Positions 1 through 64,000 of a stretch of 64,000 nucleotides of DNA are shown here, one piece after another; the first letter of the stretch is position 1, and each line of letters opens with the position of its first letter. The translations under genes were made by a program, and so were the position numbers. A model generated the notes under the pieces. That model did no database searches. It saw only the letters and a list, made by a program, of their open reading frames with translations, and was not told the origin of the DNA. Origin of the DNA: Fistulifera solaris (lineage: Eukaryota > Bacillariophyta > Bacillariophyceae > Naviculales > Stauroneidaceae); NCBI GenBank assembly GCA_030295235.1, contig AP026130.1, positions 558,001-622,000 of the forward strand, written 5' to 3'.

Positions 1-295
1 TGTTGAGGAGGAGGGATCTCGTCCGTTGTCGCGCCGGAAGTGGACGAAACGAGGAGGCGGGCGCGCGCGTGCGGCAGCCAATTCCCGCCAGCGCGCGCGG
101 CTGCGAAGGATGGAGGAAAAACAATTGAAGGAGAAAAAAAAAAAGATCATTGCAGCTCGCATCATTCTATTTTTGACATTGCCTTTCGATCTTTATTGTG
201 AAGCAAATCGTCTTTTATAGTCTTTTTCACTTCACAGAAGGAAAGAAGAGAAGGCCTTGCTTTTGCGTAAACCTTTTTCAAACTGCATTTTGATC
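1..295. other. Left-edge region upstream of MSH6, no supported gene
   Basis: The first 150 bases are rich in CG dinucleotides and alternating GC. One plus-strand frame is open from base 2 to the TAG ending near 220 and encodes an Arg/Lys-rich peptide, so it could be the tail of a gene lying to the left. Composition alone can produce this, and I recognise no domain. Bases 221-295 are the likely 5' UTR of MSH6. Confidence 0.3.
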
Positions 296-3200
296 ATGTC
301 ATCGAAACCGTTGAAACAAGGAACGCTCTTTTCGTTTTTCAATAAACCCCAACCTCCTGCCGCACCCGCAGTACCCGCAGTACCGAAACCCAAGGAAGCA
401 CCAGTCGCTACAAAAGCGGTGAAAATAGGAGATCGTATTGAAGTATACTGGAAAGACGATCAAGAATATTACGCCGCGACGGTCACACAACAACGTCAGG
501 CTTCCTTCTTTCTCGAGTACGACGATGGTCAAACGGAATGGTTGGATTTAGCACAGGAACAATTTCGCGTTTTTCCTCCTTCAAAACAACGAAGATCGAT
601 TCGAGATGATGACGAAGAAGCGGAATTTGATGGGACTTTGGAAGAAGAATCCGACGATGGATCGGTTTACGAAGACAAAGAGGATCCGAAAGATGATCTA
701 TCCGAAGAAGACAAATGGCTCGTTTCGGATGAAGAAGAAGAAGAGCGGCCCAAAAAGAAACTCAAAGTGACGAAACATAAAGCAACTCCCGAGTTGAAAA
801 CACCTTCGGCACGCAAAACGACGGCTTTGAGTCAATTTGGGCACACACCCAAGAGTGTCATTACACCGTCTTCCCAATTCTCTCCTCCAGTCGTACCTAC
901 ACCTCTGGCAGCAACGACCACTACTACTGCAAACAAAACCGCGGCAACTTCTACGACGAACGAAAACAACAAAGTCACGCCCTTTGTGAAAGACGCGGTC
1001 AACCCCGCGGGGAGTCATGTGCACAATCATTTGCCCTTTTGCAGAATCCGCGTGATTTGCAAAAGCGATCCACGGACGACCCTCAGTACGATCCGCGAAC
1101 TTTGCTCGTGGTCGAGCGGGATTGGGTCAAAGTCATGGGCAAGGAAATGACGGACGCGGTGAAACAATGGTGGGACTTGAAATCGCAATACTTTGATACC
1201 GTTCTGTTGTTCAAAACCGGTAAGTCGTTCGGGGGTCTTGTTTGAAGAAAATGGTCGTCCGTCTCACGCTCCTCGAAAACAGGCAAATTTTATGAAATGT
1301 TTCACATGGGTAAGTGTTAATGGGGAGGTCGCTGACAGGACGTTCCGTGTTGAATACTGATCCTTTCCTTTTCATATATTCTTCTAGACGCGGACGTCGG
1401 TGTCCAGGTGCTCGGATTGCTGTACATGAAAGGTATCGTGGCGCATGCGGGGTTCCCCGAAATTTCCTACGGGACCATGGCGGACAAATTAGTCCGTGCG
1501 GGGTACAAAGTAGCCCGTGTGGAACAAACCGAGACCCCGGAGCAATTGAAAGTTCGCAAGTCGCAACACAAGAAGACCAATGGTCCGTCCCCCAAAGTTG
1601 TCAACCGTGAGGTATGCTCGGTGATGACTTTGGGCACTCGTACGTTTTGCTACCTTGATGACGGAAAGGATGTCCTGGACGAAGGCGGCGCGGTCGGGCC
1701 GTTGCTCGCCATTCGTGAGATTTTGATCGATCATGACGTGGAGGGGGAGACCGATGAGGTCCGACCTGTTTGCGAGTATGGTATTACCGCGATTGATGCT
1801 GTACGTGGTGTGGTAACCATTGGTCAGTTCGCGGATGACGTTCTGCGAAGTCGTATGAATACACTTTTGGCCGCGCTGGCTCCGTCTGAGGTGCTTTTGC
1901 AAGCCGGCGCAGATGGAGCCTCTCCTGTACTGGAGTCACTGATCAAAACGCATCAAAGCATGTGCCCGCATCCATTTCGAGTGGAGAAAATCAGGGCAGA
2001 GGAAAGCTTCCCCAAGTCAACTGCACTCAGCCCGGAAGTGCGCCAAGCCATGGATCGAGGAAGCGGACGATTTGTGGGTGCGGTTCATCCTTGGGACGTA
2101 GAAGAAACAGTTCAGGAATTGCATCGCCGTCGCTACTTCCCCCAGGCATCGAAAGTGTCTGCTGATCGGTTCAGCGTGTCCCGTTGGCCTCATGTCTTAC
2201 GCGCAGCAGTGGAAGGAAAAGCCGATTTGGCCATGAGTAGTTTCGGTGCAGCTCTCTTCTACCTACAACGTAGCTTGATCGATACCGAGATCCTCACCAT
2301 GGGTATTGTGAAGGCCTATGTCCCACCGTCTTCGGCAAATACTGACGCTGAGGTTCGTGAGACGATGCAAGTGCTTGCAACGCAAGAAAGTCACACATCC
2401 ATCGAGGGGGCGATAGCAAATCCTGCTAATATACCCGCACAGGAAGAAGGACGCGAAGTTGCCAATTCTCTTCTGGCTGAAAGCTTGATCGATCACATGC
2501 AGTTAGACGGGACGACGTTGCACAATCTAGAGATTCTTACAAATTCCGTCGACTACAAGGTGGCTGGGAGCGTCTGGTCCAAAATCAACTACACGAAGAC
2601 TCCACATGGGGCGCGCCTTCTCCGAGCTTGGCTTCTAAGGCCTCTATTTCGGAAAGCGGATATCGACAGGCGAGCAGATGCAGTTCAAGAGCTGGTGTCT
2701 GGTGCTGCTGCGGTGGCGCTGACTGAAGCCTCAGCAGTCCTTTCAAAATGCGGTGATATCGAGCGTTTGCTAAGTCGTATTCATAGTATGAGTGGTAGTA
2801 CTGGCCTAGAACAGGATGATGACAACGAAGGTATTCATCCTAGCAATCGAGCCGTTTTGTACGAAGTAGGAACCTACACAAAGCGAAAAGTCGGGGACTT
2901 CTCGAAAATTTTGAATGGTTTGCAGCATGCAGCCCAGATTCCTGAAATTTTTCAAGGAATAAACCTTGAAAGTGGTCTTTTACAAAAGATTGTGCGTTCA
3001 GTCGATCAAGGTGGATGTTTTCCGAATATGTGCGATCAATTGGATTGGTTCATTTCGAACTTTGATTGCGACAAAGCAGCCAAGGGTCTTTTCGAGCCTA
3101 ATAGAGGTATTGATGCAGCGTACGATGAAGCTTGTGAGACTATTGATCGCATACAAGCTGATTTAACGGAATACAAGAAAGTTATGTGCGACACTGTTTT

Positions 3201-4615
3201 AAAGCCACGATCGTTGGCGACTTCATCGTGGAAGTATGTGAATGTCAACCCGGAATCAAAAGACAAATACTTAATCGAACTTCCTGCGTCGATTGCTGTC
3301 CCGGACGACTTTATTATGAAGGGGAAGAGAGGAAGTGGTCCAAAACAAGTCAATAAATACCAAACCGCAGCCGTCCAAGAGTTAGTAGATGAACTAGAGC
3401 ACGCTTATGAAATTCAGAAGGAACGGAAGTCGAAAGGTCTACAGCTCATATTCGGGAAATTCGATGCGTCGAGGAATGTTTGGGCGGCGGCTGCTCAAGC
3501 AACGGCTCTGCTCGACGCCCTTGGATCCCTAGCCCGTGTTGCTTCAAAGGCTGGATACATTAGACCAACTATTCTAGAGTGTTTTCCAGACGACTCGCCG
3601 AGAATAAATATTGTACAAGGCCGACATCCTTGTGTTGAGAATAACACGGGGTCTACTGGTTTCATTCCCAACGATCTATCGTTGGGTCTTGAAAACAGAA
3701 GATGGCGTAAGCCCTCGTGTTCTTCTCCTCTCCGGTCCGAACATGGGTGGGAAGTCTGTAAGTCATGTCTAATTGATCGAAGAGCTTTATTTCTTATTAC
3801 TCGATGGCAGGCGCTCTAACCAGTACCATCCTTTTTACGCAGACTTTGCTCCGCCAGACATGTTTGATCACAATTTTAGCTCAGATTGGAAGTTTTGTCC
3901 CCGCCGAGAAATGTGAGATCACTCCAGTCGATCGCATATTCACACGGCTTGGTGCTTCGGACCGATTGCTTTTGGGTCAATCGACTTTCTTTGTTGAGGT
4001 AAGCGTTTTTGTTATACAATCACTCATATCTATTTAAGAGCAACAAACTGATTACCATGGATTTCTTAGCTCGCGGAAACTGCAGCAGCGCTTCGGGGTG
4101 CAACTCGTAGGAGCTTGGTCATCATGGACGAACTAGGGCGTGGTACGAGTACTTTTGACGGTACGGCGATCGCCAGTTCCACCGTTAAACATTTTGTTGA
4201 AAGAAGTAAATGCCTTCTGCTTTTCGCGACGCACTATCATTCCTTGTTGGAGGATTGGAAAAACAAACCAAGTGTTATTCTTGGGCATATGGAATGCATC
4301 GTCGGCAATGGTTCCTCTGAAAATGAGAACAGCGGAAACGACAATTCCATCACTTTTTTATACACTCTCGGGTCGGGTGTCTGTCCCAAAAGCTTTGGCA
4401 TCAATGTTGCCAGACTCGCCGGGATACCGGAAGATGTTCTAATGAAAGCAAAGCGTATCAGCTTGGATTTTGAAAAGGAGTTGCAAGGAAACGACGACAA
4501 TCTTCGCGTTGTCACGGCCAAAAATGCACCTACTTTGCAAGCGAAGGTAAAGGATTCTATTGGGAGAAAAGATTGGGAAGCACTATCTACAATCTGGAAA
4601 CAATTACAGCATTAA
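296..4615 (+). CDS. MSH6: DNA mismatch repair protein MSH6 (MutS homologue 6)
   Basis: MSH6 is the mismatch-recognising partner of MSH2 in nuclear MutS-alpha. The start at 296 puts a PCNA-binding PIP box (QGTLFSFF) at residues 8-15. A Tudor-like domain follows (about residues 42-95; [11 protein letters not shown]), as in plant MSH6, where animals have PWWP. After an acidic linker come the MutS mismatch-binding, connector, lever and ATPase domains: Walker A GPNMGGKS, Walker [16 protein letters not shown], and the [21 protein letters not shown] stretch. Exons are 296-1219, 1283-1309 (only 27 bp), 1388-3757, 3843-3998 and 4070-4615, about 1,340 aa, normal for the family. Two frame breaks interrupt it. 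The T run 1037-1040 is one base short (LPF|LQNPRD). The A run 3692-3695 is one base long, just before the Walker A region. Both are probably sequence errors. The 3' end faces SF3B3, 61 bp away. Confidence 0.95.
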
Positions 4616-4676
4616 CGCTACAAAATGTGAATTAAAGTTCATATTGCCTAACAATCAAATCGAATCTTCGTGAATA

Positions 4677-7600
4677 TTAATGCAGCGCGTTACGAGTGTC
4701 TTCCAACTTTTTCATAATATCCCCAGGACTTCGTTCCAGCTCTGCCGCAATTTTAGCTTGCTTATCATGAGGCAAAGAATTGAAAGCTTCACACAATTCA
4801 CCGTCAATGACGTGCAATGCTGGGGCATAGTAAGACCTATACGACTGAGGATCGCGGCCTGTAGGGCGAAGAACTTCAGTTCGCAAAGCCGTCTCAAGTT
4901 GCGTGAAGAATTCGACATCAGCACGGGAAGAGAACGGAACCAAAGCACCGATACGACCGCATGCAGTGACGTAAATGATTGACTCCGCGCCACCTGCGAC
5001 CAGCGAGGAACGAGTCATTGCCGTCACAACCTCCCCAACATAGTACTGGCAAAGAAGTTCCAGTTTAGGGGTTGAATCAGTTCTAGACGAATCCCACAAA
5101 GCTCGCTGCCCGGACATATCGATTGCACCCGCCTCTGCACCTCTCGGCATCCGGAGAATCGATATGTTGCCGAATTTATCGCTTACTGCAACTGTATTGA
5201 AGTCAAGCAGCTCTTGGGAAACGATTGGACGGGGACTTGGATCTATTGCTAAAGTAACAAAGCGATTCGCCATTGCATCGTAACGAAAAACTTGTATAGA
5301 CTGCATCATATCACCGACAAAGGCACGGTCGCCAACAGTTTGAATGGTCTTCACGAAAGTAGGGAGCCCGCGCTGCTCACACTTTCGCAGCAGCTGCCTC
5401 TTGCCCATTTCAAAAAGGCGGAGTGATTTACCAATCCCTGCAAGCAATCGACCTTGGAAATGAGCCAACGCAAGCACCGGTCCATCCTCTACAGCAGTCC
5501 TGTGCAGCAACTGCAAGCGCCCGCCATCAACTATTCGATATAGAACAATGTGGCTTGCAACCTGCTTAAGAGGATTCATAGTCATTCCAGTAACTGTGCC
5601 TACTGCAAGGAGGGGTTCGCCGCCTTTCGAATGAAAGCGAACAGAAGCGCAACAAAGTGCAGCTTCATTTCGTCCCATTTCGATACAATCTAGAGTCGAG
5701 CAGTTGGCCGATGGGTCTAAGAGTCGGACACAAGACCCCCATGTTCCCGGCTTCGAGGGCAAAGGGCCACGGACAGGCGTTTTTCGTGCATCCTTTTCCT
5801 CTTCATCTTCATCGCCATCACCTTCAGGTAAATCCTTCTTTTCTCCTTCATCATCACTATCTTCGTCCATGTCCATTGCGTCAGCATCGTCACCCTTAGA
5901 TGACACTTTTGCAGTCGGATCAAAGCCCATGGCCTTCTTCTCTTCCAAACCATACTCGTTGCAATCACTTTCCACGACAACAAGAACAACCTTTCTTTGA
6001 TCAGTTGTATTACTGACGGACACCAGGGTCATTTGGCGTGGTGTGTATCGTAGGTCGGCTTTATTGGTATTAAAAGCTTCATCATCGCCCCCGCCCATGC
6101 CATCCGTGTCTACTGATAAAATTCGCAACGTTTTCCCTGCAGTTGCAACTATGCCTTCGGGAATGGCATCAGAGCGAAAAAGAGCATCCGTGGTCTAAAG
6201 GAACATACGATAAAGGTGCCATTAGATGCTTTCCCGTCGATTCATCACGTCTACTGATCCAAGGTCTAGATGACAAAAGGAGCGTGGACTTTTGACCATT
6301 GAGTTCAATACGCGAGACAGAAACAGGAATTGCTCCAAGAAAGCGGCGCGAAGGGCTTGCTTCAACGGACCCAGTGACTGGATCTAGGAAGACTCGAAGT
6401 GAGCTTCCGTCGTCTAAACCAATATTCAATGTCAAGTCATCCAGTCCGTTTGGTTTGCCTTCCATATCTACCCCTTTGACGCTTTGAATAACGACGGAAT
6501 GCGGCCTAGATTTCAAAGCCAAGCTGCTTTTTGAGTCAGCAATTGCCCCGGTTCCAAGCTTACAATACGAACTGTTTGATCACGACACCCAATTGCCGCG
6601 AACAAACTTCGACTCTTTCCAGTATCAATGGTTCCGATATCCAGACAGCAAACATCAGCTCCCATATCCTTCGTGGAGCTTTCCGTGAGGTTACCGCTAA
6701 TGGCGTCGAGTTCAAAGTAGATGATTTCTCCACCGGCCAACGCAATGAGAACCTGGCTGGTATTAGCACTGGCGAACTCAATTCGCTTCAATCCAGGGCA
6801 ATGCCATTGCCGTGCTTGGCCTTTCTGAATGTGGCGAACTCCGGCTGGATGAACTTGACAGACAGATCCATCTTGACCTAGTGCAGAGCAGGCTAGCGTC
6901 GGGGCGGTAATCAAAAAGCCAGACTCCTTACCCACCTCTTCGACCGATTCACCCACGCTCAAAACAAGAGTGGCGTCAGCGAAGCTGACTACAATGTACT
7001 GATCTTTTTCCCCGGAAGCGTCCGCTACTGTAAAAATTCCACCTGGTACTCCGGGGAGGTCACTCACCGCCAATTCGGTAACAGCAGCACCATGTCGCAT
7101 GGTTCGGATGGTGCTATGAGGACCACGGCCTGTTAGGGTATAAATCTGGGGACTAACTTCGTTCCCGGCCAACTCCCCCACCAAGATTTGGTTCGTGGGC
7201 GCTGCATTATCTAATGACCAAATCTTACGCAGATTCTGCAGTCGACTGACGGGAGCGAATGTCTTGGCCAGCGACACAGCCTTGGCAGTAGTCAATTCCG
7301 TTTCCTCCACAGATGTATTCGACGGCGCATCGGGCACATCAATTCGCTCGAATTGGTACAGCGCATGGTCCCCGAATTCCGCCGCAACGAACAGTAACCC
7401 TAATTTACTAACATTCAATGTATTGGCTGTGGGTAATGTATCGAGAAACGAAACTTCCAAGCCGGACACGGCGGACTTGTCCTCGTTGAGCACAATCGAA
7501 ACCTTATACACATCCCCCAGTTCCGACTGTGCCAAGGCGAAGAATTTGGCCTTTTTCTGACGATGTACCGTCACTGTCGTGATCAAAATACCCTTGGAAG

Positions 7601-8447
7601 TATGCATTTCCCGGCGCGGAATGGGACACACGATGCGATTCTTTTCGTGCACATAGTACAACCAATCCTCCGCCCCCATCAAGACACCACCGGGTCCGTC
7701 GGCTCCGCCCGGCAACGCCGCCAAACAACAGGCGGTTTGAGGGACGGGAGTCGCCCATCGCCGACTGACGTGATTCAATCCCAAATCGAGTTCATAATAC
7801 GCCAATTGCAGTTCCGGTTCGATGTTGGTTTCCGTTTCTTCCGGATATTGCAATTCGAGCGTCGCAAACAGGGGATTGTCGTAACCATTGTCGAGTCCGA
7901 CGGTGGCCAAAATCAAGTTGCGCGTCCGATGCGCTTCGAGGGGACTCGACAACGTCGTTTTCCCGTCCGCCGTGCGATTCAACACGTACACCAATTGGCG
8001 TTTCTCGACGGCCGAAACCATGACGGCGCGTCCTTTCGGATCAGCCGCCAAATACTGACCGGGCGTCGCTCGACGACAACCCGTTTTCCCAAAAGTAACA
8101 TTGTGCAGTACGGCAAAGGGTTGGAATTGTAGAACGGACAAGGCACCGCTGTCGGATGTCACCACCAAGACATCGTGAGAGGTTCCCGGAAACCGGACGG
8201 CGACGCCGTGACGCAAAATCGAACGCGTTTCGACCCTTGTCACTAAATGCAATTTTTCGTCCGACAACTTGTACAATTCAATGACACCACTGGTTTTGAG
8301 GAGCGCCAATTCGTGGGGTCCGGTGAATTCCCCCAAAACGGATTGCACAATGGCAGTCGATGGTTGTAAACGAAGATCGAGCAGTTTCATGGCCACCGCA
8401 TGAACCGGTTGGGCCTCGATTTCGTCTGTCATGGCATTTGGGGGCAT
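4677..8447 (-). CDS. SF3B3: Splicing factor 3B subunit 3 (SF3b130/SAP130)
   Basis: SF3B3 is the beta-propeller scaffold of the SF3b complex in U2 snRNP, needed for branch-site recognition; it is related to DDB1 and CPSF160. The sequence follows human SF3B3 throughout: GCRRATPGQYLAADPKGRAV near the N-terminus, YELDLGLNHV, CPIPRR, GRGPHSTIRTMRHG, LSVGESVEEV, LDPVTG, GRLLAGIGKSLRLFEMGKR, DKFGNISILRMP and a C-terminal EELDR-like/KKLEDTR end. An acidic insert (GDADAMDMDEDSDDE-like) lies near 5800-5900. The length is about 1,256 aa, close to the usual 1,217, with no introns. Two breaks occur. The plus-strand T run 6528-6532 is one base short. The A run 6177-6181 is one base long, since removing one base restores exact spacing to the conserved IPEGIVA motif. 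ATG 8447 is chosen; a second ATG at 8432 is possible. Confidence 0.95.
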
Positions 8448-8765
8448 GCTAATTGTTTAATAGTGTTGTAAAGATAAATAATGATCGACAATACTACAAT
8501 CAAACGGAGGTATGCGAAGATACAGCATGCATCTCGCGATCTCGTCGTCCGCCGCCTGAAACATGCGTGAAAAGTGAAAAAACGCCACACTGCAACGGAA
8601 GGCGGACGAACAACGCTCCGAACGGTAGAGGTTTCTACCGATACGACATTGTTCATTCACGACGATGGTCTCATTCACGACCAGGATACAGCTCGTCCCT
8701 ATCTACAGAACTACCTGGTATGATTATCATATGATATGATAAAAAAATACAATGACTATTATTTC
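8448..8765. other. Intergenic region between SF3B3 start and TRAPPC13 end
   Basis: About 318 bp. It should hold the SF3B3 promoter and 5' UTR and the TRAPPC13 3' UTR. Short reading frames here overlap each other and show no domain. Near 8720-8745 is an AT-rich stretch (repeated atgat), probably 3' UTR of TRAPPC13. Confidence 0.5.
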
Positions 8766-10054
8766 TTATTCCACCATGACCTGAAATAATGCCGGTTGAG
8801 GCCATTCTTTTCCCGAAATCAAGTCCACAACCACACAGCCATCGACGGTCAGCAGTCCGGTATCCCTCGCCAACAAACGACCTGTGACTACGGTCGAACC
8901 ACCCCGGGGAGCGAGTTCTCCGAGCGATTGGAAATGACGTCCACACGCCAACGAACTGCGCAATTGCCACTGGACCGACAAGGATTGTTCGGCGTGATTG
9001 ACGACGAGGAATTGGACTTTTGCGGGACATTGAGGACGAGTTTGGGGGGAGGATCGATGGGTTCGACCGTCACCGGGAATCGATCCAAAAGTTCTTGACG
9101 GTCGGGTCGGGTGGATACCGTCGCGGCGGCCGCTGCCAAGTCCACGGAAAGTCCGGACCGATTCATGATCGATGTATCGACGGGAGGACAAATCGCTGGG
9201 GAGGACGAACATTCGCCGGTTTCTCCCATGGCTTTTCTCCACCGAAACACCGCCTTGCCTAGGACATCGTCTGCCGATATGCCCCGAAGAATGGCTTCGG
9301 GCGTGACCGCTTCGACACGAAATAAATACCGAAGGCACGAACCTTTATTGAGAATTGTACACTGATCAAACAAGGAAAGTGCTGTTACGCTCTCATTAAT
9401 GGAGGAGGGGTGTATCCGCACGGCCTCCAAACCATCCGAGGGCACAAAGGATGCATCACTAATGACCAGAGGTGTTTCGCTCGCCGGCTTGTTTTCCGAC
9501 GACGACGACGACAAATTGTACTCGACATCGATCGTCACAAAACAGCAACTATCGCCGCAACGAAAGATGGATTGTCGTATTTCGAGAGGAGCCGTTACCT
9601 GGAATCGGTAAAATTTCCGGAACGTTTTGGATCCGCCATCGGCAGTCATGTAGGCTACTTCGACTCGCAGAATATGCTGACCGGGTTCCTCGATCAAATG
9701 TGACACAATGGCATCTTTTCCCGAAAGCGGCTCAATGTCTATGCCTCCCGTAACATTATCTAATCGCGAAGGCAGCTGCCATCGTTGACTGGGCGTTTGC
9801 AATTGTGCTGAAACCCGCAAGCGACGAATCGGCCAATTCGACGACGTATTGAGAATGCCCAAATACGCCGTAAAGCACTCTCCGACATAGACGGCCAGAG
9901 AATCTGGCAAGCAGAGTGATCGTTCGAGTAATGAATATCCTTCTAACGTCCCGGCGACGGACTGATGTAATTCCGGCGACTGCAGCCTCATCACACGAAG
10001 GGTCGGTACAGCGGTCTCTTGATCGAGAGTAGACGAAGAATGAACCTCGGTCAT
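8766..10054 (-). CDS. TRAPPC13: TRAPP complex subunit 13 (DUF974)
   Basis: TRAPPC13 is a subunit of the TRAPPIII/TRAPPII tethering complex that acts on Rab GTPases in ER-Golgi traffic and autophagy. Support comes from the family's opening segment LRVMRLQSP, then LCLPDSLAVYVGECFTAYLG, LNTSSNWPIRRLRV, ADLQTPSQR-like (AQLQTPSQRWQLPS), and FRKFYRFQVTAPLEIRQ in the middle; these are the best conserved parts of the family. Inferred length is about 429 aa, against 417 in human, with no intron. The frame breaks in the plus-strand T run 9018-9021, which is one base short. Past it, the C-terminal beta-domain continues (VQFLVVNHAEQSLSVQWQL) to the stop at 8766. Read literally, the protein would lose its last 40 residues. 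Confidence 0.9.
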
Positions 10055-11063
10055 TATATTCTATTTTGATTGAATAATGCGACACCGTAGACTCTGTATC
10101 CGCTAAATCTAATCTGAATTACTGAGAAAAGAAATACAAAATGAGGGAATAAACTGTAAACTAGATATTGCACATCATCCAACTTGGTCACTCTTCTTTT
10201 TGCAAAGCAACATCGTCGTGTTCGATGTTCGATCCTCCGCCTCGCAAATACCGTTGCGTCTGCATTGACGTTTTCGTCAGTTGTTTAGTCTCCGTTGGAA
10301 GACAAATCCGCGACCCGTTGTCCGTTATCGGTCGGGTGCCAAACGGCCCGATCGGCTATGACGCACTGGCACAAAATGTACTTTAGGAGCTACGGTTAAC
10401 GACAAACGGCATGCTAACGTTTTGCGACAGTGCGCAGCGATTTCGAGGCGTTACATCACCGTTACTCGTTATCCGCCAATACTTCTCATCCGACAGTCCA
10501 AGGAGCGGATGGCTTTCCCAGGATCAGTCTTGCTCGCGCGCTGCCATTCTGAAAGCTTATAGAAGTAATTCGTCTACCAATGCTATTTAGAGGGAGCATG
10601 CGGCCAGCTCTTTAAGTATTCTTATGGCGGCGAGGGGGGCCGCAAAATTACTTAGACGGCCTTTCCGTAGGCAGGTAGCCGTTGACGGAAAATCACAACT
10701 TTGCTCTCTCGTGGGCGAGACAGAAAGGAGCGAGCAGCTTGGCAACCATTTGTTATCTTTGGATTTCGTCACAAGATTATTTTATTTTATCCTTCGAGTG
10801 AGGTAAGAACAGCATCAAGGCGTTTGAAGCCAAGCAAAAGATTGCAATGAAGTCAATTTATTCGATCGTTTGGTTGCGGAGATCTTTGCTTTATTTTTCG
10901 TGGCGATGGTTCGACTTTCTGCGATACACCGCTTGTCTTTGTCTGGATGAAGAGATACGATATTGCAAACCTCGAAATCAAGTTTTGGCTTCTTCTTCAC
11001 GTCTGCACTAATTCTAAACCTTTTTCTTTTCTTTGATATTCATTTCGCAGGTCAAATTAGCAA
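10055..11063. other. Divergent intergenic region, TRAPPC13 / Lsi2-like
   Basis: About 1 kb between two divergent starts, so both promoters should lie here. No reading frame shows a recognisable domain. The right part contains a probable 5' UTR intron (listed separately). I see no tRNA or other RNA gene. Confidence 0.45.
10803..11050 (+). other. Putative 5' UTR intron of the Lsi2-like gene
   Basis: A good donor (GAG|GTAAGAAC) at 10803 and a pyrimidine-rich acceptor (TTTCGCAG|G) ending at 11050 bracket 248 bp immediately upstream of the ATG at 11064. The interval is rich in stops and has no coding features. This is inferred from splice consensus alone. Confidence 0.5.
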
Positions 11064-12931
11064 ATGATCTCTGATATTGCCAAGCCCTCCCGGGCGAAAA
11101 AGGTCTCGTCCCTACGAAAATGGGGACCGGCGATGCTCGCCATCGGTCTGGTGATTGCCCTTAACACGGTTTTGTTTAGCGGCGGAACGCCGAGCTTTCG
11201 GAACGTGCGCAACGCAAACTGGCTCTCTCCCAAGAACGAACGGCCGCGGTCGAGAGTATGGAAGCGACATCGTTCGATGTCCGCAGTGGATTTGGATCTC
11301 GAAATTTGAGTGAGGAGGAAGGAGGTGTTATGGAGTACACGCGTCGTCGTCATCGTTATCTTGGTGATTACGTCCACATTGACAAATCTGCTGAATTTTC
11401 GAGCTTTGGAAAATGGTCGACGTCTCTGATCTACTTTGCGTTTTGGGTCTTTCTCATGTTCCCCAACTGGTTCCTTCCCATCGGGCGACCTGGTATCGCC
11501 TTGGGTGGAGGTCTCATGATGGTTGTTTGGCGATACATCCTTCTCCGGATTGGACATGGACCGGCTTTCGATGCAGAACGTGTCATCATTATGGAGCCTC
11601 TCTTTCTTCTTTTCGGACTTATGCTTACCACTATCTACATTGAAAAGATGGAGCGTGGAGGACTTTTCGATAAGTTGCGTGACTCGCTGGACGATCCTGT
11701 AAACTGGAAGCGTTCGGCAAAGATCATGGCTATGTCAACGATTGGTTCGGCCGCCGTCATGAACGACTCCGTTGTCCTTATCTTCTCGGGGGTTGTCGTA
11801 GATTTGTGCGTTCGCCACAAGGTCGCCAACTCGCTTCCGTACCTCTTGTCCTTGGCAACGACCGCCAACATTGGCTCTGCTTTGACTCTCACTGGTAATC
11901 CGCAGAACATTCTAATCGTTTCCCTTGCCTACGATGACATTGGATGGATCGAGTTTGCCAGCAACATGGCTATCCCTGTGCTGGCTGCTTCGCTCATCAA
12001 CGCCTTTATGATGTTCGTGTACTACGGTTCCGAGTTGTTCCCCGGTTCATCTGGTTTCTTCGAGAACTTTGGCATTATGTTTTTCGGAAACCGCACTCCC
12101 GAAATGCTTGCCCAGGAGCACGCCTTTTACGCTCGTCAGGCCGCGGCACAAGAAGAGAAAGTTGGAGAGTCGAACAGCTGGACGGTTTGGTCTCGCATTC
12201 AGCTCATAATCGTCATCGTCTTCTTATTCTTCTTTGCTGCTGGATACGATGTCTGCGTTGTTTCAATTACTGCCGGAGCCGTTCTAATGGTCATTTCGGC
12301 ATACAAGAGACAGCACTACGATCCCAGACCCATCAATGCTCAATACGATGAAGATGGAAACCCGCTTCCTCCTAAGAAGACCTACGATATGGATGGAAAT
12401 GAAATTGAGCCCGAAGAAGAGGAGCTCGTCACCGAGTCCGAAACAACCCTTACTGAAGTCGATTACGGTCTCCTTATGCTTTTCATTGGACAATTCCTTC
12501 TTATCGGCTCGTTCGATGATACTGGTGTTCCCCAGGCATTCTTCAACTTCACCATGGGAGGATGTGCTGCCCAAATGGCGGAAGGCCTATGTGTATACTG
12601 GTTTGTCATGATTGTCACAGTCCTGTCCAATATCGCCTCCAACGTCCCCGTCTGCCAGATGCTTGCCGCTACCTTCCCATACGCGACTCCTTATGAATGG
12701 ATGCAAGTTTCATTCTCCGCCACCATTGCTGGTAACTTGACCATGCTTGGATCCGCCGCCAATATGATTGTTGCATTCCAAGCCGCCAAGGTTGGCGATC
12801 GCACGTTCACTTCCGAACGTCATGCTCCATTCGGTATCCCCAGTACGCTCCTTTGCCTGTACGCCGGAACCTTTTTGTTGGCCACCTTCCACACGGCCAA
12901 GGAGTGCTCCGAACGACTGAATCAATGCTAA
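11064..12931 (+). CDS. Lsi2-like efflux transporter (ArsB/NhaD superfamily)
   Basis: A polytopic membrane protein of the ion transporter superfamily, closest to plant Lsi2 silicic acid efflux carriers and related to ArsB and citrate transporters. Shared features in order are FPNWFLPIGRPG after the first helix, a MNDSVVLIFSGVVVDL helix (Lsi2 has TNDTCCVVL), the signature NIGSALTLTGNPQNILI, then after a cytoplasmic acidic loop (about residues 420-460) SNIASNVPVCQML and AGNLTMLGSAANMIV. ATG 11064 begins a basic leader and a hydrophobic helix (MLAIGLVIALNTVLF). The main frame is reached after one missing base in the GC-rich stretch 11181-11185. Otherwise translation could start at 11258, losing this first helix. 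Inferred length is about 622 aa. Substrate is not proven: silicate, arsenite and other anions are all possible. No similarity to SIT-type silicon transporters is seen. Confidence 0.85.
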
Positions 12932-13819
12932 TCTGTGACCCAAAGTTCTTCGGTTAAAGTCGATATATTCTATAATATTTACTGTTTACAACGAGTTTGA
13001 CTTTTTTAGATTAACGAAGAAGAGGCTTGTTTGACTTAATATCATCCGTTTAGGCTAAGGTGGTCTCTTGGCTCTTTAGCTTTAGAGGGACACAGGGCAT
13101 CAGTCCCGAATTCAACGTAAAAGGTTGTTGTCGTAGTCTATTCTTTTTTATACTATTTGAGAATATACGCGAATACCGGTGCATATGTCAATACCGTTTT
13201 GAAGCGATCGCTGAACGTGGAGTTTCGCAATGACCGCGGTTGTAGATCGTGTTTCTCTTTCGTCGGTATTCGCATACGTAGTACATTCAGCTTTATACTC
13301 GCGTCCCAATCATGTGTCACACATAAAGAGTCTTAGTTTTATTTAAAGCTGAGGAATTTTCGCAGGGCTGCCACGCGTGATTTTGTCAACAATTTAGGGA
13401 ATTCGCTACTATCTCTATCTAAGTATCGTTCACAAATTTATCGAACGGCATTCTGGTTTAACGGTTCCACGATAATCGTCTATGTAAAAATGGTGATCGG
13501 CGCTCGCCACCTTTTTCCCTTTGCTCGAGCTGGAAACGAACTGAACGAAACAACCAAGAGTTTTCTCCGGCTCACAGTCCCTTCCGAGTCATCGTGTCTT
13601 GTCCATGGTGGCGGTCTATTTCCACGCTGAGCATCCACGTTCACTGTTTCTCTCCATTATTTTTTAGTTAAGCACGTAAAGGCAAAATCGGTTGAGAGTG
13701 TCTTGTAGCGTCGAGAGGGTGCGAGTCGATCTATCTTCATTGCTTTTTGAAAGTTTGAAGGTATCCCTATAAATCTCCAAATTCAACCATCGGTGTTTCT
13801 CTTATAAAGTCAGGTTATA
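12932..13819. other. Intergenic region, 3' UTR of Lsi2-like and LCB2 promoter
   Basis: 888 bp between two genes on the same strand. The left part is AT-rich and looks like 3' UTR. The right part carries the LCB2 5' UTR with a TATAAA-like stretch near 13767 and TTATAAAG at 13802. No coding or RNA gene is seen. Confidence 0.45.
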
Positions 13820-15719
13820 ATGAATATCAACATGAGATCACGAATGACGCGTATTCTCCGTGGCAAGTCTCGTTTCCGCAAACCCGATCCGGAAGATGAT
13901 CTTACCGTCGAAACAGACATGCTGGAAGCGGAAGTCTCGTCTACCAGCTCCGGAACAGGGAGCCAGTTTGACGATGATGCCACCGCTTATGGCTCCTCCG
14001 GAGATCCATATGCGGATGTTCGTGACCGTATGGAAACACTAGCCGCTAGTGATAAGGCTCAATTCGCCCTGCGCTCAAGCGACAGTGAGCATTTGCACAC
14101 CGAACCACAAATCCCTCTCTTTATTGCGTACACGGTATACATGTCTTATGCCGTTCTGATCATTATTGGCCATATAAGGGATTTTCTGGCGTTGGTGTTC
14201 AAGAACGGTCGCTATATTCGCAAGGAAACGGGATTTCCGAGTGATGAGCGTGATTCTTTCGCACCTCTGTTGAAGAGCTGGGAGCATTTTTACACAAGGC
14301 GCTTGTACACGCGTGTGCAAGATTGCTTTAACCGGCCCATTGCCTCCAATCCGGGAGCTCATATTGATGTCGTCGAGCGTTGCAGTTACGATCAACAGAA
14401 ATCGATGAAGGTTCTGGGATCGCTTGATAACTTAGAGAACGATGCGCAGCGTCAGGAGTACAGACAGGGAGAATACTTTGTGGAATCGGAGAACGGATCC
14501 GCCGTCCGCAGGTGCGTGAACTTAGGCAGTTACAATTACCTTGGATTTGCTGATGATTGGCAGGTCAGTTGCGCGAAAGAGGTAAAGGCGTCTCTAGATA
14601 ATCTCGCTGTCTCTACTTCCTCTTGTCGCAACGAATACGGCACCAGCAGCATCCACCGACAGGTAGAGAAGACTGTTGCAAGATTTCTGGGCAAAGAAGA
14701 TGCGCTCGTACTGAACATGGGATTCAATACCAACGCAACCACCATCCCTGCTTTAGTAGGACGGGGCGACTTGATCATTAGTGACGAGCTGAATCACACT
14801 AGTATCGTCAATGGTGCTCGTGCTTCCGGCGCCGCTATTCGTATTTTCCGACACAACGATACCAGCAACCTAGAAGTGATCTTACGCGATGCTATCATCA
14901 AGGGCCGCCCGCGAACACGTCGACCTTGGAACAAGATTTTAGTGGTTGTGGAAGGTATCTACTCAATGGAAGGAGAGTATTGCGACCTGCGAAATGTTGT
15001 TCGGGTATGCAAGAAGTATGGTGCTTATGTCTATCTCGATGAAGCTCACTCGATCGGTGCCATGGGGCCCACCGGTAGAGGTTGCGCTGAGTACACTGGT
15101 GTCGACACGGCAGATATTGATATCGTGATGGGCACCTTTACTAAGAGCTTCGGTGGTATGGGCGGGTACATTGCAGCTTCAAAAGAGACAATTGCTTTCC
15201 TTCGTCAGCGATGTGCTGGAAGCGTGTACCACAACTCGCTGAGTCCTGTTGTCTGTCAGCAAGTGCTGACTTCGTTCAAGGTGAGTGACCGGTGAATTTT
15301 ACGGTGAACTTGCTATTGCAATATACCCTTGTCTAACCGCCGGTTATCTTCAGGTCATCATGGGCGAAGACGGAACAACCATCGGAAAGCAAAAGCTTCA
15401 AGCATTGCGAGATAACTCAAATTACTGCCGTATGCGTCTCCAAGAAATGGGTTTGCAAGTGCTTGGTCATTACGACTCGCCCATCATGCCGGTGATGTTG
15501 TACAACCCATGCAAGATCTCTGCCTTTTCCAGAGAATGCTTGAAGCGTGGAGTGGCAGTTGTAGTGGTTGGATTCCCAGCGGTTCCAATTCTGATGTCAA
15601 GGGCGCGTTTCTGCATCTCTGCAGGACACACTCGTGAAGATCTTGATAGGGCACTCAAGGAAATTGACGAGATCGCGGATATCTGCAATTTAAGATATGC
15701 TCGCTCTATGTTCGGCTAA
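13820..15719 (+). CDS. LCB2: Serine palmitoyltransferase, catalytic subunit LCB2
   Basis: This PLP enzyme condenses L-serine with palmitoyl-CoA to 3-ketosphinganine, the first step of sphingolipid synthesis, on the ER membrane with LCB1. The alpha-oxoamine synthase fold is complete: NLGSYNYLGFAD, GTSSIHRQVEK, DELNHTSIVNGAR, YLDEAHSIGAMGPTGRG, and the PLP lysine in GTFTKSFGGMGGY, which marks it as LCB2 rather than the lysine-less LCB1. One N-terminal membrane helix (FIAYTVYMSYAVLIIIGHI, about residues 103-121) follows a Ser/Asp-rich tail. One intron lies at 15281-15353 (GTGAGT...TTCAG). Length is 608 aa, with no frame breaks. ATG 13820 is the first in frame; a second lies five codons on. Confidence 0.95.
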
Positions 15720-16237
15720 TCTGCAAAGTCGATATTCTACTGCTTTTGCAACCGAAAAGCAGTTGTTGAGAAAAAGGGTGACAGGCTATTTGTTAATTGT
15801 GAAATTGTGAACTAAATAGAAGTATTTCATACGCCATCGCCGCGCGGATCGTGCAAGAATGAACCCGCTTGAAGCATCGGCACTGGTACATAACACACAA
15901 CGAGGTTTAAATCGCTTTATATGACATGCCTTTACTCCGTAGTCAAGCTCTTTCTCTTATAATCGCTTCCGGTTTTCAATAGAGGTCTCTCCATAATTCG
16001 CAGTTCGCATCGTTAATTTGTCGATCGGTCGATGGCAAGACGAAGGTGCATCACTCTCCAAAAGAATTCGGACTGTAGCTCTTGGTGTACGGATCTTTCC
16101 CGGACCTCAACCAAAATTTGGATCGAAGAATTTTGAGCCGGCGGGCTATTGACAACTATTGTTCTGTGCAAGTCCTCTGCTGATTCAAACGCCAAGGAGA
16201 GTACATTCTTGTAAGTAACGCACCAATTAAAGACAGA
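15720..16237. other. Intergenic region, LCB2 to BSD gene
   Basis: 518 bp. The minus strand is open across 16013-16657, but that frame overlaps the BSD gene and is basic and domain-free, so I treat it as a shadow. I see nothing else. Confidence 0.45.
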
Positions 16238-17089
16238 ATGATTCATCCACGCGATAAAATGGAGCCGGAAATGGGAGAAACGACGACGAAGAAGAGAGTT
16301 GACAATAGTGCGGATGAGTTGGGTTCTACGACTACGACCGATTCCTCGAGCTTCTCCGGCGAAGAGAATTTTTTCGAAGCGCTGGGGTCCGACTTTCGTC
16401 TCCTTGCTGCCTCCTTTCGTGAGACGGCGGGAGGAGTCGCCAGTTTCGTGCAGCGTTCCGCTATGACAGTTGCGGCGGAATTGTCGCGCTTGGAAGAGAG
16501 TGAGCTGACTGGAGAATGTGAGTCTGGCGAAATCATCCCGCTCAATTTGCCGTGGGTCATTAAAGTCGACGAGGACAGCGACGATCAAGAAATTCTGGTT
16601 TTGAAAGAACGAATTATGGCGTTGAGTCGAGAAGACAGCACGTTTCTTCGATCGCACGCGACTTCTGATTCACCTCCTTTTAGCCTGGACGAGCCGAGGA
16701 TTCAACTGATCCGGCGTCTTTTGGAGCTCGACGAAAACTTAGCGACGTCGCATGCTAGATTATCGGGTAGAGTGGACGTAAAAGAGACTGAGTTTTGGAA
16801 AAATTACTTTGATCGGTGCCGACAAGAAGTAGAGAACTATCTGAGTCAACAAGACAAGACGAATGACCTACAATATCAAGCCAAAATCGATGCACCGATC
16901 CAACAATTTGAAGGAAACGATGTAGATTGTAGTATTGCCTCGGGCTCCCCCAATTCCCTCGTGAGAGCCGATACACCTCCTGAACCGGATGTCGATTTTG
17001 TCTTGGCGAGTCCTCCGATGAGTGGGAGCTCCATCGGCGGAAAGAGTGTGGATAGCTTTGTTATCATTGACAAGTTCTCGCAGAGGTAA
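16238..17089 (+). CDS. BSD domain-containing protein
   Basis: The 283-aa protein carries a BSD domain, a three-helix fold found in TFIIH p62, synapse-associated and DOS2-like proteins. The diagnostic Phe-Trp pair is in DVKETEFWKNYFDRC (about residues 183-197). It is preceded by helices around LKERIMALSREDSTFL and PRIQLIRRLLELDENLATSHARLS. The N-terminal half has SFRETAGGVASFVQRSAMTVAAEL, an amphipathic segment typical of BSDC1-like proteins. The C-terminus is acidic and Ser-rich and ends VDSFVIIDKFSQR. A single exon with no break. The exact role is unknown; a membrane-trafficking or transcription adaptor function is only family inference. Confidence 0.8.
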   Translation: MIHPRDKMEPEMGETTTKKRVDNSADELGSTTTTDSSSFSGEENFFEALGSDFRLLAASFRETAGGVASFVQRSAMTVAAELSRLEESELTGECESGEIIPLNLPWVIKVDEDSDDQEILVLKERIMALSREDSTFLRSHATSDSPPFSLDEPRIQLIRRLLELDENLATSHARLSGRVDVKETEFWKNYFDRCRQEVENYLSQQDKTNDLQYQAKIDAPIQQFEGNDVDCSIASGSPNSLVRADTPPEPDVDFVLASPPMSGSSIGGKSVDSFVIIDKFSQR

Positions 17090-17424
17090 AACATTATTCC
17101 ACGGTATGTTAACAGCTATCACATCGTTTCTTTTTTTGCCGAGTAGAAATTCCCATGTTAAGTTACGGAAAGTATTGCAACCCGAGGCACCTTCTAGCAT
17201 TTTATTTATATTAGAACTCGTCGATAAGTTTCTCTTTAGGACGGAGATGGATTTTTGGCCGGTGTAGATGGAAGTACAAGCAGTGAAAAGGCGTTCCTAT
17301 CAATGTTTGCGTCTCATCTTACTTCCTTTTATTGAGATAATACAGATTCTTTAGAGCGCTAATTAACCTCGGTTATTTTCGTGCACATTATCACGACAAG
17401 ACCTGACGGATGAGCCACAACTCA
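17090..17424. other. Convergent intergenic gap, BSD gene / CCT gene
   Basis: 335 bp between two converging 3' ends, presumably both 3' UTRs. AT-rich, no coding signal. Confidence 0.45.
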
Positions 17425-19007
17425 CTAAGTCAGACTCATCAGCTCTCGCATCAGTACTTCGTCTTCTTTCTTCACGAAACGCCCTTTCACACGAAGTCTA
17501 CTATTGGCGAAGTTCTTTCTAACATCGTATTTGACAGTTTTGGCCCAGACACGGTGATTGCGCTTTTGCATGAAACGATCAATTCGTACTCGCCTACTAT
17601 CCGGAGAGTAGGCTCCAACCCAACCTTCGGGTCGCTCGACTTGTTGCAGCCCATCGGCATCATACGATGTCCGAATGTTGGGATCGCTGAAAGATCGTGG
17701 TCGTCCTGATCCTGGGACGTGTTCCACTTTTTCGGCTTCCTCGGTTTCTTTCTTCTCGCGTCCCTTCTTTTCTTTACGTTCCAATTTGGCTTTCTCTTTC
17801 TGTTCTTTTTTAGCCTCTTTTCAATCCTCTTCCGTTCAGCTTCTAATAAACTGGCACCGATACCGCTGCTAGTGGCTTCGTCCTGTTGAGGAACGACCGG
17901 TTTCTTAGAAATGAAATTGCGTCGGTCCATCCACTTTCCATATTGATTATCTTGAGACGTGGGTTGAGATGTGTTGTTACTCGAAGTTTTTGGGTCGTTC
18001 AAAAGGGCGGAGAAAAGAGAATTAGACCGTATTCGCTGCTCATATTCGGACATATTGCTTGCTTCACCGGGCGAATTAGCGACGGACGCATGTTTGGAGT
18101 CATACTCTTGGAACTGCATAAAGTCGGACTGATCTGACATCAGATCCCCGGCAAATTCCAAGTCTCCAATGCCATCATAGCTAGGGGTTACCATCCCCAT
18201 GTTGGATTTCCTTGCAGTGTCCTGTTGTATGCCCCCACTTTCCTCTGATGCTGGAAACGCAATGTTGGCGACTGTAGAAAGAGTCGGGGATGACCTCGTT
18301 GTGTCGATATTCGAAGTCATGTCCGCACCGATGCCATCGCTCATTGTTAAGAAGTCAAAATCAAGATCTCCAAGTAGGTCAATATCATTCGGCAAACGGT
18401 TTTGTAAAGCTCCGCTTTGAATCATTTCCTCCAACTTCGATGGGTCGCCAGCTTCGTAAAAATCTATAGCACTCTGAAGTTCTTCATCTCCAATAATGAT
18501 AAGATCTTGCAATATACCTTTAGTATTTCTGTCAAGTAATCCCTTCCGCTCCAGATATTCGGATGCAGATCGTAAACGGCCCGAAACACTTCCCGCTCTC
18601 GCTCGCTTTCCGAAGTGAGATACTTCGTACGAAGACGCCATATTGGGAGGTGTGTGTGATAGCGGTAACTGGGGATTTAACATACTGCTGAGAAAAGCGG
18701 AACCGGAACTTCCCTGTGAACTCGGCAAGGATTGCGGTTGAAAAGGATGCGATTGCTGCGGAATTGCTTCTTGCGGAATACGAATAGGCTTTCCCTTCAT
18801 TGATGCGAACGATGTAGATTCCATATGCACGGCAACATCTCGTTTATCCTCTTCGTTTCCCCGGACTAACGCATCGCCGTCCCCCGCATCTTCCGAGTGG
18901 TTTGAATCTAAAAGAAAGTCAATATCCACCGACTGCGCACCACCCTCCACGTCAATATTTCCTCCGCCCTCATCTTCGCTTATCTGCTTGGCGTTCCTTG
19001 CGCTCAT
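17425..19007 (-). CDS. CCT-domain protein, putative transcriptional regulator
   Basis: The C-terminus holds a full CCT motif (CONSTANS, CO-like, TOC1). It starts near SRRVRIDRFMQKRNHRVW and continues AKTVKYDVRKNFANSRLRVK, about 60 residues from the stop. In plants this motif binds NF-Y subunits and DNA in photoperiod and clock control. The rest is low-complexity Ser/Asp/Gln-rich sequence with a lysine-rich coiled segment (AERKRIEKR... then KKEQKEKAKLERKEK) before the CCT. No B-box, GATA or response-regulator domain is seen. Inferred length is about 527 aa, no intron. The plus-strand T run 17818-17821 is one base short and throws the frame just before the CCT; read literally, the protein ends without it at 17487. 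Confidence 0.85.
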
Positions 19008-20010
19008 TGTAGCATGTACTTTTGCTAGAAGCTAGAAAATCCAATTATTGGTTTGTTTAGAGGCTACTTGTGTTTTGTTTATTGTGTCAGCGTGATGATG
19101 GGGCAAAATCACGAACAGCCGAATTCAGAAGATTTTCTATCGCGAGTATAGCTCTTTGAGTAGATCACCATCGTGAGGATTATGTGACGAGAAGCTTACA
19201 TTTTTGAGTCCACGTACGCAAGACTCGCGAAGCGATCCTTGCGACGACGACTCGTATCGGTAGTCTACTATGACATGAAATGTATGCGACCTTTTCTCCG
19301 ACTCCTTTAGATCTCAGTCCCGTCTAGAGTAATCTGCAAAAGGATCGCAGGCGAGGGCACATTGTAGGCGTATAACATGGTGGGTAAAAATCATAATGAC
19401 AATGAAGGCATTTATTTGTTGTCCTAGTTGATGATTCTGTAAGGATGTAAGCTAGTTTCAAGAGCGTCTCTTATCTCTCCGCCTCAATTGGTTTCAATCT
19501 CGACAAGTGTTGGCGGGTTTACAGCATCTCTTTTCACGTAGTTATGCAATTACCCAGATAGTCCGTGAAAATATATTTTCTGCTCAACGCATTGTTGCTG
19601 AGCATTAAATCATTGCGATGAAATGGCAAGTCCAGCGTGTGTATTGAGATAGCTTTTGCTATTGATTTACGAGGACGAGGGACGGCTGGGTGTCTAGCTA
19701 AAAGCAAAAAAAAGAATTGTCTTTGTTGGCTTTCATTATTGGTTTAATACGAGAGCTAGGGTTCATTCTGGTCTGCCTGCAACACTCCGATGATTCACTT
19801 CAAAGCAGACGATCGTACACACGGGGCAACATCCGAGACTCGGCAACCTCTCCATCTTCATCACAGACAGTAAAGACCCTTGGGAGATTGAGAATTCTTT
19901 TTTTACTACTCGTCACATTCTCCAAGCTAACGTTTCTCTCTCTCGAAGAAAGCAAAGGTGCACGACAAAAGATCGTCATCCTTTTCCAGCGCACAAGATT
20001 ACAGGTCGCA
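19008..20010. other. Intergenic region between CCT gene and Sgf11 gene
   Basis: About 1 kb, upstream of the CCT gene and downstream of Sgf11, both on the minus strand. AT-rich with frequent stops. A plus-strand frame over 19717-20289 runs into Sgf11 antisense and has no recognisable domain. Confidence 0.45.
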
Positions 20011-20400
20011 TCAACGCGAAGGAGCACTCGCGCGGCTCATGGTGCCGATCCCCATGCACTTATCCAAATGTGGAGCGAATCGAAGAGTGTTGACCAGTCG
20101 CTTGCAAAGGGGACAGTCGATCATCGTCTCGGGTTCTTTGTTTGGCAAACGACCCCATATATCCACTTGCGTCTGTTGTCGCGTCATAATGCCGTCACTC
20201 TCGGTCGTGGGTTCTGTGACTTCCGTAGAATCGATATTGTATTGGATAGGGGTGTCACGCTTGACATATTCGACTCCATTGGCAACTAAATCGTCTTTGA
20301 GTTCGTCCACTGATTTGTACAAGCCAGGATACAATGCCATTCGTTCAAGAAGAATAGATTCTTCGACTGATACACTGCTCTTCTTGTCTTCTTCAATCAT
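20011..20400 (-). CDS. SGF11: SAGA-associated factor 11 (Sgf11/ATXN7L3-like)
   Basis: Sgf11 is a small zinc-finger subunit of the SAGA histone H2B deubiquitinase module; its finger activates Ubp8/USP22. In this 129-aa protein the C-terminal finger reads CPLCKRLVNTLRFAPHLDKC, spacing C-x2-C-x12-H-x3-C, followed by MGIGTMSRAS, matching Sgf11's CLGxGR-type tail. The N-terminal half is acidic and predicted helical, as expected for the segment that lies along Ubp8. Length is close to yeast Sgf11 (99 aa) and there is no SCA7 extension as in animal ATXN7L3. It starts 418 bp from the divergent RNF216-like gene. Confidence 0.8.
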   Translation of the reverse strand: MIEEDKKSSVSVEESILLERMALYPGLYKSVDELKDDLVANGVEYVKRDTPIQYNIDSTEVTEPTTESDGIMTRQQTQVDIWGRLPNKEPETMIDCPLCKRLVNTLRFAPHLDKCMGIGTMSRASAPSR

Positions 20401-20818
20401 TTTGTATTTATCTTCTTGCTATCTGCCCTGCAAAGCTGTACTTTCATGCTCGTTCGAAACAATGGCATCGTTCGAGGTGCGATGCACTATGCATAACAAA
20501 ACACTCGTTGGTTTGCCAAAAATTGCTTGACATCGTAACGGTACTTGAGTAAGTTGTACATTGTACATACCATTTCAATACCGGTGCGTGGTAATTGAAA
20601 AGTGAATCTCTTGTATAATGTAGCATGATAGCATGTACGGTACCACAATAATTTATATACAATCCGTCATGGGCACCGGCGGGTTTTTGAGTGCGCGGCG
20701 GGGAAAATGCTTTGACGTGCAAAATGAAAAACACATCATCTTCTTTCGTATCATGTGATTCTGATCAATGAGTGTAAATCTTTTCAATTGAAAGACGCTG
20801 TTTAAAACTTTATACACA
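20401..20818. promoter_or_regulatory. Shared divergent promoter region, Sgf11 / RNF216-like
   Basis: The 418 bp between two divergent ATGs must contain both promoters. No clear core element can be assigned. A TTATACACA stretch lies just before the plus-strand ATG. The interval also holds two TTGTACATTGTACAT-like palindromic copies near 20555-20570. Confidence 0.4.
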
Positions 20819-22941
20819 ATGAATTCGCTTCGTGGCAGTCCAGACGTTGTGGATTTGACGGCGGATTACGGGATCGCGAATAATGCGGGTCGAACACAGT
20901 TCGCCCTCCGACAGGCTTTTGAAAGGAACGAAGTGATCGCCATAGACGACGAACCAAGACGAGAACCGACTCAGCGGTTCACAATGAAAGCGAAAAAACG
21001 AAAGCGACCGGCGGAGCCACACGGTCGATACGATGTCGTCGCACTTCCACAGCCCCTTCATCCGCCATCGGAGGTTGTTGACCTCAGTGGGGGAATGGCT
21101 TATTTGCCTCCCGCGGCTGCTTCGATCCCTACATCTGCGAGTGATGATACGTATTTCAACCAGGTTCTCCAAGTTTTCCCTGACGTGGAGCATGCCTACT
21201 TGAGAAAATTACTGACGGAGAACGGTAACAGCGTTGCTGTGGTAGTATCTTTCTTGGCGGATCAGTCCTCGTATCCGAAAGCCGACCATCGAAAACCCCC
21301 TCCTTCCGATGCTCCTCTTGTTGCAGTGGAAGGAAAAAAGTGGACGTATGACTTTATGTCGACGGAGAGCTTCGAGCCGAATGGATATTACCATCAGCAA
21401 GCTCAAGTGCAATTGCTGATTGACTGTAAGTATCATCAGAGACATACGCTTCTTTGCAACGTGACTATCCTCACCGTTGTTCTCTAAGTTCCGTATCTTT
21501 CCAAGGCTGGAGCACTCGCCTTTCTGATGCAGGCAAAACACCACTACGCCGTCGCTCATGACCGCATTCTGCAACTTGTGAAAGGGAAAGGGGGGTTGCA
21601 AGAGCAATATACCCGAATCCAAAGCGGGATGTTTCCACCCACGATCATTGGCAACGGGTTGTCGCCCAAACATGTCATCCGGCGGCCGCGAAAAAAGTCG
21701 GCTATTTACCACACGTCGATCCTAGATGGAGTCCTCGCGGAAGAATGTCAATACGTACAAGGCAAATTGTCCGAGTGGAAGCAGCAAACCGCCAAAGAGT
21801 TGCTTCGCATGAAACAAAAGGAAGTTTGTGATCGGGAAGGCACGGGTGTGGAATGCTTGTGCTGTTGTGACTCGTATCCGATTGAGGACATGGTTCAGTG
21901 CAATGACGAAGGTCATTTGTTTTGTTGTGATTGCTTGAAGCAGCAAACCGAAACTCTCATATTCGGCACGGGGAATCTGGGTGTGGACCGCTCGACCAAG
22001 AAATTAGCGACAGAACTACAATGCTTTCAAGGAGACTGCACGTCCACCTTTTCGAGGAAGTGCTTGGAGAAGGCATTGCCTCACAAGACGATGGTGAAGT
22101 ATGACAAGGTGCAATTTGAAGTATGGTACGTGCGCTCTGTGTAATCGTTTTAGTTTAAAAATCTCCAGCGTATTTACTAATTCCTTCACAAAGTGTTCAG
22201 CAAGCTGGTGTCGAAAATATGGCTGTCTGTCCGAAATGCAATTATCAAGTCGTGTTGTCATCGGCAGATCAGCGTGTCTTCGAATGCCCTGTCACAACCT
22301 GTCGTTACGAATCATGGTAAGCTTTTTTTATGTCAGGGCCGTCGACCTATTCTTGTGTACGATGCGCTAACTCGTACGTCCTGACAATAGCGTTCTCTGT
22401 GGGGAGGCGTCGCATATCCCTTTAAGATGCGAGGAGGTCGAAAAAGAAAAAAAAGAAACCAGTGGCCGCTTGACTGTCGAGGAAGCTATTTCCGCCGCCA
22501 AGATTCGTCACTGTCCGAAGTGTCGTAAACCATTCATAAAAAGCGACGGATGGTGAGTCATACAAAGCCTGCAGTTGTCGCTCCTTTTGTTTGTATCTTA
22601 CTTCTTGCTGTCTCGTTCGTACTTCTATTTCGAAAAGCAACAAAATTGTATGCGGCTGCGGTGCGAAAATTTGTTATGTCTGTAGAAGTTTGATCACTAG
22701 CCCGACTCCTTACACACATTTTTGCCAAACTCCCCACTGCCAACATCAACGGTGCAACTTGTGTCCCTTGTATACAAAGGATGCAGAGGATGATGCACGT
22801 GCGATGCGAGAAGCTGGTTTTCAAGCCGCAGAGCAGATACGAGAGAAATTGAAGCAAGATACAAGCGCTGCAGGGCGCAAGCCTTTGGATGTAAATATTG
22901 ACGTTGATGCTATTCTGAGAAACCCCAATCAGCGCCCATAA
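20819..22941 (+). CDS. RBR-type E3 ubiquitin ligase, RNF216/TRIAD3-like
   Basis: A RING-in-between-RING ligase. The RING1 region (CLCCCDSYPIEDMVQC...GHLFCCDC) is followed by an IBR (CPKCNYQVVLSS...CPVTTCRYESC, then CGEASHIPLRCEEVEKE) and RING2 (CPKCRKPFIKSDGCNKIVCGCG), where the catalytic Cys is expected near CGAKICYVC. The tail HFCQTPHCQHQRCNLCPLYT is characteristic of RNF216. A CUE-like ubiquitin-binding segment (about residues 105-145; VFPDVEHAYLRKLL) lies upstream. Two SUMO-interaction-like motifs, DVVDLT and EVVDLS, are in the first 100 residues. Exons are 20819-21425, 21489-22125, 22194-22316, 22391-22552 and 22638-22941, giving 610 aa with no breaks. The 3' end faces EMC1, 58 bp away. 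Confidence 0.9.
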
Positions 22942-22999
22942 ATAAAAGCGGAACTCTTCAGATATATGCGTAAATGATTGAGATAGTAATGGATAATAT

Positions 23000-25502
23000 T
23001 TACAGCCATGTTTGTTTCTTCAATTTCTTCGCCGCCATTCTATCCACCACAAGCACAGTAACCAACAAAGCAGCGACAACCAGGGATAGTAAGGGACGGT
23101 TAAAACTGTCTGGGAGCAGGTCGAAGCCTCTAGCTGGCGAAGTTCGAGCAAAGAAAATGTCGGGGCCACCGAAAGCCAAAACTAAAGACTGCGACTCCAA
23201 ATCAGTTGGGGCGCTGATTACGGTGTGCACAGACTCGACCGTTTGATTGTAGTTGATCGTCATGTAGGGAACAATAGGGATGAGTTCGGTATACGGACGC
23301 AATCCTTCTTTCTTCTCTGAGTCTTTTAACTGACCCAAAGGCCGTCGTGGGTCTACCAACTTTCTATCCACACCTGTAATTTGCCCATCAACAGTTGCCA
23401 ACAGTAGTCTTCGACTGCTAATTCCACTTCTCGACGTTGTGACCCCGAGAGCAGACACTGGCTTAGCCAAGCTATAAAGCTTCGAAAGGACGACAGGCTT
23501 GGAATCGCGGGCATCAAGACTTGAAAACGTTGACGAATGTTCTGGTGAGGTAAATGCAGTTACTCCCTTACTGCCAATCATCCCCTCGTACTTTTACAAA
23601 GTAAAATGTGAGTGCTATAGATCAAGTACAAGAACAAACGACGAAAAGAGCAGTAAGATAATCTTACCAAGGATAGAACACCAAGCTCAGATCTTCGGGT
23701 TTTGGAGTTTCCGAAGGTATAGTAAATCCAGTTTTCCGAAATGACGGCCTGAGGCTTCGGAAAGCCGGCCGCATTAACGTGACTTATACGGTACAAAACT
23801 TGACCAGATACGGTGTCGACCACATTGATAAACAAATTAGGTTTTGTACTAACCGCACTGACCTCCATGTTATCAGATTCGTCTGTGGCCCCAACTGGTT
23901 TTCGGTTGACCTGAAACATTGCCGACACCATTTCATCATCCTTATAGCTTGAAACCTTCTCAGTGATGAAAACCGCTAAATGCGGATTCAGATATTTCAG
24001 TAAAAGAGAGTCGTCCCCCATGACTGAACAAGGGGATTGCACCGACTCGTGTCGCGGAGGATACGCTAAGCTAATAATCTTTTCTCCGTCAAAAACAGTC
24101 GAACCAATCGTAAGTCGGGTGCTGCCTCGAAGCAACAAGGTCTTAAGGGAGTTTTCCGTATCCACTACGTGTGTATAGAGCCCCGATTCTGGGAAAGTGA
24201 CTTCGTCGCTACTTGGAATAGAGTAGATGCTCTGATCTTGAGTTAAAACGAACGCCCCTTGACGACAATCAGTTGAACTGGTCTCAACTGGGATAATTTG
24301 CGCGACAGGTGATTTCAGCTGGATGGCGCCCTTTGCAAAACCTTGCCCGTGGGCCCATCCCAGCAAATCCACTCGAGTTGTTCGTTGCGAATGTTCGATA
24401 AAGCCAAGTAATCACCGTGATCACCGTGATAGCCGGTCCAAGGACCACCATGGACTAATCGGTGCCAATTTGCTTCAGGTAAGTCAATTTGGTAACGAAT
24501 ATTCCGATCAATCGTATCTAAAGCCCAGATTCGATTCGCCGACGTCGACATAAGGATCGCGATCTTGACAAACCCAAAGAGATGGTTTCGTCGGTCGCTG
24601 CGTTCGGTGGTGAAAATCGAGGTGATGGCGCTCCACTGGGATTGCAATCGATTCGGCAGCGAAATCAAGTCGTGCGATGTACCTTCCCCACCCACATAGT
24701 GGCTCGCATCTACCAAAGAACCCACTGAAATACTTGACAGTGATTCTTCCGCTTGCCAAAGAGTTGTAATTTTCTTCTCTTCAATGGCAATCACCTTCGT
24801 GGAACCGCGTTGTGTGGATATCAATGCCTTTACTGAGGCTGAACATTTCAATAAAGTTACATGAGCAATCGGATCATTCTCGGAGGACGCTTCCCATTCC
24901 ACTGCGAGAGAGTCTTGATTTCCGTTCGCAGAATCCCACACTTTCAAGACGGATCCCTCAAAATTCAGTAAAAGCTTTGCCTCCGCACAGAACGTTGCAG
25001 GTTTCACGTCACTGATTCGTCCAGATATTTCTGGAGCCAGCGCACCTGTTGGCATGTGAAACACAGACTTGCTGTTTCCTCCACAACTAGCTACGACATA
25101 CTCTTCATTCTTTTCAGTGACGACCCCCAAGCGCGGGATGCAATTCGGAGAATGAACGACTGCATCCCATACCAGAAGCCCATTTTCCGCATGCCACGCC
25201 CGCAAAATTCCACCATCATCTAATGTCGCCACGTACTGCACTCCTACCGTCATCGCGTGACCTTTACCGGTGGTAGATGAACAAACATTGTGCCGCCAGA
25301 GTAGCGAGCCGTCACGAATGTTACGGCTGGCCGTGTAACAAGAGTCGGGGTTACTGGTAATGACAGCATCGTGAATCGCGTACGCTACTTGAACAGGTCC
25401 GTGACCTGTTGTGGCGATATGGAAGTCGAGTTGACCGGCCTCTTCTTCAAACAATGCCGAAGAGAAAGGGGCGAACGCCAACAGGAAAGTCCAAAATTTC
25501 AT
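23000..25502 (-). CDS. EMC1: ER membrane protein complex subunit 1
   Basis: EMC1 is the large lumenal beta-propeller subunit of the EMC insertase. It has an N-terminal signal peptide (MKFWTFLLAFAPFSSALFEE). The EMC1 C-terminal domain is clear: LLKYLNPHLAVFITEKVS, VISENWIYYTF..SKTRRSELGVL, SSRRLLLATVDGQI, VDPRRPL, VPYMTINYNQTVESV, and a final membrane helix (LLSLVVAALLVTVLVVDRM) with a Lys-rich KKLKKQTWL end. One intron, 23591-23667. Inferred length is about 808 aa, shorter than animal EMC1 (about 990). One frame break lies near 24325-24340, best placed in the A run 24337-24340 (one base short); a missing G at 24332 would also serve. ATG is at 25502. Confidence 0.92.
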
Positions 25503-25973
25503 CACAAAAATTAAGTGGAGAAATTAGTGTAGCTGCAAGCTTCAGAGAAGTGATGTAAGCAGAAACCCTTCTATGGAGAATCTATCAAGTTAGCAAGGAA
25601 GCGAGCAGGCTCTTTGCTTTTGCTGCACGCAACAACTTGGCAAATGAATGATATCTATCTCTCATCATCGCCATCGTCGTCGTTGACCGTCGTCGCTTTG
25701 TAAAAAATCTCGTCCAGCCGCGAGCGGAGGACAGACGTTAATTGCTCGTGACTCATGACTTGCTCATCCACGAAGCATCGTCTGTGCGTCGTCACAACAC
25801 ATCAAACACACTGGCGCCAAGAAAAAGATACCGGTACCGGAGTAGTCTAGTCTAAACGAAAAATAAATCCGACAAAAATCAAAAATCGCGACATGAGCAT
25901 CCGACTTCTAATCGAACCCCACGAAAAATAGCTTGACGGATCCCCAAAAGTTTGCAATCAAATAGACTAGATA
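25503..25973. promoter_or_regulatory. Divergent promoter region, EMC1 / JmjC gene
   Basis: 471 bp between two divergent starts. It contains no open coding frame of interest. A cgtcgtcgt-rich patch at 25675-25695 lies in the likely EMC1 5' region. Confidence 0.4.
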
Positions 25974-27487
25974 ATGACAAGAAAGAGGAAAGCAGCCGGG
26001 TTGAGCGGCACGCAGCAGACGGGAACGAGTACAAACCGTGACGACAGTAACGAGAATTCTTCCTGTTGTATCCGAGTCACATCGAATAAAAATGATGATG
26101 ACGAAGAATCTCTTTGCAACAACTATTAGGGCCGTTATCCAAAGACTTATTCATGTCAAAGTATTTTCGTGCCAAAGCAGTGCACGTGAAGTCTTCTGTC
26201 GCACGCTTTCAAGGTTTAACGGAGGAATTGTCCGATGCGGAACGGATTCTACAAGAAACGTCATCAGAATCGATCTTCGTATGGCTGCCTTCGAACAAGT
26301 CTTCAAAAGAGTCTCACATCAAATCGATTGAAGTTTCGGATCCCGGAGCAGCGTATGCCCTACTGCAAGCCGGACATGCTACGTACTGCCGAGCGCCTCC
26401 GCACATTGAAGAACATTTAGTGCGTCGACTCTTACAAGATACGCAAATTGGTTGCGGGTGTCAACATTCTGCTTTGGCGAGAGGAGAAGTTGAAGTCTTT
26501 ATTGGAGCTACTTCTGGGCAGGTCACAGGATGGCACATGGATTTTCAAGAAAATTTCACCCTACAACTGACCGGGAAAAAGCAATGGGATCTAAAAGCGA
26601 GCACCGTCCAACATCCGTTACGAGGCGTGACTCCTCATTATGCATCTCCCGAAATGGTGGAACCACAGCTCAAGGCGGCTCGACTGGCGGATCCCAGCTT
26701 CCAGTTTGATCATCCCAGCGAGAGTAACAGTGTCGGTGAAATCGAAACGGTAGTCGTGGGGCCGGGTGATGTGTTGTATCATCCAGCGGGGATCTGGCAT
26801 CGAGTCAAAGTTCTCGAACCGGGTATTTCGATCAACATATCACTCATGGCATCAAATTATGCAACGTTGGTTTGTCAGTCCCTACAGCAGTATCTATTGC
26901 AACGTCCGGCTTGGCGACAACTGATACAGGGTCCGGCGCCGCTGGACGGTTTGCTCGCGGAGCTGCCCGATATTATCCATCAGTTCATTCGCGAAACAGG
27001 AACCAACGGTATACTTCCACCAGTGATTCAAGAGGGCGGGATAAAAACGGCTGAAGACGATGGTGACAACGATGAAATGAGCGGTAATGATAGTGAGGCG
27101 TCGAGTGCTGCTGCTGTTGACGACGAAATTGTAGATGCAGACTCCTTTCCGGTGCATTACAGTTTGGAAGATTTCAAGAGGCTTGTCTTAACAATTAATC
27201 CTTTAGCATCCATGCTCGACCAGAACGAGGTTCGGAAGTATTACCACGGAAAGCCAGAGACCACTACGACTGAAAGCATCAAAATATTGAACGTCAACTT
27301 TGCGGGAAACGAGAATCACGAGAGCCTAGTGCGAGTTACGTTTCGGACTAAACATTACGATGTAGTAGACGAGTATTTGACGAAAACAGACGGAGTTCTA
27401 TTGCCACGAGAAACCGTTCCGTTGTCGAATTTCTTGATTCACTACGGATACATCATCGGAACACCGACAGCGGAGATGAAGCGATAA
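25974..27487 (+). CDS. JmjC-domain 2-oxoglutarate oxygenase (ROX/NO66-like)
   Basis: An Fe(II)/2-oxoglutarate-dependent oxygenase of the JmjC/cupin_8 group. The iron ligands are visible as H-x-D in GWHMDFQENFTLQL and the distal His in VGPGDVLYHPAGIWHRV. GKKQWDL after the first pair matches the GxKxW strand of ribosomal oxygenases. A C-terminal region with an acidic stretch follows. The substrate may be a ribosomal protein or histone, but this is not determinable here. ATG 25974 gives a basic, possibly nuclear, start (MTRKRKAAG). This frame joins the main one if the T run 26113-26115 is one base short (DDDEESL|LQQLLG). Without that correction the first usable ATG is 26153. Inferred length is about 504 aa, no introns. 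Confidence 0.78.
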
Positions 27488-27741
27488 AAATAAATGACAG
27501 AATTAATCATATGAAACATTGGCTCTTGTAGAATCTAACCTAATTTCGTCTTGGGTAGCTTCAAATACGACTCCAAGTCACAGACATTCGTGACTCCAAG
27601 TAGCGACACGCACGAGACACGGGGAGAAGCATTTTTGCAAACAACGCGTGTGTGCCTAGCTTGAACGACGAATCTTGCAACTCATTATTTATCTCTTCCT
27701 TGCATTAAGATAAATTAAAACAAATCATCTTACTGTTTATC

Positions 27742-29646
27742 ATGCCTAGTTTCGTTCCTCGAGTGGCGACGTTGCTGTGTCTGCCGCTTCTTCAGCCAGC
27801 CGCGTCGTTCCACGTACCTGGCTTTACGAGACCTCATCGACCTCATACCTATCTTCGAGTATCCGAGAATTTTCTCAGTTTTGAAGACGGTACCAACAGT
27901 CAAATTGCACAGCATGCGGATGATCCGATTGTGGGAGAGCTGGTTCCTGAGCACGATGGAGCGAATGGCGAGTCGGATCTATTGACGACCCTCCCTCGTC
28001 ATTCGAATCCTCGTGTGACCGAGATTCTGATCAAGACAGAGCAGCTGCTGCAGCAGTTTCACAAAGCGGCACAAAAAATGAAATTAGAGGAAGTCGCAGC
28101 TGATAAAGAATCAGAAGAACGGGAAGAAAGTATTTTTGCAAATAATTACGTGGACCTGGGAAAAATCGATACTATCGGCTTCGATTACGATTATACACTT
28201 GTGACGTACACAGACGATCTTCTCGACCTCATTTACGAAAAAGCCCTCGCCCGCTTGGTGAGCGATCGTCAGTATCCGTCCGAAATGCTTGAAGCGGGGC
28301 TCAAATACGATCCTTTCTTTTCCATTCGAGGCTTGGCGGTCGATAAGGAGACCGGATGGATTACTCATTTATCATACACTCACAAAGTCGCTGTTGCATG
28401 GGAGGGCAGAACGAAGCTTCCCACATCACGTTTACTACAAGAATATCGCATGAAGCGAGCTCTCGACCCCGCTGGTCGTAAAAAGCGCTTAAAACCCCTG
28501 AATGATCTGTTTTCAATGTCAGAGTGTTGCCTGATTGCTGACACCATTCAATTCTTCAAAGATCGCAATATAGCGTACAGTCCAAAAAACGTCGTCAACG
28601 ACGTGCTCAAGGCAGTGACTGAAACCCATTTATCCGGAGAATTTCACCGACTTGTTGCAGCTCACCCAGAACGATATTTCCGACCAACCCCACACCTTTC
28701 TCAGGTTTTGAGCAATTTCAAAGCTGCTGGAAAGCGCCTTATTTTCGTTTCCAACTCTCCTTTTTGGTATGTTGATGCCGGGATGAAATATATTTTTGGT
28801 CACGACTGGCTGAAGGAGTGGGATGCTATTATTACAAGTAAGTAATGCGAAATGAAAAGATTTTGTGCTCGTGTTGAAAACGATGTACTAATTCATTCCA
28901 TTCCTTTCAGGTGCCGGTAAACCCAATTTTTATACAGATACGTCGCGGCCCTTTCGAGAGGTTTGCCTTGAAACGGGTCGTCTGCTTTTTCGCGAAGTCG
29001 ATAGCTTCGAAGCAGGAAAAGTCTATACTGAAGGTTGTTTGAATGAACTAATGAGATTGATGGATTGGTCACCAAAGCACAACACAGACTATGAATTGAA
29101 CCTTGTGAGCGGCTCGCACGAGGTCGCCACTGCCAATGTACTGTACATTGGCGATTCTCTCTTGCCGATTTAGTGGATGCAAAGCGCCAGTATGGCTGGA
29201 CAACTGCAGCAGTAACGCCCGAGGTCGGATACGAAATGGATGTGCAAAACAAAGCGGATTTTGTCATGTCGCAGCAATCGATCGAACTTCTCTTAAATGC
29301 CTTGCGGATGGTTCAAGATCAGTTGGGGATTACCATGAGAACAAGAGAGGATAAGAAGGTCCTCAACGAGCTGGAAAGGCTTGTTTCCCTGTGGCGTGAC
29401 CGCGAGACCAGCATATTGGGTAATCCATTTGGAAGTGTGTTCAGAGCGCGATACCAGCCTTCTTTGTTCGCTCATTCGTTGCGAAGATACTGTGACCTTT
29501 ACATGACATCAGTAAGCAGCCTTCGTTTCTATAGTCCCGAACATCGGTTTTACCCAGAACAAACACACCGCCTTTTGGCGCACGAAATTCAAGATGGTCC
29601 TACGTGCTTCGATTTTGACAGCTTGATGAGTGAAGAAGCTTCTTGA
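27742..29646 (+). CDS. HAD-superfamily 5'-nucleotidase (NT5DC-like), probably plastid-targeted
   Basis: A cytosolic-IMP-GMP-nucleotidase-type (cN-II/NT5DC) HAD hydrolase. Motif I is IGFDYDYTLVTY; motif II lies in RLIFVSNSPFWYVDAGM; the motif IV area is VLYIGDSL followed by DLVDAKR. A hydrophobic leader (VATLLCLPLLQPAASF) ends in AAS|F, resembling the diatom ASAFAP plastid signal with Phe at +1, followed by a basic Pro/Arg/His-rich transit-like segment. One intron at 28838-28910. Inferred length is about 610 aa. The frame breaks at 29162-29163 (TT, expected TTT) right inside the GDSLFADL motif. Real activity is unproven: many NT5DC proteins have no known substrate. Confidence 0.85.
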
Positions 29647-29837
29647 ACTAGTTAGACTGCTAGCTGTGAAAGAAAGATCAATTTCTAAAGCTTCTTGGCC
29701 CATCAAAGAGAGACATGGATGTGTCGATACGCCATGCGTTGCGCACCTTATACACACCAATTAACAATTTGTTGTCTTACTATTATGTCTGTTTGGTATT
29801 GTTAGAACGAAAGTGCGCTCGCAGTCAATCATCGTCG

Positions 29838-30848
29838 TTAACCCGTGATGAAGCGATGAAACAGCAAAGTACACATGGTTGGTACAAAGGTAGAAAGTTT
29901 CAATGAAGCTAACGCTTTTGAAGTCTCGCGTGATTCTGTGTAATTGATCACCCCGAGGTTTTGACTAGGCGGTTCGCTTGTTAATCCGTCGCAAACATAG
30001 TTCTTCGGAATACTTTTTGAGTTTTGACACAAGACGAGCTGAATCCAAGGGTACATCGAAGACACCGTGACGCTAAGCAGAGCCAGGGCAGGAGAACTAC
30101 AGTCGATTGGACTAGCAATAACAGCAACTTGCAGAGCAGAACCTTCGGAATTCAGTAGAAAGGGCGCACCAGCGTCTCCGCTGCAGACTGAAGATCTTTT
30201 GCTGTGAGGTATCGAACAAAACGAGTGTTCAATAATATCGTCACGATAATAAATCGTCTCGTTGGGCTTCTGCCCCCATGATGCGATACAGGCGCCGTCC
30301 GGCACGTACGTGTACGTAGCTGTGACAAGCTGATCTGAAATGTGAGAAGTATTCCAACCGGCGGCAACTAGATCAGCAGAACTCTGTGGAATCAGTGGCT
30401 TGTCGTTTAGTTGAACGGGTAGTTTCGCTCTCTCGCCAGAGTCGAAAAAGATCAAACCAACGTTATAGGGGTCTACGCTGACACCTCCACTTGAACTTGG
30501 ATCTCGCCCAGTGTACTCAGGATGCTTTACTGCTTTCCTAATTGGGTGCGTTTCGTTCGATCCGGTGCCTACTTGTACAACAATTTTTAAGCAATGGGCG
30601 GCCGTGAGGACTGTGTCGTGGGCGATTAGTGTCCCACCACACTTATGATTTCCATCTTCGTCTTTCAAGGTTACCATGAAGGTGAACCTGTCATCAAGGA
30701 CCATTTTACCATTAAAAATAAGGGAACGATCAAGTAAACCAGTTGTCTGGTATAAACTAGCCACCAGCGCACAAAGTTTCACTTGGGCCATCATCATGAC
30801 TGGTGTATTTGAGGACTTGAGTTGTTTAGTGGCAAACTTCGCCGTCAT
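29838..30848 (-). CDS. Trypsin-fold serine protease homologue, predicted inactive
   Basis: A chymotrypsin-fold (S1) domain with an N-terminal hydrophobic leader (MMMAQVKLCALVASL). The histidine motif LTAAHC is intact (His85), preceded by CGGTLIAHDTV. The aspartate position reads DPYNVGLIFF, so Asn129 stands where catalytic Asp belongs. The serine motif reads VCSGDAGAPF, so Ala226 replaces catalytic Ser, and Ser replaces the specificity-pocket Asp189. The fold-defining Cys and Gly residues are kept. It is therefore most likely a non-proteolytic binding or regulatory protein, secreted or membrane-bound; the C-terminus ends in a short hydrophobic segment. The reading frame is intact over 336 aa, so loss of the triad is by substitution, not decay. 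The ATG chosen is at 30848. Confidence 0.85.
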   Translation of the reverse strand: MTAKFATKQLKSSNTPVMMMAQVKLCALVASLYQTTGLLDRSLIFNGKMVLDDRFTFMVTLKDEDGNHKCGGTLIAHDTVLTAAHCLKIVVQVGTGSNETHPIRKAVKHPEYTGRDPSSSGGVSVDPYNVGLIFFDSGERAKLPVQLNDKPLIPQSSADLVAAGWNTSHISDQLVTATYTYVPDGACIASWGQKPNETIYYRDDIIEHSFCSIPHSKRSSVCSGDAGAPFLLNSEGSALQVAVIASPIDCSSPALALLSVTVSSMYPWIQLVLCQNSKSIPKNYVCDGLTSEPPSQNLGVINYTESRETSKALASLKLSTFVPTMCTLLFHRFITG

Positions 30849-31125
30849 GCTGATCAAATATGGTATTTCACACGAAAACCTCGCGGACCACCGTTTCGCA
30901 ATTTAACCGTCGGTTTCACACAATGAATTTCCCTTTAAAAGTGCTATGTACTCACGACAATAAATGTCACCTGCCACCTCAACGCTAACGAACTTATGAT
31001 AAACATAAAAAAACTAGTTTAATGAAACTATAACTGCATGAGACAGGAACATCTGTCTTGGAAAACAAGTAAGCTCACTTTTGTTGTGGACTTCTAGCCA
31101 TCGCAAGGTTCACGACGACGACGAC

Positions 31126-34100
31126 TCAATTTGCACGATAGTCAAGTTTCTTGAGCCCCACGAAAGTTAAAACACGTGTCGTGACGACCAGCACAACCAG
31201 ATACAAAATATTCCAGGGGATGCTGTCTACAGACCAATCCGAGAACGAACTCTGCACCCAACCTTCCGCAGTGCCTACGCAGATCTCTTCTGCGTTTGTG
31301 CAACCGAGAGAAATAAAGAAGGGGCTTCCGGGCGATGCTTCGATTGGGGTGTTGTCATTTTCGTACTGACTCATGAAGATTCCTTCAAATATGTAGTGAC
31401 CAGGTGTCACCCAATACATGAAAATCCAAAAGATAGGGATCTCACTGGGTCTTGTCATTATACCCGAAAACATAGCTGTTGTACTAACAAGAACTCCACC
31501 AATAACTTGAGCCGTCTCCGCGTCACGCAACAGGCTCACAAACATCTGACCCAGAAATGTAAACGAGCAAAAGCCTAGCGTAACAAAGAGATAGAAAAGG
31601 AAAAACTTCCCGGCATCGACATCGAACCCCATAATGAAATAAAATGGAATGACGTACATGGTAGACGTCATTAAGACGAATGGGATTTCACAAAAGTGAA
31701 GGCCATTGCGACCGCTGATGGACGATACATCCCCGCGGCTTTGTGACGATAGTACATGTTCCGTTCAAATTCAAATACAGCCAGGACAGTGTTTTGAGCA
31801 TTGACGCACAGGAAGAGAGTCGCTATGAAGACGGAGTTGACACGCGAGTTCATATCGCTCTCGCTCTTGGGTACCCTTTGGGATGCGTAGACACTGGCGA
31901 ACAACATCGCCACCAGAAACGACACCATGACTCTGGTCAAATTATACGCTGGCGAGCGGAAGTAAATTCTGAAAGCCCGCTTGAAAACAGCTCTTGCTTG
32001 AGTGTCTCTAGATGTCGCATATCGTGAAGAATATGTCACCTGGTTTGCGTCGCTTTTCTCGTTAGCGAGCTCTTGAATTCGTTGGAGACATTTTTTGTGT
32101 AAATCAGATTGTGCGTAACATCCCGCAAAATCAAATGGCCTCCCAGCAGTGGCGTGGCTTCCCGCACCGATCGCTGTCAACATCCAGGTCGCAGGGTTTT
32201 CACCAGGCTGAATTCGTGGAGTGGCGTCGTATCGTTCAAAATAACGAATCAAATTTTCGGAATTTTGGCCAAGGTCCCCATGGAACACAACTTCACCGCC
32301 ACGCTTTAGCAAAAGAAGACTGTCGAAGTCATTAAAGATAGCAACGGAAGGTTGGTGAATTGTTGCGCAGACGGCACGGCCTTCGGACGCAATACGCTTC
32401 ATGCCTCGCATGACTATTGCGGCCGCCCGAGCGTCCTGAAAGAAGAGGTGTATAAAGTGCGTACCTATTAGATACAATTGAGGTACTACTAAAAAAGGTT
32501 TTTGAACGTACCAGTCCACTGGTCGGCTCGTCCAGAAACAAAATAGATGGGTTAGCAGCAACTTCCACCGCGATACTCAACCGCTTGCGTTGCTCAAAGG
32601 ACAATCCTCCCTCTTCGTCTGAACCAACTTGCAAATCTTGCAAATTCGTCAGTTCCAACATGTAGAGAACCTGGTCAACGAACTTGGGAATACTCTCTGA
32701 TAGTGTCGTATTCTCGTCCAACCGCAATTGCGCACTGAACTCTACCGTCTCTCTGATAGTTAACTGAGGAGACTGTGTATCGAATTGCTCGACATATCCA
32801 GTGCACCGTCGAAACGACTTCTCTTCTTGGGGATGCCCGTTCATCAAAATCTTTCCCGAAACATCTCCCGTAGACTTACGAAGGGCAAGGACGTCCATGA
32901 GAGTCGTCTTACCAGCTCCTGAGGAACCCATCAACTTTGAAGAGACGAATATATAGTTAGGATTGAAGCGACATGAGGTCAGGGGGTCTGCAGTGTGCAC
33001 TTAACAGCCCTCTGCGGGCCTGAACCGCTTCGTGACTTACCGCTGTCATTTTCCCTGCCTCTATTACGCCATCTACCCCCTTCAGCAACTCCAATTTCTC
33101 GTTCGTTATACTTGATTGAACGACATAATGCACATTTTCAAAAGTCAGGCTGACACGCGGAAATGGAATCTGAACATTTTCCTGGGGCACCTCCATCTCC
33201 TCGTCACCATGGTCTGTCACTAGAGATTGTCCCGTAGCAAATCGGACGTTATTGAGAAAGTAGGTCGTTAGCATGACTGCTACCGACGCGCTTCCTGTTG
33301 CGAACAGAAGTGCATACCAAGCCCACTCTCTAGTATACGGGTCGCCACTTTCATCGGTAAATCCAAATCGCACCAAGGCCATCTGCCCCTCCGTGAAATT
33401 AGTCCCAGGGACAATAGAATCATACTTTCCCGAGTCGAATTCGTTGACAACAAGGCCTCGGAGGGCCCATGCAGTGAAGTTTAGGTAATACAACCAGATG
33501 TAGTAGTTCGGTATGACATCCGGTTGGACAGTGAAGCCCGAAAATAGAACAAACAAGATCGCTGTTAATGCCATACAAGCCTGAGAAGGTGCGTGTGAGG
33601 GATTGGAGTTACAAGACATTCGAAGTGGTCGCTGTCGACGGATCGACACTCACCTGAGCAACTGTCAGTGTTTGTACACCAGCAGAAAAGAATCCGAAGA
33701 ACAATCCGCTTGTCAAACTCATTGTAAAGAGTAACAACCAAAATAAGAAAAAATTTCCGATCGTTGCTCCATCATTGTGCGCTAATCCAGCCAAGAAATA
33801 AACTGCCGTTCCGTAGATGGTTGCGTCCATCAACGCATTGGGAATCGAAGCTAGACTGCGCCCAGCAATATAACACCAAGTAGGAAAGAAATTAGCGTCT
33901 TGCTGCTTGTAGAAGATACTTCTGGCTGGAAACTGTTTTATCACCGAGGTCATACCACCGACAATAACAAAGAACACGCTTTGGAATAGAACGCCCACCA
34001 CACTCTGAATGTCGCTCAACTGAAAGTAAAGTGTACCAACGATGGTCCCCATAATAACTGTCTGCATGATCTTGGCCTTGATTTGATACTTGTCTCTCCA

Positions 34101-35645
34101 CCACAAAGTGAATTCGCGGTCTATCAACAACTTGAGAGACTGAAACGAAGTACTTCGGTAGCGTATGGTTGCCATGGTTTGGACAACCGGAGGCGTTTCG
34201 TGCTGTTGCTCAATGTTTTCGAGGATCGCTTTACCCATTTCACTGGAGTAGAACTTTTCGTGGAATTGCTGAGTCGTCAAGTGTTTCTGCTTCTGATTTG
34301 GATCCTTCAGGTACATCGATCCATCTTTCGGAAGAGCCTGCAGCCAGTCCGCCGCATCCATTCGTTCAGGAATTTCGTAACCCAACTCTTCGAAATAAGG
34401 AATAGCGCGGTCGACCGGGCCGCAATAAATAATTTGACCTTCACTGAGCAAAATGAGCTCGTCGAAATTAGCGACTGTTTCTGGTGGGGGCTGCAACAAA
34501 CTCACGATTCTCACACTGGAAGTCACACGGCTAGCTGCCGCCATGTCGCGAGTAATATCGTACGTTGTAGCCGCATCCAACCCAGTGCTGATTTCGTCCA
34601 TGCAACACACCGGGGTGGACAACACCATCATCTCCGCAACAGTAACACGCTTCCTTTCGCCACCGCTGACACCGCGCACTTTTTGGGAGTCTCCGACAAA
34701 CGTGTCTTTGACGCGAGCCAAACCCAGCAGCTCGAGGACACGCTTCACGACAAAGAAATCTTGGTCCATTTGAGCCACCATGGCTTCGACATCGGCTCCT
34801 TCGCCAAACAGTTCTCTGTGATGCGTTCCACCAGAACGGCACAGCCAGGCAAACTTGCATGTCTCTTCGACAGTCAAAAACGGATGCAAACGATCAATCT
34901 GGTCAATGTAACCCACCAAGTTCGTCCATACAATGTCTTTTGTAGGCTCGATGCCACATACGCTCACTTTTCCTTCAAATTCATGGTTCTTGGAGAGATG
35001 CAGGCCCTGTGAGATCATTTTGAGCAACGTGCTCTTTCCACTACCCGGAGAACCGAGCACCAAGTAAAGCTTTCCTGCTTCCAAATACAGATTGGCATTC
35101 TGGAAGATGACCTTTTCGACTTTTTTCGGTTCGATTGCCACGCAACCATTGTATGACTTTGTTGAGCGGAGATTCCGTGCTGACGGTGCGGATCTTTTGC
35201 TTGGCGCGGCGGTGCCCGCTATGATCCATTTCGTCCGGAGATGCTTCCCTCGAGACGAAATTGGTTACCTTGTAATTGCCATTTTTGAGAACGACGTTAT
35301 ATTCTGGTTGTGTCGCCTTGAGTTTGGCCAGTAGCTCACGGATCTCGCTCGCAATGGCCACGTCTTCTTTCAATAACTCGAGTTGCAGCTTTTCATGGTG
35401 GGCCGCCATCGCATCGGCTTGTCCGGACATGCGACGACACACCGATGGATCCAGCAATGTCTCTTTTAAACGCTCCGGAACTTCCACATTGTTACTGCGA
35501 GTGTTTTGTGTGAGCGCCGATGGTAATGAAAAGAAACACGCCGTACTCCGCTTTTGTTTACTTACGAGGCACACAAATCCAGCAACTCCTGGATGCCGAG
35601 TCGGAGACGCTCAATACGAGCTGCCGCTTCCTCTTCCTCATTCAT
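31126..35645 (-). CDS. PDR-type full-size ABC transporter (ABCG subfamily)
   Basis: A pleiotropic-drug-resistance exporter with NBD-TMD-NBD-TMD order. NBD1: Walker A LGSPGSGKST, signature VSGGERKRVT, Walker B VCCMDEIST. TMD1 includes QTVIMGTIVGTLYF and RSIFYKQQDANFFP. NBD2: Walker A GSSGAGKTT, degenerate signature LSFEQRKRLS, Walker B ILFLDEPTSGL, HQPSVAIF; TMD2 ends LKKLDYRAN. Exons on the minus strand are 35645-35566, 35494-33654, 33580-33041, 32934-32512 and 32435-31126; all four introns are 71-106 bp. The first exon, only 80 bp (MNEEEEAAARIERLRL), is easily missed. About 1,398 aa, a normal size. Two frame breaks: near 35121-35126 (A run on the coding strand, probably one base long) and at 31692-31695 (one base short). 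The substrate is unknown; lipids, sterols or xenobiotics are usual. Confidence 0.9.
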
Positions 35646-36346
35646 CTTGTTCGCGGTCAGACACCTTCTAAGATGTTTTAACTGCTTCGAAGCAAGAGAG
35701 ATGATGAACTAATAGAGGAAACAAAGTAATGAAAAGGTGAATAAGTGCGGAATGGGGTTCGGGTTGGCCGTTTCGGAAAAGATGCGGTTTTTGAAAGATG
35801 ATTTCGCGCGTTTTCTCGCGTCGTCATAATGACCGTGACTGCACGACGGATCGAGTCGTAGAATGTATAATGCGCATGGCGCGTGGCGCGTACCGGTACC
35901 GTGTACAGTTAGTATTGGATATTGGATGTCTTTGCGCGCACGGTCATAATGGACCTTCGCTCCCGATGCTTAGGGCAAAAGAGTACAAAGTAAACAGTCA
36001 TACGTCACACTACAATCTGCACCTTCAAGGCAGAAGGATGGCCACCTACATTTTACACTTATTGTCCAAAGAAATCATGAGGAGCTTTCGTACACTACAG
36101 TATCGAGGAGACAACGCATTCAAAAGGGAGTGCCGGACGCCGGACGCCGGACCGCCCTGCCGAACAACTTTGGGGAACAAAGGAACACGAGCCATCAAAA
36201 ACATCACTCCCATTCTTTTGCATTGTTGATTGCCCAATTTCGACTTCCGAGCACATAAAACACACCCGAAGATTGTTGACAACGTCTGAAATCGCATCGC
36301 ACATTCATAGAACCAGACTATCGACATTGTTCAGAAAAGCGAAGAA
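35646..36346. promoter_or_regulatory. Divergent promoter region, PDR transporter / GLTP gene 1
   Basis: 701 bp between two divergent ATGs. A plus-strand frame runs 35798-36229 but has an atypical Arg/His/Cys composition and no domain, so I do not call it. Palindrome-like ggtaccgg elements occur near 35890-35900. Confidence 0.4.
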
Positions 36347-38617
36347 ATGACAACTCGAATAATACATACCGACGATCCGGAGGAAAATGCCACGCAACCA
36401 CGCGATAGCCTTTCCACGTCTACGATGAGAAAAACCTTTTCGGTCGACTTTACGCAGCTACGACGGCCCGCGTCGCTCGCAGATAAACACATGGCTTCTC
36501 AATTCAGTCTCCGTGCTGCCAGAGGCAGCTTTAGTTCCGGGTAAGTCATGGTCGATGTCACGGTGTTATTGATGCTGCCGAACGGTGTCGACATAACCTC
36601 ATCCATAATGTGCGAATAACTGTGACGTGTTGTTTCGCCTTCCACTCGTTTTTCTCGAGGATGACGCCGAAACGAAAAGGTGTCATCACCACTTTTTCGA
36701 TGATTATTATTTGTTGTTTCTCCCTCCCAACATGCCGACTGCAGCTCCGATGAATCACTTGTGTCGAAAGTATTCGTTTCGAATACTGGTTCTGCAACAA
36801 CCAGATGAACTGCCTATTAATCTTTCAAAGTAGCCCCTCATTCATCTGATACTGATCTGTTATTTATCCTCCTTTTTTCCTTTACAGAATGTTTCAACTC
36901 GAAGAAAACTCACTCGACGAGCCCTCTAAACTATTTTCCACTGAAATAATGGCCTGTCGGTTTGCACCGAGAACGACCTCAATGCGTACTTCCGCTTCTT
37001 GGGAAAATTTACCCCCATCAAATACGAGTGAAACCTTGTTGTGGGGAGATGTTTTACGACGTGCTGCACCGAAAATATCCGTCTTTCTCCTGCTGTTGGG
37101 GAGTCTGACATCCCAATTCGAAATGAGTCCATCGCGGGGATCTTCGATCAGTCTCGGGTCTGCTGCTATATCCTCCGTGACGGATATTCTGTCGCCCATT
37201 CTACCCTTTGCCGGTGGGTTGGATTTGCGACGAGAAGACTATCAATTTTGGTCTACGGGTAACTGGTGGGAGCGCCTACAAGATGTGGTGGAGCAAGTGA
37301 AGGACGCTTTTGAATCAGCAAACGGAGAGCTGGATGATGATGCTACTGGAGATATAAGGCAAAAAGCAAAAGACCTCAGTCTGAAGAAAACAACACAGTA
37401 CAACACTGTGATATCATCACCGACGATGTTTGTCAGCTTGGATATGATCAGCCAGTTGACTCTGGGAGAAGTAGCACAAACTTTCAAGTATGCTGTGGAA
37501 AGCGGTCAATCCAGTTTCTCGGAACAGCAATTCGTGAGCGGTTTGTCTTCGCGCTTGAAACCCGTCATTGCGGCCATGCAAAGCGCCGTCGAGAAGTCCA
37601 GGATGGGTGCTAGTAATAGGATTTTATCTGTCGGTGGCAACAATGGCCAGGTCGATGCTCTCAAGTTTGCCGCAGCTATGCGCATTTTTGCGGAGTGGCG
37701 ATTGTTACGGCAAGTTCCCGAAGGGTACAAGGGTTACGCGGTCGGTATGAGCCTGGGACACAAAGACGTCGTACAGAATGTTGCCAAGATCGAATTGGCT
37801 TCTCAACAATGGCTTGACTATCAAGAAGGACTGCGCATGCTGGAAGGGACAGCCTCTTGTTCGTTCGGTGACAGCGAAGATCTTTACAGTCCAACACTAT
37901 TCGACCTTTTGAACTTTGAAGTGGAACTGGATGTTCATCCTGCCCTTCCACGATTGAAAGAAAAGTCCGCAGCCATGGGCTTGCTGTGGGTGAAGCGTCA
38001 GCTGTTTTATCAGTCCAGTATTTTTGAGAATATTGTGCAAGTGCCATCGCGGTACGAGTCCGCAAAAGACGCCGTCGATGCGGCCTACACTCGAGTTTAC
38101 GGCAAGTACCACGGATGGGCTGTTCAGAAGATCTTCAAGTATTCATTCCAAGCAGCTCCCGAAACGGAAAAGATTTTCCGCCACATGAATCCGCTTCGGT
38201 TGAACGAAGCAAGAGCCGAGGCTTTTCGAGCATTTCGAACGACTGACATGAACAACAACTCCGACGATGATATAGATTTGCAACGCGAGGATGAAATGTC
38301 CGACAACCCGTTCGTCGCGTTTTTGATCACATTGGTGGGGAATGGGACAAGTTTGCCCACCACGTCGCTGGAGAATGGGACAAATTTGCTCGCCATGTCG
38401 TTGAAATCTTTGATAACAAGTCGAGTAATGGTAATGAAATGGTGGGACAACTTGATGGCTCCGCGCTGAGTGAAGAAATGGAGACACTTGTGACGGAGTT
38501 GATGATCCAGGACGCCCGCACCCAGATTGCGTCTTTTTGACCATTGTCAACCCCTTACTGACGGACTTGGAGCTCCTTTTCGACAAGCTCAACATGGATG
38601 ACCCGACAAAAGTCTAA
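36347..38617 (+). CDS. Glycolipid transfer protein (GLTP) domain protein, copy 1
   Basis: The C-terminal half is a GLTP fold, which moves glyco- or phospho-sphingolipids between membranes. The lipid-headgroup site is complete: D358, N362 and K365 in GHKDVVQNVAKIE, W432 in MGLLWVKRQLFYQ, and H473 in YGKYHGWAVQKIFK. Spacing resembles human GLTP D48/N52/K55/W96/H140. The N-terminal 290 residues are unlike GLTP and include a hydrophobic patch (ISVFLLLLGSLTSQF). A roughly 130-residue C-terminal extension ends MDDPTKV, shared with copy 2. One intron, 36541-36887 (347 bp, unusually long here). The T runs 38320-38324 and 38534-38538 are each one base short; without correction the extension is lost at 38469. 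About 641 aa. Confidence 0.8.
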
Positions 38618-39443
38618 TAACTGTATAAATTGGAGACTCGGGTCCAATGCTAGTTCATATAATTAATAACAACATCACAACAAACACAAAAGCTTGCTAT
38701 TATTATCGAAACTTTAATACGACGATAGGATTCGCTCACAAATGAGGCTAAGATTGTTGCAGAAGTTCGTCCCTTTCAAAACGTGGGTTCGACATACACG
38801 TCAAAAGTAAGATGTTTTTGAAATAGCATCGGAAGTTCATCACCATGAGCCATAGCTCAGTCTCTAGAGACGTTGACATTCGGGATTCGATAATGTGGTT
38901 GACGACGAACGACGGACTGATGTCGGGGTGTCAGAAATTGATTGGCACTCGAAAGAACTCTCGCTATGCGCTGTAGGATGAAAGTGTAGGCGTTTCATGT
39001 GTGAGAGTACATTATCGAGTCCCGCGGACATTTCTCATTCTACCCAGAGTACTTTCGGTCACAGTCTTTGCAATTGCGTCAGATCACATCATGAAATCTC
39101 GAACCGAGAACAGCATCTTCCACATCAACCATCAACCAGCTTTTACCGGCTATGTCTCCAAAATGCTGCTTCAACGTTTTATGCAAACAAAGTTCATTTG
39201 AAGTGCCTAAACAATTTGATTCATCATTGAGGACTCGCTTAAGTACTTGCTGTAGCTGCAGAAATGTGTATATCCATGAATAACCTCGGAAGCGACTGCC
39301 AACTGCGGACACAAGCGTGCCGCACGCGTTCTCGTGAAAGTATGTCGGTCAAATCCTTTACCAACCGTGGACGTGAAATTGCCTTGGCGATACTTTCTCT
39401 GGCTCTTTTGCAAATAATGTAGAAGAATGGCTCTTATTGAAAA
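38618..39443. other. Intergenic region between the two GLTP genes
   Basis: 826 bp between tandem same-strand paralogues. Short reading frames on both strands overlap one another and lack any domain. I see no remnant GLTP motif here. Confidence 0.45.
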
Positions 39444-40910
39444 ATGAGCAGAGACGTCACATTCGCCATCGCTGGTAGTTGCTTTGATTCTACTTTTCGC
39501 GGTGAAGATAAAAGTCGTTCGAACTTGGATGAATCAAGTATCCAAGACAACGACATCGGCACTATCGAGTGTCACTTCACTGGAGACATTGTCAAGGATC
39601 CGAAGTTCCGTCAATCGATCGATGAATTCGTCTTCGATGCGTCTTTTTACACTGGCGTCCAAATGTTCACCCTTTCATGCGAATGATCGTAAACATTGCC
39701 TGTCTACAGGGGATTGCTTCCTTTCACATGATGATACCGGAAAGCTATTATTATCAGATATCAAAGAAGTATTCCTATTCTCAGCGATGCTGAATCGAGC
39801 CCAGACCGATAAAAGCTCGTCGGGGCGTCGTGCTTGCGTACAAAAGGCCCTCGACTCGGTGGAGGCTGCCATTGCATTTTCCCGAGGACCGAATGCGAGA
39901 ACCGCGCTTTTACAAAACGACAACAACACTCTTACATTTGGCGACATGGATGCTCTAGCCTTTATTGCGGCGTGTCGGATCTTTGCGGAATGGAGGAGCA
40001 TACGTTTAGTACCCGACGGATACCCACGATACGCCATGGGGATGGGCGTGGCGCGCCGTGATTTACTGCAAAACTTGGGAAAGGTAGAGAAAGCAATTCA
40101 TGATTATATGGAGAAAAACTCGAGCACTGATAACGTCGGTAGAACACCGACGTTGCGCCAGCTGATGCGCCACGAAATTAGTCGGAATATGCACTCGAAG
40201 CTTCCGCGTCTTACCGACCGATCCGGAGCCAACGGGCTTTTATGGACCATTCGACAAGTTAGATACCAGACTCTGATTTTCTCTAATCTACGACAGACTC
40301 CTTTTCTTTTCCAGACTCCAAAGCCGCAAATCAAGCAGCTTATCATGCAACATACGACAAGTACCACGGCTTTTTCACACGCCAAGTCTTTCAAGCCACC
40401 TTCGATGTGGCTCCACACGCCGACATTGTCATGGAGCATATGAATTTAAGCGCTCCGGAAGATCTTTTCTGTGTTGAAAGCGCTACCCAAGCAGAATCGA
40501 TGGAGGCCGAGTCTATCAACGAGAACGGCAATGAACCTGAAGATACATGGATCCACCTGGATCTCGAAACGACAGAGCGACAACCCAACACGGACGATGA
40601 TTTAGAGCCACATCGTTTTGTAGATGTACCGACAAGGACGAAACCTCAGCACCCTTTGGAGCGTTTCGGAAATCACTTACAAGTTGAGTGGAACCGAATG
40701 ATCAGCCAATGTGCAGGAATGACGGAACAACCTGGTCTGAATGACTCGCTTCATCCGTCGGTAATTGTCGATGCACCACTGCGCCGAGAAGCTTCCTTCA
40801 AGCTTGCGGATGTGCAGTTTTGTTCTTTTATCGACTTTATGCAGCCTCTCCTCCATGATTTAGACAATATGATGGAGGAACTGAACATGAACGACCCGAG
40901 TCGAGTCTAA
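39444..40910 (+). CDS. Glycolipid transfer protein (GLTP) domain protein, copy 2
   Basis: A tandem paralogue of copy 1. The headgroup residues are again intact: Asp, Asn and Lys in ARRDLLQNLGKVEK (codons at 40060, 40072 and 40081), Trp in ANGLLWTIRQVRYQ (40243), His in YDKYHGFFTRQVFQ (40365). The flanking block IFAEWRSIRLVPDGYPRYAMGMG aligns with IFAEWRLLRQVPEGYKGYAVGMS of copy 1. The C-terminal tail FMQPLLHDLDNMMEELNMND mirrors copy 1. The long intron and much of the copy 1 N-terminus are missing. Two frame breaks: the T run 39644-39648 is one base long and the run 40307-40310 is one base short. About 488 aa. The ATG at 39444 is chosen because it is the first in the frame that joins after correction. 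Confidence 0.75.
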
Positions 40911-41016
40911 ATTGTACAACATACCGAAAACTTGATCACTAGACATAAACAAGAATAAAAAGAGTATAACTCTAGTCATTCTATTGCCTACGTTTGCTCA
41001 GAATATCTCACACAAC

Positions 41017-42328
41017 CTAAGCTTCTTGACTTTTTCGTTTTTGACGGTCCATCATCACTTGTTGCCATTTTTCCATTTTGCGCATTTGATGTTCTTCTTT
41101 TTCTTTCGCACGACGTTGCATCCAACCCACCAATCCATTCGACTCGACTTCGTCCGGTGCCTTTCCGGCAATATCCTTGGCCGTCAATTGTACGGGACGG
41201 GTGACGGTAGTACTGCTCACCGCCTCGGCGGGCAATTCCGGTGCCGGCAATTGATTCCGGGGCGCCAAGCCCCCAATCCGCGACTGGATTGTTGCAGACG
41301 ATCGTAACGAATCAAATTGATGCGTCGTTCAATTTCGTCGGCAATCTGATCGGAATCCATCCCGTGATATTGTCGCAATAGCGTAGGAATGTCACCGTAA
41401 TTTTCCCGCGCAATTTCAATCAAGAAGGGTGTAATGCGTTCCAACGCATTGTCGGTGCGATCGGACGGATCCGTGTAGGGTTTGATGGGAATGACATTGT
41501 AGGGATGGAATTGAACTTCTTCGGGATCATCGTCGAGAACGACAATGCGATTGACGTTCCGATTCAATCGATCCAAGTCTTTGATGTAAACACCGTTTTT
41601 GTAGACCGTAGCGTCTCGATAAAGCCGATGCATGATACAACCTTCTTTGTCTAACGATGTGACGACCGGATCGGCCATGCCGTCGATGCTGGGCGAAAAG
41701 AGGACAATTTCGTAATACATGGCCATCGTCCTTAAAAATTGATCGACTCCGGGTCGTTTGGCGTGACGATAGCCGTATTTACGATCCCACGTAGAACTGA
41801 CCAAGGTATTGTCAAGATCAATCACCAGTGTATGCGGGACGGGAATATCGTGTGGCACATTCGGCATCTGGAGAACGAGTGTGAGGTACATGGCTATTGG
41901 GGATGACAGCTGTTGTTACAGCCTTTTCCGGCTACCATTTAAATAAGACTTACTTGTGACCAGTCGGGCAATAACTTGTCGTATTGTGGGACCGCCATTT
42001 CTTCGAATTTGTTCCGGATCCAACCGGCCAATCCCATCGCTTCGGCCAACCGCGCCGGAGGACTGTCTTCGTCTTGGACGGCCCACGTGATGATGGCAGT
42101 CGGCACCAACAAACCAACATACCACAGCCAACGTGATCCCGCCACGCGATTGTGCCATTTCGTTGTTTCCACTTGTTGTGTAGTGGATTGTTCTTGCTGT
42201 TGCAACAATTGACGCCCGCGTTCGCGACGAGCGGCGCGGAGTGCGGCTCGTTCGGCGGCGGTAATGTTGGTAGGACGCGTAATGGCGGTCGTGAACTGCG
42301 CGCGGCTCACTCTTGTAAAAGATAACAT
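41017..42328 (-). CDS. TIM50: Mitochondrial import inner membrane translocase subunit TIM50
   Basis: TIM50 is the presequence receptor of the TIM23 complex. The protein begins with a basic, Ser/Thr/Arg-rich mitochondrial presequence (MLSFTRVSRAQFTTAITRP), then one membrane helix (WLWYVGLLVPTAIITWAV, about residues 69-86), then an FCP1/NLI-type HAD domain: TLVIDLDNTLVSSTWDRKYG, RHAKRPGVDQFLRTM, EIVLFSPS, IVVLDDDPEEVQFHPYNVI. The phosphatase DxDxT is kept as DLDNT. One intron, 41868-41952. The C run 41270-41274 is one base short, shifting the frame in SSRGLG|GLAPRNQ; the C-terminal tail then runs to 41017 and is rich in Lys/Glu/Gln. About 409 aa. Confidence 0.92.
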
Positions 42329-43054
42329 TGCTTACACTGAATGAAGTATGAGAGGAGTGATGGAATGGGATATAAGAATATGCCTTTCTTTCGAAGGAAT
42401 GAGAAGCAGAGGATGAGTTTTTGTGTTTGTCGTTCTGTTAATTGCGGACGGAGGACGGGCGAACGCTGGAGGAAAGCGCGATTGTCCGAAATCTTGAAGG
42501 TTGGCGAATGTATTCACTCTTCACTCCGAGATTAGATAATTCACTTATGTTAACATGATCAAATGAAGTCATGAATAGGTTGCAAATAGCTAGCCAAACA
42601 AACCAAGCTATCAGTCTGGCGCGGCCGGCAAAATATTGATTCATGACTGAAATCCAGTCGTGGCGAAAAGTAATCTACATTAAGGGCTATAGTAAAATAA
42701 AGGACCATGGTTTTGCCAAGGATTTCGGACACAAGGAACCGAGGCAGTCGTTGCACATGCTGGTAAATATGAAATAATATTCTGATGTATTAATTAAAAG
42801 CTACCAAGGCCAGCAGAACAAGCGTGTAAGGTAGCCGTTTTCCAAATAATACAAAGCACAATCACAATTCGTGACTGCACTTTCATGGGATTCATCGATA
42901 ACCGTTCCGACGCAGTCTCTTTCGATCCGGTTCGGGTGAAATCTTTTGCTCTGTCTGTCACACGCACGGGCGACGACCATGACGGGAAAAATAAGCGCGT
43001 TGCATTCTTTACTTTTGTGCTTGTGCTTTGCATTATTCATTCTCTATCTAAACC
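42329..43054. promoter_or_regulatory. Divergent promoter region, TIM50 / PSMA4
   Basis: 726 bp between divergent starts of two housekeeping genes. Short open frames on both strands overlap and are not supported. No tRNA or other RNA gene is seen. Confidence 0.4.
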
Positions 43055-43906
43055 ATGGCACGACGTTACGATTCATCGACAACTACATTCTCACCGGAAG
43101 GTCGTCTTCATCAGGTGAGCGAACGCGCGAAAGGTTGCAAATTATCCTAATGTTCTTCTCACTCTTCGGGTGATTCAGGTCGAATACGCCATTGAAACCA
43201 TCAATAACTCCGGCGCCTGCGTCGGATTACTCGCCAAAGATGGGATTGTCATGGCCAGTGAACGTCGTTTGACTTCGGGATTGTTGGCACCGGCCAAACG
43301 GTCCGACAAGACGTTTTGTTTGGCGTCGCACGCCGCGTGCAATGTCGCGGGCTTGACGGCGGATGCCAATTTACTCATGGACGAAGCCCGGTATCAAGCC
43401 GGCTATTATCAATACACGTACCAAGAACCGATTCCCATTGAACAATTGGTCGAAATTGTGTGCAATTACAAGCAGTATTACACGCAACGGGGTGGTTTGC
43501 GTCCGTTCGGTGTCGCCTTTTGTTTGGTGGGTACGATGAATTTCACGGTTTTCAATTGTATCAAACGGATCCCAGTGGCAATTACAGTGGATGGAAAGCT
43601 ACCGTGATTGGTGCAAACAATCAGGCGGGCAAGTCGTTGTTGAAGAGTGAATACGGAAAAGCGGGAGACGACATGAATGACGAGGAAGAGCGTCTGCCCA
43701 CGGTCCAAGAAGCCTTGCAACTCGCGGTCAAGGTACTCAATAAGACGATGGATGGGACTGGTGCGGCGGCCGTGGAGAAGATGGAATTGTTTACCATGAC
43801 CTTGGATGCGGATCAAAACGTCGTGCATCATATTTTGACCAAGGCGGAGACCCAAGCCGTCATTGATTCGGTCGAACAAGAGACCGCCGCTGCGGGTGAT
43901 GCTTAA
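43055..43906 (+). CDS. PSMA4: 20S proteasome subunit alpha type-4 (alpha3)
   Basis: A structural subunit of the 20S core's outer alpha ring. The alpha-subunit N-terminal signature reads MARRYDSSTTTFSPEGRLHQ then VEYAIETI, and PSMA4 rather than another alpha is shown by YQEPIPIEQLVE and GFQLYQTDPSGNYSGWKAT. Exon 1 is 43055-43114; the intron is 43115-43178 (64 bp); exon 2 runs to 43906. About 262 aa. The frame breaks in the T run 43518-43521, which should hold five bases (FGVAF|LFGGYDEFHG). The helix KVLNKTMD near the C-terminus is well conserved. The 3' end is 99 bp from the SWEET gene stop. Confidence 0.95.
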
Positions 43907-44005
43907 ACTAGATGACGCATTTCTTTGTTTGGAGCTTTTTGATTGTGTTTTCTATGTATTTTGATTTTTGTGTATGTGCTGTGTAGCGCGATCTTTTTGT
44001 TTTAT

Positions 44006-44971
44006 TTACTCATCGTCCCGAACATCCGCATCATTCATACGACCATCTTCATCATCACCGACAGCAACAGAGGAACGACGTCCTATCAAAATGGGTTCGT
44101 GGGGGTCCTCGACGGATCCTCGTGACGTTATCCCGACCTCACCACCCGACGGATACCGCACACATAGGATACCTTGAATCAAACCCAGTGTCAATCCCAA
44201 CCCATTGGGGACATAAATCATCGGATCATTGCGCACAAATCCACCGTACAGAATCCAGAAACTGGTATTGACATAATTCATAAACAAAGTCGGTCGATGA
44301 ATGGAGTCAGATCGTTTTGTTAACAAGACGGTCTGGAGACTTTGCAACGGAGCACTGTAAAAGACGACCAAATTCAAATTGACCAACAAACCAATCACCG
44401 TCGCGGGTGCCGCCAACTTCCAACCACCCATCCATTGCATCACCACAATGGTACAAGCCCATACAATAACAATGCGCAAAAGTTGCGTTCAATCGGAACC
44501 AAGATCATTTCGTTCTCACATTCACTGGCTTGTACGATTGTGTCATCGCTCACATGGTTCCTGCTTTCCGCAGTACGATGTCGCATACGTTCCGCATATT
44601 GCAACTTGGCGGCACCCATATTGAGCCATAAACTCAATACCAAACCGGGAACATTGGCGGCCAAGACAAAGGGATCGTTCGTATAGTGTGCGTACACGAC
44701 CCAACCCAAACAGTTTCCCGTCATGAACGGCCACGGAAAGGGATTCAACGTTTTGAGTGATCCGGCTTGTAGTGCCGTCCGTAAATCACGAATGGGGGCT
44801 ATAAGTATCAAACCACATGGATGAGTGATTGATATTATTAAAAAAAAAGAGAACAGAAAGATACTCAGAGGGTAATAGGTGAAACTCACCCGCAAACATC
44901 AGCGTCGCCATCAAGACGCCCATGCAGGGCGAGAAATATTGAAGAAAGTAGTAAGCGAAGGAATGAGGCAT
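44006..44971 (-). CDS. SWEET-family sugar transporter (two MtN3 repeats)
   Basis: A seven-helix uniporter for sugars with two MtN3/saliva repeats. Repeat 1 covers FSPCMGVLMATLMFAAPIRD, then LKTLNPFPWPFMTGNCLGWV and YTNDPFVLAANVPGLVLSLW. Repeat 2 covers APLQSLQTVLLTKRSDSI, NTSFWILYGGFVRNDPMIY and VPNGLGLTLGLIQGILCV. The P-x-P-F and NGLG signatures are intact. The C-terminal tail is acidic and likely cytosolic. One intron, 44799-44889. The A run 44478-44481 (T run on the coding strand) is one base short, breaking the frame between helices (ERNF|LRIVIVWAC). About 291 aa. Localisation to plasma membrane or an internal membrane cannot be judged. Confidence 0.9.
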
Positions 44972-45166
44972 TATGAGATAGTTAAAGTGATGGAAGATGT
45001 TTAACAAAGTATAATGAAGAGAAAGAAAAAACGAATGAGGGAGCGCGCACTTATTGAGTTTGTTTTTTGTGACTTTTTTTTCGAAATGTTTCTTTTCACG
45101 TTTTGAAAATGTCGCAGTGTGCACTGCGCTAGGTCTGCCATCGCACAAAGATTTCGAAGTTATCCT

Positions 45167-46112
45167 TTAGCCCCCGCGCGCTCCCGACGACCAATCCGAT
45201 TGTCCTTTCCAGATCATGTAATCTTCGACACAGGCACCCGGAACGCGCAATTCACGGCAGCACGGTTGGCACAACAACCGATGGCCCAAGGATTCTTCAC
45301 AGGTGGTCGAAGTCACGACGGTGGCCGTTTGATTGCGACAGGCCTCGCAGTCCACCGCTAAAGCAAACGATGGACTCCAAATATCATGAAGGAGCGGGTA
45401 TGGTAAAGGCTGTTTGGGACTAATCTTGCGATCCACTAAATACATGGAGCATTCGACGTCACCGTGACACACATGAACGTAGCGTACTCCCAATCGCAAT
45501 TCCAAGTCTTGCAAAGCAACCGCTTGCATGGGTCTCGCGTAGATTGGGACATCCGTCAAACCCAAAAACGTTCGTCGGGCTACCGACTCGGGTTCGGAGA
45601 AGAGCCATGCTAAAATGGGGGTAATGTAATCAACCTGTCCTACTCCATAAAACGTTCCTTCCAGAAAGAAAAAAGCCCGAATCAACCGCTTCTGATCGCG
45701 CACGATTCCATAAACGATCGTCCGCTAACTCTATAATAGCTCGATGTACATCAAATAATGTTTGTGTGCCCAAAAATTCCATCACCATACGGTTCGGTTC
45801 CACCGCACCGAATCGTCCCGGAAGTCTTCGCCAACATTCCAGGCATACCGTAGAAACGTGTTGCGCAGAGTCCGAAGGACGTAAACCATGACGATCTTTT
45901 CTTCGCAATCGAGCTAAAGCGTGTCCATCAATTCGCGAGTAGTCTCGAAATCCTTGACGGATTTCTTGCAGAACGTGTTGTGTCCGGGAAAGCGCATGGT
46001 CGCGTCGTGTCACTTCGGAAGCACGAGGCACTGCCGCAAACAATTCCCACAACGCGCGTTCGTACGACAAATGCACGGACGGATCTTCCAACGACACGAC
46101 TCGATCTCCTGG

Positions 46113-46146
<34 letters not shown>

Positions 46147-46448
46147 GAGTAGGGATTCTGTGGATGCGTGGTGGTGTAATCGAAATGATCCGGCAAACGA
46201 ACGTGATTCTCGTACCAAGTCGGATTTGTTTCGTGGGATACTTTGCGTTCTTCCAATTGTTCCCACTTCTGCAAAGCTTCCGCAACAACTTGTTCGGCGA
46301 CGACCGGCAACGGTGGTATCGCAATATTCGAACAATCAAATGGATCATCCTCGTCGTTTGTGTTTTGTGTCGTTGGATAACTGGCTTGTCGTTGCAATAA
46401 AAGTTGCCACTCCTGTTCGAATTGCTTTAAGGATATCTTTTCGTTCAT
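45167..46448 (-). CDS. SNAPC3: snRNA-activating protein complex subunit 3 (SNAP50)
   Basis: SNAPC3 is the zinc-containing subunit of SNAPc, which recognises snRNA gene promoters for RNA polymerases II and III. Support comes from LPDHFDY, FLGTQTLFDVHRAIIELAD, SGFF(F)LEGTFYGVGQ, LRLGVRYVHVCHGDVECSMY, then zinc-binding CEACRNQT and LLCQPCCREL. The N-terminal half is variable and carries an 11-Asp run encoded by the GTC repeat at 46113-46145. One frame break: the A run 45669-45674 on the plus strand has six bases where five restore DSGFFFLEGTFYG. About 427 aa, no introns. It is one of few SNAPc-type basal factors recognisable in diatoms by eye. Confidence 0.85.
46113..46145. repeat. (GTC)11 trinucleotide microsatellite
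   Basis: Eleven tandem GTC units on the plus strand, coding for a poly-aspartate run inside SNAPC3. The length is probably polymorphic between strains. Because the unit is three bases, changes keep the frame. Confidence 0.95.
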
Positions 46449-47163
46449 GATGGTATTGTCATGGTTGCGTTCCTTTCATTGCTCAGGATACGAAAGAGTC
46501 GACCTGTAATGACGCTGCTCACAAACAACTCCGTTCGACGTGTACCGAAAATTGCGCGTAAAGCCCACTGATCAGGTGATGATACCAGCGAGTTGCAAGT
46601 AATAAAGAGACAAAATGTCAAAACGCTTTCAAGGTTTTGTCAATGAAATGCAAAAGTTGAAGAATTCAATGGAAGCACAAGAAGCAAAAAAAATTGAAGG
46701 GATGTCATTCGTCCTTCGTTGACGGACGGTGTGCAGTCGCTCCGAAGCTCGACCCATTTTACCGTTGTTGAACGGTTATGTGTCACCAATAGAGAGCCAA
46801 TGATTTCGCTAAATAGAAATCTCAACGGTTAAGAAATTAGTCTTTTGATAGATTATAGTACATCGGGATTTGTTCGTTTCATCTAAGACCGAAAACAGAA
46901 GAAATGTACTCCGACCAGCCGTACGCGCGCACGGTACACACCAAGCCAGACCGTTTTCTGCACTCTGTACTTTAAAGTACTATTTGAATGCGAAGCTCGG
47001 AACGGGCCATGTGAACGGGACTGACACGATGCATGGAAGACGGAGAACGTTTTGGCCACGCGATGAGGCTTTTTTTACAACACTGTTTCTCGAAGAGATC
47101 GTTTCAATTTATTCATTCATACATAACATCCTCGGGAAAAGAATTTACTTACTGAATAACAAC
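46449..47163. promoter_or_regulatory. Divergent promoter region, SNAPC3 / EF-hand gene
   Basis: 715 bp. The frame of the EF-hand gene stays open upstream to about 46870 with another ATG near 47030, but that extension lacks similarity and is rich in His/Arg/Phe, so I treat it as 5' UTR. Confidence 0.4.
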
Positions 47164-48193
47164 ATGTCAACAGAAGAAGAAACAACCGCAAAGAGCGTTT
47201 CCATAGCGGAGGACGCTACGCAACCGACCGCAGCCAAGAAGCCGCTCGAAATGCGACGATTGTCGACAATTTCGCGACGTTATGACCGTGACGGCAAGGG
47301 ATATTTAGACGAAACCGAGCAAGCTTTGCGTCGAATGGATACACAGAATCAAGGGTTCTTGGGGATGGATAAAATCTACGGCATTGTGGAGGAACTGCAC
47401 GCACAAGAACAGCGTAATTCCGCGCTCATTGAGGATTTGCGGACCGAGGCCAAGGCGAATTCGAGTTTGCGAAAAGGAATCTTTTGTTGTGTGTTTTCAC
47501 CGTCTTTTGACCATATCGAACATTGGAACCAGTTTGGCGGCGGCCAGGTTAGCGAAAGACACGCAGGTTTCCTACTACAACGATTTGCAAAGCTCGGAGA
47601 GTGGCGTGCGATTGGGAACGACTCCGAAAGACGTCATGGTTCAGATGAATCCGGTTTCCGAGGAGCTCCGCATGCGCCGTAGCCGACATTTACAAGCCGC
47701 GTCGGACGTGATGTGCCCCAACGTTACCGCAGCGAATGCTGCCATCCATAATTCTACCATTCATTGCGAGCTCAGCGGAACGATGGGTTCGGCGGAAGCG
47801 GCGCGACTGTACGAACTCTTCTGCCCCGGGTACAAGACCAGCGGGTACTGCACAGGAAATGGCGTCAGTAAGATCAATTTGAACTGCCAGGGTCACCTGT
47901 CCACCCTCTTTGGTGGGTCACAGCTTCCCCCTACTCCTCCCGTTTCGTTTGATGGTATGACTGCCTACCCAACCAGCGGAAAGGGATACGTGGGAGAGGC
48001 AGCTGTCTTCTTGTTCGGGCGTTTACTTCCATGCATTCAGGAGTTTTCTGTTGGTCTTTACTGCCCAGATGAGCCGGTGGTTATGGACAGCGGTGAACTT
48101 AACGATGACTGCATGATGTTCCTGTCTTGGGAACCAGGAACATGTCTTGGAACAGTAGAGCTCTGCGGAGAACCTTCAGATAGCTCTGTTTAG
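47164..48193 (+). CDS. EF-hand, single-TM protein with Cys-rich C-terminal domain
   Basis: The N-terminal region carries an EF-hand-like loop (SRRYDRDGKGYLDETEQALRR) and a second degenerate one (MDTQNQGFLGMDKIYGIVEEL). A coiled helix (AQEQRNSALIEDLRTEAK) leads to one strong membrane helix read across two frame breaks: IFCCVF(F)TV(F)LTISNIG. The distal part (about 240 residues) has conserved-looking Cys (CPNVTAANAA, FCPGYKTSGYCTGNGVSKIN), probably outside the cell or in a lumen. This arrangement suggests a Ca2+-responsive membrane protein family common in diatoms; function unknown. Both T runs 47494-47497 and 47504-47507 must gain one base for a continuous helix. About 343 aa. Confidence 0.7.
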
Positions 48194-48593
48194 AAGGCTA
48201 AAACATTCAGCTACATTAGTATGCATCTCAATCCGCTTAGAGTGCGGTATCTAAAGATGATCCCTCGAGTAATTCACTTTGGAATCAACTACATATAAAA
48301 TATTCAAGAACTAAGCCTCTAGATTATAGAATATTGAGCTACTTGGAAGAAGTTATATTAAAAAATGAAGCATGTAGCTATGGTCGGAAGCCGGAATGGA
48401 TTTATTTTTATCCTTATACTCCTTAGTTTCTTTGGTGACGTCACAATTCTTTGCCGATCATTTTTTGCCACCGCCAAAAATTTGACGATTCTTCTTCGTT
48501 CATCGTCATTCTTTCATAACAACAAGCTCAGCAAACGCAGCCAAAGACTTTCGCCGCTCTAGCATATTACATTGCCTTAATATTACAAGGAGC
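48194..48593. other. Intergenic region
   Basis: 400 bp between same-strand genes. A 65-codon frame at 48365-48562 starts with an ATG and is hydrophobic/Ser-rich, but it has no recognisable domain and probably lies in the next gene's 5' UTR. AT-rich on the left. Confidence 0.4.
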
Positions 48594-49649
48594 ATGCTGC
48601 AACCGCTCGATTCCGAAAAAGCGAAAAAGGAAAAAGAGGAGTCTCACGAGGATGATGCGCTTCGTCGTAAGCGTCGGGCGGACGAATTCCGTAGAACCTT
48701 TTCCGTGTGGAAATTTGTAGACCCGAAACAACCGTGGATATTGGTGGAGAATGGCTCTTTTTTAGGGTTTTTCGACTGGCTGCCAGAACACTTCCGGATC
48801 GGACCTTGGTCGATTTCGGCGTTAGCTCTCTTATTCACGATCGCGTACCTCATACTCTTAGCCGGAGTCTATTTTACAACCCCGCACAGTCAGCCTTGGT
48901 TTCCGAATAGCGACATTTATCACGGATCCGTTGTTGACATGTACCCAGATGCCTGGTCAGCACCGTGGTATTATCACTCGTTCGGCTTGCTTTGGATGAT
49001 CTTCATAATTTATGTGATTTATACCGGCCCGACTGGTCCTCGTGCTTGGTGCACGTACACCGTGCAGTCTTGGACGCTGTTGACGTTTCGACATGGATTA
49101 TGTGTCCTGGCACCTTGGTCGTCGACCGCCGCCAGTGTGGCGGAGTGGACCCGTTTTCCGGCGGCTTGTTCCGCCACCGTCACCTTCTTTGTCTGGAATT
49201 TTGCGGTGTTCCCTTCCGTATACCTTTTCTTCCTCAAAGACCCTGAGCACAAGAGAAATTTCTTTAAGTTCTGCACAAGCTTCCGGATGCTCAACATTCA
49301 TTTTGCCAATATTGTGCTTGCTGCAATCAATTGTGGGCCTTGGGCATCCCCGCGCCGTCGATTGGTATGGATGGATCTTTATGTGTCGATGGTGTCGATT
49401 CTAATCTACATGGGGCTTTACTTGCTGATATTCGATCGTCTGGGGATTCACATGTATCCTTTGTTTTCGCCGAGGACCAGCATGGTTCTTCCGGCTTGGA
49501 CTTCTCTTCTGGGTGTGTACCTCCTCACTTTTTTACGCATGGAGATGGATAGTGGATATTGTATAGTTCTCAGAGGTTATATTGCGTTCAGTCAGTCATT
49601 GCATTTTCGTACCAGTAGGCGACGAGCTTGTTTTATTATGAATGGATGA
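48594..49649 (+). CDS. Polytopic membrane protein, possibly AIG1/FAR-17a-like
   Basis: After a charged cytoplasmic N-terminus (residues 1-45, KEKEESHEDDALRRKRR) come at least six hydrophobic segments: ISALALLFTIAYLILLAGVY, FGLLWMIFIIYVIY, a Trp/Leu-rich one, ATVTFFVWNFAVFPSVYLFF, VSMVSILIYMGLYLLIF and LPAWTSLLGVYLLTF. The loop LNIHFANIVLAAINCGP followed by LYVSMVSILIYMGLYLLI...MYP loosely resembles AIG1/FAR-17a proteins (FAHFA hydrolases), but I cannot confirm it. The T run 49529-49534 has six bases; five would give a C-terminus LLTFYAWRWIVDIV with a stop at 49566, more plausible than the literal Arg-rich tail ending at 49649. Confidence 0.6.
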   Translation: MLQPLDSEKAKKEKEESHEDDALRRKRRADEFRRTFSVWKFVDPKQPWILVENGSFLGFFDWLPEHFRIGPWSISALALLFTIAYLILLAGVYFTTPHSQPWFPNSDIYHGSVVDMYPDAWSAPWYYHSFGLLWMIFIIYVIYTGPTGPRAWCTYTVQSWTLLTFRHGLCVLAPWSSTAASVAEWTRFPAACSATVTFFVWNFAVFPSVYLFFLKDPEHKRNFFKFCTSFRMLNIHFANIVLAAINCGPWASPRRRLVWMDLYVSMVSILIYMGLYLLIFDRLGIHMYPLFSPRTSMVLPAWTSLLGVYLLTFLRMEMDSGYCIVLRGYIAFSQSLHFRTSRRRACFIMNG

Positions 49650-50031
49650 AAGGAATGAACTATTCAATATAGTTTTGCCGGATTGGATCTTTTAGGATCG
49701 GGGAAAGAATTTGAGTCACGAGGAAGCAGAAACGTGATCCACCGATAGATCGAAAGCGTCAATCTTCCTCGATTCTGATTGGCTGAAAAACGGCGAATCA
49801 CGGTGAAGTAGACATCATTTGAACGTTCCACGTTCCATTCCTGGGAAATTTTCCGTGTCCACTACAGTTTAATCAATAGTCAGGAGTTTGACTATACTCA
49901 AGACAAAGAACCCCCAGATGCCGGTGGCAAATCTTCTTCGTGTCTTTCGCTCTTCGGTTTTCTCACAAGTCCGATTGTTCGTAAAGCCACACATTTGTAG
50001 TGAGAATATCACCAATTCACGTTGCAGTTTC
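49650..50031. other. Intergenic region upstream of HSF gene
   Basis: 382 bp. The first HSF exon's frame stays open upstream to an ATG at 49918; that start would add 38 residues of no recognisable character. Otherwise nothing is seen. Confidence 0.4.
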
Positions 50032-51267
50032 ATGACAATGGTCACAGACGATAGCCTCTCTTCCAAACGCTCCAGCTCGTCGCTAGATGGAGAATGTTCA
50101 TCCGATTCGATGGATGAGCGAGAGGACGAGAAAACGATTCCATTTTTGAGGTAAGATAGCAAGTTTGCCTCGTCCGCGCGATGTGAATGCGATAAGGCCG
50201 CCTTTGGCCGTTCCGAGTGATTCCTATTAAGTCATTCGTATGATGAATGGTTATATTGATGCAGAAAGATGAATCGGGATTGTTTTTGCCCCCAAAAGAC
50301 TCGAAGTCGATGTGATGGATCGCTCCCATCACTCGCATCCGCAAAACGAGAAAGAGAAAGCATTCCGAGCCTCATAACCTGATGTTGATGTTTTCGGCAC
50401 TGTTTCGACGATACAACATCACGAGTACCGCATTATTTTCAAATTCTTTCGCCCCGCCGACGCTTTCGTCTCCTCCTCACATCATGACTTCTTACCATTT
50501 CGAACCTTTTTTTATCACACAGACGCCTCCGTGATATGTTAGTTGAAAACAAGGATTCTATTACGTTTCAACCTGGTCGTAAGTAGTGCGATCTATACCT
50601 GATATCATGTCCATGCACCATCAACTCATGATAATTATTTGTTCTTTCTTACTATCACAGAACGGAATCAAGGTGGAAAAAATGTGCTTGGAAAGATTAT
50701 TGTTCAAGATCGGGTGACGGTTGAAGCAAAAGTTCTTCCAAAGTACTTCAACCACTCTTCGTTTGCTTCGCTTCGCCGTCAACTCAATTACTTTAGCTTT
50801 GTTCGTCTCGGGAAAGGACGACAACGGCAGTCTTCCTACGTCAACGAGAGCGTGTATGTGCTGGATGATATCTTGCTGTTGAAGCGCCGCCCAACGGGAG
50901 CAAACGCTGTACCTTCGAATGACCTCATCTTCCCCGTACTACAAACACCGGTCCCCTCTAGCGTTGAAACCGATATTTTTACCTCGAGTGTTTTTGATGA
51001 GGTGGTGCTTTCCAAGCGAACCACGAAACGGCGTCGCCTTGTGTCAAAGGGACACCTCTACTCCACGCAAAGCGTTCCATTGTGCCAGCAGGGAATTGTG
51101 TCAGCGAAGACGAACACTCAGAACCGAAATATCTGCTGGATCTGACTACTCCCGTAGAGAGCGCCGACAATGATGTTCTGGCAGGGTGCAGCGCCCTTTG
51201 CGATTGTCTTCTCAAACTTGGTTGTAAAAGCTTTTTGGAGTCGCTGCCTTCTGTACATAATATATAA
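50032..51267 (+). CDS. Heat-shock factor (HSF)-type DNA-binding protein
   Basis: HSF-type regulators are the largest transcription-factor family in diatoms. The winged-helix domain spans IPFLR|RLRDMLVENKDSITFQPG, then VEAKVLPKYFNHSSFASLRR and QLNYFSFVRLGKG, equivalent to the LPxYFKHxNxxSFVRQLNxYGF core. A basic patch KRTTKRRRLVSKG follows. The domain is split by two introns (50151-50522 and 50579-50660); exons are 50032-50150, 50523-50578 and 50661-51267. Downstream of the domain, the A run 51046-51048 or G run 51049-51051 appears one base short; with correction the protein continues (VPAGNCVSEDEHSEPKYLLD) to 51267 instead of stopping at 51145. About 260 aa. No heptad HR-A/B oligomerisation region is evident. 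Confidence 0.85.
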
Positions 51268-52080
51268 CTAGTTTATCCTATTGTAGCAAAATGTAGAGGT
51301 GTCTGTATGGATAGCATCGTTTTAGTCTCGTCACAAGAGAGTCAGCGCCGCTTAGCTCAGTGGAACAACAGGGCTGTCAATCACGTTGCAAATTCACGGC
51401 AGTCACGTGAGGTTTCCCGCCCTTTTCGTGCGTCTCCGAAGGTGAACTTGGGGATCCTAGCTTGTCGAAGAATCACTACTGCGCGCGATGCTTCGGTGAT
51501 TTGCTTCCCGCTCATGGGATTGTGTGCATTCAGTCGGTGATACAAACTAGTCCTACCCGCAATGCGAGTCAGTGAAGTAGCTGGAACGGGAATTCCAGGT
51601 GAAACAATTAGACGACCTTCCAACAATTCTCTAGTGAATCCGGTCCAGCTTTATGACGTCAGTTTGACCATCACGGCTCGTTTCTATCCAACGGATTGTA
51701 CTCTCCGTGAGTCGCGGGTGAAACACCTTCCACTGGAACCGTTCGAAAAGTCCTCAAGTCCCAAACCGTCCAAAATGAAACCCAGTGAACGATTTTGGCG
51801 GACCCAAACAGGATTTCGTTGTATGTGTAGCATTTGTTTATGCCCTTATGACTCAATAAGCGTTGGGGTACACAAAAGTGGTGCGCAGTACACTTTCATT
51901 CATAATAAAAAGTTCGCAGACATTCCAGTAATAGTACTCTCCTATGGGGACTCGAGAATGTCAACCGGGGGCGCGCTGGTAAGACTTGAAATAAATTCAA
52001 CGCCCGGGTGAATTTTTGCGGGCGCGGATTAAACGCTTTTCATCACGTTGTCGCATTTCTTTGCCTTGCAACGAAACACC
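51268..52080. other. Intergenic region, HSF gene to armadillo gene
   Basis: 813 bp. A plus-strand frame at 51562-52011 (149 codons, starting with ATG) has mixed composition and no domain I recognise. I leave it uncalled, since a rival open frame lies antisense to its left end. Confidence 0.4.
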
Positions 52081-55000
52081 ATGGCACCGCGAGAGGCGAC
52101 GGGACACTTCCCGGATCAATATATTGCTTTTGATTATGAAACAGCCTTACCCGTAGGTCTTCCACCGCAACATGATATTGCTCCGCTGGACGGTGACGAA
52201 AATAATGACCTCGACATGCTGCCGCAGTCGTTGAATCACGTAGACTCTGGTACCCCATCTGCGACGGACCCGCATCGTCCGAGTTCAGGGTCTCCCATTG
52301 ATCCTCTTTCCATTGATCCTACTTCTATGGATCAATCAACGCAAACGGCCGATCCCAACATGAATTTGGAATCGTATTTCGCCAACAGCGGACGACCTTT
52401 CTCGTCCCTGTCCGTTGGGTCTTCCATGGCAACGTCTCATCCGTCCTCATCACCCTTGAGTACCGGCTCGAGTATTTTACATACAACAACAGCCCCCAAT
52501 TCTCCCTCTATCTAGTGGTGATGCTGTAAGAAGAAGAACGCAACAACATCAACGGTCGGTCTTGGACTCGCTTGGTTCGAACGAAATGGAGGAAGATGAC
52601 CCGGTTCCTTCGTTAGAACAAACGTTTGATTCGAGTACCAGCTTTTCCGCAGTCGGAAGTAGTTACATTCGACAGGTATCGGTGACAGAACATTCCGAGA
52701 CGGAACCCATTTCGCCCGCTTCATCGGAAGATTCACAAGAATCGATGCGGATGCTTTATCGGAATACGGCATTTGAGGATGGCGAGGCACCGCCATCACC
52801 ATCACGAAATCAATCGCAGGATGAATCCAACATTCCATCGTCACCCAACTCCATTATGCTCACGTTTGGTCCCAACACGACCGTGGCGGATCTCAAATAC
52901 TTTGCCGAACGAGGTTGTATTGTGGCGCTATTGCAAGCGTTGAATACACCTCGGCTCATTACATTGGGAACCCGCATGTTGGCCGATTATGCCAAAATGT
53001 CCCATCGAAGAGTGGCGGTGGCGTCGAATCGACGAATTTTGGAATTCATTCAAAAGACGATGTTGCAGGAATGCGATTTGCCCGATGGGTTGGGACGTGA
53101 ATACGCGGTGGAAACCGTACGAAGTCTGACGGCGACCGAAGAAAGTGATCGGTTTCTTATGAATACGCCGGACTTGCTCAACACCTTGGCTCTCGTGGCA
53201 CGTGGCGGACCCTTTGTCACCGAAAATGGTGTTCCACATTCCTTGGCCTCGGAGAAAGCGCAGCTTCATGCTTGTATCGCCATTATGAATCTGAGTTGTG
53301 GGAAAGCGAACAAGATAGAGATTGCGAAAATCCCGGCGGTTCTGGAAGCGATGCGTGATGTGATGATGAGTCCATCGGAGGAAGCTCGACTCAAAGCCAC
53401 GACTTGCGTGAAGAATCTGAGTAATGCCGACGCCAATGATACCGCTTTGCTGGGGACTCCGGGGTTGCTGGAAGCGCTCGGGCATGTCGCTGTAACAACG
53501 TGTTCTCCGTTTGCCGGAGCTACGCCATGTACAACAAACGCATGTCTAGCTTTAATGAACTTGTCCATTTCCAAGACCAATAAGCATCGAGTCTTTCGTA
53601 CGCCAGGGGTTATGGATGCTCTTATGACAGTGCTAGAGCGTACTACTGCGCAGGGGTCTTCGACGGACGCTCGTATCAAAGCTTGCTCTGCTCTATCGAA
53701 CTTGGCCATTGGTTACGACAACAAGATTCCTATGTTCAACTACCCAGGATTTGTTGAGTCGATTCTAAATGTTATTCAAACTGACACAGGAGAAGCGCGA
53801 ACGAAAGCTTGCTCTATTTTGTGGAGCTTTGCCGCCGAAATGAAGAACCAAGTGCCGGTCGTTCAACGAGGTGACATTCTTCCGGTGCTGGTGAAAGTTG
53901 CCGAAGAAGATGTGACAACAGAGGCCCGTTTCAAATGCGTTGCGGCGTTGACGCTACTTGCTGAATCGCTCGAAAACGCAATTCCTCTGTTGGAGGCGGG
54001 TTCCCTCCCTCCTCTCATGGACATTTTGCACGACGCGGGCCCTGATCCCACCCAGTGGAAAGGTCAAACGGCATCGTGGTGCGTCGGTTTTCTTATGAAC
54101 ATTGCTCAGAGCGACGACGCTGTTCTAGCTTTGCGAGAAGCTGGCGTGGTTGAATTGTTGGCACCCCTTTGACGCTGGATCACTATCAAAGCCTCAAAGC
54201 GGCAATGGCTGTCACATTTTGCTGTCGCTTTGACGAAGGCGACGAGTGTTACGATCTTCTTCGGAAGACAGAGAATGTGATTCCGAAGATCGTGAGTCTG
54301 TTGCACAACACTTTGTCTGGACGCGGAGGCAATGGATACAAATATGGGGTTTTCACACTCAGATCGTCTGTCGGCTGTATCTCCGCTCTTGCTTCAGGTC
54401 CTGAATTTATGAAGGAGCGAATAGCTACCAGCCCAGTATTTGAGAGTCTGCTTCGCGTTGTGACCGACTTTTGCGTGGATGGCGGCTCACCGGGTGCTAT
54501 TGTTGGAGGTGGTCGAGACGACGGCATAAGTGCAACACTTGCCATCCGCGCTCTCCAATCATTAACTGCTCATCTCATTCCTATTGCCGGTAGCAGCTCA
54601 CTCCCTTTCGACCAGTCGATGGAAGATCGACTGATTGTTGCTTTTGAATCATTTGAACAGACGGTGCATCCCGACATTGCACCCAAGACTATACAGCTTG
54701 CTACCGACGCAAAGATTCGTGTCCAAGGCGGACGTAGATCGGCGCGTAGACTCGCACATTGTACATTTATGCAAGATACCGATGATTTCGACATGGCAGA
54801 TGTTGCTTCCATGGCAAGCCATTGCTGTGGTCTCGACACAATCCCTGGTTTTGGAGAGCACTTGCTGCAAGCGTTGGCTTTGCCCTCTTTGAATAAGGAT
54901 CCGATGAAGACGATCGCGCGAACCCCCAGTATCGTTGAAAGCGACTCGTCTGATTCGAAAACGGCCGTTCGTACCTTTCTGTTAACGGACACCAAAACAG

Positions 55001-55224
55001 GTCGTCGATTTGTCGTCCCTACTGATCCCAGTGGAGGCAGGACCTTCAACGACTCGAGGGTATGGTGTTATCGCCGGGGTCGATTTTGCACGTCCGACGA
55101 GCAACCCGATCCTACTTACATCTGGACCGAAGACTTGCAGCATGCTTACGAAGCGGCGCTTGCAGGGGAACAAGATTTGAACAATCTATCAAGTAGTGGC
55201 TCCTATTGTGGTCCAATCGCCTAG
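52081..55224 (+). CDS. Armadillo-repeat protein
   Basis: An N-terminal low-complexity region (Ser/Pro/Asp-rich, about 280 residues) precedes an array of ARM-like helical repeats, visible as repeated ACxALxNLS units: LHACIAIMNLSCGKANKIEI, ATTCVKNLSNADANDTAL, TNACLALMNLSISKTNKHRV, IKACSALSNLAIGYDNKIPM, TKACSILWSFAAEMKNQVPV. Beyond them is a further 350-residue region ending in a Cys/Trp-containing module (TYIWTEDLQHAYEAAL). Two frame breaks: the C run 52493-52497 is one base long and the T run 54168-54170 is one base short. Without the second correction the protein would stop at 54172. About 1,047 aa, no introns. Function unknown; ARM arrays usually bind partner proteins. The ATG used is at 52081 (MAPREATG). 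Confidence 0.75.
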
Positions 55225-55383
55225 ATGATTTGACTTTTGCAATTATTAATCGCTTATAAAAAGCTTATTAGGCAATGCATACTGAGTTACTTTAGCTTTC
55301 ACGTACTATACGCTTTGTAAAAGTAATTTGAATTGGTTTTTGAGAATATTTGCTCTATTCTAGAATAATGCATTTAACTGGCA

Positions 55384-57141
55384 TCAAGACGTTGTGGTCG
55401 AAGAGGCGCGCTTTTTCCGTTTCGACTTCTTGGCAACCTTCGAGTTCAGTCTCTCCATTAGAACTTTGGTGACCGATTTTGGAACCCCGCATTTAAGAGC
55501 CTCGGTAAGGACACTGTTTCCATTCCAAGCTACATCTATAGTTTTCGGTGCCGCTTTTAAAAGAGCCTTTACTACACCAGCGTTGGCGTCGGGGCCCATG
55601 TTCAAGGCGTGATGAAGCGCTATCATACCATTTCTGCTAGTCGTCAAACTCTCCGGATACGCGCGGCACAACACCTTTACAACATCAACTGATACATCGG
55701 AATTTTGCACAGCAACGACAAGCGGGGTTCTTCCTTCGTTATCAACAATGGAGCATGCTCCTGTCTTTGAAGAAAGAAACTGTATGAAATCAACCATTTC
55801 AGAGACCTGCTCGCTTCTGCACGCAAGATGTAATGCGCAGGAACCATCATCGGTCTTCAAACTGTCAGACTCGTTCACAAGAGATGACTCCAGCAGGATC
55901 TTCGTTAACACAGACGGCACCCCGAAAAGAGCGCATACATGGAGCGGTGTCAAACCTTCCTTATTTTGAGTCAACATGGGACTCGACACACTTTTATCTC
56001 CATGTTCTAGCTCTTCTTTTCACCCAAAAGGAACTCGGTCACATCTATCAAGTTTTGATCATCATTCGCATTCTGCCGCTGCGTGGAACTAACTAGCTGT
56101 AAATGAAGCGGTGTATCTCCATTCTTATCCTGCTGTGAAATGCTGTCGGGGTATGCTTTGATAAGCTCTTCGATAAAAGACGCAGCTATTAATGGAGCTC
56201 CAGCAATATAGTGCAGAGGTATCATACCTCGATTGTCAGCGTCCATCGCACACGCAGGAGCTAGTCGAAGAAGCTGACTGAGTACTCCCCGATGGACCTG
56301 ATTCGCGATGGCGATGTGCAACAAATTGAGACCCTTCATGTTCTTGCATGACGACAAGGCTTCGGTTCCTACTTTCGTAAAAACATTCTCGGATAGTTCT
56401 TCAATAGCACTTACGTCCTTGCACTCCACCGTTTGCGTCATTGAAAAAGCGTCGCTAGCGATCAAAAGATGCAAGCAAGTGTCACCGTAGGAGTTGGGCT
56501 TACTCAGAATGCCAATATCCCGCATCAACGTATCCTTCACAATTGAAAAGTCCACACAGTCGCCACTCAGGTTCGCACACAGAAGATGAAAAGGTGTATT
56601 GCCATCTTTGTCCTCCAGCGAGAGACAAGTTGTTCGGTCGACTTCGGGTAATATACTGACCATTATGTGAAAAAAGCCCAGGAGGTGCTTTCCAGGCTGC
56701 GATATGCAAGATCGATTCACCCTCACTATCGTCTCTTTTCGTCAAAACGCGGGAAATATCTTGCAAACTTCCGTACTTTTGTAAACGGCTAAGTTGGCGT
56801 TTCACTTCGAGCCACTGACTCTCGTTCAAAAGCGGTAACAAGTCGATTGCAGATGCGCGATACTTGACTTTCTTGTTTTCGCCCAGTGATGACGTTGAAC
56901 TGCCTCCGTACGGATCAGAGCTCAACGAAGACTCCTGCAATGAAATTTGTTCCATCGATTGCTGAAACGAGTTCACATCCGCGTCGCTGCTGACTCGAAA
57001 CGCGACATCGAAATCACAATCCGGAAACATGTCGCTCGCCGTGCTGCTGACTTCGGGAGGTTCCTCAGCGATCGAGACTTTCGGCGATTTCTTCGGTGCG
57101 CGCTTAAATCTTTTCCGAAATACTCTGAATATGAATGACAT
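55384..57141 (-). CDS. Ankyrin-repeat protein
   Basis: A basic N-terminus (MSFIFRVFRKRFKRAPKKSP) and a Ser-rich linker precede at least seven ankyrin repeats, identified by their GxTPLHxA cores: GESILHIAAW, GNTPFHLLCAN, GDTCLHLLIASD, GLNLLHIAIANQ, GMIPLHYIAGAP, GDTPLHLQLVS, GLTPLHVCALFG, GSCALHLACRS, GRTPLVVAVQN, GMIALHHALNMG. The C-terminus is Lys/Arg-rich (KKSKRKKRASSTTTS), a possible nuclear signal. Two frame breaks: the A run 56670-56675 has six bases where five join GLF|HIMVSIL, and the T run 56017-56020 is one base short (LLGEK|EELEHGD). About 585 aa, no intron. Typical of the expanded, functionally uncharacterised diatom ankyrin set. Confidence 0.8.
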
Positions 57142-59546
57142 TGAAATAAAGCTTTATTGCGTTTTATAGAGTCCTCAAAGCGATTGAATCATCTTACTGA
57201 GTTGTTACGAGCCGAACGCGATCGAGAAATCGTGGCGACGACTTCGGTGCAATAACTTCCTATTATTGCAAAAAAATTATTTTATCTTGAATTTTCTTCC
57301 ACCCGCAACCCCCTCTCTTCTTACCGGTACTCCAACGGATGCTGAGAATAAGAAAACGCTATCCACGAAACAACAAGCACAAAGCACAAAAGGATGTAAA
57401 AACGAGGTGCAGAAAATTGGCAGCGCGCGTTGAATGAAATTAATTGTTAAATGCTTTCGATTTCAACGCAAACAAAGCCACGGTAGCTGCTATTCTTGTT
57501 AACATCCTAATCAATAACATACCGTAATTTATTTTAGTCTTCGTTGCGGCCTGGTCGTGCTGAATGAGAAGATAAAATGGATCCGCTTATTTCTGTCATC
57601 AGTTGATCCAAACTACGGTTCACACAACGATGATGGTCAACTGATGAAAGAATGAGTTATAGTTATGGTCGATCAGCGAAAGAGCTAACAATTGAGCACG
57701 GTTCCTTATGCATTTGAAAATGCACGCTCTCAATTTCCATACCAGGTTCGTAACATTCATACTTGATCGACGAGAAAGTATCAGGAAACAATCATAGTCG
57801 GATTCGTTGAGGTTGGGATTGGAAAGGGCGCGTTATCTTGGGACCTGCCTCCACGAAATCGAAGACGCTCGAAAGTTCCTGACGTACAAGACACACACAC
57901 ACAAGAACTTCCTACATCGCTTTCACAAAACCGAATGTAAATAACAGTGTGCAAGCATCTCTGCCCAGCAGTTCAGTTTTTGTTTTGTGGTTTGTTGCTC
58001 TGCCCTTTCGACCGAACGGAAAAGACAAGGAAGCCTAGAGACAACAGCAAAATGATCTGTATTGACGGCGGGAGACAGCAAGCTGTTCATTCATCGCCCT
58101 TTTGTTAATCTTGGCCATAGGTTCAACGACTTTTGCCAAGCTCATCATCTTGGTTCCTCGTCTAGCTAGTCTTACTTCTTGATGGCTCCGACACTTTGTC
58201 ACAGTCCTAGTCGCGTCATGTCCCGCACGTTCGGGTCACAGTTCAACGCATGAGCAGTTTTAGATTTTAGAGGCGTGATGAAAGCTAAAATAATGACGAT
58301 CGATGATGCCATCATGTTCCGCCTTGCGTCATGGCATTTCCTACCTGTCCCGTGCGGTTTTTCTTCGTGTCCTTCGTATGATGACTAATGACTGCCGATG
58401 ACACAGGAAGACGTCACAGTTGTCATCTTACAAGATGTAAGATTCGTAAGTACACGGTTCGTCGTACGGTTGAGGGTTGCGTTAAAGGTATTTTGAAGTT
58501 TGAACGTGTCTTGTTCGAAGTGTGATTGTATTAATGTCATCTTCGATTGAAGATACGGAGTACGGAGTCGTTTTCCGGTTTTTCGTCGTTTCTCTCCAGG
58601 CTCCGGGTCTTGAACTTCGACACGCGAGGTAGGAATGAGGAATGCGTCATCGGTCATTGAATTGTTGTTCATGATTTTTGTTGTCGTTGTCATTGAGTCA
58701 ACGATCAGCGAGAAGAATGGAACACTATGACTGGCCAACCCAGACGGTGACACCGAACACCGTACTGCGCATCTCGAACTCGAATCATATCGAATCTCGA
58801 ATCTCGACTCGCGACCATGCGCGACGCTGCGACGCTCGACGTCCACCTTGCACAGAGCATAGAGCTGCATAGAACAGGTACCGTAGCAGCGGTAGCTAAA
58901 GCCTTAAGCTAGGGAGGTTCTTAAACCAAACCGCAGGTTTCGGGAATAGAATTATTCAGGTTGCTCGAGTTTAAAGTCCCAGTTTAAAAATTCCAGCTGC
59001 CACGTTTGTGGTGTACTCTATGATGTAGTCTACCTTAGGTTCTGCCTTCTGCCATTTGCGTTCTTGGTTCTGGGCTCTGGGCCTTGCGTCATTCGGGTAA
59101 GGCACTTACTGTATTAACATTATGAAAACGGACTCAAGGCAACTGACCGAACTACAATAGAAGGCAAAGTACTATTTATGGGCAAACAAGAAACAAGCAT
59201 CATCATGATGTCATAGCTATGCCCCATGTCCATGTCCACGGATGACGTCGTATGTCGTATCTCGTACCGTTTTCTGGGATCTGTGGAACTCTGAACTCTT
59301 CAGTAGCACTCAGTACTTCGTACTTTGATTTGCTCTTCGTAAGCGGTAATTAGGACATCGTGGTTGCAGTTCCATCACGACTACGGTGTCCCACGTAGAA
59401 GGGGGCCACAGAGCAGGACAAAATAATAAACCTTCTTCCCGTCGCTCCCACGGCAGTTTGGATCTCTGTGTTTGGCCAAAAGCAGGATGCCAACATCGGC
59501 TTTCTTGCTTTGCTAAGTCCAACCGTCATAAAATACAGACATCAAA
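57142..59546. other. Long gene-poor stretch (2.4 kb)
   Basis: The largest gap in a window otherwise packed with genes. It contains short low-complexity patches (caca run near 57892-57901; tcgaatc-type repeats at 58775-58812; gttct/ggctctgggc repeats near 59040-59085). Only one small reading frame (58385-58693, minus) is marginally plausible. No tRNA, rRNA or transposon feature is seen. It may hold a non-coding RNA, a regulatory region or a very diverged gene. Confidence 0.4.
58385..58693 (-). CDS. Possible small protein, unrecognised
   Basis: An ATG-started 102-codon frame in the gene-poor stretch. It begins Thr/Asn-rich and has a charged basic centre (EPGEKRRKTGKRLRTPYLQ). I recognise no domain, and nothing but length supports it. 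The open frame extends upstream of the ATG to 58870. Confidence 0.22.
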   Translation of the reverse strand: MTTTTKIMNNNSMTDDAFLIPTSRVEVQDPEPGEKRRKTGKRLRTPYLQSKMTLIQSHFEQDTFKLQNTFNATLNRTTNRVLTNLTSCKMTTVTSSCVIGSH

Positions 59547-60593
59547 ATGATTTATCACACACTGCAAGAAAACGATATCTTGTTTGGCAGAGGCAATGGC
59601 GTCGCTTTCTTCCCTGGTAACATCAAATTTCGCTCCATCGCCTGGACGTTTCGCGATGAATACTCGCAGGTAATCAAAGCGGAAAGGAAAGCTTTGGCGC
59701 ACAAGGTCATGAAGGTTCTCACTAATCTCGAGCCGCCGTGTCGGTTCTTGGAACCAACGGAGGTCGGTTATCGCGAAGTGTCCAAATCGCGAGTTCTCGA
59801 GAAGATTTGCCAGACTCTACGTGAGAAGAAGTTTCAACAACCGAAACCGGAAGACTCGAAGCGAGTGGTGAAAAGTTTTCATTATCTTACAAGTCTCAAG
59901 AAGGGCAAGAATTCATGCTGCGAGATGGTGCCCGTGAAGGCCAAAGCAGGCAACGAGTACGAAAAGGTAACGTCGACGAAGAAGAAGGTGGTCACTATCG
60001 AGCGCGGAGGAAAAGCCAAGCATTTGCTATCTTCACCGGGCGTCTCGCGCACTTCCAAGCCGAAGTTGGTGAGTCCCGACACCAAGATCGCAAGGTATTC
60101 TAGCAAGGGCGACAAGAACAACGATCTGGCTTGCCCCATCTTCACCGAGGAAGATGAAACGGATCGCAGCTCTTCCGACTGGCACCTTCAGCCGAGAGTT
60201 CTCTTTCCCGAAGAGGACCACGAGGACGATGTTGATGATCAGCTTGATGTGTTCGGTCGCACCACGAGCTTTCTTCCCAAGCTGGAACCCGCTCACTCTG
60301 AGACGAACGGAGGTGCTTTGACTCAGACATTGGAGGATGAGTTGTTCGAGCCTCTCTTTGCGGACGAGTTTTATCCCCACTTCGATCCGCTGGGAGACGA
60401 GCACAACGAACCGATGTCATTCGAGGTTCCTCCGTCTCTCGTCTCCTTCTTTTCGGGGTTTTCGAAGAAGGCACCGACTTTCTCGACGAGTCCTACCACC
60501 GTTCTTGATGCACACGGCGGATGTCACTTGATTTCGGATCACGAGGACGACGAAAGAGTCATGGGGTGGGTTGAAGGCGGCACCTTCTTCTAA
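59547..60593 (+). CDS. DUF6824 domain protein
   Basis: The N-terminal 110 residues match the DUF6824 domain common in diatoms and other stramenopiles: ENDILFGRGNGVAFFPGNIK, FRSIAWTFRDEYSQV, RFLEPTEVGYREVSKSRVLE, KICQTLREKK. The GRG and GN motifs and the closing Leu-Arg-Glu helix are the family's fixed points. The rest is disordered: Lys/Ser-rich in the middle, then acidic (ITEEDETDRSSSDW-type), ending VMGWVEGGTFF. It may be a nucleic-acid-associated or regulatory protein, but this is inference. Intact frame, 348 aa, no intron. ATG at 59547. Confidence 0.8.
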   Translation: MIYHTLQENDILFGRGNGVAFFPGNIKFRSIAWTFRDEYSQVIKAERKALAHKVMKVLTNLEPPCRFLEPTEVGYREVSKSRVLEKICQTLREKKFQQPKPEDSKRVVKSFHYLTSLKKGKNSCCEMVPVKAKAGNEYEKVTSTKKKVVTIERGGKAKHLLSSPGVSRTSKPKLVSPDTKIARYSSKGDKNNDLACPIFTEEDETDRSSSDWHLQPRVLFPEEDHEDDVDDQLDVFGRTTSFLPKLEPAHSETNGGALTQTLEDELFEPLFADEFYPHFDPLGDEHNEPMSFEVPPSLVSFFSGFSKKAPTFSTSPTTVLDAHGGCHLISDHEDDERVMGWVEGGTFF

Positions 60594-61201
60594 AATTTGA
60601 CGGTCTTCAACAGAAGATACATCAGATGAGAAAGTTTTGAAGGATCTTCAATTTTGCATACAATTTAGTTTCGCTATAATTAATCAAAAATAGAAAAACA
60701 TACATAAACTCTATCGCATTCAACCAATGCTTCCGTCGCTTTTGGCTGCAATCTTTTCCGCTGCGAGAAAAGTAGTTGCACCGCACGCTATCCGTGATTA
60801 AATAATCCGGACCATGCACGCTGCACGCGCAAAGAATTCGTGACTGCTGCTCTTGGTACTCTGTGTAGTTCTGTGTAGTTCTTGGATATCAACGGAAAAT
60901 GAAGTTTTTCATAGTTTCCGTTGGTCCAATTACTTAGAGATGATCCTTTAAGCGATGCATTAATTTTCGTTCACTTATTGTTCGACGGTTAAAAACATTG
61001 TCGACTATAACTCAGTTTGTACCGCACTCCATACGGCGCTCGCTCTTCGCTTTTTTGCGCTCGTCCCAGCGACGGCTTCTGTTCTGGGTTGCTGAATTTT
61101 GTTTCGGCCATGCAAAAAGGATTTCATTGAGATTACTTTTACATCCAAAAATTGAAATAACTGCCTTTTGTCGTCGCAATTCAGACATCAATATTATTAT
61201 C
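60594..61201. other. Intergenic region
   Basis: 608 bp between two same-strand genes. AT-rich left part (likely 3' UTR). A tandem tctgtgtagtt pair occurs near 60858-60880. No coding signal. Confidence 0.4.
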
Positions 61202-61661
61202 ATGTGTAACGATTTAGGAGAAGGTTCACGGTGCTGCGCATTCTACTCATTTACTGGCTTTCTGTTCACTGTAAGTTCCTCGCTGGTCCGAAGATAAGCA
61301 TTAGGCAGGAATTGATGCGCGCTGGGGGCAAGGATTTGCGAAAAAACAGCTTTAGGATGCAAAGCACATGCCGAATGTGTTCCATTTCGTTTTTCTAACC
61401 CCTTCCTGTTTTCAAAAATCCTAGTTATGGGTCGGAGTCATGGTACACAGTCAACCGTTTTTCATTGCCGGAATTGAAGATGCCGAGGAAGCCCGAGCGA
61501 ACGCGTTTGGTGCCATGGGAATGTTTTTGGTAACCTTTTTCGCTTCCATTGCGGGTATTTGGTATGATTCGAAAAACAAAGAGTCGGTAGCGGCGGCTGG
61601 AGAATCTGGATATTATTTGAGTCACGGCGATATACCAACAACCTACGGAACATCGGCATAA
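61202..61661 (+). CDS. Small two-TM protein, unrecognised
   Basis: A spliced 101-aa protein. Exon 1 is 61202-61270 (MCNDLGEGSRCCAFYSFTGF), the intron 61271-61424 (GTAAGT...CCTAG), and exon 2 runs 61425-61661. The junction reads FLFT|LWVGVMV, creating the first membrane helix; the second is MGMFLVTFFASIAGIWY. A short acidic loop (AGIEDAEEARAN) lies between them, and the C-terminus is Ser/Tyr-rich (SGYYLSHGDIPTTYGTSA). Splice sites, helix continuity and intact frame support a real gene. The pattern resembles small OST/TMEM50-like or vacuolar assembly micro-proteins (TMEM50/OST5 type), but I cannot assign a family. Confidence 0.65.
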
Positions 61662-62338
61662 AACAAACTATCTTGTATGAATGTGACTTAGCGATTCGTC
61701 GAAAATCTCGGTATTCCATGTTACCCTTTATCGAGAACTCGTGGCTGTACGAAATACAATTTGAAATAAGATAAATATGGCTTAAGAAAGCAAAAGCCGT
61801 TTGTCATCACGTTATGTTATACCTGCTATGCCTTGATATAATGAAGCTCTCGAGTTGTACGATAGCTAAGATTACATTGCAATCTAGCGAATGGTGGACG
61901 AAGAGCTTGAGCAAATGTGACGTTTGGACTCCTCGGTTGCACAACTTTACTCATTGCCGTGATGGATCGTTTCGTGTAGCACTAAAGCTCTAGAACTCTA
62001 GTACTCCGTAAAGTGCTTATTGTGACAACAAGGAACAAAAACATCACTTTCCAGCTAGAGAGGACTTTACAAGAGTGATTACTAGAGCCCAAAAGACCCA
62101 CAATGCTTAACTCGTGACTCGTTGTCCTTGACTGGTCGTGTGTATGTGTGTACGTCGTTGGAAATCACTATCTGTACGTCAACCGATCAACGATTCGCGT
62201 CGAACCGGCAAGAAAAGATCGTCCGCGTCGTTGTGCTGTTGCATTGCAATGAAGCAACAATTGTTTCGTCCCTTCGTTTGCAACGTATTTCGTCGCTGTT
62301 TAATATTTTCTTAACAATCTATTTAAAATCTCTTTATT
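61662..62338. other. Intergenic region upstream of PSMA6
   Basis: 677 bp. Contains several TAGAG/CTCTAG-type short repeats (61985-62090). No reading frame with a domain. The PSMA6 promoter should be in the right half. Confidence 0.4.
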
Positions 62339-63147
62339 ATGAGCCGCGATTCGTAAGTTACTGACTGAAACTGCTGCCTCTCCCTCTTCCTTGACTTTTT
62401 GTCCTCAACGTTTTAAATTACAGCAATTATGATCACCACATTGCCATCTTTTCTCCACAAGGTCGCTTGTACCAAATGGAATACTGCTACAAAGCCGCTC
62501 AATCCGGTTTAACGGTCGTCGCAGTCCGCGGCAGTGATTCGACCGCGGTCGTCACACAAAAGAAAGTCCCCGATCGACTCATGGAACCGGAATCCGTCAC
62601 CCATTTGTTTCAAATAACGGACAAAATAGGATGTTGCGTGACCGGCACCAGTGCTGATGGAAAATCGTACGTCCAACGAGCGCGGTACGAAGCGGGAAAA
62701 TGGGCATTTGATCACGGTTATTCGTGTCCGGTCTCCGTTTTGGCCAAGCGCATGGCGGATTTGGCACAGCTGGATACGCAATATGCGGGAATGCGTCCAT
62801 TGGCGGTCATTGCCGTCTTCATTGGTGTCGATGATGAAACGGGTCCGACCATATATAAGGTCGATTGTGCTGGACATTATTTGCCGTACTTTGCCACCGC
62901 GGCGGGTCCGAAGGAGCAAGAAGCGATGAATTTCCTAGAAAAACGCGTCGACGATATGAAAACAATGGATAGTGACAATGTCGTTCGAACAGCAATCACT
63001 TGTTTGGGGCATGTTTTGGGAAGTGACTTTCGCGGGAGTGAGATTGAAGTAGCTCAGGTTGTCACGAAAAAGGGAAAGGTTCATATGCTGAATGAGGATG
63101 AAATTGAGGCTCATTTGAATGCGATCGCCGATGACGCAGATGCCTAA
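62339..63147 (+). CDS. PSMA6: 20S proteasome subunit alpha type-6 (alpha1)
   Basis: An outer-ring subunit of the 20S proteasome. The first coding exon is only 14 bp (62339-62352, MSRD and two bases). The intron is 62353-62423 (71 bp). Exon 2 resumes SNYDHHIAIFSPQGRLYQME, the alpha signature. PSMA6 identity is shown by GLTVVAVRGSDS, VTQKKVPDRLMEPESVTHLF, VQRARYEAGKWAF, GMRPLAVIAVFIGVDDETGP and SEIEVAQVVTKKGK. 245 aa, the usual length (human 246), and no frame break. The start was chosen because splicing gives the canonical MSR-x-S-S opening. Confidence 0.96.
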
Positions 63148-63692
63148 TCTACCGATAATAACTTTATTTTACTGTCTCTAGCTTCAGCATTGTGTCAAGT
63201 GAATTCGTCGGAAACAAAAATGACTTTTATTAACGAACATCGTATCCTCTAAGATCAACCTGCAAAACGGATATACAACTCCATGCACAAGCTCAACACG
63301 ATATGGAAAGGAAAAACGATGCTTCCAGTTGCGAGCCACATTCACCAACCAAATCAAAGATCTTCTTTTCGCAAAAAACCCAACAACACAAAAACAACAA
63401 AACATTATTCTTTATCAGGAACACTCGAACACCAATTCAACAATCACAAACTTACCAGAATCGGCGCCCAATCCTCACCATATTTATCTTTCGGCCGACG
63501 GACCAAACCACACTCTCTACTCTGAATCAGATGGCAGCCCCCTTGTTTGTTCACTGCTCCGGCGGTGACCTGACACCTGTGCGGGATCTAGGAAACCCTA
63601 GAGTAATGGATTATGATTCTGTCATAGGATAAGTACGATAAACTCTCAATTTTTATTTTATTTACTCAAAGCTAAAGTTCATTCATCAAGAA
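63148..63692. other. Convergent intergenic gap, PSMA6 / DAHP synthase
   Basis: 545 bp between two 3' ends. It contains AT- and A-rich sequence (acaaaaacaacaaaac near 63388). A plus-strand frame across 63283-63632 is Asn/Gln/Thr-rich and not credible as coding. Confidence 0.4.
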
Positions 63693-64000
63693 TTAAAGTG
63701 ACTCAATAGAAGGCAATCCAGTTCTCTTTCGGAGACGCTCCGCTACCAAGAAAGCCAATTCCAAGGCTTGCTTGCCATTGAGGCGGGGATCGCAGTACGT
63801 GTTGTAGCGGTCGCTCAATGACTGCTCCGTGACACCACTCACACCACCCGTGCACTCGGTGACATCTTCACCGGTCATTTCCAAATGAACACCTCCGGGG
63901 TGGCTGCCCATCTCATCGTGAACATCAAAAAATGCACGAAGTTCGGCTCGGATGGCTTCGAAACTTCGGGTCTTGATGCCGTCTTCCGTTTTGTACGTGT
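63693..64000 (-). CDS. Class II DAHP synthase, C-terminal fragment (runs off window)
   Basis: 3-deoxy-D-arabino-heptulosonate-7-phosphate synthase condenses PEP and erythrose-4-phosphate, the first shikimate step. Only the last 100 or so residues are present, read from the right edge: [27 protein letters not shown], then the family signature [20 protein letters not shown] and [19 protein letters not shown]. This C-terminal block is diagnostic of plant-type class II enzymes; the active-site metal and PEP residues include the His of SHPGG and Asp of CDPRLN. The stop is at 63693. Plastid location is expected for the family but the N-terminus is outside. Confidence 0.93.

Follow-up and report, generated by a model that had tools for sequence, protein, structure and literature searches.

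Along 57 kb of the genome of the diatom Fistulifera solaris, conserved genes repeatedly change reading frame within a recognizable coding sequence. Are these genes decaying, are their frame changes tolerated by the ribosome, or has the assembly miscounted bases? The region lies in a 64,000-nucleotide stretch, hereafter the window (G000:C11:558001-622000), of a 51.7 Mb assembly of 61 contigs; positions are counted from its first base. The original prediction listed 28 single-base frame breaks, all in homopolymers, and ascribed them to systematic errors in homopolymer length, chiefly T or A runs called too short. Two F. solaris assemblies, Fsolaris_ONT_v03reference (GCA_030295235.1) and the older Fsol_1.0 (GCA_002217885.1), appear in the reference list of PMC12159174. 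The assembly analyzed here would be the ONT one, whose name presumably refers to Oxford Nanopore, and we take Maeda et al. (2022) to be the paper describing it.

The organism provides an internal standard for examining the breaks, as F. solaris is an allodiploid (PMC13276009). Searching the same assembly with a 401-base query from the window retrieved a second copy on contig C12 (91% identity). When 80 kb of C12 were aligned, the window proved collinear with it over its initial 57 kb, in four main blocks (86–91% identity), followed beyond 57 kb by five shorter aligned blocks (75–95% identity). All 28 sites were read in both copies, and for 14 of them the surrounding frames were inspected by eye. 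Gene frames were followed by scanning three-frame translations, with stops written as X, against Pfam. A joint frame model run on the alignment of the window and its homoeolog then delimited coding segments and assigned breaks to each copy. This model was adopted because segmentation of single sequences by codon usage, which was dropped, missed much of the coding sequence. The C12 homoeolog also carries, opposite window positions 19189–19198, a 6.2-kb insertion absent from the window. The insertion has 374-base terminal direct repeats that are 99.5% alike and a short repeated target, and from these sequence features it looks like a young LTR retroelement.

Twenty-six of the 28 predicted breaks were supported by the comparison. 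Most of them (19 of the 28 sites) are confined to the window, and the homoeolog has one base more or fewer at the run or close to it. The window is one base short at 1037, 6528, 11181, 17818, 38320, 38534, 40307, 41270, 43518, 47494, 51046, 54168, and 56017 and one base long at 3692, 6177, 45669, 49529, 52493, and 56670; four of these sites (3692, 47494, 49529, and 51046) lie outside the coding segments of the model and were judged by eye. Four real breaks sit a few bases away from the predicted run (17818 at about 17816, 11181 at about 11192, 47494 at 47482–47485, and 52493 at about 52506). The claim that all breaks fall in homopolymers goes too far: a run of at least 4 bases is present within the 15-mer of the broken copy in 22 of 26 one-copy short events, compared to 15% of 5000 random coding positions, but the break at 29162 falls in a mere TT and short runs also host a few of the others.

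Several genes carry window-only breaks. A MutS-family gene (296..4615, plus strand), MSH6-like by its place and domains, is broken at 1037 and 3692, and its homoeolog has breaks of its own at positions matching 512, 1925, and 2473. Its MutS_I and MutS_III domains share one frame and MutS_V occupies two others, in a gene where introns also shift the frame. Similarly, an SF3B3/RSE1-like gene (4680..8456, minus strand) is broken in the window at 6177 and 6528 and in the homoeolog at positions matching 6913, 6966, and 8329; the second RSE1 propeller spans frames at profile positions 193/196. Pfam profiles indicate that the domain continues across the break in another frame in this gene as well as in the 5'-nucleotidase, an ABCG transporter, and the proteasome subunit. 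The latter, an alpha subunit gene (PSMA4 in the original prediction; 43055..43908, plus strand) with a break at 43518, matches the Proteasome profile from 2 to 111 and from 85 to 175 in two frames. Next to it is a NIF-type phosphatase gene (TIM50-like in the original prediction; 41019..42437, minus strand) broken at 41270 in the window and at about 41424 in the homoeolog. The joint model also placed breaks in both copies of a CCT-motif gene (17428..19031, minus strand), at about 17816 in the window and about 17805 in the homoeolog, 11 bases apart.

Other window-only breaks affect a CitMHS-type transporter (11060..12930, plus strand; near 11181–11192), a GLTP-domain gene (36856..38620, plus strand; 38320 and 38534), and a SNAPC3-like gene (45170..46475, minus strand; 45669). 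Toward the end of the collinear region, an ORF (48486..49646, plus strand) is one base long at 49529, near its end, and an HSF-type DNA-binding gene (50603..51300, plus strand) is broken at 51046. An ARM-repeat-like gene with Pfam matches below cut-off (51541..55221, plus strand) has breaks near 52493 and 54168. Lastly, an ankyrin-repeat gene (55387..57153, minus strand) is broken at 56017 and 56670 and has its repeats in two frames. The GLTP-domain gene adjoins a second one on the same strand (39409..40910, plus strand; window-only break at 40307), and the pair (36856–40910) is probably a tandem duplicate.

The remaining supported sites (7 of 28) are broken in both homoeologs, six of them one base short (9018, 24337, 29162, 31692, 44478, and 47504) and one long (35121). 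Two (31692 and 47504, the latter at 47505–47508) are outside the coding segments of the model and were judged by eye only. They affect a TRAPPC13-like gene (8768..10060, minus strand; 9018), where the TRAPPC13_N and M domains and the C domain are in different frames (M and C being below cut-offs), and an EMC1-like gene (23003..25523, minus strand; 24337), whose N-terminal propeller and C-terminal domain are also in different frames. In the 5'-nucleotidase gene (27742..29645, plus strand; 29162), the match to the 5_nucleotid profile reaches 246 in one frame and covers 245 to 299 in another. Two ABCG-type transporter genes adjoin on the minus strand (31129–35610). The ABC2_membrane profile of the first (31129..33649; 31692) runs from 1 to 103 and then from 101 to 210 in another frame, and the second (33612..35610) is one base long at 35121–35126 in both copies. 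The list is completed by a SWEET/MtN3 sugar transporter (44009..44898, minus strand; 44478) and an unnamed gene at about 47.5 kb (46852..48190, plus strand), which combines the window-only break at 47482–47485 with the shared one at 47505–47508.

Random error affecting a single copy does not account for these seven sites. At 29162 the run is just TT, and over the 62 bases displayed the copies do not differ. On their own, the shared sites would be compatible with ribosomal frameshifting, programmed or tolerated, or with slippage during transcription, at T or A runs conserved between the homoeologs. Runs of T are classic slippery material. A programmed shift would be expected to go in one direction at a site conserved in both homoeologs, yet 19 of the 28 sites are unshared and both short and long breaks occur, also among the shared ones. 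A strict literature search on frameshifting in diatom nuclear genes matched no paper, and among the matches listed for a looser one no title concerned this subject. Euplotes, with its abundant ribosomal frameshifting (PMC10235951), resembles the window in that many genes need a frame change to yield the full protein. However, the shifts described there are specified by stop codons, whereas the breaks in F. solaris are in or near base runs, go in both directions, and mostly differ between homoeologs.

Published genome-editing targets offered a way to compare run lengths with another source. Four of seven guide targets were searched in this assembly; three have runs of at least 4 bases and none lies inside the window. 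The target designed for both homoeologous apt genes (PMC13276009) has an exact match on C38 and another on C39, once each. Table 2 of the same paper, whose authors searched the older F. solaris assembly for these genes, lists a dde guide target, meant for both homoeologs, that contains six consecutive Ts (T6). In this assembly the run is T5 in both homoeologs (C7 and C8), and the VDE domain shifts frame at the T5 run in both copies. The reported yield of large deletions with dde guides (14 of 27 and 16 of 27 clones; PMC13276009) fits the printed T6 target being right. The comparison with another assembly that the original prediction had proposed covers the three targets with runs of at least 4 bases: one differs (T6 versus T5, in VDE), and the two with A4 runs agree exactly with this assembly.

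The VDE result also affects how the shared breaks in the window are read. Because both VDE homoeologs have T5 where the published target has T6, breaks shared by homoeologs can be systematic error. On the sequences compared, the VDE break common to both copies is most likely a repeated error. It is also the sole break in both homoeologs that is comparable with a published target, and the presence of one more T in that target argues against frameshifting. Frameshifting is therefore very improbable, and it is just as improbable that some of the seven shared breaks are real, conserved, and read through by slippage at short T or A runs. We infer instead that each shared break in the window reflects the same error process as in VDE. 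In the C8 de-epoxidase copy there is an additional break just upstream of the T5 run, and by eye the C7 and C8 genes seem to have more breaks, in differing places in each homoeolog.

An alternative is real loss of function, with one subgenome decaying to pseudogenes and the window representing the decaying copy. The allodiploid nature of the organism and the 19 of 28 sites at which the other copy is not broken likewise are consistent with such a decay. However, breaks elsewhere in the other copy are at least as numerous. Across 40.9 kb of coding sequence, the joint model in its main setting assigned 16 breaks to the window alone and 19 to the homoeolog alone; another 6 were common to the two copies. 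Among the joint breaks, the one in the SWEET gene was placed at 44454 though the run is at 44478, and the call at 33611 probably marks the edge of an intron. Among the homoeolog calls, 50895 is doubtful and 41424/41425 is a single two-base gap. Four looser settings, in which a gap run was charged once rather than per column (counts are still per gap column), gave 15 versus 21, 17 versus 28, 19 versus 33, and 18 versus 33 breaks in the window and homoeolog, respectively. Thus, if either copy is the worse one, it is the homoeolog. Its growing excess under looser settings means that the two copies are not exactly equal. Breaks on both homoeologs, mostly at different sites, are what long-read error would produce. 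Furthermore, MSH6 and SF3B3 are broken in both copies in different places, which makes loss in the window subgenome untenable as the general cause.

The lengths of the indels separating the homoeologs also speak against decay, from which other lengths would be expected. Coding sequence contains 34 one-base indels, 1 of two bases, none of 4 or 5, 1 longer indel that is not a multiple of three, and 46 that are multiples of three. Non-coding sequence, on the other hand, has 218 one-base and 104 two-base indels, 58 of 4 or 5 bases, 41 longer ones, and 110 multiples of three. In the four looser settings, coding sequence had one-base and other frame-changing indels in ratios of 31:4, 34:7, 36:10, and 37:9, compared to 221:201, 218:198, 216:195, and 215:196 in non-coding sequence (Fisher p from 2.4e-5 to 8.9e-4). 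Frame-changing coding indels of other lengths are therefore few (4 to 10), multiples of three are common, and breaks are not concentrated in one copy. As the joint model itself delimited the coding segments, the test is not fully independent of it; the one-base excess supports rather than proves homopolymer error.

We also looked for a sequence context of the errors. Judging from ratios of A-run lengths in 344 kb of sampled sequence, runs of 5 were not strongly depleted in any flank. Errors in T runs were modestly more frequent before G (17 of 26 versus 41%, p 0.01), a result that relied on automatic run picking and was given no weight. The picks at 47496 and 29165 were wrong and none was made for 47514; model events at 44454, 33611, 35130, 41425, and 50895 were dropped and events at 44480, 31693, 47514, 47496, and 51047 were added by hand. 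Nor can the error be tied to one fixed word, since the two copies at 44478 differ in called run length (4 and 5) and both are out by one.

The plastid provides a measure of consensus error in which subgenomes play no part. Contig C60 (232,645 bases) carries two copies each of plastid psbD and psbA, in opposite orientations; a further psbA lies on C61. Because the plastid was assembled redundantly, the assembly has a built-in gauge of its own consensus. Over 4 kb, no substitution separates the two copies of the psbD region in C60; they differ by 8 indel events (9 gap columns), each in a run of at least 5 bases in the longer copy. Thus, a molecule assembled twice disagrees with itself by homopolymer indels alone. 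The consequences for the reading frame are the same as in the window: psbD encodes the full 351 amino acids in one copy and is broken in the other, where the longest piece has 272 amino acids. The top-scoring PDB chain for the D2 protein of the plastid contig was 6j3y, which we take to be a diatom photosystem. True length variants of the plastid that lack any substitution could be imagined but are far less likely. Subgenome decay, which we regard as extremely improbable, does not account for a pattern that recurs when one molecule is assembled twice.

Equally hard to credit is a misreading of gene structure, with introns or wrong frames mistaken for breaks: it applies to 39644, may apply to 26113, and probably accounts for the model call at 33611, but the other 26 sites are flanked on both sides by conserved coding sequence in one or both homoeologs. 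At 39644, in the second GLTP-domain gene, one frame is conserved between homoeologs throughout, and the other candidate frame shows numerous replacements and, in the homoeolog, a stop; no break exists there, and the joint model placed one at about 39463 instead. Site 26113 is near the start of a JmjC/cupin protein gene (26102..27487, plus strand). Substitutions upstream of it number 4/5/4 at codon positions 1/2/3, and the frame there may not be coding because codon periodicity is lacking.

Taken together, the frame breaks are almost certainly homopolymer length errors in an ONT assembly, a cause that invokes no new biology. The cause named in the original prediction is thus upheld by the disagreement of the plastid with itself, the 19 of 28 unshared sites, the breaks elsewhere in the homoeolog, and the VDE T run. 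The consensus would mostly drop one base, and less often add one, in homopolymers and a few near-homopolymer contexts. Where the local sequence is similar in both homoeologs, the same error would recur and generate shared breaks. The underlying cause is probably a lack of adequate short-read polishing.

Errors of this kind have a precedent in Nanopore-only assemblies of Drechmeria coniospora (PMC7500977), also a eukaryotic long-read assembly, in which single-base homopolymer indels shift the frame of conserved genes and some errors are in just one related genome. Over-prediction of run length prevails in the account of D. coniospora, in contrast to the under-calling that dominates here. Our analysis also differs in that it compares sequences within a single assembly, namely homoeologs and redundant copies of the plastid. 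The kind of artefact is already known; the point added is that agreement between homoeologs does not vouch for run length, as similar contexts allow the same error to arise in both.

Because the breaks are miscounts of repeated letters in the assembly, the genes themselves are ordinary and automatic calls are likely to split them. Gene models on the public F. solaris assembly are therefore likely to be split or truncated, and work on gene loss, pseudogenes, or homoeolog comparisons that uses it could be misled. Annotation of F. solaris has yielded 26,808 genes (PMC12159174), whereas an earlier study reported 9007 pairs and 2441 singles, or 20,455 (PMC5935921). Gene splitting could plausibly contribute to this gap, although the pipelines also differ. 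F. solaris also has many duplicate ortholog groups, whose source is called unclear in PMC12159174; they would be explained by the two homoeologous gene sets that an allodiploid carries.
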